The position numbers and the translations under genes were made by a program. A stretch of 64,000 nt of DNA, taken from the NCBI GenBank assembly GCA_963969365.1, contig OZ017751.1, forward strand, positions 682,001-746,000. The letters are read 5' to 3'. Below the pieces are notes generated by a model, which saw only the letters and a list, made by a program, of their open reading frames with translations, made no database searches and was not told where the DNA came from. The stretch comes from Asterochloris sp. CNOR1 (taxonomy: Eukaryota; Chlorophyta; Trebouxiophyceae; Trebouxiales; Trebouxiaceae). Below, piece after piece: positions 1 through 64,000 of the stretch; within the stretch, counting starts at the first letter, position 1, and each line of letters opens with the position of its first letter.

Positions 1-328
1 CAGCATTTCGCAGGGAAGGGGCTCAGGCCCTTATATCCACTAGTTGCTGGGCACCATTGATGTGGCAAGTCAGCAGCCCTGCCGTGGGAAGCAACCGTGT
101 GTTCTACAGAGATAGCAGGCTTCCTCTGTGCCGCAGGGCTATCAGGCAACACAGCCTTCCCCTCCGCAGGCAAGCTTGCAATTGCTGGTGCAGGCCACTT
201 CGAACAGCGCAGCTCAAGTTCATGCAAAGCCTATCTCAGCTGACCACATCACCAGTGCCTTCACGTGCAGGCGTGTTCTAGGCAGGAGTTGGGCGGCCCA
301 GTGCGTGCACCCCTGCCAGGCGCAAACC
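1..328. other. upstream region of the RFS gene
   Basis: No gene is recognised here. The reading frame of RFS exon 1 stays open upstream, so a longer 5' exon cannot be excluded. The chosen RFS start has A at -3 and G at +4, a good context. No TATA-like motif stands out. Confidence 0.4.
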
Positions 329-3300
329 ATGGCTGCCAGTCAGGCCACCATTCAGCGTGATCAGGCCCGACCTGTCAAGCCTGTGCCGCTGCCACAGCAG
401 CAGAGTCCTGTCCAGCAGCTGCTGGCACAGCAACACCAGACCGTGCGGCACCTGCTGCCCCTTAGGCACCAGTCTGACGCCAGCATCAGCACAGACTCTG
501 GCATCCCGCTGCTATCCAGGCTCTGCCCTCAGGCCTTTGTCAGCAGCAGCACAGAGGAGGGCCTCATCCTGGGGTTTGAAGCTGCCGGCGGCAAGGCTGT
601 TGCCATTGAGGATTTTGGTCTGGGGGTGGTGAGAGCTTTCTGCAGGGATGTGATGGCGCCTCCTGCTCAAGCTGGATTGCAGCCGTGTGAAACTGGTTGC
701 AGCCCACCCGCTTGCTGGTGCATGCACAGTACGGGCCAACCATCTGGTGCTGTTGGGACTGTGGCACCCGTTGCTGCCCTTTGTTGACTTTTGACACAAA
801 ACTTGGCTGTGCTCATTTGCTTCAGTCTGCTCCAGCTCGGCACAGGCGTCTTGAAGTGTGCCCAGTCTGCAGCTGCAACCAGGTGGCCAACTATAGCCAG
901 GCCGTCAGCCTGACCCCTTCACGCCAGCAACCATGACTGTGCCCTGCGTGCAGATGGGAGTCAGGCGGTTCCTAGCCTGCGCTCGCTGCAAGCTGTGGTG
1001 GATGACACCTGAGTGGGGCAGCAGAGCAAAGGACATGCCTCCAGAGACACAGTTCATGCTGTTGGAACTTGAGGAGGGGACCTATGCCATCATGCTGCCG
1101 CTGATAGACAGCAACACGTTCAGGAGCACGCTGCGGCCGCCCAGGTGAGCCGTGGTGAATGTGATGGCTCACGACCTCGAATGCTCCCAATCTTGCAAGG
1201 GCATGCTATCCACTCTGGTGAGCGGGAGGACACATCGGACTTACAGTTCGGACTACTGATGCTAAGACAGGGCGTTAGCAGCAGACAGTACCACAAGTCA
1301 AATATTGGCACTGCCTGACGCCTCTCAGCACCCTTGGCGGGGCGTGCCATGGTGGTGCACACTTCATCAAGCTTTGGTACTATCAGGTGTGCATCCTCGC
1401 GTTCTCACTGAGGGCTCTGATGTGTTCTGCTCCTCAGCATTGTGTCTGGCGCTGGAAGAGGTCCATGGTGACCTGGGCTGTGAGGGCAGGAATGGAGTCA
1501 AACCTGCAGCCACATGTAGCTAGTGCTGCACTTGATGGGGTCCTCAGGTCCAGGCTTGCAAGCATGTGATCACTAGCTGGGCACCAGTACCTCTTGCCAG
1601 GCGTGTTGCTGCACAACACAGCAACACACTCTTGATGAGCACCACAGCAGGGGTAGCCAGCTGACATGCCATTCTTGGCTGGGCAGGTTCCAGCGTCGGC
1701 ATTGCCACTACGCTGTGGCCCTGCTCACCTGCCGATAAACATGTCGACCTGCTCCTTGACAGCCTGGCTGTTGGTGGTCCACTCGCTGGGCAGCAGCTCC
1801 ATGGTGCTGTCCGGATTCATCCTGAACAGCAGCTCGGCGCGGGCGTCATCTGCATTGCGGGGCCGCAGCACGAAGAGCGAGGGGGGCACCCCTGAGCTCA
1901 GGCTGATGGGTGCAGCCTCGCTCTTCATGTCAATGCGGTAGCCAAACATGCAGTAGCAGGCCTCCCTGAAAGTCGCAATCTGGCGGTTGAACACCTGCGT
2001 AAGGCGCGCAAGTCTCTTCTCCAGCTGGGCCACCTGCACAGCGAGCACAGGTGTTGAATGAGTGCAGGCTGGCAGGCTGGCTTGGGAGCATGTGGGCCAC
2101 ATCTGTCTGGCAAGTGTTGCACCAAGAATTGAGGGACGACATTCATGTGTTTCCAGGACCAGGGCTTTCCTGTCAAGGCTGCTGGCTCCCTTCCCTGGCA
2201 GGCCCAGCAAAGGGATGCAGCAGGCACAGTGCCACTGTCTGGCAGTCAGGCCTCGAGGTGCACTACAGTGCAGCAGCGTTGCTTGCCACTGACCTTGCCC
2301 GTCAGGATGGTGATCTGCGCAGCGGCCACAGCTGCGGCCTCGCTGCCGGCCGCGTCTGGCGTGCTCCCATCCCCGCTGGCAGCAGCCCTCTGCTCCAGCA
2401 GGCGGAGCTGCTCCTTCAGGGCATCGTTTTCAGCCTGGAGGCCATCCTCCCGGGCGCTCTGCATGGTCCTGTGTGCCAGCGTCTCCGGGTTGTTCACAAA
2501 GTGCACCACCCGCGTCTTGGCCTTGTCAAACTCCCCCCGCCCCAAGCGCTCCTGCACCAGCGCCGTCGCTGGTCAGCAGCGCCTCAGGATGCAACGATTG
2601 AGGCGCAACCAGCACCTGAAGCGTGGCGCACTCGCTTTGCTGAGGGACTCCTGCATCGTCAATCAGCAGCCCTGCTGAGCACAGTGGGGCATGTCTCTGC
2701 CCTGTGACAGGCTGCTGAGATGCCACATGAGGTGCACTGCCCGCAGCAGGCATCCACACTGGTGAAGGCTCCCCTCATGCGTCTGATATGGTATTTGGGG
2801 GCTGGGGCGTGCCCCACCTCCAGCATCTGCAGCTGCCGGCTGAGGCACTCCAGCTCCCCATTGAGGCGCTTGGCCTCGCTCTCTGCTGCAGCTGCCCTGC
2901 GCCCCTGGCGCCCAGCATCAGCAGCCGCCTCTGCCGCAGCGGCCTCGTGCTGGGACACAGTCGCCTCCACCTGCTGCAGCTGCTGCTGCACCTCAGTGAG
3001 GCTGTTCTCCAGCTGGGAGATCCTCTCGGCCTGGGCAGCTCGCTGAGGTGTGGCACCTGTCAGCTGAGCTGCGGCCACTGCAGGCATGCACTGACCAGCA
3101 AGGTGCACAGTGGCAGTTGTTGGCCATGCCGTGGGGTAGTGGGCTCATTTTGTTTGAGTGGCTTCACAAAGCAGGCAGAGATCTTGCTTGACAGCTCAGC
3201 AAGATGTCATGTCGGCTCACTGTGGCCCTTGGCAGCTACTTGAGATCATGATAATACCGTGTGCAGCTGCTTGCTCACCGGGATCCCGGACCGCGGCCAT

Positions 3301-6300
3301 GTCTTCCTCCTCATAGGACTGCAGGATCTGCTTGAGCCCATTGCGCTCCTTGGTCAGCAGGGCAATCTTGCGCTCCAGACGAGCATGCTGGGCAGCTGCA
3401 GTGGCCATGGTAGGGGAGGCTGCCCTGGCTGCGGCCTCAGCCTGCTGCTTCTGCTGCTCCAGCAGGCTTACCTTGCCTGCAACCCAGCAGCAAAGGCGTC
3501 AGGCAGCTGCTCGAGGGCTGTGCAGGTCCTGCGTAAGACTCTGAGGGCCATCAGTCGCTCTCTTTGCAACATGTCAGAGAGCTGCGCAATCAGCACGCTG
3601 AATATTGAGTTTGAAACAGTGCAACTGACAGACGCTCCATGAGCGCTCATACTGCCTGCCTTGTGCCATACAACTGGTGCATGCACACCCTGAAGCTCCC
3701 TGATCTCGGTGTTCCTGTTGCCCAACGCGCTGGTGGCACTTGCCGCCTCTCGCTGCAGCTGCGTCAGCTGGTGTAGCAGCTCCTCAGGAGTGCTCACGCC
3801 AGGGGCCTTCTGCAGCAGCACAGCAGGACCACTCAACAGGGGGGTTGCAGTGTTGCAAGCTAGCTTGGCAAGGCGGTGCATTTCCCAGGTGTCCTCGTGC
3901 TGTGTCTCTACTTACCAGGATGCACTAGGCTCTGCATGCGATACATTTAGTGGCAAGGTCACCTGCTGCACATACCACAAGCGCACCAGGGCACTCTGGG
4001 CGATACGACATGTGTGTGGTGCAGCACATGCAACATTGGGGTGCCCAAACATTAAGGACCCTGCTGCCTGGGCACATGCCTGCAGCAGCGCATGCCAGTC
4101 CCTGTGCTGCTGCTGCCTGAGCTGCAGCTCCTCCAGCTGCTGCTGCACCTCCTTCTGCGCCGCCTGAGCCTGCTGGGCCTGCTGCTGCGCAGCATGCAGC
4201 TGCTCCTGGAGCACCTCCACATTCCTGCAGCAGCAGCAGCATGTGTATATGAGCCAGCCCTCAGGCTGGAACTGCACGCACTGTCATGCTTGAGCCACTT
4301 TGCACAGTGACCAGACAAGCACGTGGAGCATGCTTGTATCTGCAAGCCATGCTGCTTGTGGGTTTGTGTGGCCGGGGGACATTCATTGACGCTGCAGCGG
4401 TGTTTGGCACCCACTTGACGTATGCCTTTAGCCTGCGTGCCTCTGACAGCTCGTCCTGCTGGCTGTCCACCTCAGCACGCAGCTGGCGCAGCAGGGCAGA
4501 GCTGTCCCCAGCCTCGCCACTGGCCCGTGCCAGGGCCAGGTCTGCAACTGCCTGGTTGGCATCCCGCCTGCAAAACGCAGGGTCTGCTTGGTGGCTGTGC
4601 ATCAACATGGGACCCCACCTTCAGGCTCCCAACAAAGTGCCTGTGCATCTTCAGTGCATCATGCACCAGCTTGGCTCAGTTGAGCTGTGCAGGGCTGCAA
4701 CAGAGCTATGCATCAGTAGAGTCTTGAGTGTGCCAACACATGCTGAGTGCACGCACCGGGCCTCAGCTGCTGCTAGCTCTGCCTGTCTGCGCTGGCTGGC
4801 AGCGGTCTCCCCCGCAGAGATTGCAGCTGCCAGGCGCTGGCTCTGCTCCTTCAGCTGAGCCTGCGCATCTGCAAGCTGGCTCTGGTCAGCAGCCAGCTGG
4901 CGCTGCGCAACCTCAGCTGCATCCTGCATTGGTGAGCACTGGTTAGCAGGCTGGCTACTGAGCATGGGCAATCTGGAGCACAGGTGCTGCATTGCCTCTC
5001 TGCCTCAGAGGCAGGCTTGGTTTGCATCACAAGCCTGAGAGGCGCATATTGGGTTGCATGCCATGGCTGAGCACCTGTGCTTCATTTCTGGTGGCCTCAA
5101 GCTCAGAATGCAACTCCTCCACCATCTGCTCCAGCTCCAGCTGCCTCTGCATGTTGTCTGCATCACTGCTGTCCAGGGCACCCTCTGCAGCCCTGGCGCG
5201 CTGCTCCCAATCAGCCTGCATGCAGTACAGGGGACCCTGTTGAGCATGGCAGCTCTGTCTACAGTCGCTATGCATGGTGCCTCTTGGGCAAGGCAGCCAG
5301 CTGGCTACGGCGAGCTTGCTTGGCGCAGCCCGTGGGCCGCTTGGCAGTTTGCATGGAGTTGTCTGCATGTGCTTACCACAGAGGCTCACACACTGCCTAG
5401 CTCAGGCTCGAGACCCACATGGGCACCTGCATGGCCACCTGCACGGATCTGTGCGGTGCTGTAGGTGCTTGCTGGCAGCCTGCAGGATTGCACAGGTTGC
5501 ATGAGCAGCAGCACCCACCTGCTCTTGCTGGAGGTGCTGTGCCCTCTGCTCAGCATCTCTGGCGCCCTGTGTGGCAGCATGCAATTCTGCCTTGAGCTGG
5601 GCCACACGGGCTTCATAGGTCTTCTTCTCGCCCTGCCACAGCTCAGTGGCAGTGTGGCTTCGCCGGCCTCTGTCCTCGCAAGCTTTTGTGGCCCTTGCTA
5701 GCTTGTCCTTCAGCTCCATGTTGTCCTGCCTGCTGAGCTCCAGCTTCTGCTTCAGCTCAACGATGGCCTGCCCGCTGAGTTCCACCTCGTCCCGCAAGTC
5801 TTTGATGTCGCCCTGCAAGTCGTTGCTGATGGATGCATATCTGTCCTGCAATGCCACCCTGCCTGCTGGGGTGTCGCTGGCCCTGACAGGTTTATGAATG
5901 TGGTTGTGCCTGCCAGCAGTGCTGATCACAGCTTGGCGCTGGGGCACAGCCAGTCTGGCCCGCTTGGTGCCTGCCTCCTGATCTGGCTGCCCTGTGGATG
6001 TGTCAGCACCTGGTGTTGCCCTCTGCATGTTGGGATAGCATGTGCTCAGCAGACTACAACATCAATATGCTGGCTCGGCCATGGCAGGCACAGCTCACCT
6101 GCATGTGGTCAGCTATCGATTTGCGTTTTGTCAAGTTTTGCTGTGCTGCCATTGCCAGGTCTCGCTGCAGATCGCGGGGCTTGGCTGCAGACTCGACATA
6201 GCTTGTCATTGTACACCTTCATCGCCATGCACCCTGATAGGTTTCTGCAGCTTAGTCACCATGACTATAGATCTGCATGCTGTTCACGTTGAACCCTTCC

Positions 6301-9300
6301 CTGAGCTGCTCCTGTGATGTGTCTGCAGAAAGGGGCAGGCAGATGGCATGCTCAACCTGCGCTTAGAGAGTGGAGATGCCACCGTCATGGCCAGACGGTG
6401 CGAGGCCTGCGTGAACTGCATGCGCCGCATGTGTTACATCTGTCTCTTTTGTATCTGAATCCAGTCTTGACGCCTACGTGCCACTCTGCATGCCAGGCCC
6501 ACCTGCTCCCCTCATTTGCGCATTTCCCAGTCGCCGCCCAGGGGAAGCCACCTGCCCTGCAGGTGGGATAGTGCGTTGTATCTGGCAGCCGGCACAGACC
6601 CATATGAGCTGGTGGACAAGGCTGTGGCTGCTGCTGCCAAGCTGTCGGGGACGTCCAAGGCCCGCCAGGACAAGGCCCTGCCCGAAGTGGTGGACGTCTT
6701 TGGCTGGTGCACATGGGACGCCTACTACAGCAAGGTCTCAGCCCGAGGTGAGGCGGCAGTGCCCCTCCTCATGGGTTGCCACCAGGTATCTGCTGCCGAG
6801 GTGAGGTGGCAGTGGCCCTCTCATGGCTTGCCTTCAGATACCTGCTCCCGAGGTGAGGTGGCAGTGGCCCTCTCATGGGTTGCCAGCAGGTATCTGCTGG
6901 CGTTTCGGTCCAGGCTTTTGCTGTCCTGGAAGCGCTTTGTGGAGTCAGGCCAAGGTGGGCGCACAGACACAGGCAGCAGCTGGGGGTTGTCCCGGGAGTC
7001 ACCTGGCTGGTGCACGTCGAAAGCGTGTTGCAGCAAAGTCTCAGCGTGGAGGGGGGCCTGATATGGAGGGATAAGCGCAGAGAACCCTCCCGCCGCTCAC
7101 GGTAGCAAGGTCTCAGCTTGACATGGGCGCGCTGGACACATCCTTGCATGCCATGGTCCCTTGGGTGTGCATGCTGCATCCTTTGGCTGGTGCACCTGAG
7201 GGCCCCCGTCACAGCAAAGTCTGTAAGAGTGGGTGGGTGCACTGTCCACATGCTGCAGCCATGGTGACTCTCACCTGACTTCAGATCTTTATGACAAGAT
7301 AGTCTGAGCTCAAAAGCTACTCCTGCCTCCTCCTGCTACTCAAATTGCAAATGCACTGCAGCAGGGTCTCAGCTCAGGGTGGGCCCCTAATGAACAATTC
7401 AGGGCATAGGGTAGCTGCAGTGACACCCCTACGACTCCAAGGCTGTCTTGAGCCTGGCTGGCATCCCTGCTTAGGGAACTCAAGCAGGAAGGCCCCTACC
7501 TGGAGCGCTGCACCTAAAGCAATCTGCTTGCAGTGCTGCACTTGGCCAGGCACGTGGCACCTGTTCACGGTCTGGCCATCAAGGAACTATGGTGGCGCTG
7601 CAGAGCTGCATGGAGGCCTGCGCATGCTGACTGGGGGAGGCGTCTCGATCCCCGACTGGTCATGGTCGCTGCCGGCAGTGCACCAGGAGGTGGTCAAGTG
7701 TCTGCAATTCCTGCAGAGCCGAGGCCCCTGGTGCCCATGCAGGGCTGGCTGGCAGTGCCGGCTGTGGCTGACCCCAGTGCTGCTCTCCATTGCCTGGTGC
7801 CTCCCTGCAGGGCTACGTGAGGGGCTGCAAATGCTGACAGGGGGGGTGTGTTGGGTGCCTATAGAGCTGCGGCAAACATCACTTGTCCCTGCACGCCTGC
7901 ACGCGTCCCTGCGCATGCAGATCAAGGGTGGCGTCCCCAGTCCAGAGGTTGACTGGTCACTGCCCACTGCTGCTGCTGACTGCTGAGACGCGAAGTGCCT
8001 GCAGGACTAAGACCCCTGCTGCCTATTCAGGGCTGACGTGCAGTGGTGGCTGCTGGCTGGCTGGGGTGCTGAATCCCCCGGGCCTGCTGCCCCTGCAGGC
8101 CTGCACGAGGGGCTGCGCACGCTGACTGAGGGAGGCGTCCCTCCCAGGTTTCTGATAATTGACGACGGCTGGCAGTGCACAGATGTGGACGCCCCCCTGC
8201 GCAAACCCATGACCAGCAAGCTGCTGATGTCGCCCGAGATGCGCGAGTCCATGGCCCAAACAGAGGATGAGTTCATTGAGGCCGAGTACCAGATGCTCAA
8301 CATGATTGCGCGGAGCTTGCCGCCCTCCAGCTCGGCAGGTGAGCCACAGGGCTGACAGCGCTGTGCCTAGGACACAGGTACATGCAGGGCGATACGTGCA
8401 GCCTTCAAGCTCCACAGGTCTGGTGCTGCTGGCAAGCACTTCTTAGGGTTCTGCATCCACTGCTGCTTGGCCTCAGTGCAATCCCCAACATTGCGCCCTG
8501 CAGTCACCCTGCAGTGCTGAAGCCACCTTCCAGAGGAAAGTGGCCTTGTGCTGCCTGTTAGATCGTCCATTGCATGGCAGGCACACATGGGTGCTCCTCT
8601 GCTTGAGCACCAGCATCAAAGCAAGCTTACAGCCTATGCCCACTGCTGCTGTGCAAGACAGCCAGAACCAGCTCCAGCTGCTGTTGTGTGGCCACACAGC
8701 TGCCCGCTCTCTTCGAACTGCGTGCACGCTGCCTGGTGCCCTCACCCGCTGCCAAGGGCAGCTGCTGACAGCACTGAGACTCATGTGCCTCTGCCCTGGT
8801 TGCTGTGCAGGGCAGCTGCTGGCAGCCCTGGCTGCGGGGGAGGACCACATGGACCATCATCTGCGCCACGAGTCCCCCACAACCATCAAGCAGAGGCAGT
8901 CGGCTCGTCGCCGCAGCCCTGGCAGGTCAGCTGTGGGTATCTCATGAACCCCACCCTCCGGTTGGGACTGCGGCCATTGGCACAGCCTGCTGCTGCATCA
9001 TGCAGCCATTGTGGTTGCTTCATGCCCGAGCAGGGCGCTGCACTGCGTGTACAGGTGTGCTACACATCTGCTGCTTGCTTGGCTGGTGAGTCTGCAGGGA
9101 CATCCTGCAGGTAGCTGACTGCTAGCAGCCGGCAGGGCAGGACCACCGCTTGCTTGGCTCTCACCCCTGAAGCCTCCAACTGTTGGACACCCACGCCTGC
9201 CTGGCTTCGCCCCCAATGCCCCCAGGCCCTGCCACAGGGACCCATACTCAACACTTCGTCTGCAACTCAGGGTTCGCCGCAAGGACTCTGACAATGAGGG

Positions 9301-12300
9301 GAAGGGTGGCCAGGGCGGCACCAGCAACCGAGGGGGCGATGCCAGTACCAGTGGCAGCCAGGGGCAGCGAAATGGCTCACAGCAGTCGGAGCTGCCCGAT
9401 GGTGCACAGGAGACGGTTGAGCTGACGGTGGACACCAGCACCCAGTCCCTGGAGGAGCAGTCGGGGGACACAGCGGACCAGGCAGAGATGGGGGTGGACG
9501 GCAAGGCAGGCAAGGGCGAGGCAGACGCAGCTAATGGTGGGCATGGTGTTGCCAAGGGCTGCTGTCATGTTGTTTGAGCTGCCTTGGGACACAGCAGCGG
9601 CCAGTGTCTGAAAAACCACCCAGGGATACAGTTGCCCTGCGAGAGTCAAGAAAGACTGTTTGCTGGTCGCCCTTCTCTGCCTGGCAGCAGCAGTAGTACT
9701 GACTGCAGGCACACTGTTTGTCCTCAAAATGTGCCGAGCAATAGCCGCTGTCTGCACTGCAGGGTCGCGTTTCTCTGCCTGGCAGCAGCAGCAGGAGCGG
9801 CGCCGGCAGGAGGGGCGGGAGACCGCACCCACATCTCTGGTCCGCCGTGCCGACCAGCCTGTGACGCCCCTACAGCAGCTGCAGCTGCTAGACCGCCTGG
9901 AAAGGGTGCTGCAGGTGGGCAAAGCTGCCACTTTGGTGTACGCTTTGCGAACCTCAAGTGCTGGGCAGCAGGTTTGGTGGTTTGTTCAAATGAGCTTCTT
10001 TTGCTTTCTGGCAGATCGCAGTGACTGCCCTTTTCCTGGCTGCATGATCTTCCACTTACAGATCTCAGTAAAGCGCCCAGAAAGCCTTGCTCTTGGCTTG
10101 ATTGCTGTGCACAATGACAGACTTCTGCAACTGTGCCTCCTGCAGGCGTGTGTTGCAGCAGGCAATCTGGCACCAGCTGCCTGATGTGATTTGCAGGGCT
10201 TCACCACCTGCAGGCACGCTCTCGGCGCCTCCAAAAGTACCCTGCTGCCCGGCTCAAGAGGCCAGCTCCTGGACCCATCTCCCTCTTTTCTGCCACCTGC
10301 AGGCGCGCTCCAAGCGTCCCCAGAAGTACCCTCCTGCTCGACTCAGGGGTCCTGGACCCAAGTCCTGCTCTGTTGCCACCTGCAGGCGCGCTCCAAGCGC
10401 CCCCAGAAGTACCCCACGGCCCAGCAGCAGCTAGACAGCCTGAAGGAGCGGCTGGTCAAAGCGCGGGAGCAGCTGGAGCTGGCTCGCCAGCAGGTGGACC
10501 GGGCTGGGCAGGAGCTGTCAGACCGCGTGTCTGAGTCTGTGGCTCTGCCACCTGCCTGGCGGGAGAAGCCCATTGCTTGGTAAGTCTTACAGGCTTGCTT
10601 GTGGCTGTGAGCTTGTGCTTGTTTTGGCAAGCTCCCCTGTGATGGTGAGTCAGGTGCTGTGTGGGTGGCCCCGTCATGTGATGAGCTTGCCATGCTGCTC
10701 TGGGCTGTCCACCTTGGAGGAGCCTGCTGTTGCTAACTGACCTGTGTGTATTCACCTTGCATGCAAAAGGTCTTCACAGCACAAGTGTCAGAGTGTGGGT
10801 GTGCCTGCTTCACAAGGGTCCACTACTGCCTAGGGTGAAAAACTACTGTTGCACAAGATGCCTGCAGGAAGAGAGGGGACGCCATCATGCATCCCATCGG
10901 CACATGGGCATACTGAGCAAAGCAACACTGCCCCGGCCATACCTGTCCCCTGCCCATGCCGCAGCTGCAGGCAGGGCTGGGTGCATGGCTCTGCCAGTTG
11001 CTGCTTTCCATTCCCTGCAGCTGCGGTGCAGTGCGTTGAAGCATGCAGGCTGCTGCCAGGCCTGTTCCCTGTGCCCGTCCAGACGGGTAAATGCTCGGCT
11101 GTGCAGGCTGCACCTGCCCCTGACTGACCAGCTTGTCTCACCACACAATGCAATTGCAATAGCTTGTGCCTGGCTGGCTGCTGTCAGCCCTGGCTCCTGT
11201 CCATCAGCATCAAACCTGCATGCCCCTACAAAGTACAGCAGCTGGACCTGCTCATGCCTGACTGTGCAGGCTGCTGTCCGCCCTGACCCAGCGCCTGATT
11301 GGAGGGGCCCTGGGCCTGCTCGAGGCCCTCTTCGTCAAGCTGTACCAATATGTGATTGACCCGGCTCCCCCTGGCTCGTGGCCCATTCGCTTCTTTGCCT
11401 GGGCAGCCAGTGGGCCCATCAAGTGAGACTGTCACCGTGTGCACAAGTCGGCATGCCCTGGGACTCCATGTCTGTCTGCCCAATTCTGCTTGTTAGTGAG
11501 TGGCATCTCATCGACTGAGCACCTGCTCAGCAGGTGCTACGAGAGTCACAGCACCCGTCCTTCTCTCAGTGGAGTTTGCAGTACTGAAGCAACACTCCCC
11601 ATTCATTCTTAGCTTTGCGCCGCTCCAAGACAAATATTCATGCTGCACTGCCACACCTGGTGCTGCATTTGCACCAGACCCTGATTCTGCAACCCAACCT
11701 GCTGTGTGCGGCCTGAAGCGGCAAGTTGGCTCTGCCATCTTCATATTGCACCAGCATGAAGTCTGTCCGGTGCCTGTGGACTGCAGGGGCAGGATGCCTC
11801 GGCAAGCTGCCCCTTTTGTATGTGGGGGGCAGGCATCTGAGAGTGTCTGCAGACTGCAGGGCTGAGACTCAGTGTAGTTAGTTGAACAATAATGCCTGCA
11901 ATAACAACTGTACACTTGACAGACAGCAGCAACGTTTCTCTCAGCTGCATATCCTGACGCAGGGGAATGATGCTGGAGTTCTTCTCGGTCTCTGGGGACT
12001 TCACGCGACGCCTGACAGACATTCGTGCCAATTCCAAGTTCTCATCCCCTATGGCCGGCCCTGAGGATTACTTCTCTGTGAGTAGAGTCTCTATTGCTCA
12101 TTTTTTGCTTCTTGTGGCTAGCATGATGTTCCTGTGTGCAGCCCTGGCACACACAGCATGTTGTCAGTGAGCAGCCTGGCTTCTGTTTGGGCCTGCTATG
12201 TTTGGTGTTGGTTGCGTGACTGGGGTGGCTCAGGAAACAGGGCCGCCTGTCCTGATCCTGAGAGCAGCAGTTTTTCTGTTTCAGTGAGGGCGTTGCAGCT

Positions 12301-15300
12301 GTGGCCTTCATGGTCTTGTAGGAGGGCAGACTGCCTGCTGAAGGCATCAGATCACGCTCTGATCAACTGCAGTGAGTGACTCAGCAAGCAGCTCTGGCCA
12401 AATCTGCTGCGCTTGAGTTGTGGCTGCAGTCTTGCAGGCTTGCAGGGGCCAGGGCATAACAAGCTGAGAAGGCATTGATCCAGTGTCCCATTGGTTCCAC
12501 GCACCAGGCAGCAAGGTGTTGACGGAGTCCTTGGAAGCATCCACCACTTTCTTTCTGCAGGGCTTGGAGCCTCAGCTGGGGGAGGTTGTGAAGTCATTGA
12601 AGCAGGCTTGGGGTGTGGAGTACATCTATGCCTGGCACGGGCTGCCAGCCTACTGGGCGGGCGTGGCTGTGGGTGAGTCATACCACTGCTGCCAGGCTGC
12701 GGCCTCTGCTTCGCTTCTCGCACTTGCAAGCCTAGGTCTCCATCGTGCAACACTGTCAGTGCCACACATCCCTGCTCAATCAGCTTAGCATTCTGGGCCT
12801 TGAGGGCCCCCTGTGTGCCTCAACATGCTGGACCTGCGCTGTGTGCTGCTGCTGGTACACTGCAGCAAAGGAGGGCAGCTGACTGGCAACAGATTCAGCT
12901 GGAGCCTGGCACTTGGCCAGACTCACGCCAGCGAGACAGCTGGTGGGTGTGCACGTGCTGTGGAGCCAACGGTGGCCAGGCATGACTGACATGACTTCAC
13001 AGCTGTCACATCGTGCACATGGCGTGCAGGCGCTGAGGAGCCGGCGGTGGCCAAGTATGAGGCGCGCATCATGTACGCCACCCCCACGCCCGGCCTGGCG
13101 GAGGTGGAGCCCAGCACGCTGTACAACCCCTCGGTGGTCAGCGGGGTGGGGGTGGTGCAGGACCCGGCAGAGCTGTATGGGGACATGCACAAGTACCTGG
13201 CTGCTGAGGGTGAGGGGGCACCATGCACCCGTCTCTGGCACCACTTGTGCAATCTGGGCAATCTGTGCTGCATCGAACTTGGCGCTTGGTGCCTGCGAGC
13301 GCACTGTGGCAGTTGCATGTGTGCCTGCACCAATGCCTGGCAGCCAGTTGAGTCCTGCAGGCGCCATCAGAGGTGGCGGCTCTGCAGGGACAGGGTCGAC
13401 TCTGCACCCACAACTTATCACATCAGGAGCTGCCGACGTCGTCTTTACCTGCAGCACCTGCTGTCTGCACGGCAGTCTCAGGATGAAAGTGGCTCCTGTC
13501 TGGCCTCGTTCACCCGCCTGCTCAATCTTTTGCCCACTTGATCTTGCAGGGTTCCCGGGATGTGTCAGTTGATGGTCATGCTGGGGTGGGCCTGGCATTC
13601 ACAGCCATGCGTGGCGGCTCTTGCAAGGCGCTCACTACGCGCCTGCTCCAGTTATGCCACTGCAGGCGTCACAGGCATTAAGATGCACTGTCGGGTGAAA
13701 GGGGCGGGCCTGGCTTGCAGAGCTTTGATACTCACCTTCACGCTGCCCCACTCACCCTGTTGCTCCCTCCTGCAGGGTCAACAAGGCGACAGAGCAGCTT
13801 GCCCGACAGTGTGGGCCGCACCCACCCGCTCAGCCCCTCCCACATTTGCTCATCCTCTGATTTGCTCCTTCAGGTGTCACAGGCGTGAAGGTGGACTGCC
13901 AGGCAGGGGTAGGCCTCATTGGAAGTGTCATGGGCGGCGGCTCTCACATTGCGGGGCAGTACCATGCAGCCCTGGAGGCCTCTGTGGCCACCCACTTTGG
14001 AGGCAACCACTGCATCAACTGCATGTGCCACTCGACAGAGAACCTTTACAGGTGAGGAGCCATATGCCACTGGCAGATGCAACCGCCCCCCTGCAGGGCA
14101 GTTGGTTCAGCAGAGCATCTCTTGCTTGTGGGGTTTGACAAGGGAGACATAGACAGCAACCCATTCAGCAGAACTCAACTGCTGATTGAGGCATTGCAAG
14201 ACTGTACTAGTCGGAAACTGGTGAGCTGGGGAGCCTGCTGAAAGGGTCACTAGTGGTGTACAGCACTCAATTCGCAGAAAGGGGTCCTAGGGAAGGCTTG
14301 GGCACTTGAGCAGGTGCGCTGTGCTGCCTGCCACTGCAGCAGCCACGGCATCAAGCTGTGGATCAAAGAGGCCCTTGCCTGCTGCCTGCAGGCTTGCGCA
14401 CACAGCCACTGTGAGGCTGCCTGCCTTGCTGCAAACTGCATTGCCGTGACTACAAGCGCATGGCTGTTGCACGACTTGTGAATACAATGCCTGCAGCTGC
14501 CAACAGAGCTGCAGAAGAGGGACCGCTTTCACCCAACCTTATTGCTTGCAGGTTTGCCAACACGGCCATCGCACGAGCCTCTGACGACTTCTACCCCCGA
14601 GACCCAGCCTCCAGCCAGCCCCACATTGCTGCCTGTGCCTTCAATTCCCTGTTCATGGGCGCTCTGGTGCAGACAGACTGGGACATGTTCCACAGGTAGG
14701 GAAGCAGGCACGCTGGAGAGCCTTACTGTTGCTGACAGACTCTATGGAGTCACCTGTTATGCTGCATTGCCCCGCCCCTGTATGTGCCTCAATGGTCTTC
14801 GTGGCAGTTGCCCAGATCATCAATGCTTGCCACTTCTTCACCCTCTGCCCACTTTTGCAGGTTGTCATGCATGCCTGACTGCAAGCTGCATGTGCCGCTG
14901 ACCCCTCCTTGGCCCTGCAGCAAGCAATGGACAGCGGCAATGCATGTAACTGCCTGCTGACACACCCACTGCCCCTGATCCCACTCTGGCCTGCAGCAAG
15001 CACTGGGCGGCAGAGATGCATGCAGCAGCTCGTGCCATAAGCGGCGGCAGCGTGTATGTGTCGGACTTCCCAGGCATCCACGACTATGACATCCTGCGGC
15101 AGTTGGTGCTGCCAGATGGGACCATTCTGCGGGGCCTGCTGCCCGGCCGGCCCACCCGCAGCTGCCTGTTCAGCGATGTGCTGCGCGACAACCAGAGCCT
15201 GCTCACGGTGAAGGCTCTGTGCTGGTGCTGTTTTGCCGCTGTGCTGGTGTGATTGTGGAGTTGGAATGTGATTCGGAGGCCCTGTGCAGTGCTGGTGGGA

Positions 15301-17854
15301 CCATGTGGAGGTAGACTGCCAATGGCTGATGTTCTGACGGCATGTTGCTCATTTTGCTGCTTTGCTGGGCATTCTGTTGAGGGTCGGGTGTCCCTTTGGT
15401 GCCTTTGATGAAGACGTCCTTGCTGTTGCTGTCTTGCCGCTGCGCTGGTGGGAGCTCAGTGTTGCTACCTTCAGTGCTCTGCAGCACCAACAGGTTTAAG
15501 GTGCTTACTGCTGCCTCGAAGACTAACTGAGCCTGGCACATGGTTAGGCTCTCGGCAGCGCACTGGCAGGGCAGCTTTCTGAACTGTTAAGAGCAGATCA
15601 GCGCTTCGTGTGCCCGTCTGCACAAATGTGGTGCCAACTCGTGACGTCTGCGGCTGAGCAGCATCGGGCCAGCCCCAGAACAGGTCGCACCACCCTTCAC
15701 TGGGATGTTCATGTTGTTCCTTCAGCTCTCTGCACAGTCATCAGCAGATCAGAGCTTCATGTGCCTACCTGCAGGTGTCCACTGCCAACCCCGGCCCGGC
15801 TTCTGACTGGCACACGGCGTTCGCCCAATTTCACAGCCGTCACTCTGCACCTGCCTGCATGCAGCTCTGTGCACCGCCAACCCCTGTCCGCCAGGCCAAG
15901 CACCACATCTCACCTGGCGAGAGCAGGTTGCACACATCTCACATTGTGCTGACTTTGCCTGCCTGCAGGTGTCAAACGCCAAAGCCTGTTCCGGCTTTTG
16001 GCCGACCAGCTCGCTGCACTCGTCTGAGTGCATATCGTGCACATCTCACTCAATGCTGACTGCACCTGCCTGCAGGTGTGGAACGCAAACCCCTGGACGG
16101 GCGTGGTGGCTGCCTTCAACCTGCAGGGCGCCTCCTGGTCCCGCAGGCGGCGGCAGTTCATCATCCATGACTCATCCCCGCCTGTCCTCACCACCCGCGT
16201 CTGCCCAGCAGACGTGGACGTCTTCAGGGACCTGGCTCTGCAGGTCAGCCCTGCCACGTGACAGTCACGCCTGACCCTCTGTTTGCTGGCCAGCCCCGGC
16301 TTGGGACAGCCAAAACCCATCTTCCAGGTCGCTTGGCACAGCCCAAGGCTGAGCCTTGCGGCCCTGCCCAACCTGCCTGCACATCTCTGCGCTGCCTCAT
16401 CCAGGCTTTTATCCTGGCTGGTAGCTCAACCCAGAGTCTCCCAAGGTGTGGCAATGAGCTTGAGATGGGGCAAGACTGAGCCTGAGCCTTGGCAGGCAGC
16501 CAAGTATGCCTGCAGAGTCGGACCGCCCTGTAGTCAGCAGATGCTGAAGGCAGCCAGTGGATGCTGCAGGGTGCGGACCCCAGCAGAGCGCAGGCTGCAA
16601 CCAGAGGAGACCGGGCACTGCCCCAGCAGAAGTTTGTGGGCTGGTGTAACCGCGAACAAATGCTGCGGCGCCTGGACATTGATGAGAGCATGCCAGTCAC
16701 GCTGGCAGGTGGGTGGCAGATGCAGAACCAAAGGCTTGTGCCTCTGTTTGGCCTTTTCTGGAGCAACATGACTGCGCTGCATCATGAGCAGACAGCCAGG
16801 TTTCGAGGCATTGGAGTCATGGCAGTGGCCAAGGTTCTGCAAATCTGCGTAGCCTGCACCAAAATGCTCGTCCGGTGGCACTTCTGTCTGCTGCATGTCC
16901 TTCACTGGTCTCCAGGATTGCTGAGTGTGCTGGTCTGCCTGCCTGCAGGTGGGCAGGCCGCGATGGTGACCTTTGCACCCCTCATGGAGCAGGACAACAT
17001 CCAGTTTGCTGCTCTCGGGCTCAGGAACATGCTGAATGGCGGCGGCGCCATCCTGGCGTGTAGTGGTCTGCGCAGTGCTGCGGTGAGTCCCGCCTCTGGT
17101 CCTTAGCCAGCCAGAGCTGCCTGCCCACTCATGGCAGTTTTCTGTGTGCAGGGGCGCTGCCCCACAGGGTTTGCTTTGGGGTTGCCCACAGGGTCTGCTT
17201 TGGGATTTACGGCTGGTCATCATTGATAGCAGACTGCAGCGCCTCCAACTGAAGTCATTGGCGGCTTAAGGTACTTTTCACAGATCTGCACAAGGGCTGA
17301 AGCATGCAGCCACCTGCCTGGACCAGGGCTTGGCCATACAGACGCAAACAAGGCCAACTGCAACGGCTGACAGGGTGCCATGTCACAGGCCTGCAGCTGC
17401 TGAGTGGTGGGCTGAAGCATGCCTCTGAGGCTCACAGGGTCCTCAGATGAATACTCTGCACTTGCTGAGTCGTGGGCCAAAAACCTGCCATGTGACCGCG
17501 CTCCCAGAGTTCCCCACTTGCCTGCAGAAGCTGCGTGATGAGCAGGCCATCGCGCCGCTACCCCAGGGCTTTGGCTGGTGGGGGCGGGAGCAGTACCACC
17601 AGCCAGCCCAGCAGGCCTCGAGCAGCAACAGCAGCGCTGCAAACGGCGCTGGCGGCACCCGGCAGGGGCAGGTCGGCTGCAGCCTAGCAGTCAAGGGGGC
17701 AGGAGCTCTGGTCATGTACAGCAGCAGGGCGCCTGCTGCTGTCTATGTGGACAGCCAGGCTGCGCCGTTCCAGTATGACCCTGTGCAGGGAAAGCTGGAG
17801 GTCCGATTGGAGGCGCGGCCGCAGCTGCACCACTCCGTGCTTGTGGAGTTATGA
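329..17854 (+). CDS. RFS: raffinose synthase / SIP-type GH36 glycosyl hydrolase family protein, 20 exons
   Basis: Family members transfer galactose from galactinol to sucrose or cleave alpha-galactosides, normally in cytosol or plastid. Exons: 329-628, 954-1144, 6329-6397, 6563-6747, 8099-8338, 8811-8925, 9271-9536, 9763-9914, 10386-10579, 11270-11422, 11963-12077, 12561-12672, 13030-13209, 13874-14051, 14552-14695, 14997-15207, 16076-16243, 16570-16708, 16949-17082, 17528-17854; every junction is in phase (about 1190 aa). Family marks in order: [12 protein letters not shown] (exon 2), LESGD (exon 3), [13 protein letters not shown] (exon 4), LIIDDGWQ (about residues 267-274), [12 protein letters not shown] (exon 12), KVDCQ with the likely nucleophile Asp (about 765), [10 protein letters not shown] with the acid/base region (about 828), DWDMF (exon 15). 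Plant members have about 750-850 residues; the excess is an insertion at about residues 300-630. Which reaction is catalysed cannot be told from sequence. Intron 2 holds MAD1 on the other strand. Confidence 0.93.
1241..1245 (-). terminator. candidate TGTAA polyadenylation signal for MAD1
   Basis: TTACA on the plus strand reads TGTAA on the minus strand. TGTAA is the usual green-algal polyadenylation signal. It lies about 190 bp past the MAD1 stop and about 100 bp inside the RFS donor at 1145. A five-base motif is weak evidence alone. Confidence 0.35.
1434..6028 (-). CDS. MAD1: spindle assembly checkpoint protein MAD1, nested in RFS intron 2
   Basis: MAD1 recruits MAD2 to unattached kinetochores. 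Exons in transcription order: 6028-5519, 5215-5075, 4923-4757, 4567-4415, 4224-4080, 3809-3689, 3476-3279, 3056-2818, 2551-2294, 2033-1729, 1503-1434; all phases agree, giving about 768 aa against roughly 720 in human and Arabidopsis. Most of the protein is coiled coil rich in Q, E, A and L. Family-specific marks lie at the C-terminus: [14 protein letters not shown] (exon 9, compare TKVLHMSLNPTSVA in human), then the RWD-like tail with [20 protein letters not shown] (exon 10) and [16 protein letters not shown] before the stop (exon 11). The intron after exon 5 has a GC donor (GCATGT). A TGTAA polyadenylation-type signal lies about 190 bp past the stop, still inside the RFS intron. The start is an ATG 300 bp from RFS exon 3. 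Confidence 0.9.
6745..6903 (+). repeat. three tandem ~52-bp copies of the RFS exon 4 end with its donor site
   Basis: The true junction (GAG then GTGAGG at 6748) is followed by two further copies in which GAG-GTGAGG recurs at 6801 and 6853. Each is followed by a nearly identical stretch beginning TGGCAGTGGCCCTCTCATG. The copies differ at few positions, so the array is fairly young. Each copy is a potential alternative donor. Confidence 0.85.
6990..7385 (+). repeat. decayed copies of the [13 protein letters not shown] part of RFS exon 4
   Basis: Segments near 7005-7055, 7186-7230 and 7352-7382 resemble the exon 4 stretch at 6700-6750 (GGCTGGTGCAC, AGCAAGGTCTCAGC). They are broken by changes that close the frame. 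Spacing is about 160-190 bp. They lie in the intron and are not needed in the gene model. Confidence 0.65.
7585..8098 (+). repeat. decayed acceptor-side copies of RFS exon 5
   Basis: Near 7588-7650, 7803-7850 and 7885-7940 the sequence resembles the start of exon 5 at 8099 (CCTGCAG acceptor, then codons for [14 protein letters not shown]). The forms read roughly [25 protein letters not shown] and [14 protein letters not shown]. The exon that splices in phase and continues into LIIDDGWQ is the last one. Confidence 0.75.
10200..10385 (+). repeat. two decayed acceptor-side copies of RFS exon 9
   Basis: ACCTGCAG followed by a sequence like exon 9 occurs at 10214 and 10303; the real exon starts at 10386. 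Steps are 89 and 83 bp. The second copy shares GCGCGCTCCAAGCG and CCCCAGAAGTACCC with the real exon, and the first is more eroded. Confidence 0.85.
13546..13725 (+). repeat. two decayed copies of RFS exon 14 (nucleophile exon)
   Basis: Near 13552-13625 and 13668-13720 are stretches matching the start of exon 14 at 13874 (GTCACAGGCGTGAAGGTGGA), each after a CAG acceptor-like site. One copy keeps GGGGTGGGCCTGGCATTC against the exon's GGGGTAGGCCTCATTGG. Confidence 0.7.
14860..14996 (+). repeat. decayed acceptor-side copy of RFS exon 16
   Basis: CCTGCAGCAAGCAATGGACAG near 14916 parallels the true junction CCTGCAGCAAGCACTGGGCGG at 14990-15010, followed in both by GGCA(GA)ATGCATG. A more eroded copy may lie near 14860. 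Confidence 0.7.
15600..16075 (+). repeat. four decayed acceptor-side copies of RFS exon 17
   Basis: Copies near 15610-15645, 15768-15815, 15855-15900 and 15962-16010 resemble the start of exon 17 (CCTGCCTGCAG then GTGTGGAACGCAAACCCC at 16076). The closest reads GTGTCAAACGCCAAAGCC and the next GTGTCCACTGCCAACCCC. The spacing is near 90-110 bp. Confidence 0.75.
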
Positions 17855-18160
17855 GGCACGCAATGACTGCTGCCCTGGTGCCGGCTGTGGAGGGTCTGCG
17901 CCAGAGGCGCTTGTTTTCCCCCTGTTGTGCAACTGCAGCCCAATTGCAGTTTGCGCGGCCCTGTCAGAGTCACTGCTGTAATGAGCGCATGAGTGTTGGC
18001 AATCAGACATCCCCTGGTTGACCCCCAATTTTTGATTCAGATACTTCTTCCTGCAGCGTAAGCGGCACTCCCCATGAATATCTGCTGCATTACAAAGGCA
18101 CAATACATGGAAATCACAGCAAAATTGGCAATGCCGCCATCTAAGTCATCATACACCAAT
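17855..18160. terminator. convergent 3' ends of RFS and the GPI-protein gene
   Basis: This 306-bp spacer separates the RFS stop from the stop of the convergent minus-strand gene. TGTAA occurs on the plus strand at 17977-17981, about 120 bp after the RFS stop. It occurs on the minus strand at 18094-18090, about 70 bp after the other stop. Both sit where algal polyadenylation signals are expected, and the transcripts would not overlap in coding sequence. Confidence 0.45.
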
Positions 18161-20458
18161 TCACAGGGTGAAGGAGCTAACAGCTGCAGCAAAGGCCACA
18201 GCCACAGCACCCATCTGGACAATGCTCATCGGCACGACGCTGCTGATTGCGTCAGATGTTTTGGAGTAGGCGCTGGCAGGGCTTGTGGTGCCTGCAGAGG
18301 CAGTCAGCTGTGAGACCGTGCTGCCTGATCTGCCAGTCATCAATCAGGCGCTGGAATCCTACATGAGGACCTGGCACAATGTCTGAGCCTGCACAAATCG
18401 ACTGCAGTGTGCCTATGCTCCTGGTCAGGCGTGCCTTTCAGTCAGGGTTCACAGCAGCGCATTTGCTAGAAGTGAAGGCATTTGCGGAGAGTACATCCTT
18501 CCAGCTGCTGGGCTGGCTGCCCCTGTGCACCAGGGGTGACATATGCATCACCGGGCTCACTTGTAGAGGTCTTTGAGGTGCTGGCCGTTGTGGGAGGGGC
18601 AGTAGTTGCATTGCCAACCAGGACGTAGCTACACGCACAGACGGGCCTGTCAGCTGGAGCATTCGCGGTGGAAGGGTGCACAGAGGCATGTGCTGCCGGT
18701 TGCGTCAAGCCTTTGGGAGGGGCATGGCATGTGCTGGACGCCCTTGCGCCCAGGCACAGTCTGGTTCAGGACCAGACTGTGCTTGGGCGCATGGCAGATG
18801 TGTAGGCTGTCAAACTCAGGGAAGCCGTGCAGTCCCTTGGCAACTGCATGGGAAGTACGATCTGTGGCCGACTCACCCCTGGGCCAGAGGGGCTGGTGCC
18901 AAGGAGTTGCTGCCTTCGCAGTAGGGCAGCAGGCTGGTGTCAGTGCAGAGGGTGCAGTTCTGCAGGGGCTCCAGCCTGATGGCCAGGTTGCAGCTGTAGA
19001 AGATGTTGTTGCAGTATATTTCCACCCAGAGGTCTGCAGCAGAGGGGTACCTGGCTTGGATGCCACGTCATATGGAATGTGGTCAGCACAGTATACAATG
19101 GAGATTGCAGAAGGGCATCAATGATCAGAAGGACAGTCAGCCAGGTTGCATACGCAGTGGATGTTGAGTCGGAAAGTCACCAGACAGCTGCAGCACACAC
19201 CATTTCAGCCACCCTCAATCAAAAAAAGCTCTTACCAGGGATGGGGCAGTAACTATCCAGCCAGATGGTGGTCAGATTGTTGGCATAGTTAGCATACTCG
19301 CTGGTCATGATGTTCACGATGTCAGATGAGATGTCATAGTCCACACAGGCTGCAGCAGCAAGGGAGGCTCTTCACCTCAATGCCTCCAGTGGTGCAGGCT
19401 CATGGTGCTGCACTGGGCTCAAGATAGGCTGCTGTGCCCAAGTGCAGCAACTCAGTGGCTGCTGGGCATCACAAGCACTTTGCTATGGATTGCGAGACTG
19501 TGCCATTGCAGTGCAGCTTGCGGCGCTGACAGGTGGCCCCGTCCCAGTGTGCGCGAGCAGCTCACCAGTCAGGTCTTGGTCTGTCAGGGTGCCAGTCTTG
19601 GCAGGGTTGGCCAGGTGATTGGGGGAGCACTGCCCATTGAAGGGGGGGCCATCAGAGCTGACACAGTACTTGAAAGATGTGCCAGACTCCTGCACAGCAT
19701 GAGGCACGGCACGGGTCCAGGCAGTTGCATTGTACCCAGGATGGTGGCAGCCAGTGCCTGTAGACCGTGCTGCTGCCCACAGCACACGACTGGCATACGT
19801 GCACGTCGCTTGCCCAGCAACTGCGTAGGCTTCACAGACAGCAGCTGCCCACAGGCTGAGTGGAGCCTGCCAAGGCAAACGCTGCAACTTTCCAAGTTTG
19901 ACACCAAACCTTCCACCCCATGCTGAATGCTGTGTGCGACCTGAGCCACTGGCGAGTGGAGAGCCTGGCCTATCAGCTCACCATGGAGTGGATGTGCAGG
20001 TTCTCCAGGATGTTGTAGTAGGGAAGGGGCTGCCTGTAGGTCTGTCCGGCGGACAGGCTCAAGCTGGAGCAGGAGTCCACGAACATATTATCGAGCCTGT
20101 TTTGCAGGCAAGCAAAGCACTTGTCAGAGGAGCAGTTGGCAGCGGCAGGCTGATGGGGCTACGGGCATTGCCCTCAGCGGCCAGGGCTGCACTTGCTGCA
20201 GGGCTGACATGGCATGGCTGGATGGCAGGCTGCTCAGGGCTGCACAACACTGCAGCGGCTGCCTCATTGGCGCAAGGAGTGCTGCACTGCTGGTGCTGGA
20301 ACCCTGTGCAGCACTTACGGGCTCCATTGTGTGCAGCTGTTTGGGCAAATCAGGGGCTGCGTCCCGTCGGCTGTGCCGCAGTTCAGGGTGCACTGATCAG
20401 TCAGCGCTGCAGCGCCTCCCAAGAACAGCAGGCCAGCCACCAGAGCAGTGTACTGCAT
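18161..20458 (-). CDS. secreted Cys-rich, probably GPI-anchored surface protein (family unknown)
   Basis: Exons: 20458-20319, 20096-19982, 19866-19566, 19349-19236, 19033-18877, 18646-18561, 18324-18161; all phases fit and the product is 358 aa. The N-terminus is a clear signal peptide (MQYTALVAGLLFLGG, then AAA). The middle is Cys-rich, with several Asn-X-Ser/Thr sites (NATAW, NLTTIW, NCTLC). Before the C-terminus is a Ser/Thr/Ala-rich stalk (PPTTASTSKTSTS). The protein ends in a hydrophobic stretch (IVQMGAVAVAFAAAV, then SSFTL), as in GPI-anchored proteins. I do not recognise the family; an extracellular matrix or cell-surface role is inferred only from this architecture. Confidence 0.75.
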
Positions 20459-20796
20459 GGTGACACCTGACAGCTGGCGAGCCCTGTAGCGCAGTAGTGG
20501 CGAGTGAGGCCTGTGGTGGCAGCCTGCGGTCTGGGTGCGGCCGCTCGCAGACTCCTCAAATGAACGCATGGGTGGCATGCAGACTCCTCTTTCACATCCA
20601 GCAGCTCACCAGGCAATTCAGGCACCGCGAACCTGTCTGTTTCAGGCCTCCTAACACCGGAACTGCGCAAATGGCGTTCTAACCCTAAAATCTGCCATTA
20701 TGATGGTCAACAATAGACTTGGAGCAATGGTGCTTGCTGGCCGGCATGTATGCTTGAATTTGATGCAAAGAGCAAAGGAACCCTTGAACTGCACTC
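20459..20796. other. spacer between the GPI-protein gene and the coiled-coil gene
   Basis: A 338-bp gap upstream of the GPI-protein start and downstream of the coiled-coil gene stop, so it should hold the promoter of the former. No coding exon or clear motif was found. Confidence 0.4.
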
Positions 20797-23700
20797 TCAA
20801 GGGTTGCTGTCAACATTCTCGCTTGCTGCATGTGCGCGAGTGGCAGTCCCAATGCTTGTGCCCCTGGGCTTGCGCAGGGACCTCCGCACCCCATTGGGAC
20901 ACTGTGTGCTAAGCGGCGACCTTGGGGGCCAGGCAGCGCTGCCAGGGACGGGGACTGTTTGCTGCCGGCAGGGGCTGCTGGAGAGATGTGCTTTTGCTGA
21001 TTTGCGCTGAGGGCTGGACATGCCTGGCGACACTGGCATGGAGGGCCCTGCAGCATCAGAGTCAGCATTGGGGTCAAGCATAGCATGCAAACTCAGTAGG
21101 CCTGCAGCATCACAGCCAGGGCTGGGGCAAGCTGGCGGTTCTGGTACAGAGACACTGATGCATGTTGTAAGGTGCCTGCCTGTCACAATGGCGAAAGTCG
21201 TGCAAAGGACTGGAGGCAATGGTGAGCCCTGCCCCTCCCAGACTTCAGAGGAGATGCCCTGCAGACACCAGTCACATTGACAAGGCTTGCGCCGTGCCTG
21301 TTTGTCCACTGTGAAGGTCCCATGCTGACACATAAACAAGTTCACCCCGAACAGCCAGCAGGGGCTCCTCACGGTCTTCCATAAGGGAGCTGCCACCTTG
21401 AACTGGTGCACAGACAGTGAGCATAGCTTGGTGGCAAGCACGTGCCCTTGCCAACCCCAGTCCTCTGTGAGGCTGCCCTGCAGCTGAGATGCTGCCAGTC
21501 AGCAGTTGGTGTTCCTTGTAAGGCTGCTCCGCACAGACGTGGTCACGAGCAGCTCAGGAAATGGAACATGAAATGGAGGCAGCAGCCCTCACCCTGCCCC
21601 TCCCAGTCCTCTGTGAGGCTGCCACGTGCCAACTGCTCCAACGTAGACAACTGCCGCCCGACGCAACCCACCCCTGGATGCCTCTGGCGCTGAGGTACAC
21701 CGCCAATGGGCTGCAGCAGGCTGGCAATGGCCTGCTGCGCCACATGCCCCTCCCCCTGGTCTGCAAGAGCTGCAGGCTTGCCAGCTCTACTGCTGCTGTT
21801 GCCAGTGCACACAGCTGCTGTCTCGCCACTCCCCCTCTTGGGATGCTGCCTGGCAGGAGCAGAGGCAGGGCGGCCCTGTGACTGCTGCCGAAGCACTGAG
21901 CTGCCAGAGACGCACCCCTGGCCTGCTGGGTGCCCTGCCCGCTCAGCCTCTGCTTCTGCTGCTTCTTCATAAGCTGGTGCATGCTCGTCCCACCTGTCCT
22001 GGTGGTCTGCACAGCTGAGGCGTGGCCCTGAGGCCGGCAGGTGGGGCCGGCCCTGCACCATCAGGCAGGACAGTTCAAAGCTCAGCCGCATGCTGGGCAG
22101 CACAACTGCCGCCTGAACAGGCTGGGCATGATCTGCATGCCTCTGAACGGCTCATGACGCCGCTGCGCTAAGCGTAAATTTCAGTGTAATGAATCCTGAT
22201 GGGCAAGGGCTGTATACCCAAGCTGAATAACTTGGATAAGTGAGTGCCATCAGCTTGCCGACAGGTGACACGGTCAAGCCGCACCTGACGCTGCACGGCA
22301 GCCACAGCAGCCCCAGCTGCTTCATCTTGGCTCAATGGGTACCCCGTGGCTGCATTAAACAGGTCTGCCTCGTCAGCAGTGCTGCCTGCGGCGTCCGAGT
22401 GCTGCAGCAGCCACTCCACATCTGCGCGCTCATAGGGATGCAGGCCATGCAGATGCTCAGATGGCAGCTGGGCAGCATTCAGGCGGGCCTCGTTCCGTGC
22501 CCCTGCGGCCTGCACACATCATTGGAGTCATGCTTTTTGAGGTGGAGACACGACTTTGAGTTTCTTCGAGACTGGCCCAAGCAGGGGCTGTTGGTGCCAC
22601 GCACAAGCAGAGCCATTCTGCACAAAGAGCGTTGCCAAGCAACAGGGTTGTGCATCCACAGTGCCTCTCAAGGCGGCCGTCAGCTGGCACACCTGCCAAC
22701 GTGGCTGCCGATGCCTTTCAGAGGCAGGAAGATCCCCAGGCGGCCTGTCTGACTGCCCCTGCGGATTCTGGGCCAGGTGCACTGGAGCCTGCTCTCTGTC
22801 AACAGGCCACTGCCTCCAACCTGCTATCGGAGATGCTTGCTGCACAGCCAAGCGGGTGCTGCTCTGAGCATCACATGCTGGGCCTGCAACAGGGCGTGGC
22901 AGAGCGCTGTTGCTGGCCTGGCCGCTCATTGATGCCCCTTGGAGCCCTGCTCGTCTGTCAGGGGTGACCCCCTCTGGGCTCAGCAGAAGGGCCTGCCGCT
23001 GCTGCTGAGAATGCGCAAGATTGCTCTGCCCTGCGGGATGCTCTGGGGAGCAGATCTGGCCAGGCAGCTGCCGCCCACCAGCAGAAGACGCTGCAAAGTG
23101 GGTCCTGCGAGGCGAGCGCCGGTGCAGGCGCAGCTGTGGGAGTCGTTGCAGGCGTGCGTTCTGCTGCAGAGCCTCCTGCACAGCCGGTGGGGGCTGTGCA
23201 TCAGGAGTCATGGTTGGCAGCCACATTGAGTGCTTTGCAGGCCGCTGAGGGGACAGGTCCTGCAGCTCAAGAGGCTGTGGTGGCTGGCGCTGGGGGCCCG
23301 GGTGCTGCTGCGGCGGCCGCCCCAGGGCCTTCTCTGCCAGGGCCAAATGCCACTGCCATCCTGGGATGTGCAGTGGACACCTGCCCTCCCGGCTGCCTGC
23401 AGCAGGACAGCCCCGCGTCGACAGTGCCACAAGTGTACCAGGTGATACCAGATGAGCCAAAGCTAGATACCCAGGGCGTCATGCATTTCAGTGGCGTGCG
23501 GGCTGCTAGCCTTCCTTACACGCTGTGGGTGAGGTAGGCTACAAAAAGAGACATATTCCATGGCGCTTCTGCGAGGCTGTCCCATGACTACACAGGCCCA
23601 GAGAGTGTGATGTCACCTGCTCTTGCTGGTCGGGCTGGGGATGCAGAGCGAGCCCGACCTCTGCGGGGGAGGTGCGCTCCCCCACTGCTGGGTGCCCCTG

Positions 23701-26700
23701 AGGGAAGGGCGCCTGCGGAAGTGGGGCGTCCACCCCGACTGTTGCTGGCCCGCTGGTGCGAAGCACGCCGGTCGGCCAGCTCAGAGGCGCCCATCTGCTG
23801 CAGGGGTTCAGCAGTCCTTGCAGCACGCTGCGAGCTGGGCAGGGCATCTGATGGGCCTCCCTGCACTCGAATGCGCTGACTCACTGCTGGGTCTGCGCCG
23901 CGGGCTGCTGGATCCCAGGCTATGAGGGCACTGCACTTACATTGTCATGGTGGCGCTGAGTGCAGACATGGGCAGCTGCAGCTCATTTGACAGGTGAGGC
24001 CTGTAGAGCTGTAGCCTGCCAGCTGAAGGGACCGCAGCAGGCACCTTGCAGGTCAGAAGCAGCTTTTCCCACTGCAACAGTCAAGACCTGCTGCAAGCAG
24101 CCTTGATGACCCCAGTCAACCAGAGGCCTGCCATCAGCAAGCTCTGCTGCAGCAGGCAATGCCCTGACATGGCGGAGGCAAGGCTCTGCGGCAGTCAGCG
24201 CATGCATTCAGTACATGACTGCTCAGCGAGCATTGCCGAAACAGGTGATGCTCAAGCATGCTGGTCACACACCAGCGTGCACACTGCAAGAGACAGAGCC
24301 CTGCTGCACCAAGCACATGGCAGCTTAGCCAGCATGGGTACCCCACCTGCAGGTAGTGGTGCCGTTTCAGGGTGGCAAGGCGCCAGCATGCCCATTCAAA
24401 GAGCAGCTGTTTCATATCACTCTGCCAGTGTGGCTGCCCACCTGCAGAAAGTGTTGCTGCAGCACGCTGGCCAGGCGAGTGCCAGCGAGGGCATCTATCG
24501 TCTGCCTGCTGCTCAGCTGCAGCTGCCCAAGCTGCCTGAGAGCGCCAGGGCTCAGGCGAGTGGCCAGCTCAGGCGCCCCCAGCTGCCGCAGAACCCTGGC
24601 AGGGTGGGCAGCCTGGTACTCTGGGCCCACCTCCTGCAGTAGGCTGCCAAACAGCTGCGCCAATCTGCTGACAGCCTCAATGTCCTGCCTGCAAAGCACT
24701 GGGTTCCCTGCTGCGCTGCCAATTGCATCAAGGCCCAAGCCAGGCATGTATGGTCGCATGTGGCTGCTGCAGAGGGAATGCTGGCCTTGTGTCATGCGAG
24801 CCGGTGTCACGCATGCCCTTGGCAGTGGTGTTGCATGCCCACCTGGCATCATGCTGCAAAGCATGGCTGGCCTTCTTCTCACGTGTCAGGCTAGCTTTGG
24901 TCTCAAGCGCTGCGGTCTGAGCAGCCTCTGCGGCCTCCCTGCAGTCAGCACACTGACTTAGTTGCTCCAGACTCACAGCACAGTGCACAAGGGACTGCCA
25001 GCTTGACATTGATTGCATGCAGAGTCCTCAAGAACATTGGGCGTTTGAGGCGGAAGGTCACTTCAGCACAAAGAGCTGGTGTCCGGGGCTGTGCTGCGTC
25101 AGTTGGCGCCTGGTTTGCACGGGCGGCCATTGCAACGTGTGCAAGATGGCACAGTGATGAGCAGATATAGACAGAGGCGCTCTGCTGCTTGTGCAGTCAA
25201 CTGCCTGGGCAACAAAAGCGTCTTCTGCACTGCCTGCTTTGGGTGAGTGACAGCATGACTCCATCCTCACCAGGCAGCCTCCAGCTCCTCCCTCATTGCC
25301 TGCATGCGTTCCAGCGACAGCTGGTGCTGCTGCTTGAGGCGTGCAAAGGCGGCCTCTGCACTCTGCAGCTCCTGCAGATGGGGCAGGCTCAGGCTGGTCA
25401 TGTGACATGTCTTGCCTGACAATGCTGACGACACATTGCCTGCAGGCTCGACATGCTGTTGTGCCACATGTGAAGTATCAGCCCTGCAGCCTGTGAATGG
25501 CATTGGGAGCAGCTGTCCTTCCTGAAAGATGGTGGCAACTGCTTGGCAATGCATGCCGTAGCACCTGCAGCAGGCTGTGGGCTGCCTTGTCATGGTGTAG
25601 CCGGCGCGTGGCGAGTCCTCGCCAGTGCACCCGCGCCCACCCCAGCAGGCACTGCCGCAGGCGCAGCTGCTGCAGGCGGCGGACTGCTAGCACTGCATGG
25701 GCACGGCAGGCCGACCTGTGCGCTGACAAACGCGCCCAGGCTGCCAGCACGCGCCCGCAGGCTTGCTTCTGCTGGCGCCGCCTGCGCAGTGACAGGCCGA
25801 AGCCCAAAGAATCAATCCCCAATATGACACAGGTGTGATCAGGTGGCATTATTTGGAGAGTTGCAATGTGCAGCTGGCCGACAGCAAGACCCTCACAGGA
25901 TCAGACGGGGGCATGACATAGCAGTCTTGGACAGGCCCGCCGTGCGCTCATGACAGATCCCCAGGCCGTTGCCTGGACACCACCTGAGTTCGCATGGGCC
26001 CCACCTGAGCGTCTCTGCAGCACGCTGCCGCAGCTGCTGCTGCCCCAAGTGCACCCTCCAGCCACGCCAGAGGCCCCCCACGCAGGCCAGGTCATAGGCT
26101 GCCTCAGCCACGCGCAGGTCCTCAGGGCGTCTGCATTGACGTAACAGAAGGATTGGTACCTGTTTTCAGAAGAGGCAGCTGCTGCTATCACAGGGCAAGG
26201 CATCGTATAAAGCACATGGGCGCATCAGCACAGGCTACACAAACAAGATGGGCGCTTGAATAAAAGCGACCCCACACGAGGCTGCTTCAGCCATGCACAG
26301 TCCTCATGGCGTCTGCACGCATTGACACCAGGAATTTGTATAATGATCCTTAGGCGCACTACGGCTGGCCCTGCTGCTGTCCTGGCAGGCATTCCCACCT
26401 ACTGTCTGCGCAGACGCTGCGCCAGGCTGCGATGCACTGCCGGGCTCTGACATGAGCAACGCGGCGGGTGGCCCAGCGTTGCCGAACGCTGCGCTCAGCT
26501 GCCCCTGCGGCACAGTGAGCCCACCCCTGCAGCACCTCCTTCAGCCAGCGCCGCAGAGCTGCTGCCCTGTGGCTGTCTGCCAGCTGCCTACGGTGCGTCT
26601 GCAGGCAGCACACGTCAAACCTTCCGCCTCGGGGGCTGATGCAATAGGTTGCTGTGCTCCATCTGCAGGTGCTCATTTGGGAAGTACTCAGAACATATGT

Positions 26701-28960
26701 TCTTTTGCAGTTTGCCGCAGTGCTGGGTCCTGCTTGAGGCAAATGAGGCAGACTGGGCACAACAGGGCTTGCTTGCGGTGCCAGACTTGGGATCATGGTG
26801 GTAGCACACCATCTGCTGCCAGACAGTGCTGCCGCCGCAGTCAAGATGCACGAAAGCAGCCCCTCCCTCATTCATGGACAACTGTGCAGCAGGTCACGCT
26901 GTGCAGGCGGCAGCCCAGAAAACTGCCTCCTGCCACACAGAGCATCCTCGGCAACTTGCCAGCAAGTCCAGCATGTTGATGCTGCAGCTAATTCCTGTCT
27001 GCAGCTGGCTGCCTGGGCAGCCAGCTGCTGCCACACTGCACAACCCTCACCCATCTGCTGATAGTTGCATGTGCATCACCTGCTGCTGCAGCAGGTCCGC
27101 CTGCACAGCTGACAGCTCCGGCAGCTGCCCTGCTGCTGCTAACTGCACACCCCACCTCACCCCAACAGCTTGCCTGCATGTCCATCAGCTGCTGCTGCAG
27201 CAGGTCTCCCTGCGCAGCCACCAGGGCCTGGCTGTCACTCAGAGCAGCATCTTGGTCAGTCAGCTCGTTGCGCTGGGCCGCCACCCGCGCCCCCGCTGCA
27301 CGCACAGCCCCCCGTTGCGACTCCAACAGCTCATCCTGACGGGCTAGCTTGCCGCGCAGGTGGGCCACAGTAGCCTCCACCATCTCTACCTACAGGGATG
27401 CAGGCACTCTGACGTCTGAATGAGGTGGGGCCACCCACTGCAGGGTGACACGCATGCTCAAATGCCAAGTGCCAGGCCAGGCCAGACAGCCACAGTCCTG
27501 CATCAGCAGTGAGCTCCACATGATCTGCTGCACTCTAGAGTCCAAGCTCACCCTGGGGTGGTGCAGCCCATGTGGTGGAGGCGATGCTGTGCACAGCCAG
27601 CAGCACTTGGCAGGCAGGCTTGAAGTTGTCTGCCAGACGGCCAAGACGGTCAGTCCCCAGTTTAAAGGCAGCGAGCTCGCCCCTGAAACGCCCTAAACAA
27701 TCACACAGGCAGGAAACGTGCCTGCCTGCGCAGAGCGTTCATGGTGGAAGCCTTTTGGCGAAGGGACGGTGGCCACGCCCCAGCTATACCAATGGAACTG
27801 CCACACCCATCCCTGCCTGCTGCAGGAGCCTGCTGTGGCGGCTGCAGCCTGGCCAGGTTGCTGCGTAGCCGATCCACCTGCAAGATGCAGTGCAGCAAGT
27901 GCTTTGTACAATGTTGCAGGGTCCAGCTGTATGCCTGGCTATACTGGCACCTCACACGTGGCGGCTACCAGCGTTGCAGGTGGGGCTGCCACACATGCCC
28001 CAAGCCCCCAACCCCCTTGGCTGATGCCTCCTGCGGTGGCTGCACCAGGCTGCTGCATACTGTGTCCAGCATTGCTGAGATGCTGGCCACCATCTGACGC
28101 TGAACACAACCAGCTTGAGGCAGGCACCTTGCGCAAGTACTGCCATGCAAGCAGGCTCAATGCAGTTCCATCACAACCTGTTCTACATAGCTGCTGTCAG
28201 TAGCTGGAACAGAGTCAGAACCACAGCCTGACCTTGTACCACATGGCCTGTGCAACACAACCTGCTTCAATGCGGTGCTGCATGACACGGCAGACTTGCT
28301 GGTGGCAGGCTTGCCTCAGCGTGCTCCTGCTGCAGCTGCAGGTTTGAGTCGGCAGCAGCCTGGCGCCACTGCTGCACCTCCTGCACGAGTCCCTTGATCT
28401 CCTGCTGGCTGTCCTGCAGCTCCCGAGCCAGCAGGCAGGCATGCATGCGTGCCTGCGTGTAGCTGGCAGCGCTACTGAGCGCTTTGCCGCTGGACTGGGG
28501 CCCTGACCCGACGGCAGGGACCAGGCTTGCATCCTGCACAAGTACACTGGCTGAGGTCATGCTGGAGGCCACCCGCAGGTGGGCCTCATGTGGGGCAGAG
28601 ATGGACAGCAGGCTGGCCCAGTTTAGTCAACGAGGCAGCGTCAAGGCTGGACCTTCTGGCGGGTGTGCTTCTTGCCTGCACAGATCCAACTGCAAGCTGC
28701 ACAGCAGACTTACTGCGGACAGCTGCGCCAGCACCTCCCCATGCCGGCCGATGCATGTCACGTCCAGCAGGACGTGCTGACCTGAACTTTTCACTAGGAC
28801 CTGCAGGGCATGGAGCTGTTTGCACTCTGTCTGCACAAGCAGCATGCGAGCCGTCAAGCGCAGTACCTGCAGAGCATGCTGCTCATGGTCAGGGCCAGAG
28901 CACAGCCCGCCAGCATGCAGCCTGAAGTGGCTGATCCTCTGATGCTCCTTGCTGCAAGCA
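20797..28960 (-). CDS. large coiled-coil protein with Sfi1-like Trp repeats, possibly centrosomal/basal-body
   Basis: This is a provisional multi-exon model and may be more than one gene. Supported exons (minus, approximate): 28800-28719, 28615-28310, 27872-27715, 27690-27556, 27390-27172, 26605-26402, 26134-26008, 25755-25570, 25376-25271, 24945-24843, 24680-24447, 24001-23943, 23900-23620, 23330-22540, 22512-22270, 22095-21597, 21107-20797. The N-terminal half is coiled coil (VQEVQQWRQAAADSNLQLQQ; VAHLRGKLARQDELLESQRG). The middle has Trp-centred helical repeats about 34-35 residues apart (VLQGWAHC, CIAAWRSV, LWRGWRVH, VLAAWARL, CLLGWARV), like the centrin-binding repeats of Sfi1. The C-terminal third is Pro/Gln/Ser-rich and probably disordered. 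Sfi1-like repeats suggest a centrin-linked structure, but this is inference. The 5' end is uncertain. Confidence 0.55.
21220..21625 (-). repeat. repeated exon-edge segments in the coiled-coil gene
   Basis: Three related stretches occur near 21225-21265, 21455-21500 and 21590-21625. On the plus strand each contains CC(C)CCTCCCAG or CCCCAGTCCTCTGTGAGGCTGCC-like sequence. On the minus strand the last carries codons for SLTEDWEGQGEG at an exon end. They look like copies of one exon-donor region in different states of decay. Confidence 0.5.
26090..26345 (-). repeat. decayed acceptor-side copy of a Sfi1-like exon
   Basis: On the plus strand GGCTGCCTCAGCCACGCGCAG at 26098, then TCCTCAGGGCGTCTGCATTGAC, is the start of a Trp-repeat exon. 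It is echoed at 26281 by GGCTGCTTCAGCCATGCACAG and TCCTCATGGCGTCTGCACGCAT. The second copy lies about 185 bp upstream in the transcript, inside the intron. Confidence 0.7.
27055..27235 (-). repeat. duplicated exon end with donor in the coiled-coil gene
   Basis: Two segments about 115 bp apart end in nearly the same way on the minus strand: a run coding DLLQQQLMDMQ followed by GGTGAGG (near 27172), and one coding DLLQQQVMHMQ followed by GGTGAGG (near 27057). Either the second is a short real exon or it is a copied exon edge with a working donor. Confidence 0.6.
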
Positions 28961-29474
28961 AAGCTGCAACTTGTCTGGGAATCATCAGCCAGACACCATT
29001 CAGCAGCTGGTGGCATTGCCAAAGCATTCCTGTGTGTCCTGGAAGACGGTCAATGCCTGTGATGAGTTGACTTTTTCACCAGAACGCCTGCGAAATGCAG
29101 TTTGAGAGCAGCCGCTCTGTTGACGTCGATAGATCAAGAGTCAATAAACAGGGGATTGCTACAGTGTTACTGTTCTGTACACTTCTAGCATTTGCATTTG
29201 TGCCGTCTACTTGGGTCATAGGGGCAGCCCTGGTACTCCCCGTATGTGTCCTGCTGTGTGAGTGTGCTCAGAGCAAGCTGGTACATCATCTGGCCATCCA
29301 CAAACAGCATGCCACTTCTGCGTTTACATGTTGCTGCCACGCCATGCTGCAGGCTTTGCTGTGCAAAACTTTGTTGTTCCAAACAAGTTCAAGCCCAGAC
29401 ATAGAAGGCATCGAGGCTTGTGAGCCCTGCCAGGCTGCCCTCCCTTCTGCCTGTGCAGTGACTGTGCTGCTGGC
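28961..29474. other. divergent promoter region between the coiled-coil gene and EED
   Basis: About 0.5 kb lies between the two divergent gene starts. A plus-strand open frame at 29095-29478 (127 codons, with a hydrophobic stretch near its start) ends just past the EED ATG. I could not connect it by splicing to EED or match it to a family, so it may be leader sequence. The region is less CAG-rich than its surroundings. Confidence 0.35.
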
Positions 29475-32400
29475 ATGAAGGGCTCAGAACCTCGCAGCTA
29501 CACATTCAAGAACACCTGGACGTGAGTGAACTGTCCTGATGACCCTGCCCAGTGAAGGTCTGGTGCCTGTCAAGCACCAGCAGGCAGGTGTACTGGTGAA
29601 TGGTCAATGACCCTCTCTGCTACGCTCAGGTGCCTAGCTGAGCTCCTGAGACCTGTGCAGGGTGCGGGAGAGGAATTTGCCAGAAAAGGGCAGCGCGCCA
29701 CTGTACTGCATTGCCTTCAATCTGTCTCATCCTCGGCACCAGCACATCTTTGCCACAGCAGGAGGCACCAGGGTGAGTGCCTGTTGGAGCGTGCTGGGCA
29801 ATGCCAAGCTCTTGCTGTAACCAGCCCTTGGGCGTGCTGCCTGTGAGTGCCTGTGTGCTGGGGCCTGCCAAGAAGTCGTGGCTGTGCTGCCGCTTCAGGT
29901 GATGATGGCCCAGGGCTATGGGAGGCGCTGCTTACAGCTTTGACAGCTGCTGCCATGTGCCATACAGGCTAGCGTGTATGAGTGCAAGGAAGACGGGAGA
30001 TTTGAGTTGATGCAGGTCTACCATGACCCAAATGTGAGTAGCGTGCATGCAGTGGCTGGGCTCCTGCGCCGGCTGGGCTCCTGCTCACGGCACCCCATGT
30101 TGTGAGGACACTGCGGAACAGCCTTTTGTATGCAGTATGAGAGGCTGCGTGCAGTTGACAGGCATGTTTGACGCAGGACTTTCAAGGGCACGGTGAAGCA
30201 GCTATTCTCTACTGAACACTAGCACAGGTGCACTTGTGTGTTCTTGCTGCTGGCATACATGCCTGCCTGCATGATGGCTGCAGCCCCAGGCCTATGTGCT
30301 GACACCTTGTGGCTTCGTGCTGTTGATGAAGACTTGTTTGTGCCTCAGGCCACAGCTGCATGCCTGCACACACGGCGGGCAGTGGTGAGCAGGCACCAGG
30401 CCGCAAGCACACAAGCACTTTGGGCTTGCTCAGGGTCCTGCAGCAGCTGTGTTAACCAGTGTACTGCAGCAGCAGAGGACAGCTCAGTGGACCCAGATGA
30501 GGTGTCAGGGGCTCTCCTGCTTGTTTTTACCCAGCTTGACACCCAGCTGTGCTTTACAGGAGGGAGGAATGCTGCAGATGCAAAAGCTTCAGAAGGCTCC
30601 CCTGCTTGTCCATCAAGCAGCACCAGGTCGCCGTCTACCAGTGCCTTGCAGGAGGGTGAGGAGCTTTTCACCTGCCAGTGGACGCAGGATGAGGTGTCAG
30701 GGGCCCCCTTGCTGCTGCTGGCGGGCAAGCTGGGCTGCCTCTCTGTCATCAATTGCACGACCAAGCAGCTTGAGTGGGTAGGCATTTGGACTGGCAGCCT
30801 CGGCTGCACAGTGCTCTTATTGGTGTGAGCCCAGCATTCTTGATGCAAAACACCACTGTGCTTGCTGTTTAAGGCCTGGCCTGACTGCTCGGCCGCAGTT
30901 TGCTGCATTCCACAGGCTGTTTGCTGGCTGACTGCCAGGAGAATCACCCGAAGGGCCTTTTTAATGTGATCGTCATGACGATCCTTAGCGTTTCCTGATG
31001 TTGCTGCAGCAAGGCCTGGGGCATGGTGATGCCATCAACGACATCTCTGTGGACCCCGGGCGGCCCTGCATTGTCGTGACAGCAAGCAGGGTGGGTGCCT
31101 GCATTGCCGTGACAGCAAACAAGAAGCAGGGCGCCTGCTTGCCTTGCCCTGGCACTCCAGCAGGTCCAGTGCCAGCATGACCCTGACAGCAAGCGGGGCA
31201 GCTGCCTCCAAGACCCCGGCAGCCAGCATTTTCACTGCCAGCATGACCATGACAGCAAGCAGGACAGGTTCCTCAATCACCCCTTCCTGTGACACTGATG
31301 ACACCCTTGTCATGACCGCCTGTCCAGGACATCTGGTGACACTTGTTCAGGCAGCCTGTCACTGCGTGCTGTGTGTCTGCAGCAGCCCCCAGCACCCTCC
31401 CTGACTGCCTGCGAGGCGCAGCAGACCACTGTCAGTAGCGGCGGCCCAAGCTGCCACAGGCTCATGCGAATCTGGCAGCTGGTCCTGGGAGTCAGCCCCG
31501 CCAGCTGCAGCGGTGTGGGGGCAGCGAGCCTGGGGTTGCTCCCTCAGCAGAACTGCTGCGTCAGCAGTCCCTGCTGCGCCAACAAGCTTTCTGCCTGCAG
31601 GACCGCACGCTGCGCCTCTGGAACATCCGCACCCGCGTCTGCATCAGCATCCTGGGCGGAGAGGGAGGCCACCGCAACGAAGTGCTCAGCATTGTGAGTC
31701 TCTGACTCAGCTGGGCCACACCTGACCTCCTGCATTGCTGCGCTCTGCGCAAGGTACGCCTCAGGTTCACGAGTGCCGTGCTTTATCTGGGCTGCGGCTT
31801 GACTTACAGCAGTGCACTCCTTTGTGAACAGACCCTGACCGGTTCCAAACAGACCCTGAAATGTGTGCCTGCAGCCACGACTTGCAGGTCATTGACATTT
31901 GCCTTATCCCCGCAGGACTTCCATCCCTTTGACAGCAACAAGGTCCTCTCAGCCAGCCTGGACCACTCTGTCAAGATTTGGGACCTCCAGTGTGAGCGTC
32001 TCAGGACACAGCTCCCGCTTTCACTGAAGCTTCCCACAGGCCTGCCCTGCCCATGACTCACCACGTTGGCTGTGAGGACAGGCCTGCCTTGCATTGAGTG
32101 CACCCACCAAGCAGGTGCTCCGTCATCAGACAGGGTCACAATTCCTGCTGCAGCCGTCAGGAAGTACATAGAGGAGTCCCACAATTACAACGATGCTTCA
32201 GCTCAGGAAGCCTTCCCCACAGTGCGCCTTCAGTTTCCTCACTTCACCTCTCGCAAGGTACGCCTCGCCTGTTTGCTGCACTGCTGGCTCGCCTCGCATG
32301 CAGATTGTTGGGGTTTTGAGGCGCTCTGCTCACCAAATCATCATGCCTGGTCACGCCCAGACTGAGGGCCTGTTGCACTCAGGGGTGACCCTGGGTGGGC

Positions 32401-33634
32401 TATGGCCCCCTCTCTGCAGGCTCAGGGCTGCACCTGACTTTCGTATGTGGTCTTACCATCCTGGATATTTTAGTGGCCCGGCATGTATCCTCAAGCCACC
32501 AGACTGCTGCACTTTGGGTGCTTGGCCGCCTACATCTGCTGTGACAGCCCTTGCGTACTGACGTTGCCACCAGGCGTGGTCTGACTGCCACTTGGACTGC
32601 CTTTACTGTCACAGAAACCATGCTGTGCTGTCGCATTGAGAAGAGTGCTCCTGTGCTGATCCTGCAACACTTTGCATGATGACGCCCAGGCTGACGCTGC
32701 CGCCCTCTGTGTGAGTGCACCGAGGCTGGCTCTGCAGCAGGTTCCACACCTGCGGTGTTGAGCTGCTTGCACCCTGTGCAGGTTCACAATGCTTACGTGG
32801 ACTGCGTGCGTTGGATGGGCGACATTGTGCTGTCCAAGAGTGTGCACAACGTCATCTTCATGTGGGAGCCAGACTGCACCAGCACTGACACGCTGCAGCA
32901 GGGCTTCATCCATCTCCTCCACGTAAGTCATCCTCCATAATAGGCACAGGCTGTGGGAATAAGGGACTGCTGTGCTGGCATCTCTTTGCTACCAGAGCAA
33001 CCTGTACCAAAGCAACCTGCTTGACTGGAAGTGCTGCTGCTTGTGTGACTGCTGCTGCTACGCAAATCAGAGGCATGTCGCGTGCTGGCGCAAGGCTAGC
33101 TATGCTCCGGGTGCTGGTACTGTCATAAGCTGTGAGCTGTGTGGCATGGCAGCCCTCCATGACCTGCAAGATCTTGTGCAATTGTTAAACACTCGTTTAC
33201 TTTGCGGTGCAGGAGCTGCCCCTGAGGGAGGCCCATGCCTGGTTCATCCGATTTGCACTGAACCCTGCCTGCTCAGTGCTGGCCTGTGGGGCAGTGGATG
33301 GACATGTGCGCATCTGGGCTCCTCAGGACGGCAGCTCCGAACCAAGACGTATTGTGCGCTGTACTTCTGCAAACCCCAGCCAGAACATGACGGTGAGGGT
33401 TGTCACCACTGCGGCGTCTGCCTCCGAGAAGCATGATCCTGCATCTGGATTTAAGACATCGTGGCACCACATTTTGCAGCCAAGTACACAAGTACTGCAG
33501 CTCTTCACACATGACTTTCATCGCAGGTGCGCCAGACTGCAGTCTCTTTTGATGGCAACACTGTGCTGGCATGCTGCGAAGACGCCTCTATCTGGCGCTT
33601 TGAGGCGATGCCAGATGCAAGGAAAGCCACCTGA
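29475..33634 (+). CDS. EED: EED/FIE-type WD40 subunit of Polycomb repressive complex 2
   Basis: EED binds H3K27me3 and activates the E(z) methyltransferase in PRC2. Exons: 29475-29521, 29661-29772, 29968-30033, 30652-30777, 31010-31090, 31601-31693, 31916-31991, 32154-32257, 32782-32922, 33213-33392, 33527-33634; all in phase, 377 aa, close to plant FIE (about 370). WD40 blades line up with [14 protein letters not shown] and IFATAGGTR, then [44 protein letters not shown] with [43 protein letters not shown] with [18 protein letters not shown], and the C-terminal [19 protein letters not shown]. The ATG chosen starts just before the first blade; the disordered N-terminus of animal EED is absent or lies in an unseen upstream exon. 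Introns 3 and 5 hold decayed exon copies. Confidence 0.93.
30485..30650 (+). repeat. decayed copies of EED exon 4 in the preceding intron
   Basis: GATGAGGTGTCAGGGGC followed by TCTCCTGCTTG at about 30497 matches exon 4 (GATGAGGTGTCAGGGGC then CCCCTTGCTGCT at about 30688). A second, poorer copy follows TTTACAGGAGGG near 30555, like the exon start GCAGGAGGGTGAGG. Spacing is about 95-190 bp. Confidence 0.75.
31091..31270 (+). repeat. decayed donor-side copies of EED exon 5
   Basis: The exon end GTGACAGCAAGCAGG-GTGGGTGCC at 31076-31100 is echoed downstream at about 31107 (GTGACAGCAAACAAG), 31176 (CTGACAGCAAGCGGGG) and 31246 (ATGACAGCAAGCAGGAC). The copies become less exact with distance. The canonical exon 5 to exon 6 join needs none of them. 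Confidence 0.8.
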
Positions 33635-33753
33635 CTCTTCTTGCAACATGCCTACCAGCAGCTTACTCAGAACGCATGCAGACATAACTGGCATCTTGAT
33701 CTGAAGGTCAAGACCACTGTTCACTGAAACTCAAGTGACTGCAGCTATTCCTG

Positions 33754-36700
33754 TCAGTCTTTCTTTCCACTGGGCTTTTTGGGCCGGGAAGGCTCCCCCC
33801 GCGGAGTGGAGGCCCCATCTCGAGCATGTGGGGAGCTGCTCTGACTGCTGGCAGGCCGCGATGCCTGCCTGCCTGGACCACCGCCCTGCTCCTGATGCAA
33901 CTGCTGTGGCTTGCTGCTTGAGCTGGTCTGGTCCTTCAGCATGTGCTGGTCATCCTCCTCGTCTTCAAGGTCTCCCAGACTGAAATTCCTGTCCACGCTG
34001 CCAGGGCTCTCAGTGCCCGCCCCATAGGGCCGCTGCTGGTGCCTGCTGCTTTCTGGGGGGCCCTCGTCCAGGCCATTGGCGTCTGAGAGGACCCCCAGTT
34101 CTGTGTGCATAGCTGGGGCATCCTCATCAAGCAGCAGGTAGGGGCTGTCCTCTCGCAGCCTGCATGTAGTTGAGGCATCAGGCAGCTGGGCAAACATTCG
34201 AGCAGCGCAATGGTTTGCAGTCAAGGAGCAGGTGAAGGCTATCCTTCTGCACAGCCTGCATCGTAATGGCCAGAGGCGTCGCATGGGCACTTGTCGAGCT
34301 GTTGTATTGCACATGGCGCAGATCTTCTTGATGAGTAAGCAGCTCGGCAGGTGCCGAGCAAAGCGCAGCGCAGGGCTACAGTGCTGCAGCTCACTTGGCA
34401 GGCACCAGAGATCAGAGGGGCTCACCTGAAGATCCAGAACAGCATTGCCAAGAAGCCGCCAAGGACTATGTTTTGCAGGATGATGATGGCTTTCACAGCG
34501 CCTTCTCCAGGGTCTGCCATCACAAAGAGTGGCAGCAGAATGACAAGAGCTGCAGCAGCCACTTGAAATTGGCTTTCGGGTGTTTGCAAGGGGGCTGACA
34601 AAGTGCACGGTGCGGGTGACACCAAACAAAGTCCAGCAAAGCAGCCCCACCACATGTGCCTGCTGCACCAGCCTGCCGGCCCAGACAAGCAGCAAATCCT
34701 GCTAAGCAAGACATGATGGGAGGGATCAGCAGGGTTGTAATGCTGCCAGCTCCCAACCAGGGCAGCGCAGGGACTGCTGCACAAGCACCAATGCTGGGCA
34801 CTGTTGCAATGTGAGGGGTCTCTGCCTGGCTGCCAGCCTCTTCATGCTGGCTGCATGGCCCGTGCTCACCGGTGGCAATGACGTAGACGGCCACCCCCCA
34901 CATGAACTGCTTCATCAGGCGGATCTTGCCCATGAGCGCATGCTGGTCCTGGACACTCTGGGGCTGGTCAGTGTCCTCGCCTGTACAGGATCATTTCTTG
35001 TCAAGCTGACGTGAGGGACAGGCATGGGTGCATCTGGTTTGCATGCTCATGCTCACTCTTCAGCCGCCATGCACATGGTTGGGGTTTCTGACATGGTACA
35101 GTGCCAGGCATTGGCGACAGGCAGACGCGGTGCAAGCCAACCAGGGTAAGCACCCTGGCTGTGTCCTCTTGAGCAGTGGCGTGCGTGTACCATGTTCCAG
35201 TCAGGGCAGCCAGCGCGTCATCTTGCCCGCAGCAAGCACGACAGAGGAGTGTGCAGTGTACCCCAGGCGGTGGGGCAGCCAGGTGTGCAGCCAGGGGGCA
35301 CTCCAGCAGGCCACAGCTGGTCAGCAGATCCAGGCCTCACCCTGCATGGGAGCGTAGGCCTCTGCAGGCTGCATGTCCCCTCGTTGGGCCACCATCTCGA
35401 CGGGCAGCTCCACCTGGTGTCCACTGGTCGCCTCAGCCTTGCCCTGGCCCTCCACGCCTGACCCTGAGGCCACTGCAGGGTCTGGGGGAAATATTGTGGT
35501 CGTGTGAGTCACCCCCCTCTCGGGGTCCTGCAGCAGAGCCAAGGTCTGAAGAGCAGCACACTTTGGACAGCCATCGAATTGGCCCCATACGCACTCCGCG
35601 CCCAGGCAGGATCAGCCATGGGCAGGCTAGCCAGTGCCACTCACACAGGACATGTCAGCAGTATGCGTGCAAAACAGTGCCAACCACAGCACCACTGGGA
35701 CGCCAGCCGCAGCAAGGCTGATTCAGCTGCTGCAATCCCCTCTTACCCCCACAACAGGGCGTCCCAGGCAGCTGACCACCTTCAGATCTCTGCTACTGGA
35801 GAAGCACCAGGCTTGCTCTGGCAGGGCGTTCTACCCACTGCTCCCCATGTTCGCTCAGCAGGACGCAATCACCAGCTGCCTTTGGAAGCATTGCAGCACC
35901 CACCTGCAGGCCTGAGGCTCCCACAATGCCCTCCTTGGGCCCCTCCAGCAGCTCACGCTCCTTGGCCACTGTGTCAAAGATGAACACCCATGCCAGCAGG
36001 AGGGCGATCAGGCTGGCAAACTGCAGCAGGGCAGGGCTGCACGGTCAGTACGAAGGGTGCAACAGAACATGGCATGCAAGGAAGAGGTAACACTAGGGTG
36101 CCAGCCCTCAGCTGTGCCGTCCCCACTGTGGGGAAGGTTGGCAGACAGACTGTGGCCTGTAGACGGCAGCAGTGGTACGATGTCAACTGGTGTTGAGCTC
36201 ACTGCAGGAGTGCTGGCAAGCCCGCAATGCAAAGCAGCGCACCTCGCAAAGATTGAGGGACACCCACTCATTGTCTGTGAACTCGGCCTCCACGTCCACT
36301 GTCTGCGCCGTGGTCGTGTCGAAGAATGCTGCAGGGGTCTCCACAGACGCAATGATGTAGTCCACAACCTGCAGTGGGCATCTGCCGTCAGGCGCACAGC
36401 CTGCTCCAAGTTGGAGTGCTATACGTGGGGTTCTGTGGAGCAGGTGAGGGCAATGTGGGCAGCTGCCGGCGATGATTGAGGCTGTTCCCTCCGCCAGCCG
36501 CTGCTGTGTGCCAGCACAGGTAGAGTTCAGGCTGACTCAACCCCCTGCTTGTGGAGAAAAAGTCTGCAGTGCCTGCTGCAGGTGCAGCACCCACCACATT
36601 TAGTGGTTGCTTTGTGTTGACAGCATCCACAAGCATGCACTGCGGCTGAGTATGATGCACTGCTGGCTCACCAGCGTGGTGGAGAGGTAGACAAGCGGGA

Positions 36701-38080
36701 TCAATACCACCTTGAGCAGGTAGGGGCCCACCGTCTCGCGGATGATGCTGCAGCAGTGGCAATATAGTGTTTGCAGCATTGCAGAGGTGCCGAATGTCCA
36801 TGCTTGAAGGCGTGGCATTCAGGCTGTTTAATAGCCACAAGCTCAAGCAGCAGGGCCCAGACAAGCGATAAGCATCTGAAAAGGCTGCTGCCGGGCAGTT
36901 GCGGCGTGGCAGGCAGCGCACAGCAGATTCTCACCAGTAGCCAGCAGCAATGGCGAGCAACAGGGCCTGCAGCAGGCAAGCTAGGTTGAGCAACTGAGCG
37001 CAGAGGCCATTCATCCAGGCTTATTCCTGCTGCTGCTTTACCAAGGCATGCAGGGCCACTGCAGAAGCCATTCAATAAGATGCGCTGTGCTGACAGGTGT
37101 GTATCTGCAGGGAGTGCCATAGCAGTCCGCCCTGCCGAGGCAACACCTGCTGCAGTCTAGACAGCAGCAATGCTCACAATGAACAGGGAGTCGGCTAGGT
37201 CTGAGAAGAAGATGTAGACCTTGAAGATGTTTTGGGAGGTGCTCAGCCCACTCTTCAGGCTGGCTGCATATGCCAGCAGCAGTATGTCCTGCCACACCAC
37301 AGCCCCGATGACCACCTGCAGACGCACGTGAGGAGGGATGTGCATGCTCCTGCAGCAGACCGACGGTGTGGCACAGCCAAGGCAAGGAGGCCTCCGTTTC
37401 ACACCTCCTCCTACTGAAGAAGAGGCCAGGGGCTGGCTTCACTTGCTGTGCTGTGGCCTTTGACGTGCACCATGTCAATGAACACTTCTGCCTTGTGTGC
37501 CCCTCCCCAGCGATGTCTGCTCCAATGTCGCGCGGCAGCACTCACCAGAATGGCTCTGTTCAGCTGCCAGCCTCGCCTCTTCAAAGTGCGGTGCCGCAAT
37601 GTGTCCCAGAGAGCCAGGCCGAAGAGCATCACCCATCCCAGCACCCTTGGAACGAGGTAACCCAGGCTGATCCATATCTGGGTGCCCATCAGGAGCTACG
37701 CAGGCCCTGCACATGTCAGCTGGCACCTTGGACTTGCATGCTCCACTGTCGTTGAAGCTGCAGGTTCGATGTAGCTCTGGCAGTGGCCTGCTGCCTCTGT
37801 AAAATGGCTTCACCTGTGTAGACCGGGGGACGAGCTGATGGCGATCTCGAGCACTCAGTGCATCCTGCAGGGTGCCCGTCTGCAGCGACAGGTTGTGAAT
37901 TGCTGTCTCAATCAACTCGATGGGGACACCAAAGACTCGATCTGAAGTGAAGCTCCACTGCCCACCCCTGCTGTTCCCCTGTTCTGGCTAGCATGAGCCA
38001 TGCCTGGTAGCACTCTCTTCATGGCGTTTGCAATCTGGATGTTCAAGAGACTGGACTGACTTGCGCGTACAGGGAACATG
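33754..38080 (-). CDS. Lung seven-transmembrane (Lu7TM/GOST) family membrane protein
   Basis: GOST-type proteins (TMEM87, GPR107/108, plant Lu7TM) are Golgi/plasma-membrane proteins with seven membrane spans and roles in trafficking. Exons (minus): about 37942-37810, 37695-37546, 37315-37178, 36966-36935, 36747-36672, 36368-36243, 36020-35904, 35545-35341, 34980-34870, 34561-34426, 34159-33754; phases agree from 37695 to the stop. It aligns in order with plant Lu7TM proteins: a first span (YLVPRVLGWVMLFGLALW), VVIGAVVWQDILLLAYAA, FKVYIFFSDLADSLF, GYCIIRETVGPYLLKV (compare GYGVVRPTLGGLTSKV), SLIALLLAWVFIFDTVAKE, MGKIRLMKQFMWGVAVYVIA, and the last span followed by FRLREDSPYLLLDED. The tail is Ser/Pro-rich and acidic, ending in PKKPSGKKD. 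The N-terminal lumenal domain is short or incomplete; the 5' exon (ATG near 38079) is uncertain. Confidence 0.8.
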
Positions 38081-38441
38081 GACAGGCTGCTGCCAGCTGC
38101 CAGAGGCAGAGGTATTCCAGGCCTCAAGGGATGCTGCACACTATCGACTGCTCAACAGACGTGCTCACAGGGCCCTAGTACAGACCCAGAGGTCAGAAAC
38201 AGCACTGCACTAAAGAGCAAAGGAACAGTTGGTTCTTTCTTGACAGCCCTGACGATGCCGGCCTAAACAGAACCACACAAACAGTGTGCCGAGTGCTGGC
38301 ATCCTGCTGCTAACATCGTGAGTGCAGCACTCTGCGCCCTGGGAGCCTGCGGGGGACTGTGTTGCATGGGCTATCGGCCAACAGCTGCTGCGCTGCTGAG
38401 CGCCCGCGCAGGGGCGCCTTTGAGCAGCACAGCTGCTCCGC

Positions 38442-40437
<1,996 letters not shown>

Positions 40438-41958
40438 TCAGAGGGGCAGGGCGCAGTACGTGCCAACGACCAGCACGCTCGCCACAGCTCCAAAGCCAAC
40501 AATCTTAAGCACCTTCTGTCGAATTTTGGCCGCCAGTTCAGGGTGGGGCACAGTCTGCACGGCAGGCAGGTGTCAGCAGCCCCCTGCATGCAGCAGCAAA
40601 GGGAACAATGCTCAGCAATGAAGGTGCCCACCTGCATCCCAGTGCCGTCTACATCCCAGACGTCACTGAGGGCTATGGATCATAGGCCTGTAAGCCCAGA
40701 GGTCAGCTCAGCTGCCCCCAAGAAGAAGACTGGCAGCACGCCAGCCCGTTGCAGCGGGCCCTGGTGGGTAGTGACTTGAAAGGCCACGATGAGAGCTGTC
40801 AAACCCTGCCAGCAAGACACACAGCCCTCAGCAGGGGGAGGACTGTGACCGCAGCGTCTTCAGCGGGCACAAGTGCCTGACCATACACTGCACCAGCAGT
40901 TCCTGTGACAGCACGCATTCAACACAGTGCTGCCCAGCAGGCCGAGGAGGTCTGCATCATCATCCATGCAAAGCAGCAGCAGCTCAGCCCAGCCAAATGA
41001 GCCAGCTCAGGCAACAAGCACTCCAAGAGTGAGCTGCACCAGACGGCTGATTCCCAGTACTGCAATGCATAGCCCCGCTCAAGCTCTCAAAAAGGCTGGA
41101 AGCGTTTCCCTTGACTGCTATGCAGTGCTGCAGCAAGTGCTGGCTGCCGGCCACTGGCCAGGCAGTGCATCGGTCATTTTGCAGATAGCCGTGCAGAGAC
41201 ACAGTACCTCAGCAGCTTTGCAGAGCCGTGCGGAGACAGCCAGGCAGAGACTGAGGAAGATTTGCAGCAAGAGCCAGGCGCCAGCCACCACACTCTCAGC
41301 CTCACCAGCAGTGCAGAGCCAAATTTGATACGGCGGTCACGCTCCTCAGGATCAATGTTGACCACCGCTCGGGCTGCCTTGATTCTGGCCTCCTCCCGCT
41401 GGTCTTCTGACCTCTGCACGTGAAATCATTGCTGTGAAGCACAAGTCAGAAGAGAAAGATGCAGGCACATCATAGTTGACGGGCCATGCCACCAGACTGC
41501 AGTGAGGTGCAGCCTGCCCCACAATGCAGCCTGCAGAAGTATGCAGGTGACATAGCACAAATCACACAGTTGTGACATGCAGGAGGGTTCGTACACTGTC
41601 GATGGGCCCTGCAGGGATTGCTATGCCAAGCCTGTCCGTCCAGCCGTCGCCTGGCTTGAAGAAGAATTTCCTGCAGCATGGCAGCATGGAATGTTCAGCC
41701 CTATCACCAGCTGCTGTGATCACACAGGAGGGCCTGCCCTCACCAGGCCCGGGTCACGAAGCCATCAACCCGTGCACTCTCTGCCCCAGTCAGCCTGTAG
41801 TCTGTATTTCTTTCCTCTCTTAGGAGTCTCTCATTGCGGTCCTCCTCCTGTCTGCTCTCAAACAGGCCTGCCCTCACTGGGCCTGCACCTCTTGAGGCCC
41901 TCCTTGCATGGGGGTCTGCAGCTGAAGCAGAAGGTCGCAAAGCATTCTCCCAGTGCAT
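40438..41958 (-). CDS. predicted plastid membrane protein with an in-frame TGA (family unknown)
   Basis: Exons 41958-41744, 41670-41577, 41413-41306, 40805-40632 and 40554-40438 join in phase and would encode about 234 residues. The start region is rich in Ala, Arg and Ser with few acids (NALRPSASAADPHARRAS), as in chloroplast transit peptides. Then come a charged segment (QEEDRNERLLREERNTDYRL), FFFKPGDGWTDRLGI, and RIKFGSALL leading into hydrophobic stretches (TALIVAFQV; GVLPVFFLGAAEL). The last exon ends in a membrane span (IVGFGAVASVLVVGTYCALPL) and TGA. Codon 181, in the fourth exon (40682-40680), is TGA in the same frame as the sequence on both sides. No GT donor lies nearby to remove it. 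It could be a nonsense allele, a read error, read-through, or the true end of a 180-residue protein. I do not recognise the family. Confidence 0.6.
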
Positions 41959-42143
41959 CGTGGACACCGCTCGACACTGTTACCTGCAATGGGCCTCTGC
42001 TTCAATACTGATAGCCCCCGGCTGGGGACAGATCGAGAGCCGATCGCGTGCTGCATCTGAGGTAATAAGTGCAGGCTGCCTTGTCATCAGAGTTGACCAG
42101 TGCTAGTCAACAAAATTCAGCACTTCAGCAAGGAGGCATGTAT

Positions 42144-45100
42144 TCAGCGAGCAGGTTGTGCTGGCACTGTGCTGCCACCCATGCTCGTTTGCCTGCCAGC
42201 CATGTCCTGCAAGCTGCGCCTGATTGTCTTGATGTCTGCCGTGCGATTGATGCGGACAACTGGCTCAGCCCCTCTCTGGCGCGCTGGCTGCAGCGTCATC
42301 CACTCAGATGCAGACGCTGACAGCAGGCTCAGCAGCTCCTTGGCCTCCTCATAGCTGCTGGCCTGTGTAGACTGCAGCAGGCGAGCCACCACCTGCATTC
42401 AAGACTTGCTGTGCTCAGCTGTAATTGCCGGCACATAGATGGTGTCAGGAAGGCCGAGGCACCACTGCCACAAACTCAAAGACTCAAAGGCAGGTGCGCC
42501 ATGCATGGAAACATGTGGTGCTCAGCACTGCCTCAGGCTGCAAGCAGCAGGCAGACCTTGCAAACAAACACATCTACCTCGGACTGTGGCCTGCAAACCG
42601 GGCCGCTGGTCCCAAAGACATTGCGCAGTGCGTCAAAGGCCCTGGGCAGCATGCCTGCAGCCAGGCTCTGCCTCCTTTCCTGCACAGCTTCTGCGCTGTG
42701 CAGGGCAATGTGCTCAGCCTCCTGCTGCTGCATGTCCTGCATTGCAGGCTGTGATGGCGTGATCTCAGAGGCAGGGTGTGCCCCATGGTACATCAGATGG
42801 CCCCTGACAACTGCTACGGCTGCAGGCAGAGGCCTCAAATAGAGCGCGGCATTCCCCACAGGTGAGCTTCAGCTGGCACTGTTTTTCACTATGCTGTGCC
42901 GCAGCTGGTGCACAACACGCGATCAACCAGTGCTGCACACCCTCCCCATATGCACATCAGTTTACTTGCAAATTGTCACCTGCAGACTTCCCAGGGACAC
43001 TGGCAGCGTGCCCTCTCTGGACTGCCTGCGCATGCAAGCTGTCAGCCCAGCCAGGGGGTTCAGGCTCAGGATGGCCTCCAGAGAGCTGGGAACAGTTACA
43101 AAGTCCTCCTCCCCGCTGCTGCCTGGCTGAGCAGTCCCAGAGCAGCCTGCGCCGCCCTCGTCACTCAATGGCAGCCTCTGGGTTGCCAGCTTGCCAAAGG
43201 ACAGGCGGCGGGCACCGGGGGGGGCTGTATGCGTCACCCGGGCAGCCTTGGTGGCAGAGGGAGAACGTGCAGCACTGGGAGGTGTGTCAGGCTCCAAAAC
43301 CAGGGCAGCGGCGTCCTGCTGCATGGCGTGCAGCAGCAACCCTCAGCATCAGCACTGCCCTTGCTGGGGACGACAGCCAGACATCTTGCAGTATCGGCAC
43401 CAAGTGCAGGCCAGCCCGACCTGTTGATGCTTGCAGCATTGCAGCAGGGGCACATTGGCCATTCAGCAGCCAAAATGTGGAGCGCTGATTAGCACTGCTC
43501 TGCCAGCCTATTGACTCAAGCAAAGAAGGGCAGCTGGAAACACAAGTCGGTCACACCTCACTGGGCTGCACAGGTGTGAGATCAGCTGCCTCCACATTGG
43601 GCACGCGCTCCCAGTCAAAGTCCTCATCCCATGCTGCAGCGGCCCCTGCTCTGGCAGCATCCACTGGGATCTGCAGGGGGCGGCCCCTGGCCTCCAGGAA
43701 GCCCCTGTAGTGCTGCAGCACCAGGTTGCTCAGCCTCCGCTCCAGCTCCATGCGCATGGCACCCATCTCCGCTGTAAAGGCCCTGCTCTTAAGGGATGCT
43801 GCCTGATGCATGCTGGGGCTGGCAGCATGCCCCACCACGACCATGGACCGCCTCTCTGGAATTGCATCGGGCAGCCTGACGCCCTTGCTGCCAGCTGCCT
43901 GCCCTGGCTGTGTGCGGCTTGGTGCTGGACGTTGCATCTCCAAGGCTGCTGCAGCAGGGTCTGCAAGGCCGTCCCTCCGTGTACTGATGGCTGCTGCCGC
44001 AGCAGCAGGTGCGGGAAGGGCTGCTGAGTCCTCCAGTGCCATCTTAATGAGCAGCTCCACATCATGCTTCTTGTGACTGCTGCGGGCCACCCGAACACGC
44101 TGCAGCTGCAGCACCTCCGGATAGACAAACTTGAGCTGCGCCAGGTGCTGCTCCTGCAGACCAGCAGGTTGTGCTGTGAACATGTCCAGTGACGCTGGTT
44201 AGGAGGACATATGGAGACGCTGTGCGTCAAGCCCCGCTGCATGTGTGATGTCATTGAGACTTTTGAGGTGAGTCCAGGACAGGCCTGACATGTGACGAGT
44301 ACAGGCATGGCCGACAGCATACAGCATGGGCGGCAGCATCTGATGTATGCTGGTGCAGGCTATGGGCAACAGCATCGGTGACTCACTGTGAAGCGCCTGT
44401 GGCACTGCTGCTCCACAGCTGCCTTGACGGCAGGGAACAGGCAGCGCTGGCCACGGAGGGTCAGCAGCCTGCAGGCCGTCTGCAGGGCGCCTGCAGTACC
44501 AGATATCAGCCAGTGACTTGGGCAGTCATGTGTGCCAAGGCAGCGGCTGACACTCACCAAACATGTCTAGCAGCACAGTATACTTGTTGGGAAGGGGCAG
44601 CAAGCCTGGGCGTGCTGCCTTCCTGGACCCCAGCACCTCCAGACGCCCAGGGCAGGTTTGGCACCCAGCATGCCCTGCAGCCACACAGCTTTGGTGGAAG
44701 TCAGGGCAAGGTGTTAAAAGTTGACTGAATGGACCACTGCCAGCGACATCACACCAGGAGCGCAGCTGCCTTGGCATCAATGTAATCCACTGTCAGGATC
44801 AGCAGGAGGCCGCCAAGGGCCAGCATTTGTTGAAGTAGGCAGACTCAAGACACTGCTGCGCCAGGCGCTTGTTGCACCCTCAGGCTCACCCGTCCTAGGC
44901 TTGACAGGGGTCCAGGGCATGCCGTCTGCTCTCTCCACAAGTGCAGGCACTGCATCTTCAGGCACAGCCGCCAGGCAGGTTGCCCTCTTGGCAGGCCTCC
45001 GAATATGCTGCCTCAGCCCCAGTGTTTGCAGGGCCTTTGCCCCTTGGCTCATGCCTGCATGACTTGTGGCACCTGCAATCAAGGCTAGTGGTGCTCCTGG

Positions 45101-45233
45101 ATAGCATCAGATCACGGCCTATCACAGCCTCTCAAAGCTGCATACCTTGCTTCCCATTGGAGCTGGCCTCCCGGCCCTGGCGCTTCGTGGGCGGCAAATC
45201 ATCGTCGACAAGCTGGCGGCACCTCTTAGGCAT
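42144..45233 (-). CDS. CDT1: DNA replication licensing factor CDT1
   Basis: CDT1 loads MCM helicase at origins with ORC and CDC6. Exons: 45233-45146, 45072-44890, 44605-44558, 44490-44387, 44153-43557, 43318-42980, about 42735-42578, 42393-42144; about 590 aa. The N-terminus (MPKRCRQLVDDDLPPTKRQG) is basic and probably disordered. The geminin-binding CDT1 domain is split over exons 3-5: LPNKYTVLLDMF, LRGQRCLFPAVKAAVEQQ, CHRRFT, then HLAQLKFVYPEVLQLQRVRV. The C-terminal winged helix is at LPRAFDALRNVF and SYEEAKELLSLLSASASEWM, ending with INRTADIKTIRRSL. I saw no clear PIP-box degron near the N-terminus. The exact start of exon 7 is uncertain because several in-phase acceptors are possible. 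Confidence 0.85.
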
Positions 45234-45519
45234 CTGACTGATTCAAGCCGACAGGCAAGGACGAAAGCGTTCGCAGAGGAAAAACAACGAGGTTGACCAG
45301 GATTCTAGTTTCACGTCCTTGCATAGAGTAATACAAGGTAATGCCTCAGTACATGCAATCAGATCTGATGACAGCTGTGAGGCACAAGCAAAGGAATTTG
45401 TCTACAACTACTGAGAGCATCCTGGCTGATGCGTACAGGCCACAAGTGTCTCAACAGCAAGGCAGATTGTTCCCACAAAAGTACATGGCACCGAGGGGTC
45501 CTTTCCGGGGATGCAACAA
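45234..45519. other. spacer between ABTB1 stop and CDT1 start
   Basis: A 286-bp intergenic stretch, slightly more AT-rich than the genes around it, presumably holding the CDT1 promoter. No exon was recognised. Confidence 0.4.
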
Positions 45520-48500
45520 CTAGGCCTCGATGCCCAGTTGTTGCAGCACCTGGTTCAAAGCCATAAGTTTCTGTCGCCGCAGAGACAAAGCAGCAAAGCG
45601 GGGGTCCTCCATGCCAATGACCTCTTCGTCACAGCTGTCTGCATCAGCAGCATCAGGCTGTTGTGCCCCTGGTGCTGCTGGTGTCACAGTCGTTTCATCA
45701 TCAGGCCCAAAGAGGTGTTGCCACATCTCCTCAGAGGCGTCAGAACCCCACTCTGACAAGGCTTTGTCCTCCAAGGCTGAGGGCTTGTGCTGGGACTCCT
45801 TAAGAAGAGCTAGCTGCGCAGGGTCCAATACTGCTACGTCATCATCATCTGCATACCATCATGGCACAGATTTCAGAGAGGTCCACATGTTATGAACTGG
45901 GCACAGCAACGCAGTGCACACAAGCTTGAAAAAACTGTAATCAAGCTGGACAGCTACATAGGCAATCTTTGGCACCTGACAGTTCCCCAGTTCCATGCTG
46001 CTGCGCTATGTGGTAACGCACATCGTCTATGACAGGAATGGAGTCGAACTCCTGCCTGTTGCTCACTGACTGGGCACTTTCGGCCACAAGCTGTGAAAAT
46101 AAAGGCTTCCGTACAAGCTCAAGCAGGTGCTGAGCAACACAGGTGGTACAAGACTCCATCAGCCTGCATCGCCAGAGACACACTTGAAAGAGCCGAGTGA
46201 GGTAACCTGCTAGACAACAGAGAGTATAGGGGAACTCAAGCTGGACAATGCTGCACCCACCTGTCGCTGTCCATCTCCATAGCTTCAGCCAGCAGGGGCA
46301 GCGCTGTTTCAGTTGTGACATGTGGGTGCAGCAGCATGCTGCAGCGCTGCTTCAGGCCATCCACAAGGGCACGGTCTGCAAAACGCATGAGCTGCAGCCA
46401 AGGGGTTAGGAATTTGGTGTGATGGCTATGCTTAACACAGGCATGCATGCGTGCACAGAAGGGGCCAGAGACGACACCGAGAGTGAGCAACCCCTTATTG
46501 TGTGCGGGGCAGGCCACGTTCCTGCTTCAAACCCAGCTCAAAACAGGTGCTGCCAGGGAGTCAGCAAATGGAGCAGCACAACAGTTAACAGGCTGCCAGT
46601 GGTATCACACCCACCCACCTGAAGCAGGAGGTCGCCAGACTCTTCTACTGCAGCTGGAATGTTGTCGGTGTACATCCACAGAAGGGCCGCCTCCAGCACC
46701 TCCGGGGAGACGTCTGCTACCTGGGCCATGGTCACAGGGGTGGAGCCAGTGGCCCTGCCCTCCTGGAAGGGGCTGTGCAGCATGGCGCGGTAGTACTCAG
46801 ACCGCAGGCTCAGGCAGGCCCTGCAGGTTGGGTCCATGCGTTCTGCACTCTCTGATGGGCAACGCCAGTGCAAAGCTGGCGGCAATCTTGGCAAGACCCA
46901 TTTATCGGCCAAGTAAACCCTCTTGCAGCAGCTGAATGGTAGCTCCATGAAGGTTGATGCCGCAGACACAAAGCTGCTGCCCACCTATGGCACATGAAGC
47001 AGCGCTGCCCCACCTATGGCACATGAAGCAGCGCTGCCCCACTGTCAGGCACATGTCCCAGGCAAAGGGGCTGCTGAGCTGCTTGTCGCCCGGTTGGCAC
47101 CCCTCTCTGACAACAGCCTCCAGAGCCTGCTGCAGCTGCTGCTTGGCCTCCGCAGGCGGCAGCTGAATGGTCACTGACTGCCCACTGAAAGGCAAGCTGC
47201 GCAGCTGATCTGCAGGGCATCGCAGACGGAGCGTCAAAACTCAGCAAGCAGCTGCAGGGCCTGCCCAGAAGGTCAGGGACAGCGCTCAGGCCGCAACAGC
47301 TCTTGCAGGTCCACGAAGGCTCATCATGTGCAACGACCAGATAGCACCTGCCTGGCTATGCCAAAACTGACCTTGCTGCAGCACCTGCTCAATTTCAGCG
47401 TGCAGCTCTTGGAGGTGCAAGACCTGACAGGCCTGAAGGCACCACTGCAGAGCATCCTCTGGCAGGTGCAGCTGCCGGGTGTAAAACCACCTCAGCAGGC
47501 CACGAGTGGCAGCAGGGCCGCCAGCAAGCAGCAGCTGCTGCACCTCATCGGCATTCCCATCCCATACGGAGCGACCTGCAACCCAGAGGGTCACGCTGCT
47601 GCAGCATCAACTGATACGGTGCTGAAGCAGATGTGTCTGCAAATAGATCTGGGACAAGTGTGCTGGCAAGCAGCATGGCAAGCAGCAAGCGCCGGGCGCC
47701 AACAGATAGAGCCCGCCGCAGAGAAGAAAGAGACATTCGCTCACTGACATTGCTTACTGGATGGCGGCGTAGAGGCTGCCAGCATGAAGCGATGACAGTT
47801 TGTGCCAGCAAAGGCTACATCTGGGAAAGCCTCTTGGGAGTCGAAACAGTCCCTCTCCAAAAATTCCAGGAACAAGTCATGCCCAGCCGCCACTGCAAAG
47901 GCAGACTGTCGTGTCAGATATGAAACAGGGCTTGTGCGGGCTGAGTGTCTTGGAGACCCACCCTGGCGCTTGAATCCATGCTCCAGCAGCACCCTTCGCG
48001 TCTCATCGTTCAGCGCTGCATAGAGACAGCGCTCTCCATCATAGGACTGCACAGCAGCAGCCCAGGGGAGGTCATTACAGCTCCAGAGCCTCAAAGACCT
48101 GTCACTGCCCACGCTGGGCTTGCCTTCTTTTCACACTTGGCTCCTGCTGCCAGGAGGAATTTGCACAGCTCCACATTCCCTGAAGTAAGCACAGTGGGGA
48201 GCTTCAAGTGCCGCATGCTGGAGGCTAAATCATGCCGCATAATGATGCTGTTGCGATCATGTCTGCATGACATAGGCTGCAGGGATGCAACTCACCTGTC
48301 AAGGAAGCATAGAAAAGGGGTGTACACTGCCAGTCATCATGCTGCTGCAAGTTTGCTTGGCCTGTTTCCACCTGAAGTCAAATGCCTATCTCAGCACATT
48401 GAGTGGGACATGCTCAAGCATGCATCGGTAAGCCTTTATATGCACAACGAACAGCAGACCTTGAAGCGAACTGCAGACAAGTCGCCTGTCCTCACTGCCA

Positions 48501-48750
48501 AGAAGAGCTCCTTGTCAAAGCATGACCCTGACAGTGGCATGGCCATAAAGCATGCAATGACTGACGGGTTGTTGACCTCTAGTGAAAATTGCCAATATGA
48601 CTGCACGATAAAAAAAATTCAACTTATTGTAATCTTCTCAGACAATCTCTCAAGTCAGGTATCAATGTCAGAGGGGGGCTAACCTGCAGCTTGTACATCC
48701 TGCAAATCAGCTGTTGGCTGAAGTTCATTAAGCATACACCTTGCTGTCAT
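45520..48750 (-). CDS. ABTB1: ABTB1/BPOZ-like ankyrin and double-BTB protein
   Basis: ABTB1 proteins carry N-terminal ankyrin repeats and two BTB domains and are thought to act as CUL3 adaptors. Exons: 48750-48684, 48527-48460, 48344-48296, 48179-48106, 48046-47962, 47892-47758, 47575-47372, 47209-47014, 46820-46619, about 46395-46261, about 46166-45976, 45849-45520. Ankyrin: FLAVRTGDLSAVRF, DDWQCTPLFYASLTG, NVELCKFLLAAGAKC. The family hallmark SYDGERCLYAALND follows (human FDGERCLYGALSD). First BTB: LRWFYTRQLHLPEDAL. Second BTB: SLRSEYYRAMLHSPF and EAALLWMYTDNIP. The C-terminal part keeps RQEFDSIPVIDDVRYHIA (human RQETDSIPLVDDIRFHVA) and ends QVLQQLGIEA. The start lies 30 bp after the stop of the upstream ATP/ADP carrier gene. 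Confidence 0.9.
46981..47038 (-). repeat. perfect 29-bp tandem duplication across an ABTB1 exon-donor junction
   Basis: Two identical 29-bp units (46981-47009 and 47010-47038) each contain the exon end coding CFMCH and its GTGGGG/GTGGGC donor. Only the first donor met in transcription (exon end 47014) keeps phase with the next exon. The second would add 29 nt and shift the frame. Being perfect, it is either very recent or kept by gene conversion. Confidence 0.95.
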
Positions 48751-48780
48751 GATCAGGGCGGGTTCACCAATAGCAATGCG

Positions 48781-51700
48781 TCATTGCCTCTTGTCTACAT
48801 GGGATGACTGCCTTGGTAAGAGATGCTGCCCAGTGGCTGCCTTCACTAATAGCTCCCTGAACTTGCTGGCCTCGTCACGGGAGAGGTCGATGGCTGCCAA
48901 CCCCTGCTGGCCATCTCGAAGCCACTCTGTGTTTTCGTCCAACTGCTGTGCACCATGTCCCTCTTCCCCAGCATCTTCTAGAGCATCGCTGACGCTGCCA
49001 GGCCACCTGTGAGAGACAGACCCTGCTGAGCTCAAACATCGAAACAGCACAATAGCCAGCGGACCTGCACCCAGCTAGCAGGGTGCTTTTGTGACACATG
49101 CTGCTGCCAGAGCAGCACAAAGCGAGAGAAGGACCCACCAACAAATGCTGGCACAGCACAGGAGCGGACAAGGGCACCCACAGGCACGCAACAGGGCAAC
49201 CATGACAGATCTCCTTGGTCTGACACACATGCTGCACAAGCCTACCAGCAATTTGGCTGCAACGACATTGACCAACCTGGCGGGGTGGGATGTCTGATGC
49301 TGGCCAGGGGAGGCGCCATTGCCACTGGGCTCAGCAAAGTGAGTGATGACCTGGTTGGCAGCCTCCTGCTCAAGCTTCAGGCGCTCTGCCTCCTTTGCCT
49401 TCCGTGAGGCTGCCAGCTCAGCGTCCGCCTCCTGTGGCAGGGCAGGGATGGTGGCATGAACATTGATGTACAGCCAGAGGTGCGGCTCAGTCTGAGATGA
49501 GAGGCACCTGGTGCCTGGCACGCAGCCAGGCCCTGCAGCATCTGGGCAACACTCCTGCTGGAATATACGAGGCATGGGTGGCGTCTGGAGGGTGCCACTG
49601 AAGTTGCTGGCAGTATGCAGTGCCAGTCACCCAAGGCTGCCAAAACGCAGCACCACAATGCACAGTGGATGCTTTCAGACTTGCTGGGCAAGGGCCACCG
49701 CCACGTATCAAGCAGTGCTGGGCACTGAAAGTTGAACTGTAACCCACAACAGGCATCTGTGTCACCTTGAGCTGCGTGTTCAGGTGACGAACTGCGGCCA
49801 GCCAGCAGCCAATGACGCCCAGGAAGGTGGCTGTGATGATTGGCAGGCTGCGGGTGATGCTGCCCAAGCACAGCAGAAGAGCTTGTGTGATCCAGGAGGC
49901 GCCTGCAGCAACATGCCCTCCCTGCTCAGCCCTACTGTGCCTCCTGCTACTTGGTGGTGCCGGCAGGCCCAGGGCAATGCGTGCTGATGGCAGTCAAGTG
50001 GGCAGCAGGTGGCAGGCCAGGTGACAGCCGGCAGCAGCTTGAGCTGGCCGATGGAACTCTAGCCCGAGTGGGCAGTCAGCTGGCAGGCACGGCAGAGGAT
50101 CATGCAGGTAGGGAGCTGACAAACAGGCAGACTGGCAGGCTGGCTGGCCCACCTGACTTGCCGATCTGGGAGCCCACCAGATCAACTGCTGCCTTCCCCT
50201 TGCTCTTCTCCTCCTTGTTCATCTCAATGTAAACCATCTCCTTGGCAGGGTCAAACAGGCTGAACTTGGCGCTGCGAGCAAATACCTACAGGCACCACAA
50301 GGGAGGCTTACGCGATGGCATCTCACTGCAGCTGCTGAGACATCCAAAAGTGGCTTGAGACCACAATTTGCCGAAGGTGGCAACAGCCAGCCTACGAAAG
50401 TGGCCGTCAACACTGGCCTGCCACCGGCAGCATAGCATAGATTTGGGGACAGAAGCAGCACTGGCAGACTCCTCTGCATGGCTAATAGAGACAGGCACAC
50501 AGCTGTGACTCCCAGCACGCATCAGCGTGACCCATAGCCCCACACCTGAGTGACTGCCCCTGCAGTAGCTCCAGCAGCCGCCAGATTCATGCCCCCAAGG
50601 CTGAGCTTCCAGCTGGGAAACTGGCTGGCTAAGGAAAAGCCAAAGAATGCGGCCCCGCTGAGAAGCATGACTGCCGGGGTGGCGGCTGCTGCAAAGCCCC
50701 ATCCCAGGTACTGGAACACAAAGCGCCCCGTCAACATGAGGCCAATGGTCATCCACCCTGTGGCAATGGACACATCTGCAAGGACACCCTGCAGCAGGCA
50801 GGCAAGGTGTTAGCAGATGGTGGAGCGAAGTCACGCGACGTTATGCAGGTGCAAGTGAGAAACTCTCTCAAAAGCGCCCAGACGCAAGCAAGCTGCTGGA
50901 CATCTGTGACAGCCTCCATCACAAACAGCTGTCCCCTCTGGCCAGAGCCCTGCAGATACCCTTTCCCAGACAAGCGCGGCAATTTCATGTCGGCGGAGCA
51001 CAACAGCCTTATTCAAGCAAGCACGCACAGGCCCCTGTCCAGGTACAACAGTATGGCATGAGTGCCCTTGTCACGCAGCATTGCAGGTGGCTTGCCTGAT
51101 ATGCCTGGGCTGATGGGTACAGCACCCGCAGCTGCCCCTTCCAAGCAAACTCAAATAGCCTGTGGCTGACGCCGTAGGACATGACCAGCAGAGCCAGGTT
51201 CATGATCTTGGGGGAGCTCTTCAGCACCGCCAGGCTGTCGGCAAAGCTGCCCTTGGACTTCTTCTTCTTATTTGCCGTCTTTTTCTCCTGCACCAGCTCA
51301 TACATGAAATGCTGGCGGCCTCAAGATGCTGCACCAATGATGAGGCTCTCAGAGCAGGCAGGTGGGCGCTGTGCCACGCCTGCAGTTTGTCTGGCGCTGT
51401 GCATGACATGCAGCAGGTACCTGGCCTGTTTGCCATGCCTGCCCGCCTATGCAGAGCGGTCGGCGCAGTGGGCTGTACAGCAGAGGCGTGTACTTGCTGC
51501 TTGCAGCATGCACTGGCTGCAGCCTGGCAGATGCAGTGCAGAGCAGGCTCACCACCTCCGGCCGCTTCACATTCCTGTCCACGAAGGCCTTGGCCGCCAT
51601 CATCAGCACTGTCAGCATTGTGACTGTGCCCACAAGGGTGCGCAGCGACAGCAGCGTGTTGCCGCGCGTAAATGCCTTGTTGACCCATTTCATGTAGTTG

Positions 51701-53891
51701 CCTGCCACCACCAGGGCGATGTTGGCAGCAATGCCCATCAAGGGGTAGATGGTTTTGGCATCGTCTACCGAGCAGACCTCATTGGCCAGGGACCAAAACA
51801 GGACCTGCAGGGCAGCAAGTGTCCTTGCTGACGCAAGCAACCACCGCGTGGCAGGCAGGGGTTGGCACTGCTTCCTTGCCGCAGGCAGATGAATGATGAA
51901 GTCTGCTTCATCATAACAGGTGCAGCAAGAATACTCTTTGCCACAGGCGCATTGACATTGGTGCCCTTGTGGGGCGGCAGGAGCAGGCTTTCCCATTGCC
52001 ATACGCTCAGTGGTGCATGACCAAGCCAACCCGGGCATCCAGGTATGGTGTAGGTCAGTAAACAAGATCCCACATAGAGGGCTGATCCAGCAGGGTGCAC
52101 TCACACTGATGACCACTGAGCCCCAGAGTTCTGAAATGCAGAAGAAGAGGCTGAACGTCCAGTTCTCAACAACCTGCAAGGGGGAACAGGGTGAAAACAC
52201 AGCTGAATGCCTTGTGCAGCGTGGAAGCAGCGCATAGCAGGAATGAGCTCAATTGTCCAGCAGCAGGGTGAACCAAGCAGCAAATTGAGCAGGCTGTGCA
52301 GCTCTTGACATACTCTGTGCAAAGTTGCGCACAAGGGGCAACCGTATGGGCTTGCCTTGAGCAGACCGTGCAGGCCAATGGGCACGGAAGGGGCCAAGTG
52401 CTCATACATCCCGTGGGGGTGCAGCCAGGCAGACGCAGGGTACAGAAGAGTAGCAAAGAAGACGTAGAAGGCGACCTGCATAGCATACACTGCTCAGGGC
52501 GCAGTCGCATGCACATCAGTTCAACCATCACACAATGCTGCTTTAGTGTGCCGATAAACGTTCAAAAGCCACTCGCTTGATCAACATCGACAGTATAAAG
52601 CTTCTGCCTCACTTTCCGTGCAGGCCTCACCAGGGGGGCGATTGATGCGTAGAAGACTAGGTTATGGGGCAGGTGCTCCACCATGCGCCCGTAGGCCACA
52701 AAGAAGGTGAGGGAAGCCGGAAGCACGACAAAAGCCGCCAGGAAGGGCAGCGTCTCTGCGCCCGCAGTGGTGACCATAATGGCATCACGCAGGTTCTGCA
52801 GGGGCAGGCAGGATGTCGCTTGGGTCCTAGTCTGCAGGGTTTGGCTGCAATACTGGGCAGGCGCATCCAGTAAGTGCAGATTCAGGCACATGCTGACATC
52901 AGTGCTGGCCAGGCGCATGTCTTGGCCACCCTGGCAGCAGTTGCCGGCATAGTCAACTGCCCCAACCAGCCTCTAGCCTCGATGCTGGCAGGCACAGACA
53001 GTGGGCTTTGCCTGCTTTATGTACTGCAGGAGTGACGCCAACACAATGACAGACACAGCAGATGCATGAAAGCCTCTACATGGTCGACCCCATGCAACCT
53101 CCAGCTATTGGGTCAATATGGGTGTCTGGCTGTCTCAGCAGTGCTGAACAAGAGGCGGAGCTTTGCTGGTGATGCAGGCAGAGCTTCACCTGGAGGATGG
53201 TGAGGTTGAAGGAGGCGCAGAAGAAGATGAGGGCCAGGGGCAGGGCTTTCTGCCAGATGGACAGGGGGGGCTCCTCAAAGTGGACCTCCTCTGGAGGGGG
53301 GACCTGCAGCAGCAGGAGCCCAGTCTGCCTGCAGTCACCTGGCCGTAGCAGCACTGCATGAGGCAGGCCAGACTGCTGCTTAGCAGGCAGTTTGAGGTGC
53401 ACACTTGTGACTGGCAGGCCTGAGCTGTTGCACGTGCTTGGCATGCAGCAAGCTGGCCATGTCGATGCCTGCAACTTGCTTCCGTTCCTGGTACTGAACA
53501 GAAGTCTGCTGACTGACTGCCCTACCTTGGGGAAGCCAGACTTGCTCCACCAATACTTGCGCTTCCGTTTTTGCAAAAAGTGGGAGTCCATACGCTGGTT
53601 GGCTGCTGCCAGCTCTAGGGGCAGGCTCAGCACCAGACTCGACCACTCAGACTGCCCAAACTTCTTGACTTGGCTGGCAGCCTCCGCCGCAGACAGGGAG
53701 TCCTCATCAGATGACGGTGGAGCTGAAGGCGTTGAGCTGCCTGGACCAGTCTCCCCGCTGCTCCCATTTGCACTGCTGAGATCGCCAGCTGCAGCTGGGA
53801 GATGCCGGCGTCGCCTGCCGATGTGCCTCTGCCTTTGCCTAAAACATGGCTGACCTGCAGGATGACAAGTCCACCCTGAGGTGATGGCCAT
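48781..53891 (-). CDS. AATP: plastid-type ATP/ADP carrier (NTT/AATP, TLC family)
   Basis: These carriers exchange cytosolic ATP for ADP across the plastid inner envelope. Twelve exons join in phase: 53891-53526, 53303-53190, 52795-52631, 52475-52356, 52173-52105, 51804-51553, 51311-51096, 50788-50546, 50285-50153, 49902-49766, 49431-49277, 49006-48781; 731 aa (plant forms about 600). Exon 1 looks like a transit peptide ([13 protein letters not shown], then Ala/Ser-rich). Family segments: [107 protein letters not shown] and [20 protein letters not shown] hydrophilic C-terminal extension carries a coiled coil ([19 protein letters not shown]). Introns 4 and 7 have GC donors (GCAAGC), supported by gap-free alignment to plant carriers. 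Confidence 0.95.
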
Positions 53892-54316
53892 GGTCTGGCC
53901 CCAACATTTGTGCAGGACACTCTAGAATGTCTTTACCAGGCAGGAGTCTGTCATCTAGGCTGTGAGTGGCACGTTGCTGGGGCCTCTGCAGGCCCTGAGG
54001 TAGGAATGACTGGCTGCTATAACTAGCGGTGGCTGCATTCAGGTTTACAGGCTGAAAACAGGCTTGCATTAATAACACGTTGGAGAGCCAACAACCTTTC
54101 CTCAATCCCAGGAGCTGAGTGGCATTCAATTAGCCGAATGCACGTGCCTGTGCAATCGACAGCAGGCACTGTTCCACGGAAAGAGCAGGCGATTGCCAAT
54201 GCTGTAGCCTGCACGGAGGCCGCACACAGCAAGTGCAAGCTTGGTGACCTAAGATTAGGCCTCTGCCCTCAGTCAAGGTTCTTGTTTGATCTATCCACCA
54301 TCTCGTTTGTTGCAGC
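53892..54316. other. divergent promoter region between AATP and the LON-domain gene
   Basis: About 425 bp between two divergently transcribed genes whose products are both predicted to be plastid proteins. No exon recognised. The spacing fits a shared bidirectional promoter, but no motif proves this. Confidence 0.4.
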
Positions 54317-56201
54317 ATGCAAGCTCCAGCATGCAGGGCCCAACACCCTTGCTGCAGAATGGCCCATGTTGAAGGTCACAGTCTGTGGCCCACGCGCCAG
54401 CAAGGCAACAGAAGATGCATTCAGATCAGCCACAGGCAGTCAGACCAGCCCCACAATCAGCAGCAGCCACAGCATTGGCGCAGTGTCCATGTCTGCTGTG
54501 CAGCCAAGGAGGACGACACCTTGCGTTTGCCTACCCGGAGGGTCATCCCAATCTTCCCACTCAACATGGTGGCCATGCCCTCTGCGCTGATGCCCCTCAA
54601 TATCTTTGAGGCAAGGATGTGTGGTACCTGCTCCGGATGGCATGCTTGGTCTGCAAGCAAGTGTTCTGCAAGGCACCTCCGCTGAGCATTGTCAATGCTG
54701 TCTGCAAGCAGCCTCATGCAGAGACCCTGTCCTCACTCCCAGCATCCTTCCCGTGCAGGCACGGTACCGCGTGCTTTTCAACACCCTGCTCGCGGGCGAA
54801 AGCGACATCATCGAGGACATGGTTAATGACCAGGCCTCCTGGGCAGGATCCCGCCAGTTTGGCATGTGCCTGGCCACTGGGCAGGGCCTGGCCAGCATTG
54901 GCACCACGCTGCGCATTGAGAAGTGGGCGGTTGAGGAGGATGGTCGCATGTTGGTCACCAGCAGAGGTGCGCAGGGAACCTGCATTGAGTGAGTAACTAT
55001 CCAGGCTTCATGCCAGCGAGGAATGGCCAGGGCCGACAGCTGCAGGACCTGACCGAGGTGGCACTCCTGTGCTGAGGGGCAATGGCTGCAATTCAGCAGT
55101 GTCATGCATGCAGGCTGCTGGGATGCAGTCATGAGCCTCGTTCCCATGCAGTGGTGGTAGGTGCACACTGGAGTGTGGGTTTGGCTGTCCTGGCCTGGCC
55201 TAGTCCGGATGCTAGACCACACTCCCACTGTGTGCATGCAGGCATGCAGAGATTCAAGATTGCAGAGGTCATTCAGGCCAAGCCTATTCTGGTGGCAGCA
55301 GTGGACATCCTGCCAGAGCAGGATCAGGCAGACACAGATGACGAGGTCCATTGACCGCTGCATGCTTCCTGTCGGGGCTTACTGCCTGTGCGCGCTGCCC
55401 AGCGGCAGGGCTGCTGGTCGCGCTGAGCTTACATTCAAGCATTCCCATGCATGTGCACATGATGGGACCTTCTTGTGCATGCTGCTTTGTTGGCTTTTTG
55501 AATTACGCACAAGTCTCTTATGGTGGCCCTGCGGCAGACTTGTTCGTGCTGCTGCAGGTGGAGGGGCTGGCCAACGAGACACGCGTGCTGCTGCGACAGC
55601 TGCTGCGCCTCCAGAGAAAGATGAACAGAGGATTGTCCGAGGTGGGGACGCGCAAACCAACCGCCTAGGCATTTGGCTGCACCTTCAGTGGTCCTGTGCT
55701 ACAACCCCCCAATCACAAACTGCGCTGCCCTGCAGGAGGACAGCAAGAAAGGTGACCCAGATGAAATGGAGGAGCTGAAGCCAACAGCTCTTAGTTTCTG
55801 GGTGTCCTCCCTCTTTCAGAACAGCCTGCTCGAGCAGCAGGTAAACTGGCAAGCTCAGCTTCTTCATGTCTACAATGCAACTAGTGTTAGTGTTGCTGAG
55901 CGCTCAATGCCTGCTGCAGACATTGCTGGAGATGACCAGCACCCAGCAAAGGCTAGGCACCCTCAAAGGAATCCTGGGTGAAAATGTCAAGTTGCTCTCG
56001 GCCCACACTGCGTTGCAGCAGGCCTTCAGGCCTGCATCCGAAGCTACTGCCAGTGCTGAGCCAGACAGCTCACCAACAGCAGTCCAGCCACCAGCTGGCT
56101 CTGAGAGTGCACCAGACCAGGAGAAGGCTGATCAGTCAGAGAGCTCTGCTGGAGCCGCGGGCGCTGACAGCGAGGGTGATACCAATCAGCCTTCCCAATG
56201 A
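54317..56201 (+). CDS. LON substrate-binding (ATP-dependent protease La N-terminal) domain protein
   Basis: Exons 54317-54610, 54759-54966, 55242-55345, 55558-55641, 55736-55840 and 55920-56201 are all in phase, 358 aa. The LON N-domain is clear: VIPIFPLNMVAMPSALMPL then NIFEARYRVLFNTLLAG, FGMCLATGQGLASIGTTLRI, LVTSRGMQRFKIAEV. A helical part follows (LANETRVLLRQLLRLQRKM; RLGTLKGILGE). There is no AAA+ ATPase or Ser-Lys protease domain. Stand-alone LON-domain proteins of this shape occur in plants, often with transit peptides. Here the first ~65 residues are rich in H, R, Q and S and may target the plastid. The C-terminus is an acidic Ser/Ala/Pro tail. Intron 1 has a GC donor (GAG|GCAAGG) and AGGCA at both borders. 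A function in protein quality control is inferred only. Confidence 0.9.
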
Positions 56202-56591
56202 CAGAACGTATACACTTGCTTTTGGCTTAATGCATGCCCCCCTGATTGCTGTCAGAGATTGTCATTACTGTCACTACATTTCATGCATTGCAAGTCCCTT
56301 GAGGGCCTGATGGCCTGGGAGGACAGACAACTCAGCCAGCTGACTAAGCTTGAAGCTTGAGGGACACTTATTCAGGAGCTTTAGGCAGCTCAAGTCAGGG
56401 GGCTGTCATATTCACGGCACCTCCTCACAGCTCCACAGGAAAGGAACAGTGAAGAGCAGTGCGGCTGCAGTGATCAGCATTAGCTTCTGGAAAGTGCAGG
56501 GTGTACTTGCTGCAAAAACCTCTGGCCACATTTCGTAGTCTGAGGGGCCAGAGAGTCAGGGCAGAGGCGGCAGTGTTGGTCTGTCTGTCTA
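56202..56591. other. convergent spacer between the LON-domain gene and an unknown gene
   Basis: About 390 bp between two 3' ends. No coding exon or clear TGTAA signal was found. Confidence 0.35.
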
Positions 56592-59297
56592 TCACAGTGT
56601 GTGGTCATCAACGGCGAGAAGTGATGCTAGTGAAAGATTGGGGGCCATCGCCGTCTGGGGCTCAGGCTGCTCCACTTGCCTCTGCAGCGTCTGGAGGACA
56701 GCTGCATGCTGGCCAGCAGCGCCGTGGACACTGGACCAGCCATGGGCCGGGAGCTCACTGTTGAGCAGCTCTGTTGAAGCTGGGCTGGAGGTCAGAGGTA
56801 AGACTCCCTGGCCTTGCAGGAAAGCCTGCTCCTGGCACTGGCGCCACCGCCTACATAATACACCAAACGTGAGTTGTCAAACCTTCTGCCAAAGAGACAG
56901 GCTTGGAAAAAGCCAGGCTGGAGCACTCTATCAAACACTGCTGAAGTTGCAGCAGATGATGCTGACGGCATCAGATGTAGATGAAGGACTCAAGTAACTG
57001 CCTGTCTGGTGCCAAGGTGCCACCTGTGCACTAATAGCAAGCCATCAACCTTGTGCCCACCTCACAAAGTCGGCTCGCCAGCGGAGGACAGCCCTGTCAG
57101 ACTGGCGCCTGCAGTCCGGCTCTCCAGTGCTCCAGCGGCGTGTGATGCAGGCTGCCTGCCTGCTGTTGGGCTCCAATGGCAGGCTTGCCGCAGGGCTTCC
57201 CCTGGTGGCGCTGCTATTGCTGCTGGACAGAATTTCCACTGCCCCAGCAAAAGGGGAGAAGGGCGGCCCCTGGCCCATGTCTACGCTGCCGGCTGGTGAC
57301 ATGTGCCTGAGGTTGGCAGGGGGTGCTGCAGGTGCCATTCGGCCACGGGCAGCAGCCGCCCGCTGCCTGAGCATCCTACGTGCTGCTGCCGCAGCTGTGC
57401 TGTCATAGTGCAGGGAGAGGTCAGTGACACGGTCTGCCCATGAGCCCAGGACCACTGCAGATGCGTCACTTTGGCCACGCTCGTCGCCCTGCAGGCAGTC
57501 AGTCAGCTACCAGCAATGCCGTGCAGAAGTGGGTGGACCAAACCAGATCATATCCACAGCGAGCAGCTCTCACCTCAACAGCATACGCAGGACCCGGAGG
57601 AAGCCTGTGTTGGTGCCTGCCCAAAGATCCTCCAAGCGAGTCTGGACCTGCAGAATATACGAGTTATTGCTGGCACCTGTGGTGCCAGCCTGTGCTGTGC
57701 ACTGGATCCAGCAGGTGAGTACATGTACTGCAGTCCACGCCGGCGAGGTTGCTCACCCTGCTTGCCTCCTCCAGATGCCTTGTCTGCACGGTGTGTGTCC
57801 AGGCTGCTGAAGGACTCCTGGTTGCCCACCACCGGGGCAGTCGCCTGCTGACTGGCAGCACCAGCAGCCCCTTGGTGAGGCTGCAGCTCCTTCTCAGGCT
57901 CAGACTGTGCTGCCAGGCTCCGACTGCCAGCTGACAAGGGGCCACAGCCTCTAGCCAGGCTGCTGATCATCGGGCCTGACAGGCTGGCTGAGCCCGGTAG
58001 CAGCTGCTGGCTCAGCAGGGAGACGCTCGAGGCAGAGCTCGCCAGTGAGGCGGCAGCCAGTTCCTGCCGCGGAAACTCGAGTGGCCCAGCCATCTGCCCT
58101 GGGCTGGTTGTGTCTGCGCCTTCTCCTGCTGCCCCCTGGACGCTGCTCTGTGCAGGCTGCCCAGCCTGCTTGGTGGCCTGCACCTGATGGGGGCTGCAGC
58201 TGCCAGCCTGCTGGGCTGGCAGGCTGTTGGGCAGCTCCAGGACACTCTCATGGGCAGAGATCTGGCGCCACAGTGGTGCCTGGTGGCCAGGCGGCTGCTG
58301 CTGCTGCCCGATGCTTGAGCTGGGAGGGGCAGCAGCATCAGCGCCCATGGCCACCTGTGCTGGATTCTGGTCTCCTGCGAGGTCCCCTGGGGCAGGCGCA
58401 CTGAAAACGATGCACAGCGACTGATCGCTGAGGGAGCCTGACTCATCTTGGCTGTGCTGTGGCCAGCGGTGCATTGGCCAGCCTGCTGCAGCAGCTGCCT
58501 CCACAGAAGAGGACCTGGTGGGCAGGCTGCCTCCCATTTGCGGGGGCCGCAGACCGCCACCTCCCCCCTCCTGCAGTGCAGCTGGTGTGAGGGGCAGGCC
58601 ATTGGGTGCATGTCACTGTCAAAGACAATGAAGGTGACTCATAGTAGAGCTCACATCATGAACAATGCATTGACCCCGTAGGGCGCAGCAGGGAGCTTGA
58701 CAGGATCGCTGCTCTCACCCACCACTAAACCCAAGTGCCAGGCATTGCGGGCCTGAGTGTGGCTGCAGGAGAGGTGTGCAAGCCACATATGAAAGTGCCG
58801 GCTCACGTCTAGATTAGCAGCCAGGTCCACAGCAACCCCAGCCGCCAGAGCCTGCGAGGCAGCCACTGAGGCCCCTGCAGAGTCTGCTCCTGCCTCCATG
58901 CCCTGCTCCTGCAGCCCCATCCTGCTGCTGCCACTTGATCCTCCACTGCTTGAAAGAGGCGGCAGGTGGCTCTGATGGCCAAACCTGCACCTAAGCAAGG
59001 CTTGAGTCAGGATAGCATCAGCAAATGCCTGTGGGCAGGTGCCAATCATTCAGCAAGCACAGCCCCCTGCAGAAATTCAGATGGACGATATGGAGGGGGA
59101 GCCATCCCTGCATAGCCGCCTTGTGCAGAATCAGAGACTTGCTGAGCAGGCCTGGCCCCCAGTCTCGGCCCTCACCAGGTGAGGTCCATGCGCAGAATGT
59201 CTCCCTCTTGGCAGAGGCTAAGCCTGTCGCGAGCTGCGGGGTGGTGGCTCCTCGAGATTCTGATCTGGAGGCTAGTCAGTGTCTCGAAGAGGCCCAT
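56592..59297 (-). CDS. unrecognised multi-exon protein with long Ser/Gln/Ala-rich middle
   Basis: Provisional model. Exon 1 (59297 to about 59175) starts MGLFETLTSLQIRISRSHHP and ends at GTGAGG. Exon 2 (about 58987-58640) begins FGHQSHLPPL and contains HFHMWLAHLSC and KLPAAPYGVNALFMM. A long exon (about 58560-57730) is low-complexity, rich in S, Q, A, P and G, and probably disordered. A short exon (57652-57572) reads VQTRLEDLWAGTNTGFLRVL, and a further exon (about 57440-57065) contains STAAAAARRMLRQRAAAARG. The last exon (56770-56592) ends APNLSLASLLAVDDHTL and stop. I do not recognise the family. The 5' end lies 165 bp after the stop of the next gene on the same strand. Confidence 0.5.
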
Positions 59298-59463
59298 GCT
59301 GGGGTGGGCCCACACTGGCAAGACGGTGTGTGCGGTCAGTATTGGAACTGACCGCGTCTTGTGAAGAGATGTATAACTTCTTTCCTTCGTTCAGATGGCC
59401 ACGTGCGCCCATATGAAAGGTTCATTCACGAGAGCTACTTCAAGATGTGCCACAAGTGCTCAG

Positions 59464-62190
59464 TCACCACTCCTCCTCTTCATCCCATTTGTCTGGGTCA
59501 GATCTGGTTCTATCAGACTTGGGACGCTGGCCAGGCGCGCCGCTGCTGGCCTTGACATCAGTTGCAGGCGGCAGGTCGCCGACCCTGCAGCGGGCAGGCA
59601 CCATGGAAATTGTGCAGGGACGAGCAGAGGATCCTGTGCAGAGGGCATCCGCCCGTGCCTGGATGCAGCCTGTGCCCACCTGCCATACATGGTGCCTGCC
59701 GTGTATGTGGCGCCCACAGGGAGGGCAGAGTGGCGGGCAGGGTACAGGTGCCCGCGGAAGTGGTACACAGCGCCACACAGGAGGCAGATCAAACCCCCCA
59801 GCACCCACAGCCTGCACACAGCATGAGTGCCAGCTCAACATCAGCAGCGCCGTGGCTTGCAGGCAGCTCAACATCAGATCAGCAAGCGAGGGCAGAAACT
59901 CACTGGCTGTGGCCACTCTTGCTGCTGGTGGGGTCAGTCTGAGCTGCAAAGCCAGGAGAACGATCTGCAGCATGCAAGCAGATGTCTGTGAGTGAAGAGG
60001 CAACATGGCTATTTGAAATGCGAAGAGGGGCAAAGAAAGACACCAGCCCTAACCTGAATCAGTCTTGGCAGAAGAGGCTGCCTGTTCTGTGGCTGACGCT
60101 GCCTCCTTGTCGTCAAAGCTGGTGTGCTGGCCCCAGGGATCACTCTTGCTGTTGGCAGCGGTCGTAGTGTGTTTGCCTGGGGTGGCAGAATCTGAGCTGT
60201 CATTGCCAGCAGTATAGGGCCAGTGTGCGCTGGCATCAACTGGAACAGGCTCATTGTCAAGGTCTCTAGAGCTGTCTGCTATGTCAGAGGGCACTGTGCG
60301 GGCGCTGGCGCGGCTGCCAGCTGATGCTGTGGTGCTGGGCAACAGGTCCTGCTCCTCTTCATCTGAGAGGGCGCTGGCGGACACTGTATGCTGAGCTGGG
60401 GACTGGCGTGGCTCTGCAGCACACAAGCTGCCCTCAAGCAGTCAGTGCAGCCCAGGCAGCTTCCCAGGTTTGACAGTGGCATTGAAAACAGTTTCACAGT
60501 CGTGCAGCAGGGAAGCTGTCCTCAGCAGCCAGTCTGGAGCCTAGACATCGTCATATACAAGGCTGTCAGTCTCCAAAACAGCCAGACTGCCTGCTTCACC
60601 TGATCAGCTGGCAGCCATCAAAGTCAGAGCTGCAGCACAGGCTTGCCTGTCTTTTTGGCAGTATGGCCGGTGGAGCTTCCGGCCCTGCCCACAGACTTCT
60701 CAGCAAGTAGCTCCTCAGCCAGCAGCGGCTCATCCTCCAGGTTGGCCTCTGCCAGCTCATCTTCAAAACCAAAGTCTGTCTCAGGCAGGGCCAGCTCTTC
60801 AGGGCCAGCCCCTGACAGGCTGCCCTGTCGCAATTGGTCAGCAGCTGCCGGGGAGTGCTCCTTGCTGCTGCTGGTGCGGGCACCACCGCCCACGAGGTGC
60901 TGCATAGCCTCAGATCTGCAGCTCCAGGAGCTCAGCTATGTCATGCGTGCTGGAAAGCAAACCAGCCAAACATGTGTGAGTGTCTTGTACCCTGCAGCAG
61001 GGCCAGAGGGAGCCAGCTGCTGTCATTGCAACTGCAGGACCAGCAACAGCTAAACCCAGCAACCACAGGTGCTTGCAGCAAGGCTTGCTGGGCTAAGCTG
61101 CCATCAGCACGGCTGTAGGCCTGATGATTGGAAAGCAAAACCCACTCGCGGTCAAAGGCTGAACCATTCTCCTCCTCTTCTGCCAGCTCCTCCATCTCTT
61201 CCTCTGCAGGCAGCCCAGAACGCCTGCCCTGGTTTAGCAGGAGCCATGATCTGACAAAGACACAAGCCAGCATCCACAGAACAGGATGTGCTTCAGCTGC
61301 CTTGCTGTGAGAAACACAGGGACAGATGAATGGCAGGTCTGCAAGCAAGCTTACGCCATGCCCAACCCGCAGACGTGCTGAGCGGCACTGGTACCTCCAT
61401 GGTGCTCAGTCGCCCGGCCCCAACTCCCCTTGCTGCCTGAACAAGCTCCCACCTTGCAGGACATCCATATCCTCTTCAGTCGCCTCTACCTCTGTTGCCT
61501 GCACATGGCCGGCAGACCCATACGTGTCAACCTCTAGGGCAGCAGCAGCCTCACTGGCTGCAACAGCAGCCTGTTCCGCCTCCTGGTCGGCAACGGCCGC
61601 GGCCTGTTCAGCAGCAGTGGCCTCAGCCAGGGCCTCATCTGCCTCAGTCTCTGCCGCCTCAGCTGCATCATCAGCAGCCCGCAGAGCTGAGGCTGTGCCA
61701 TGAGCAGCTTCCACTGCATCAGCAGCTTCCTCAGCAGCCTGAGCCTGGAGTTCTTTGTCCTCAAGCAGGGCGTCTGCTTCTTCGGCAGCCTCTTCCAGGG
61801 CGTCAGCCCTGGCTGCGGCCACCCTGGCCTGATGCTCGGCCTCATCCAATCCGATGACCTCCTGTGTGGTGCGAGTCGCGCTGCTGGTGCCAACCGCAGA
61901 ATGCCCAGGGGTGGCGCCTGCCTCAGAGCGGCCAGAGCCAGAGGCAGTGCCAAAGGCTGCGTGGTGGGGCACGTCTGGTGTGCGGACCGCGCCTTGCACT
62001 GCCTCCTCACCAGAGTGGTCGAAGCTGTGGTGGTCGACCTGGCCCAGCTTGTGCTTGCCTACCCTTGCCTCCCTGGGGAGTTTACTGTCCCCCACCACCC
62101 GCTCTGCTGTCTGCATAGTGTCAATGACGCCCCGGAGACGCTCGTTGTCCTCTGCATAGTCCTTTGCCAAAGGCACCTGCAGGTCGCAAG
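59464..62190 (-). CDS. unrecognised acidic membrane protein with Ala/Glu-rich coiled coil
   Basis: Provisional; could be two genes. Exons (minus, approximate): 62190-61461 begins VPLAKDYAEDNERLRGVIDT and runs into a long Ala/Glu-rich coiled coil (AEEADALLEDKELQAQAAEE). 61310-61070 has a likely membrane span (HPVLWMLACVFVRSWLLL) followed by an acidic stretch (LPAEEEMEELAEEEENG). 60925-60630 is acidic (EDELAEANLEDEPLLAEELL). 60426-60050 is Ser/Asp-rich. 59815-59770 is a second span (LWVLGGLICLLCGAVYHFRG). The last exon ends SDPDKWDEEEEW and stop. Frame openness, splice sites and composition support coding. No family was recognised. Upstream coding exons may exist to about 62.5 kb. Confidence 0.5.
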
Positions 62191-62479
62191 GCCAGCTTTG
62201 GCACTTCAGCAGGGTGGACCTCATCCTTTGAGATGAGCAGCTTGAGCAGATGTACAGGCCGTCTGAGCTGTGAGCTTGGCATGGGACGCAGCCCTCTCCT
62301 CTCACATGAAAAGACGGCTGACAGGCCCTGCTCAACCTGAGCCCTAGGAAAGACCGACCTGCTGGCCACTGCCTGCTTCAGCAATCTCGCCTGTGCCGCT
62401 GGCCCAAGTTTGCTGGTGTGCATGAGCACCCTCAACCAGGGAGCTGGGGTGAGGGTCCTCAACTGCAGGGGGAACAGGC

Positions 62480-63035
62480 TGCCAGTTCAGGCGCTTCCTT
62501 GCATTCCTTGGGGCTGCATCTTGTGTGGGTGAGGCAGCAGCATCACAGACCTATTTGCAGCAGAACCCGCGGCCCAGAACGGGCATCAACTGGTCTGTGA
62601 GAGGCAAAGCATGAAAACACCACGGCAGCTAAGCTGCAGCAGCCCAACAGCCTCATCTAGGCATTCCTGGAGACTCCGGCTGTTGATGCACAAAGAGGAA
62701 ACATTTGGTCAGAGGTTTGACCTGTCCCATGCAATGCATCTGCCTGCTGCCCTAGGAACACCCAGCTGCCTTCTGGATGATAGTGATGAGTGATGGTCTC
62801 AGCATTCATGGAACATTCAGGCAGCCGCTCATGTGGGCTTCATCTTGATGCAGCATATGGAGAAGAGCCAAGGGCTCAAACTTGTGATTGGCATGGCAGG
62901 CTTCACATCGGGGAATCAATTACCTTGACACTGAGTCAGAAGCATGAAATGCATGAAAAGCAACAAGGAGGGATTTGGCATTGCCTGGGTCTGATAAAAT
63001 GCTGAAACACTGATGTGCAGGTTGGCGTGCAGCTC
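62480..63035. other. region between the acidic membrane protein gene and UPRT
   Basis: No confident gene. On the minus strand near 62540-62410 a frame reads RNARKRLNWQPVPP and may be a 5' exon of the neighbouring gene. The rest, about 62.6-63.03 kb, shows only short frames and no splice-consistent exon. Confidence 0.3.
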
Positions 63036-64000
63036 CTAGTCATCACAGAAGAACCTGTTGCCAAACTCTGCAGGGGGCAGGAGACAGCGCATCAGAGGCA
63101 GGATGTTACAGGAGCTGCACCTGCTTGGCTTGCATGATTGAAAGTGGTAGACACGGGCAGCAGTCCAGCAGGCAGTGCAGCATATTATGACTCACCTCCC
63201 ACACCAGGGACAACCTGGAAGTTGTCCCCAATGCCTGTGTCGATCTCACTAGTGATGACGCGGACCCTTGGGTACTGCATCACAGCACGCCAGCCTAGAA
63301 GCCTTCCTTCTGGCAGCCAACATGGACAGGCAGTTCCAGGGTCCCGACAAAGTCAGGCAGCGGTGCCACCACATGCATCAGCAACCTTGCCAGGGATGGC
63401 CAGCAAAGCTGACAGCCAATGGCACCACGGCTGCCTCACCTCAGCACAGATCTTGTGGATGCCTTCAGGGGCAGCAATCAAACTAAGGAACAGTATTTTG
63501 TCCTCCTTGACACCCTTCTCCAGCAGAATCTGTAGGCAGGGCACAACTGCAACGGTGCACACAGCAATTGCAGCATGTCTGCCATGATGGGCACAGATCA
63601 AGCAGTATATGACCGCAATCATGGCTGCAGCCCAGGCAGCACACCTGCACAGATGGGTGCAGCCCTGGCAGAAAAAGCTGGTGGCAGCAGGTGGCGCCGC
63701 ACCTGGATGGCACGCGCAGCAGAGTTGCCGGTGGCCAGGATGGGGTCCATGAGCAGCACAAAGCGCTCGTGGATGTCATGGGGCAGCTTTTCGTACACCA
63801 GCTCCTGCTCCACAATGTGGTCCCCCAGGCGGCAGGACCCCGTGCGGCTGGGGTGGCCCTTGGCAATGTGGTTCAGCCCATCCAGCTCACGACGACTGGG
63901 GAGAGGCTTGTGCCTGCAGGCAGGGGCTGCAGTCAGCTACCAACCCCGCCAGCTGCCTGGGTGCATCCACCAGCGGCCGCTGCTGCAGCCTGGCCACAAT
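63036..64000 (-). CDS. UPP: uracil phosphoribosyltransferase (3' part; 5' end beyond the window)
   Basis: UPRT makes UMP from uracil and PRPP in pyrimidine salvage. Exons in view: 63913-63703, 63529-63440, 63274-63196 and 63067-63036, in phase, with a further exon probably running off the end at 64000. Marks: VYEKLPHDIHERFVLLMDP, then the PRPP loop DPILATGNSAARAI, FLSLIAAPEGIH, RVRVITSEIDTGI, VVPGVGEFGNRFF, then CDD and stop. It is like the UPRT domain of plant uridine kinase-like proteins and of stand-alone UPRTs. Whether a kinase domain precedes it cannot be seen here. The C-terminus is a few residues different from the usual GDRYFGT ending. Confidence 0.93.

What the first reader, a model, noticed from the sequence alone, without database searches (positions are those of the whole stretch)
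6000..47040. Introns filled with decayed tandem copies of the adjoining exon edge and splice site
In RFS (introns 4, 8, 13, 15, 16), EED (introns 3, 5), the coiled-coil gene and ABTB1, intron sequence next to an exon repeats that exon's edge with its acceptor or donor. Steps are about 30-190 bp and decay varies from none to near-unreadable. The copies are partial and carry working-looking AG or GT sites. I know of no standard element that does this. It points to recurrent junction-spanning tandem duplication, with the cell choosing one copy and the rest becoming intron, so that introns lengthen and may slide. This may be a genome-wide mode of intron growth.
Basis: partly seen in the sequence, partly recalled or inferred. 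Interest (0 to 1): 0.88.

Follow-up and report, generated by a model that had tools for sequence, protein, structure and literature searches.

The report
Introns carrying duplicated exon-edge relics
In the sampled stretches of this green alga's genome about one predicted intron in nine carries a worn copy of the edge of the exon beside it, apparently left by ordinary short DNA duplications that crossed a splice site, which makes these genes a natural collection for studying how splicing chooses between duplicated sites.

Summary
In 264 kb (the window plus 20 control loci of 10 kb), 191 short-range direct repeats score >=18; one shuffle gives 2. Against matched introns of other loci, exon heads match their own intron at p<=1/201 in 33 of 474 cases and exon tails in 23 of 474, about 2.4 expected each. 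Controls: head against next intron 6 of 414, tail against previous intron 6 of 414, head against a distant intron of the gene 2 of 453, reverse complements 0 and 5 of 474. Together 55 of 474 predicted introns, in 17 of 21 sources, carry a copy, so the window is not special. Homology supports the junctions in raffinose synthase, RuvB-like 2 and RPN11. The relics decay as noncoding DNA; 7 of 7 tested units have one place in the genome.

Random intron and intergenic DNA is duplicated too (17 and 14 of 600), in units of about 90 bp. My reading: widespread short tandem duplication; events crossing a splice junction survive when the exon-proximal copy is used, and the other copy decays inside a longer intron. 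No junction-targeted mechanism is needed. Intron sliding was not tested.

The parts
6563..6747 (+). RFS exon before the relic-rich intron 6748-8098
   Evidence: tblastn with 5 homologues; start from the gene finder; donor GAG|GTGAG
6743..6899 (+). 52-bp array, 3 copies, repeating the exon end with donor GAGGTGAGG
   Evidence: TRF score 242
7004..7050 (+). relic of the RFS exon end [14 protein letters not shown] inside the intron
   Evidence: 34/47 identical; weak protein-level match, E 0.44-0.98; tail p=0.001
7593..7646 (+). relic acceptor plus exon head of exon 8099
   Evidence: 43/54
7803..7844 (+). second relic acceptor plus exon head of exon 8099
   Evidence: 33/42
7884..7937 (+). third relic acceptor plus exon head of exon 8099
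   Evidence: 42/54
8088..8141 (+). functional acceptor (8098|8099) and exon head, matched by the three relics
   Evidence: homology; TGCAG|GCC
8748..8776 (+). relic of exon head at acceptor 8810
   Evidence: HSP score 19, 83%; head p=0.001
10204..10414 (+). three copies (spacing 89 and 83 bp) of acceptor plus head of predicted exon 10386; last copy predicted functional; that exon is not credibly covered by homologues
   Evidence: D2; TRF score 257; 57/65; single place in genome
12946..12985 (+). relic of exon head at acceptor 13029
   Evidence: 32/40; p=0.001
13502..13727 (+). two relics of exon head [18 protein letters not shown] at acceptor 13873
   Evidence: tblastn E 0.01-0.37 inside the adjoining intron; 31/43 for the second; p=0.001
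14914..14953 (+). relic acceptor plus exon head for acceptor 14996
   Evidence: 31/40; head p=0.022 only
15749..15995 (+). two relic acceptor plus exon-head copies for acceptor 16075; one was called a false exon 15775-15894
   Evidence: 35/51 and 56/77; homologues run on without this segment; head p=0.032 with the 50-nt edge alone
31047..31283 (+). array of about 33-bp units copying the exon end at donor 31090 (EED, identity recalled)
   Evidence: 6 copies; 25/34
46976..47042 (-). 29-bp tandem copy of the ABTB1 exon end (identity recalled); unit starts with GT and ends with AG, so the copy itself supplies a donor
   Evidence: TRF 97%; 34 nt at 100%, offset 29; sequence
27066..27218 (-). spaced 44-nt direct repeat (89%) in the coiled-coil gene at a predicted donor
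   Evidence: junction only predicted
21446..21623 (-). exon-tail copy at a predicted donor of the coiled-coil gene, 146 bp apart

Best explanation
Short tandem duplications (mostly about 35-120 bp) arise widely in this genome. Those wholly inside an exon mostly change the protein and should be lost. Those in introns or intergenic DNA are harmless. Those that straddle a splice junction give two copies of [intron edge + exon edge]; when splicing uses the exon-proximal copy (the last acceptor or the first donor) the mRNA is unchanged, so the event survives and the other copy, with its splice site, becomes intron and decays. The intron grows by one unit. Repeated rounds give several relics in one intron. 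SHOWN in the sample: the repeats, their adjacency to the own exon, their presence in 17 of 21 sources, noncoding decay, single-copy nature of 7 of 7 units tested. INFERRED: use of the exon-proximal copy, neutrality, loss of in-exon events, order of events. The molecular cause (fill-in of paired nicks or staggered breaks) is recalled, not tested.
For: Repeats 191 against 2 in one shuffle. Exon head 33/474 and tail 23/474 match their own intron, about 2.4 expected; controls 6/414, 6/414, 2/453, 0/474, 5/474. Background duplication in random intron 17/600 and intergenic 14/600. Exon interior against the intron 1/313 and 2/305. 64 of 182 aligned pairs abut within 10 bp (some pairs are one event met at several offsets). 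Non-exonic abutting units (n=27) have median 92 bp, and uniform breakpoints, scaled to offset 0, predict 36, 21.4, 11.0, 4.7, 2.5 head matches at offsets 0-100 against 36, 14, 3, 4, 2 observed. Some copies carry intron flank: 18/48 at p<=.05 against 19/393 in control. Mismatch rates by codon position .188/.143/.211; 17 of 22 indels are of length 1 modulo 3. Acceptor-like TGCAG is rarer on the sense strand inside introns (785 against 939; p 2e-4). Junctions homology-supported in RFS, RUVBL2, RPN11.
Against: Exons are not clearly depleted of repeats: exon-exon pairs 13 against 18.6 by relocation, and repeat coverage is 5.1% in exons, 5.9% in introns, 3.5% in intergenic DNA; coding repeats and exon edges are part of that, but loss of in-exon events is not shown. 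In 30 of 48 testable copies the intron flank is not recognisable at p<=.05, so another route is not excluded for these. Copies reaching 50 nt into the exon are fewer than predicted (3 against 11.0 and 2 against 10.3; at offset 25, 14 against 21.4 and 12 against 20.4). Pairs crossing predicted acceptors exceed random relocation (29 against 12.6; acceptor-acceptor 10 against 0.9) while donors do not (11 against 12.0; donor-donor 2 against 0.8); gene-finder errors may add to this, and the excess is symmetric when the target ignores annotation (36/418 and 34/412). Third codon positions differ slightly more (p 0.025) and distances lean to multiples of three (24 of 56). No RNA evidence.
Confidence: 0.75

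Rival explanations
1. A junction-directed process (for example breaks or template switching tied to splicing or R-loops) copies exon edges into the adjoining intron.
For: Acceptor-crossing pairs exceed random relocation; exon edges show 7.0% and 4.9% against 2.8% for random intron; recognised exon parts are 20-68 nt in 56 events and matches 50 nt into the exon are fewer than predicted.
Against: The same kind of duplication occurs in intron and intergenic DNA; slower decay of the exon copy predicts about a twofold excess (inference); unit size explains most of the edge limit; donor-crossing pairs show no excess over relocation.
Confidence: 0.15
2. The copies are mobile introns (introner-like elements) or transposon pieces.
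For: Repeated sequence inside introns.
Against: 7 of 7 tested units have a single place in the genome (the tool warns that very common words are skipped). Relics were found by their match to the own exon; distant introns of the same gene do not match it (2/453).
Confidence: 0.02
3. The relics are functional alternative exons or alternative splice sites kept by selection.
For: Relics keep AG in 16 of 33 heads and GT in 9 of 23 tails; the gene finder calls some as exons; slight third-position excess, p 0.025, and 24 of 56 distances divisible by three.
Against: First and second codon positions have changed almost as much as third (.188.143.211), and 19 of 22 indels are not multiples of three.
Confidence: 0.05
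4. Chance matches from CAG-rich, low-complexity introns and the shared acceptor motif TGCAG.
For: The acceptor motif is very strong (T95 G97 C98 A100 G100); non-adjacent controls are a little above expectation (6/414 against about 2).
Against: Exon-side-only matches exceed a CAG-anchored null 21 to 0.35; reverse-complement, non-adjacent and exon-interior controls are far below the adjacent rate.
Confidence: 0.01

Closest known systems
[quoted passage not shown] potato RdRp case, PMC4974935, passages read)
   Same: Tandem duplication that includes splice signals; [quoted passage not shown]
   Different: There a new intron appears. Here existing introns seem to lengthen and the exon stays as it was.
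Tandem duplication and intron sliding in Drosophila (Lehmann et al. 2010, PMC2891723, passages read)
   Same: Duplication of exonic sequence followed by intronization of one copy.
   Different: A small set of novel intron positions found by phylogeny; here many copies at junctions of one genome, without phylogeny.
Short tandem duplications from repair of staggered breaks or paired nicks in plants (recalled; papers not read, look-ups 71 and 72 timed out)
   Same: Size and head-to-tail layout, anywhere in the genome.
   Different: The splice-junction outcome is not part of that work as I recall it.
Introner elements (recalled)
   Same: Repeats within introns.
   Different: Introners are multi-copy families; 7 of 7 units tested here are single-copy.

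Membership tests
Generic short tandem duplication | Head-to-tail copies, abutting when young | tested here: met
   64 of 182 aligned pairs with gap <=10 bp (the list holds some events more than once); e.g. L008 6918-7035/7037-7154 at 88%
Generic short tandem duplication | Occurs regardless of splice junctions | tested here: met
   Random intron 17/600, intergenic 14/600, 0.5% expected
Generic short tandem duplication | Whole unit recognisable on both sides of the junction | tested here: inconclusive
   Intron flank significant at .05 in 18 of 48; 8 of 56 untestable
Tandem-duplication intron gain (Rogers) | New intron at a position formerly exonic | not testable with these tools
   No related genome was held
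Tandem-duplication intron gain (Rogers) | Duplicated unit supplies the splice site | tested here: met
   ABTB1 unit starts GT and ends AG; several RFS units carry the acceptor
Introner elements | Many similar copies in the genome | tested here: not met
   7 of 7 units single-place
Intron sliding | Intron position shifted between orthologues | not tested
   No orthologous gene structure was available

The most novel reading that the evidence does not exclude
In this alga junction-crossing tandem duplication is a leading route by which established introns lengthen, and its survivors expose a splicing rule: when a splice site is duplicated the exon-proximal copy wins, and copies carrying more than about 60-70 nt of exon are removed because they compete as exons.
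Probability: 0.3. Interest if true: 0.68.

Novelty: new variant of a known kind. Interest (0 to 1): 0.52.

Why it matters
It gives a measured case (55 of 474 predicted introns, about 5 expected by chance) in which exon-edge duplicates mark introns, links a common mutation type to intron length, and offers many natural duplications of splice sites of differing age in which one can ask which copy the spliceosome uses and when it switches. It also warns that ab initio annotation calls relics as exons: four of the 23 exons of the predicted RFS model lie where homologues run on without them.

Tried and rejected
1. An HMM gene finder without length limits shattered genes and a lenient chain version drifted and timed out; the version with fixed length priors was used. 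2. I first read the copies as ending at the exon boundary (intron flank significant in 18 of 56 at .05 with strict gaps). Printed introns showed flank similarity broken by indels (by eye), and a lenient gapped test gave 18 of 48 against 19 of 393 in control, so I do not claim exon-limited copying. The profile is biased inside the first 50 exon nt because these selected the events. 3. A cDNA origin of relics (relic next to the neighbouring exon's edge) gave 7 of 56 at p<=.01; in most of these the relic lies against or near the exon itself, so the match is trivial; set aside. 4. An acceptor-only effect was set aside: tails are enriched too (33 against 23, p 0.23; 36/418 and 34/412). 5. Introners: disfavoured. 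6. The homology-supported set (heads 7/24, tails 5/24 at p<=.005; interior 1/24 and 0/24) supports the junctions but is not a rate, since RFS came from the finding and RUVBL2 and RPN11 were chosen because relics had been seen; two typed coordinates there (RUVBL2 donor 867, acceptor 2330) are a few bases off, as the printed sites show. 7. Literature: three answered searches; the combination with the phrase 'splice site duplication' found no paper. Later searches timed out, so I make no claim that this is absent from print.
Full report
SOURCE. The window is C6:682001-746000 of a 56.4-Mb genome in 21 contigs. Raffinose synthase homologues point to a trebouxiophyte green alga: the best hit (60% identity) is unnamed, and the best named ones are Trebouxia sp., Myrmecia bisecta and Coccomyxa elongata at 53-55%. 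The tool holds no relative of this genome. I took 20 control loci of 10 kb at fixed positions (500001 on C1-C18; 2000001 on C1 and C4), so 264 kb in all with the window, under 0.5% of the genome.

OBSERVATION IN THE WINDOW. Direct repeats at 20-400 bp: 61 against 1, 2 and 0 in three shuffles. Over all 264 kb at 20-800 bp: 191 against 2 in one shuffle (score >=18), present in 19 of 21 sources (none in L002 and L014). RFS exons were located with five homologues by tblastn; the same search gave weak matches to relics inside introns at 7005-7046 (E 0.44-0.98), 13502-13630 (0.01-0.37) and 13647-13727 (0.19-0.25 alone).

GENE MODELS. No annotation was at hand, so I wrote a self-trained exon-chain finder: 66 genes and 474 introns (median 246 nt), exon median 124, donor CAG|GTGAG, acceptor cTGCAG|G. 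Its RFS boundaries lie near the tblastn ends at the introns used, but it calls relics as exons: 6838-6954, 7604-7697, 7921-7955 and 15775-15894 lie where homologues run on without them. It also set one RUVBL2 donor too early, losing 8 residues.

ADJACENCY TEST. 50-nt exon edges against their own intron, null = 200 length-matched stretches of introns from other loci: heads 33/474, tails 23/474 at p<=1/201 (about 2.4 expected each). Controls: head against next intron 6/414, tail against previous intron 6/414 (about 2 expected), head against a distant intron of the gene 2/453, reverse complements 0/474 and 5/474. Without the window: heads 24/339, tails 19/339, and the same controls 5/293, 5/293, 1/324. 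Union: 55 of 474 introns, 13 of 135 in the window, 17 of 21 sources.

IS IT JUNCTION-SPECIFIC? Random 50-mers against adjacent DNA: intron 17/600, intergenic 14/600, exon 24/600; exon interior (50-100 nt from the edge) against the neighbouring intron 1/313 and 2/305. Against 400 bp of any adjacent DNA, heads at offsets 0/25/50/75/100/125 give 36/418, 14/367, 3/310, 4/241, 2/181, 0/145 and tails 34/412, 12/365, 2/303, 6/230, 5/172, 1/133. Non-exonic abutting units (27, some possibly one event twice) have median 92 bp (quartiles 66.5-115); uniform breakpoints, scaled to offset 0, predict for offsets 0-100 36, 21.4, 11.0, 4.7, 2.5 and 34, 20.4, 10.3, 4.3, 2.3. So general duplication explains most of it. 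A deficit remains at offset 50 (P 0.005 and 0.002) and, weaker, at 25 (0.061 and 0.032). An exon copy under constraint decays at about half the rate of two intron copies, so about a twofold excess at edges over random intron is expected (inference). Random relocation of 190 repeat pairs gave intron-acceptor pairs 29 against 12.6, acceptor-acceptor 10 against 0.9 (these include relics miscalled as exons), intron-donor 11 against 12.0, donor-donor 2 against 0.8, intron-intron 53 against 62.2, exon-intron 45 against 40.1, exon-exon 13 against 18.6, intergenic 16 against 17.0. Repeat coverage is 5.9% of intron, 5.1% of exon and 3.5% of intergenic bases. So exons are only weakly depleted, which the explanation does not predict unless coding repeats and exon edges make up that coverage; I did not separate these.

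NATURE OF THE COPIES. Across 56 edge copies the recognised exon part is 20-68 nt (median 40 for heads, 37 for tails), and the period median is 117 and 106. Mismatch rates by codon position are .188.143.211 (third-position share p 0.025); of 22 indels 3 are multiples of three; distances modulo 3 are 24/17/15: mainly noncoding decay. Relics keep AG in 16 of 33 heads and GT in 9 of 23 tails. Intron flank is also copied in 18 of 48 testable cases at p<=.05 (control 19/393) and 13 of 48 at .01 (control 7/393); in the rest decay and another route cannot be told apart. Introns with a copy are longer, 375 against 230 nt (55 against 368 introns, p 7e-8); cause and opportunity are confounded. Acceptor-like TGCAG is rarer on the sense than the antisense strand inside introns (785 against 939; p 2e-4), as expected if decoy sites are selected against, though strand composition was not controlled. 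Seven relic units searched in the whole genome each have one place.

CONSERVED GENES. RuvB-like 2 (best PDB chain E 5e-199) has p=0.001 copies at two exon heads and three exon tails, and p=0.007 at a fourth tail; RPN11 (E 3e-122) at one head and one tail. RPN11 aligns without a gap across its two relic-bearing junctions. RUVBL2 aligns across its relic-bearing junctions without insertion, once one predicted exon (3628-3711) had been left out of the query; at the head at 1147 the query lacks 8 residues because of the mis-set donor. This is what use of the exon-proximal copy predicts. In RUVBL2 the relic at L015 1057-1099 (minus-strand coordinates) is preceded by a copied intron piece 1035-1050.

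ABTB1. The 29-bp unit GTGGGG...CATAG is perfectly duplicated; by the sequence the first copy reads as exon end, and the start of the second supplies its donor. This single case resembles the original AGGT model of Rogers.

LITERATURE. Read in passages: PMC4974935 (potato; tandem duplication taking in 3' intron and 5' exon made an intron, and an 83-bp tandem duplication lies in another intron), PMC2891723 (Drosophila), PMC3488318 (review, sliding). Work on short tandem duplications from staggered-break repair is recalled, not read. Later searches timed out, so priority is not settled.

VERDICT. Confirmed observation; most likely generic short tandem duplication filtered by splicing and selection; a new variant of a known kind. 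The residual puzzles are the scarcity of copies reaching more than about 60-70 nt into the exon, the copies without recognisable intron flank, and the weak depletion of repeats in exons.

Noticed in passing
474 predicted introns; base frequencies: The acceptor has a nearly invariant TGCAG|G core (T95 G97 C98 A100 G100) with only a weak pyrimidine tract.
   Followed up: partly
L012:6200-6987: A tandem duplication of about 390-400 bp containing a whole predicted exon with intron on both sides (82% identity); both predicted exon copies (153 and 147 nt) have lengths divisible by three.
   Followed up: no
L015 minus strand, about 840-867: The RUVBL2 model lacks 8 residues because the finder chose a donor too early; the open frame continues as VGQ....
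   Followed up: partly
window 45520-53891 minus strand: The finder seems to have fused a gene resembling a plastid nucleotide transporter with ABTB1; both identities are recalled from the predicted protein.
   Followed up: no
L008 intron 7327-7701 and L012 intron 5832-5930: Exon-tail copies sit exactly at the 3' end of the intron, a layout like direct repeats flanking a gained intron; the shared CAG ending may help the match.
   Followed up: no
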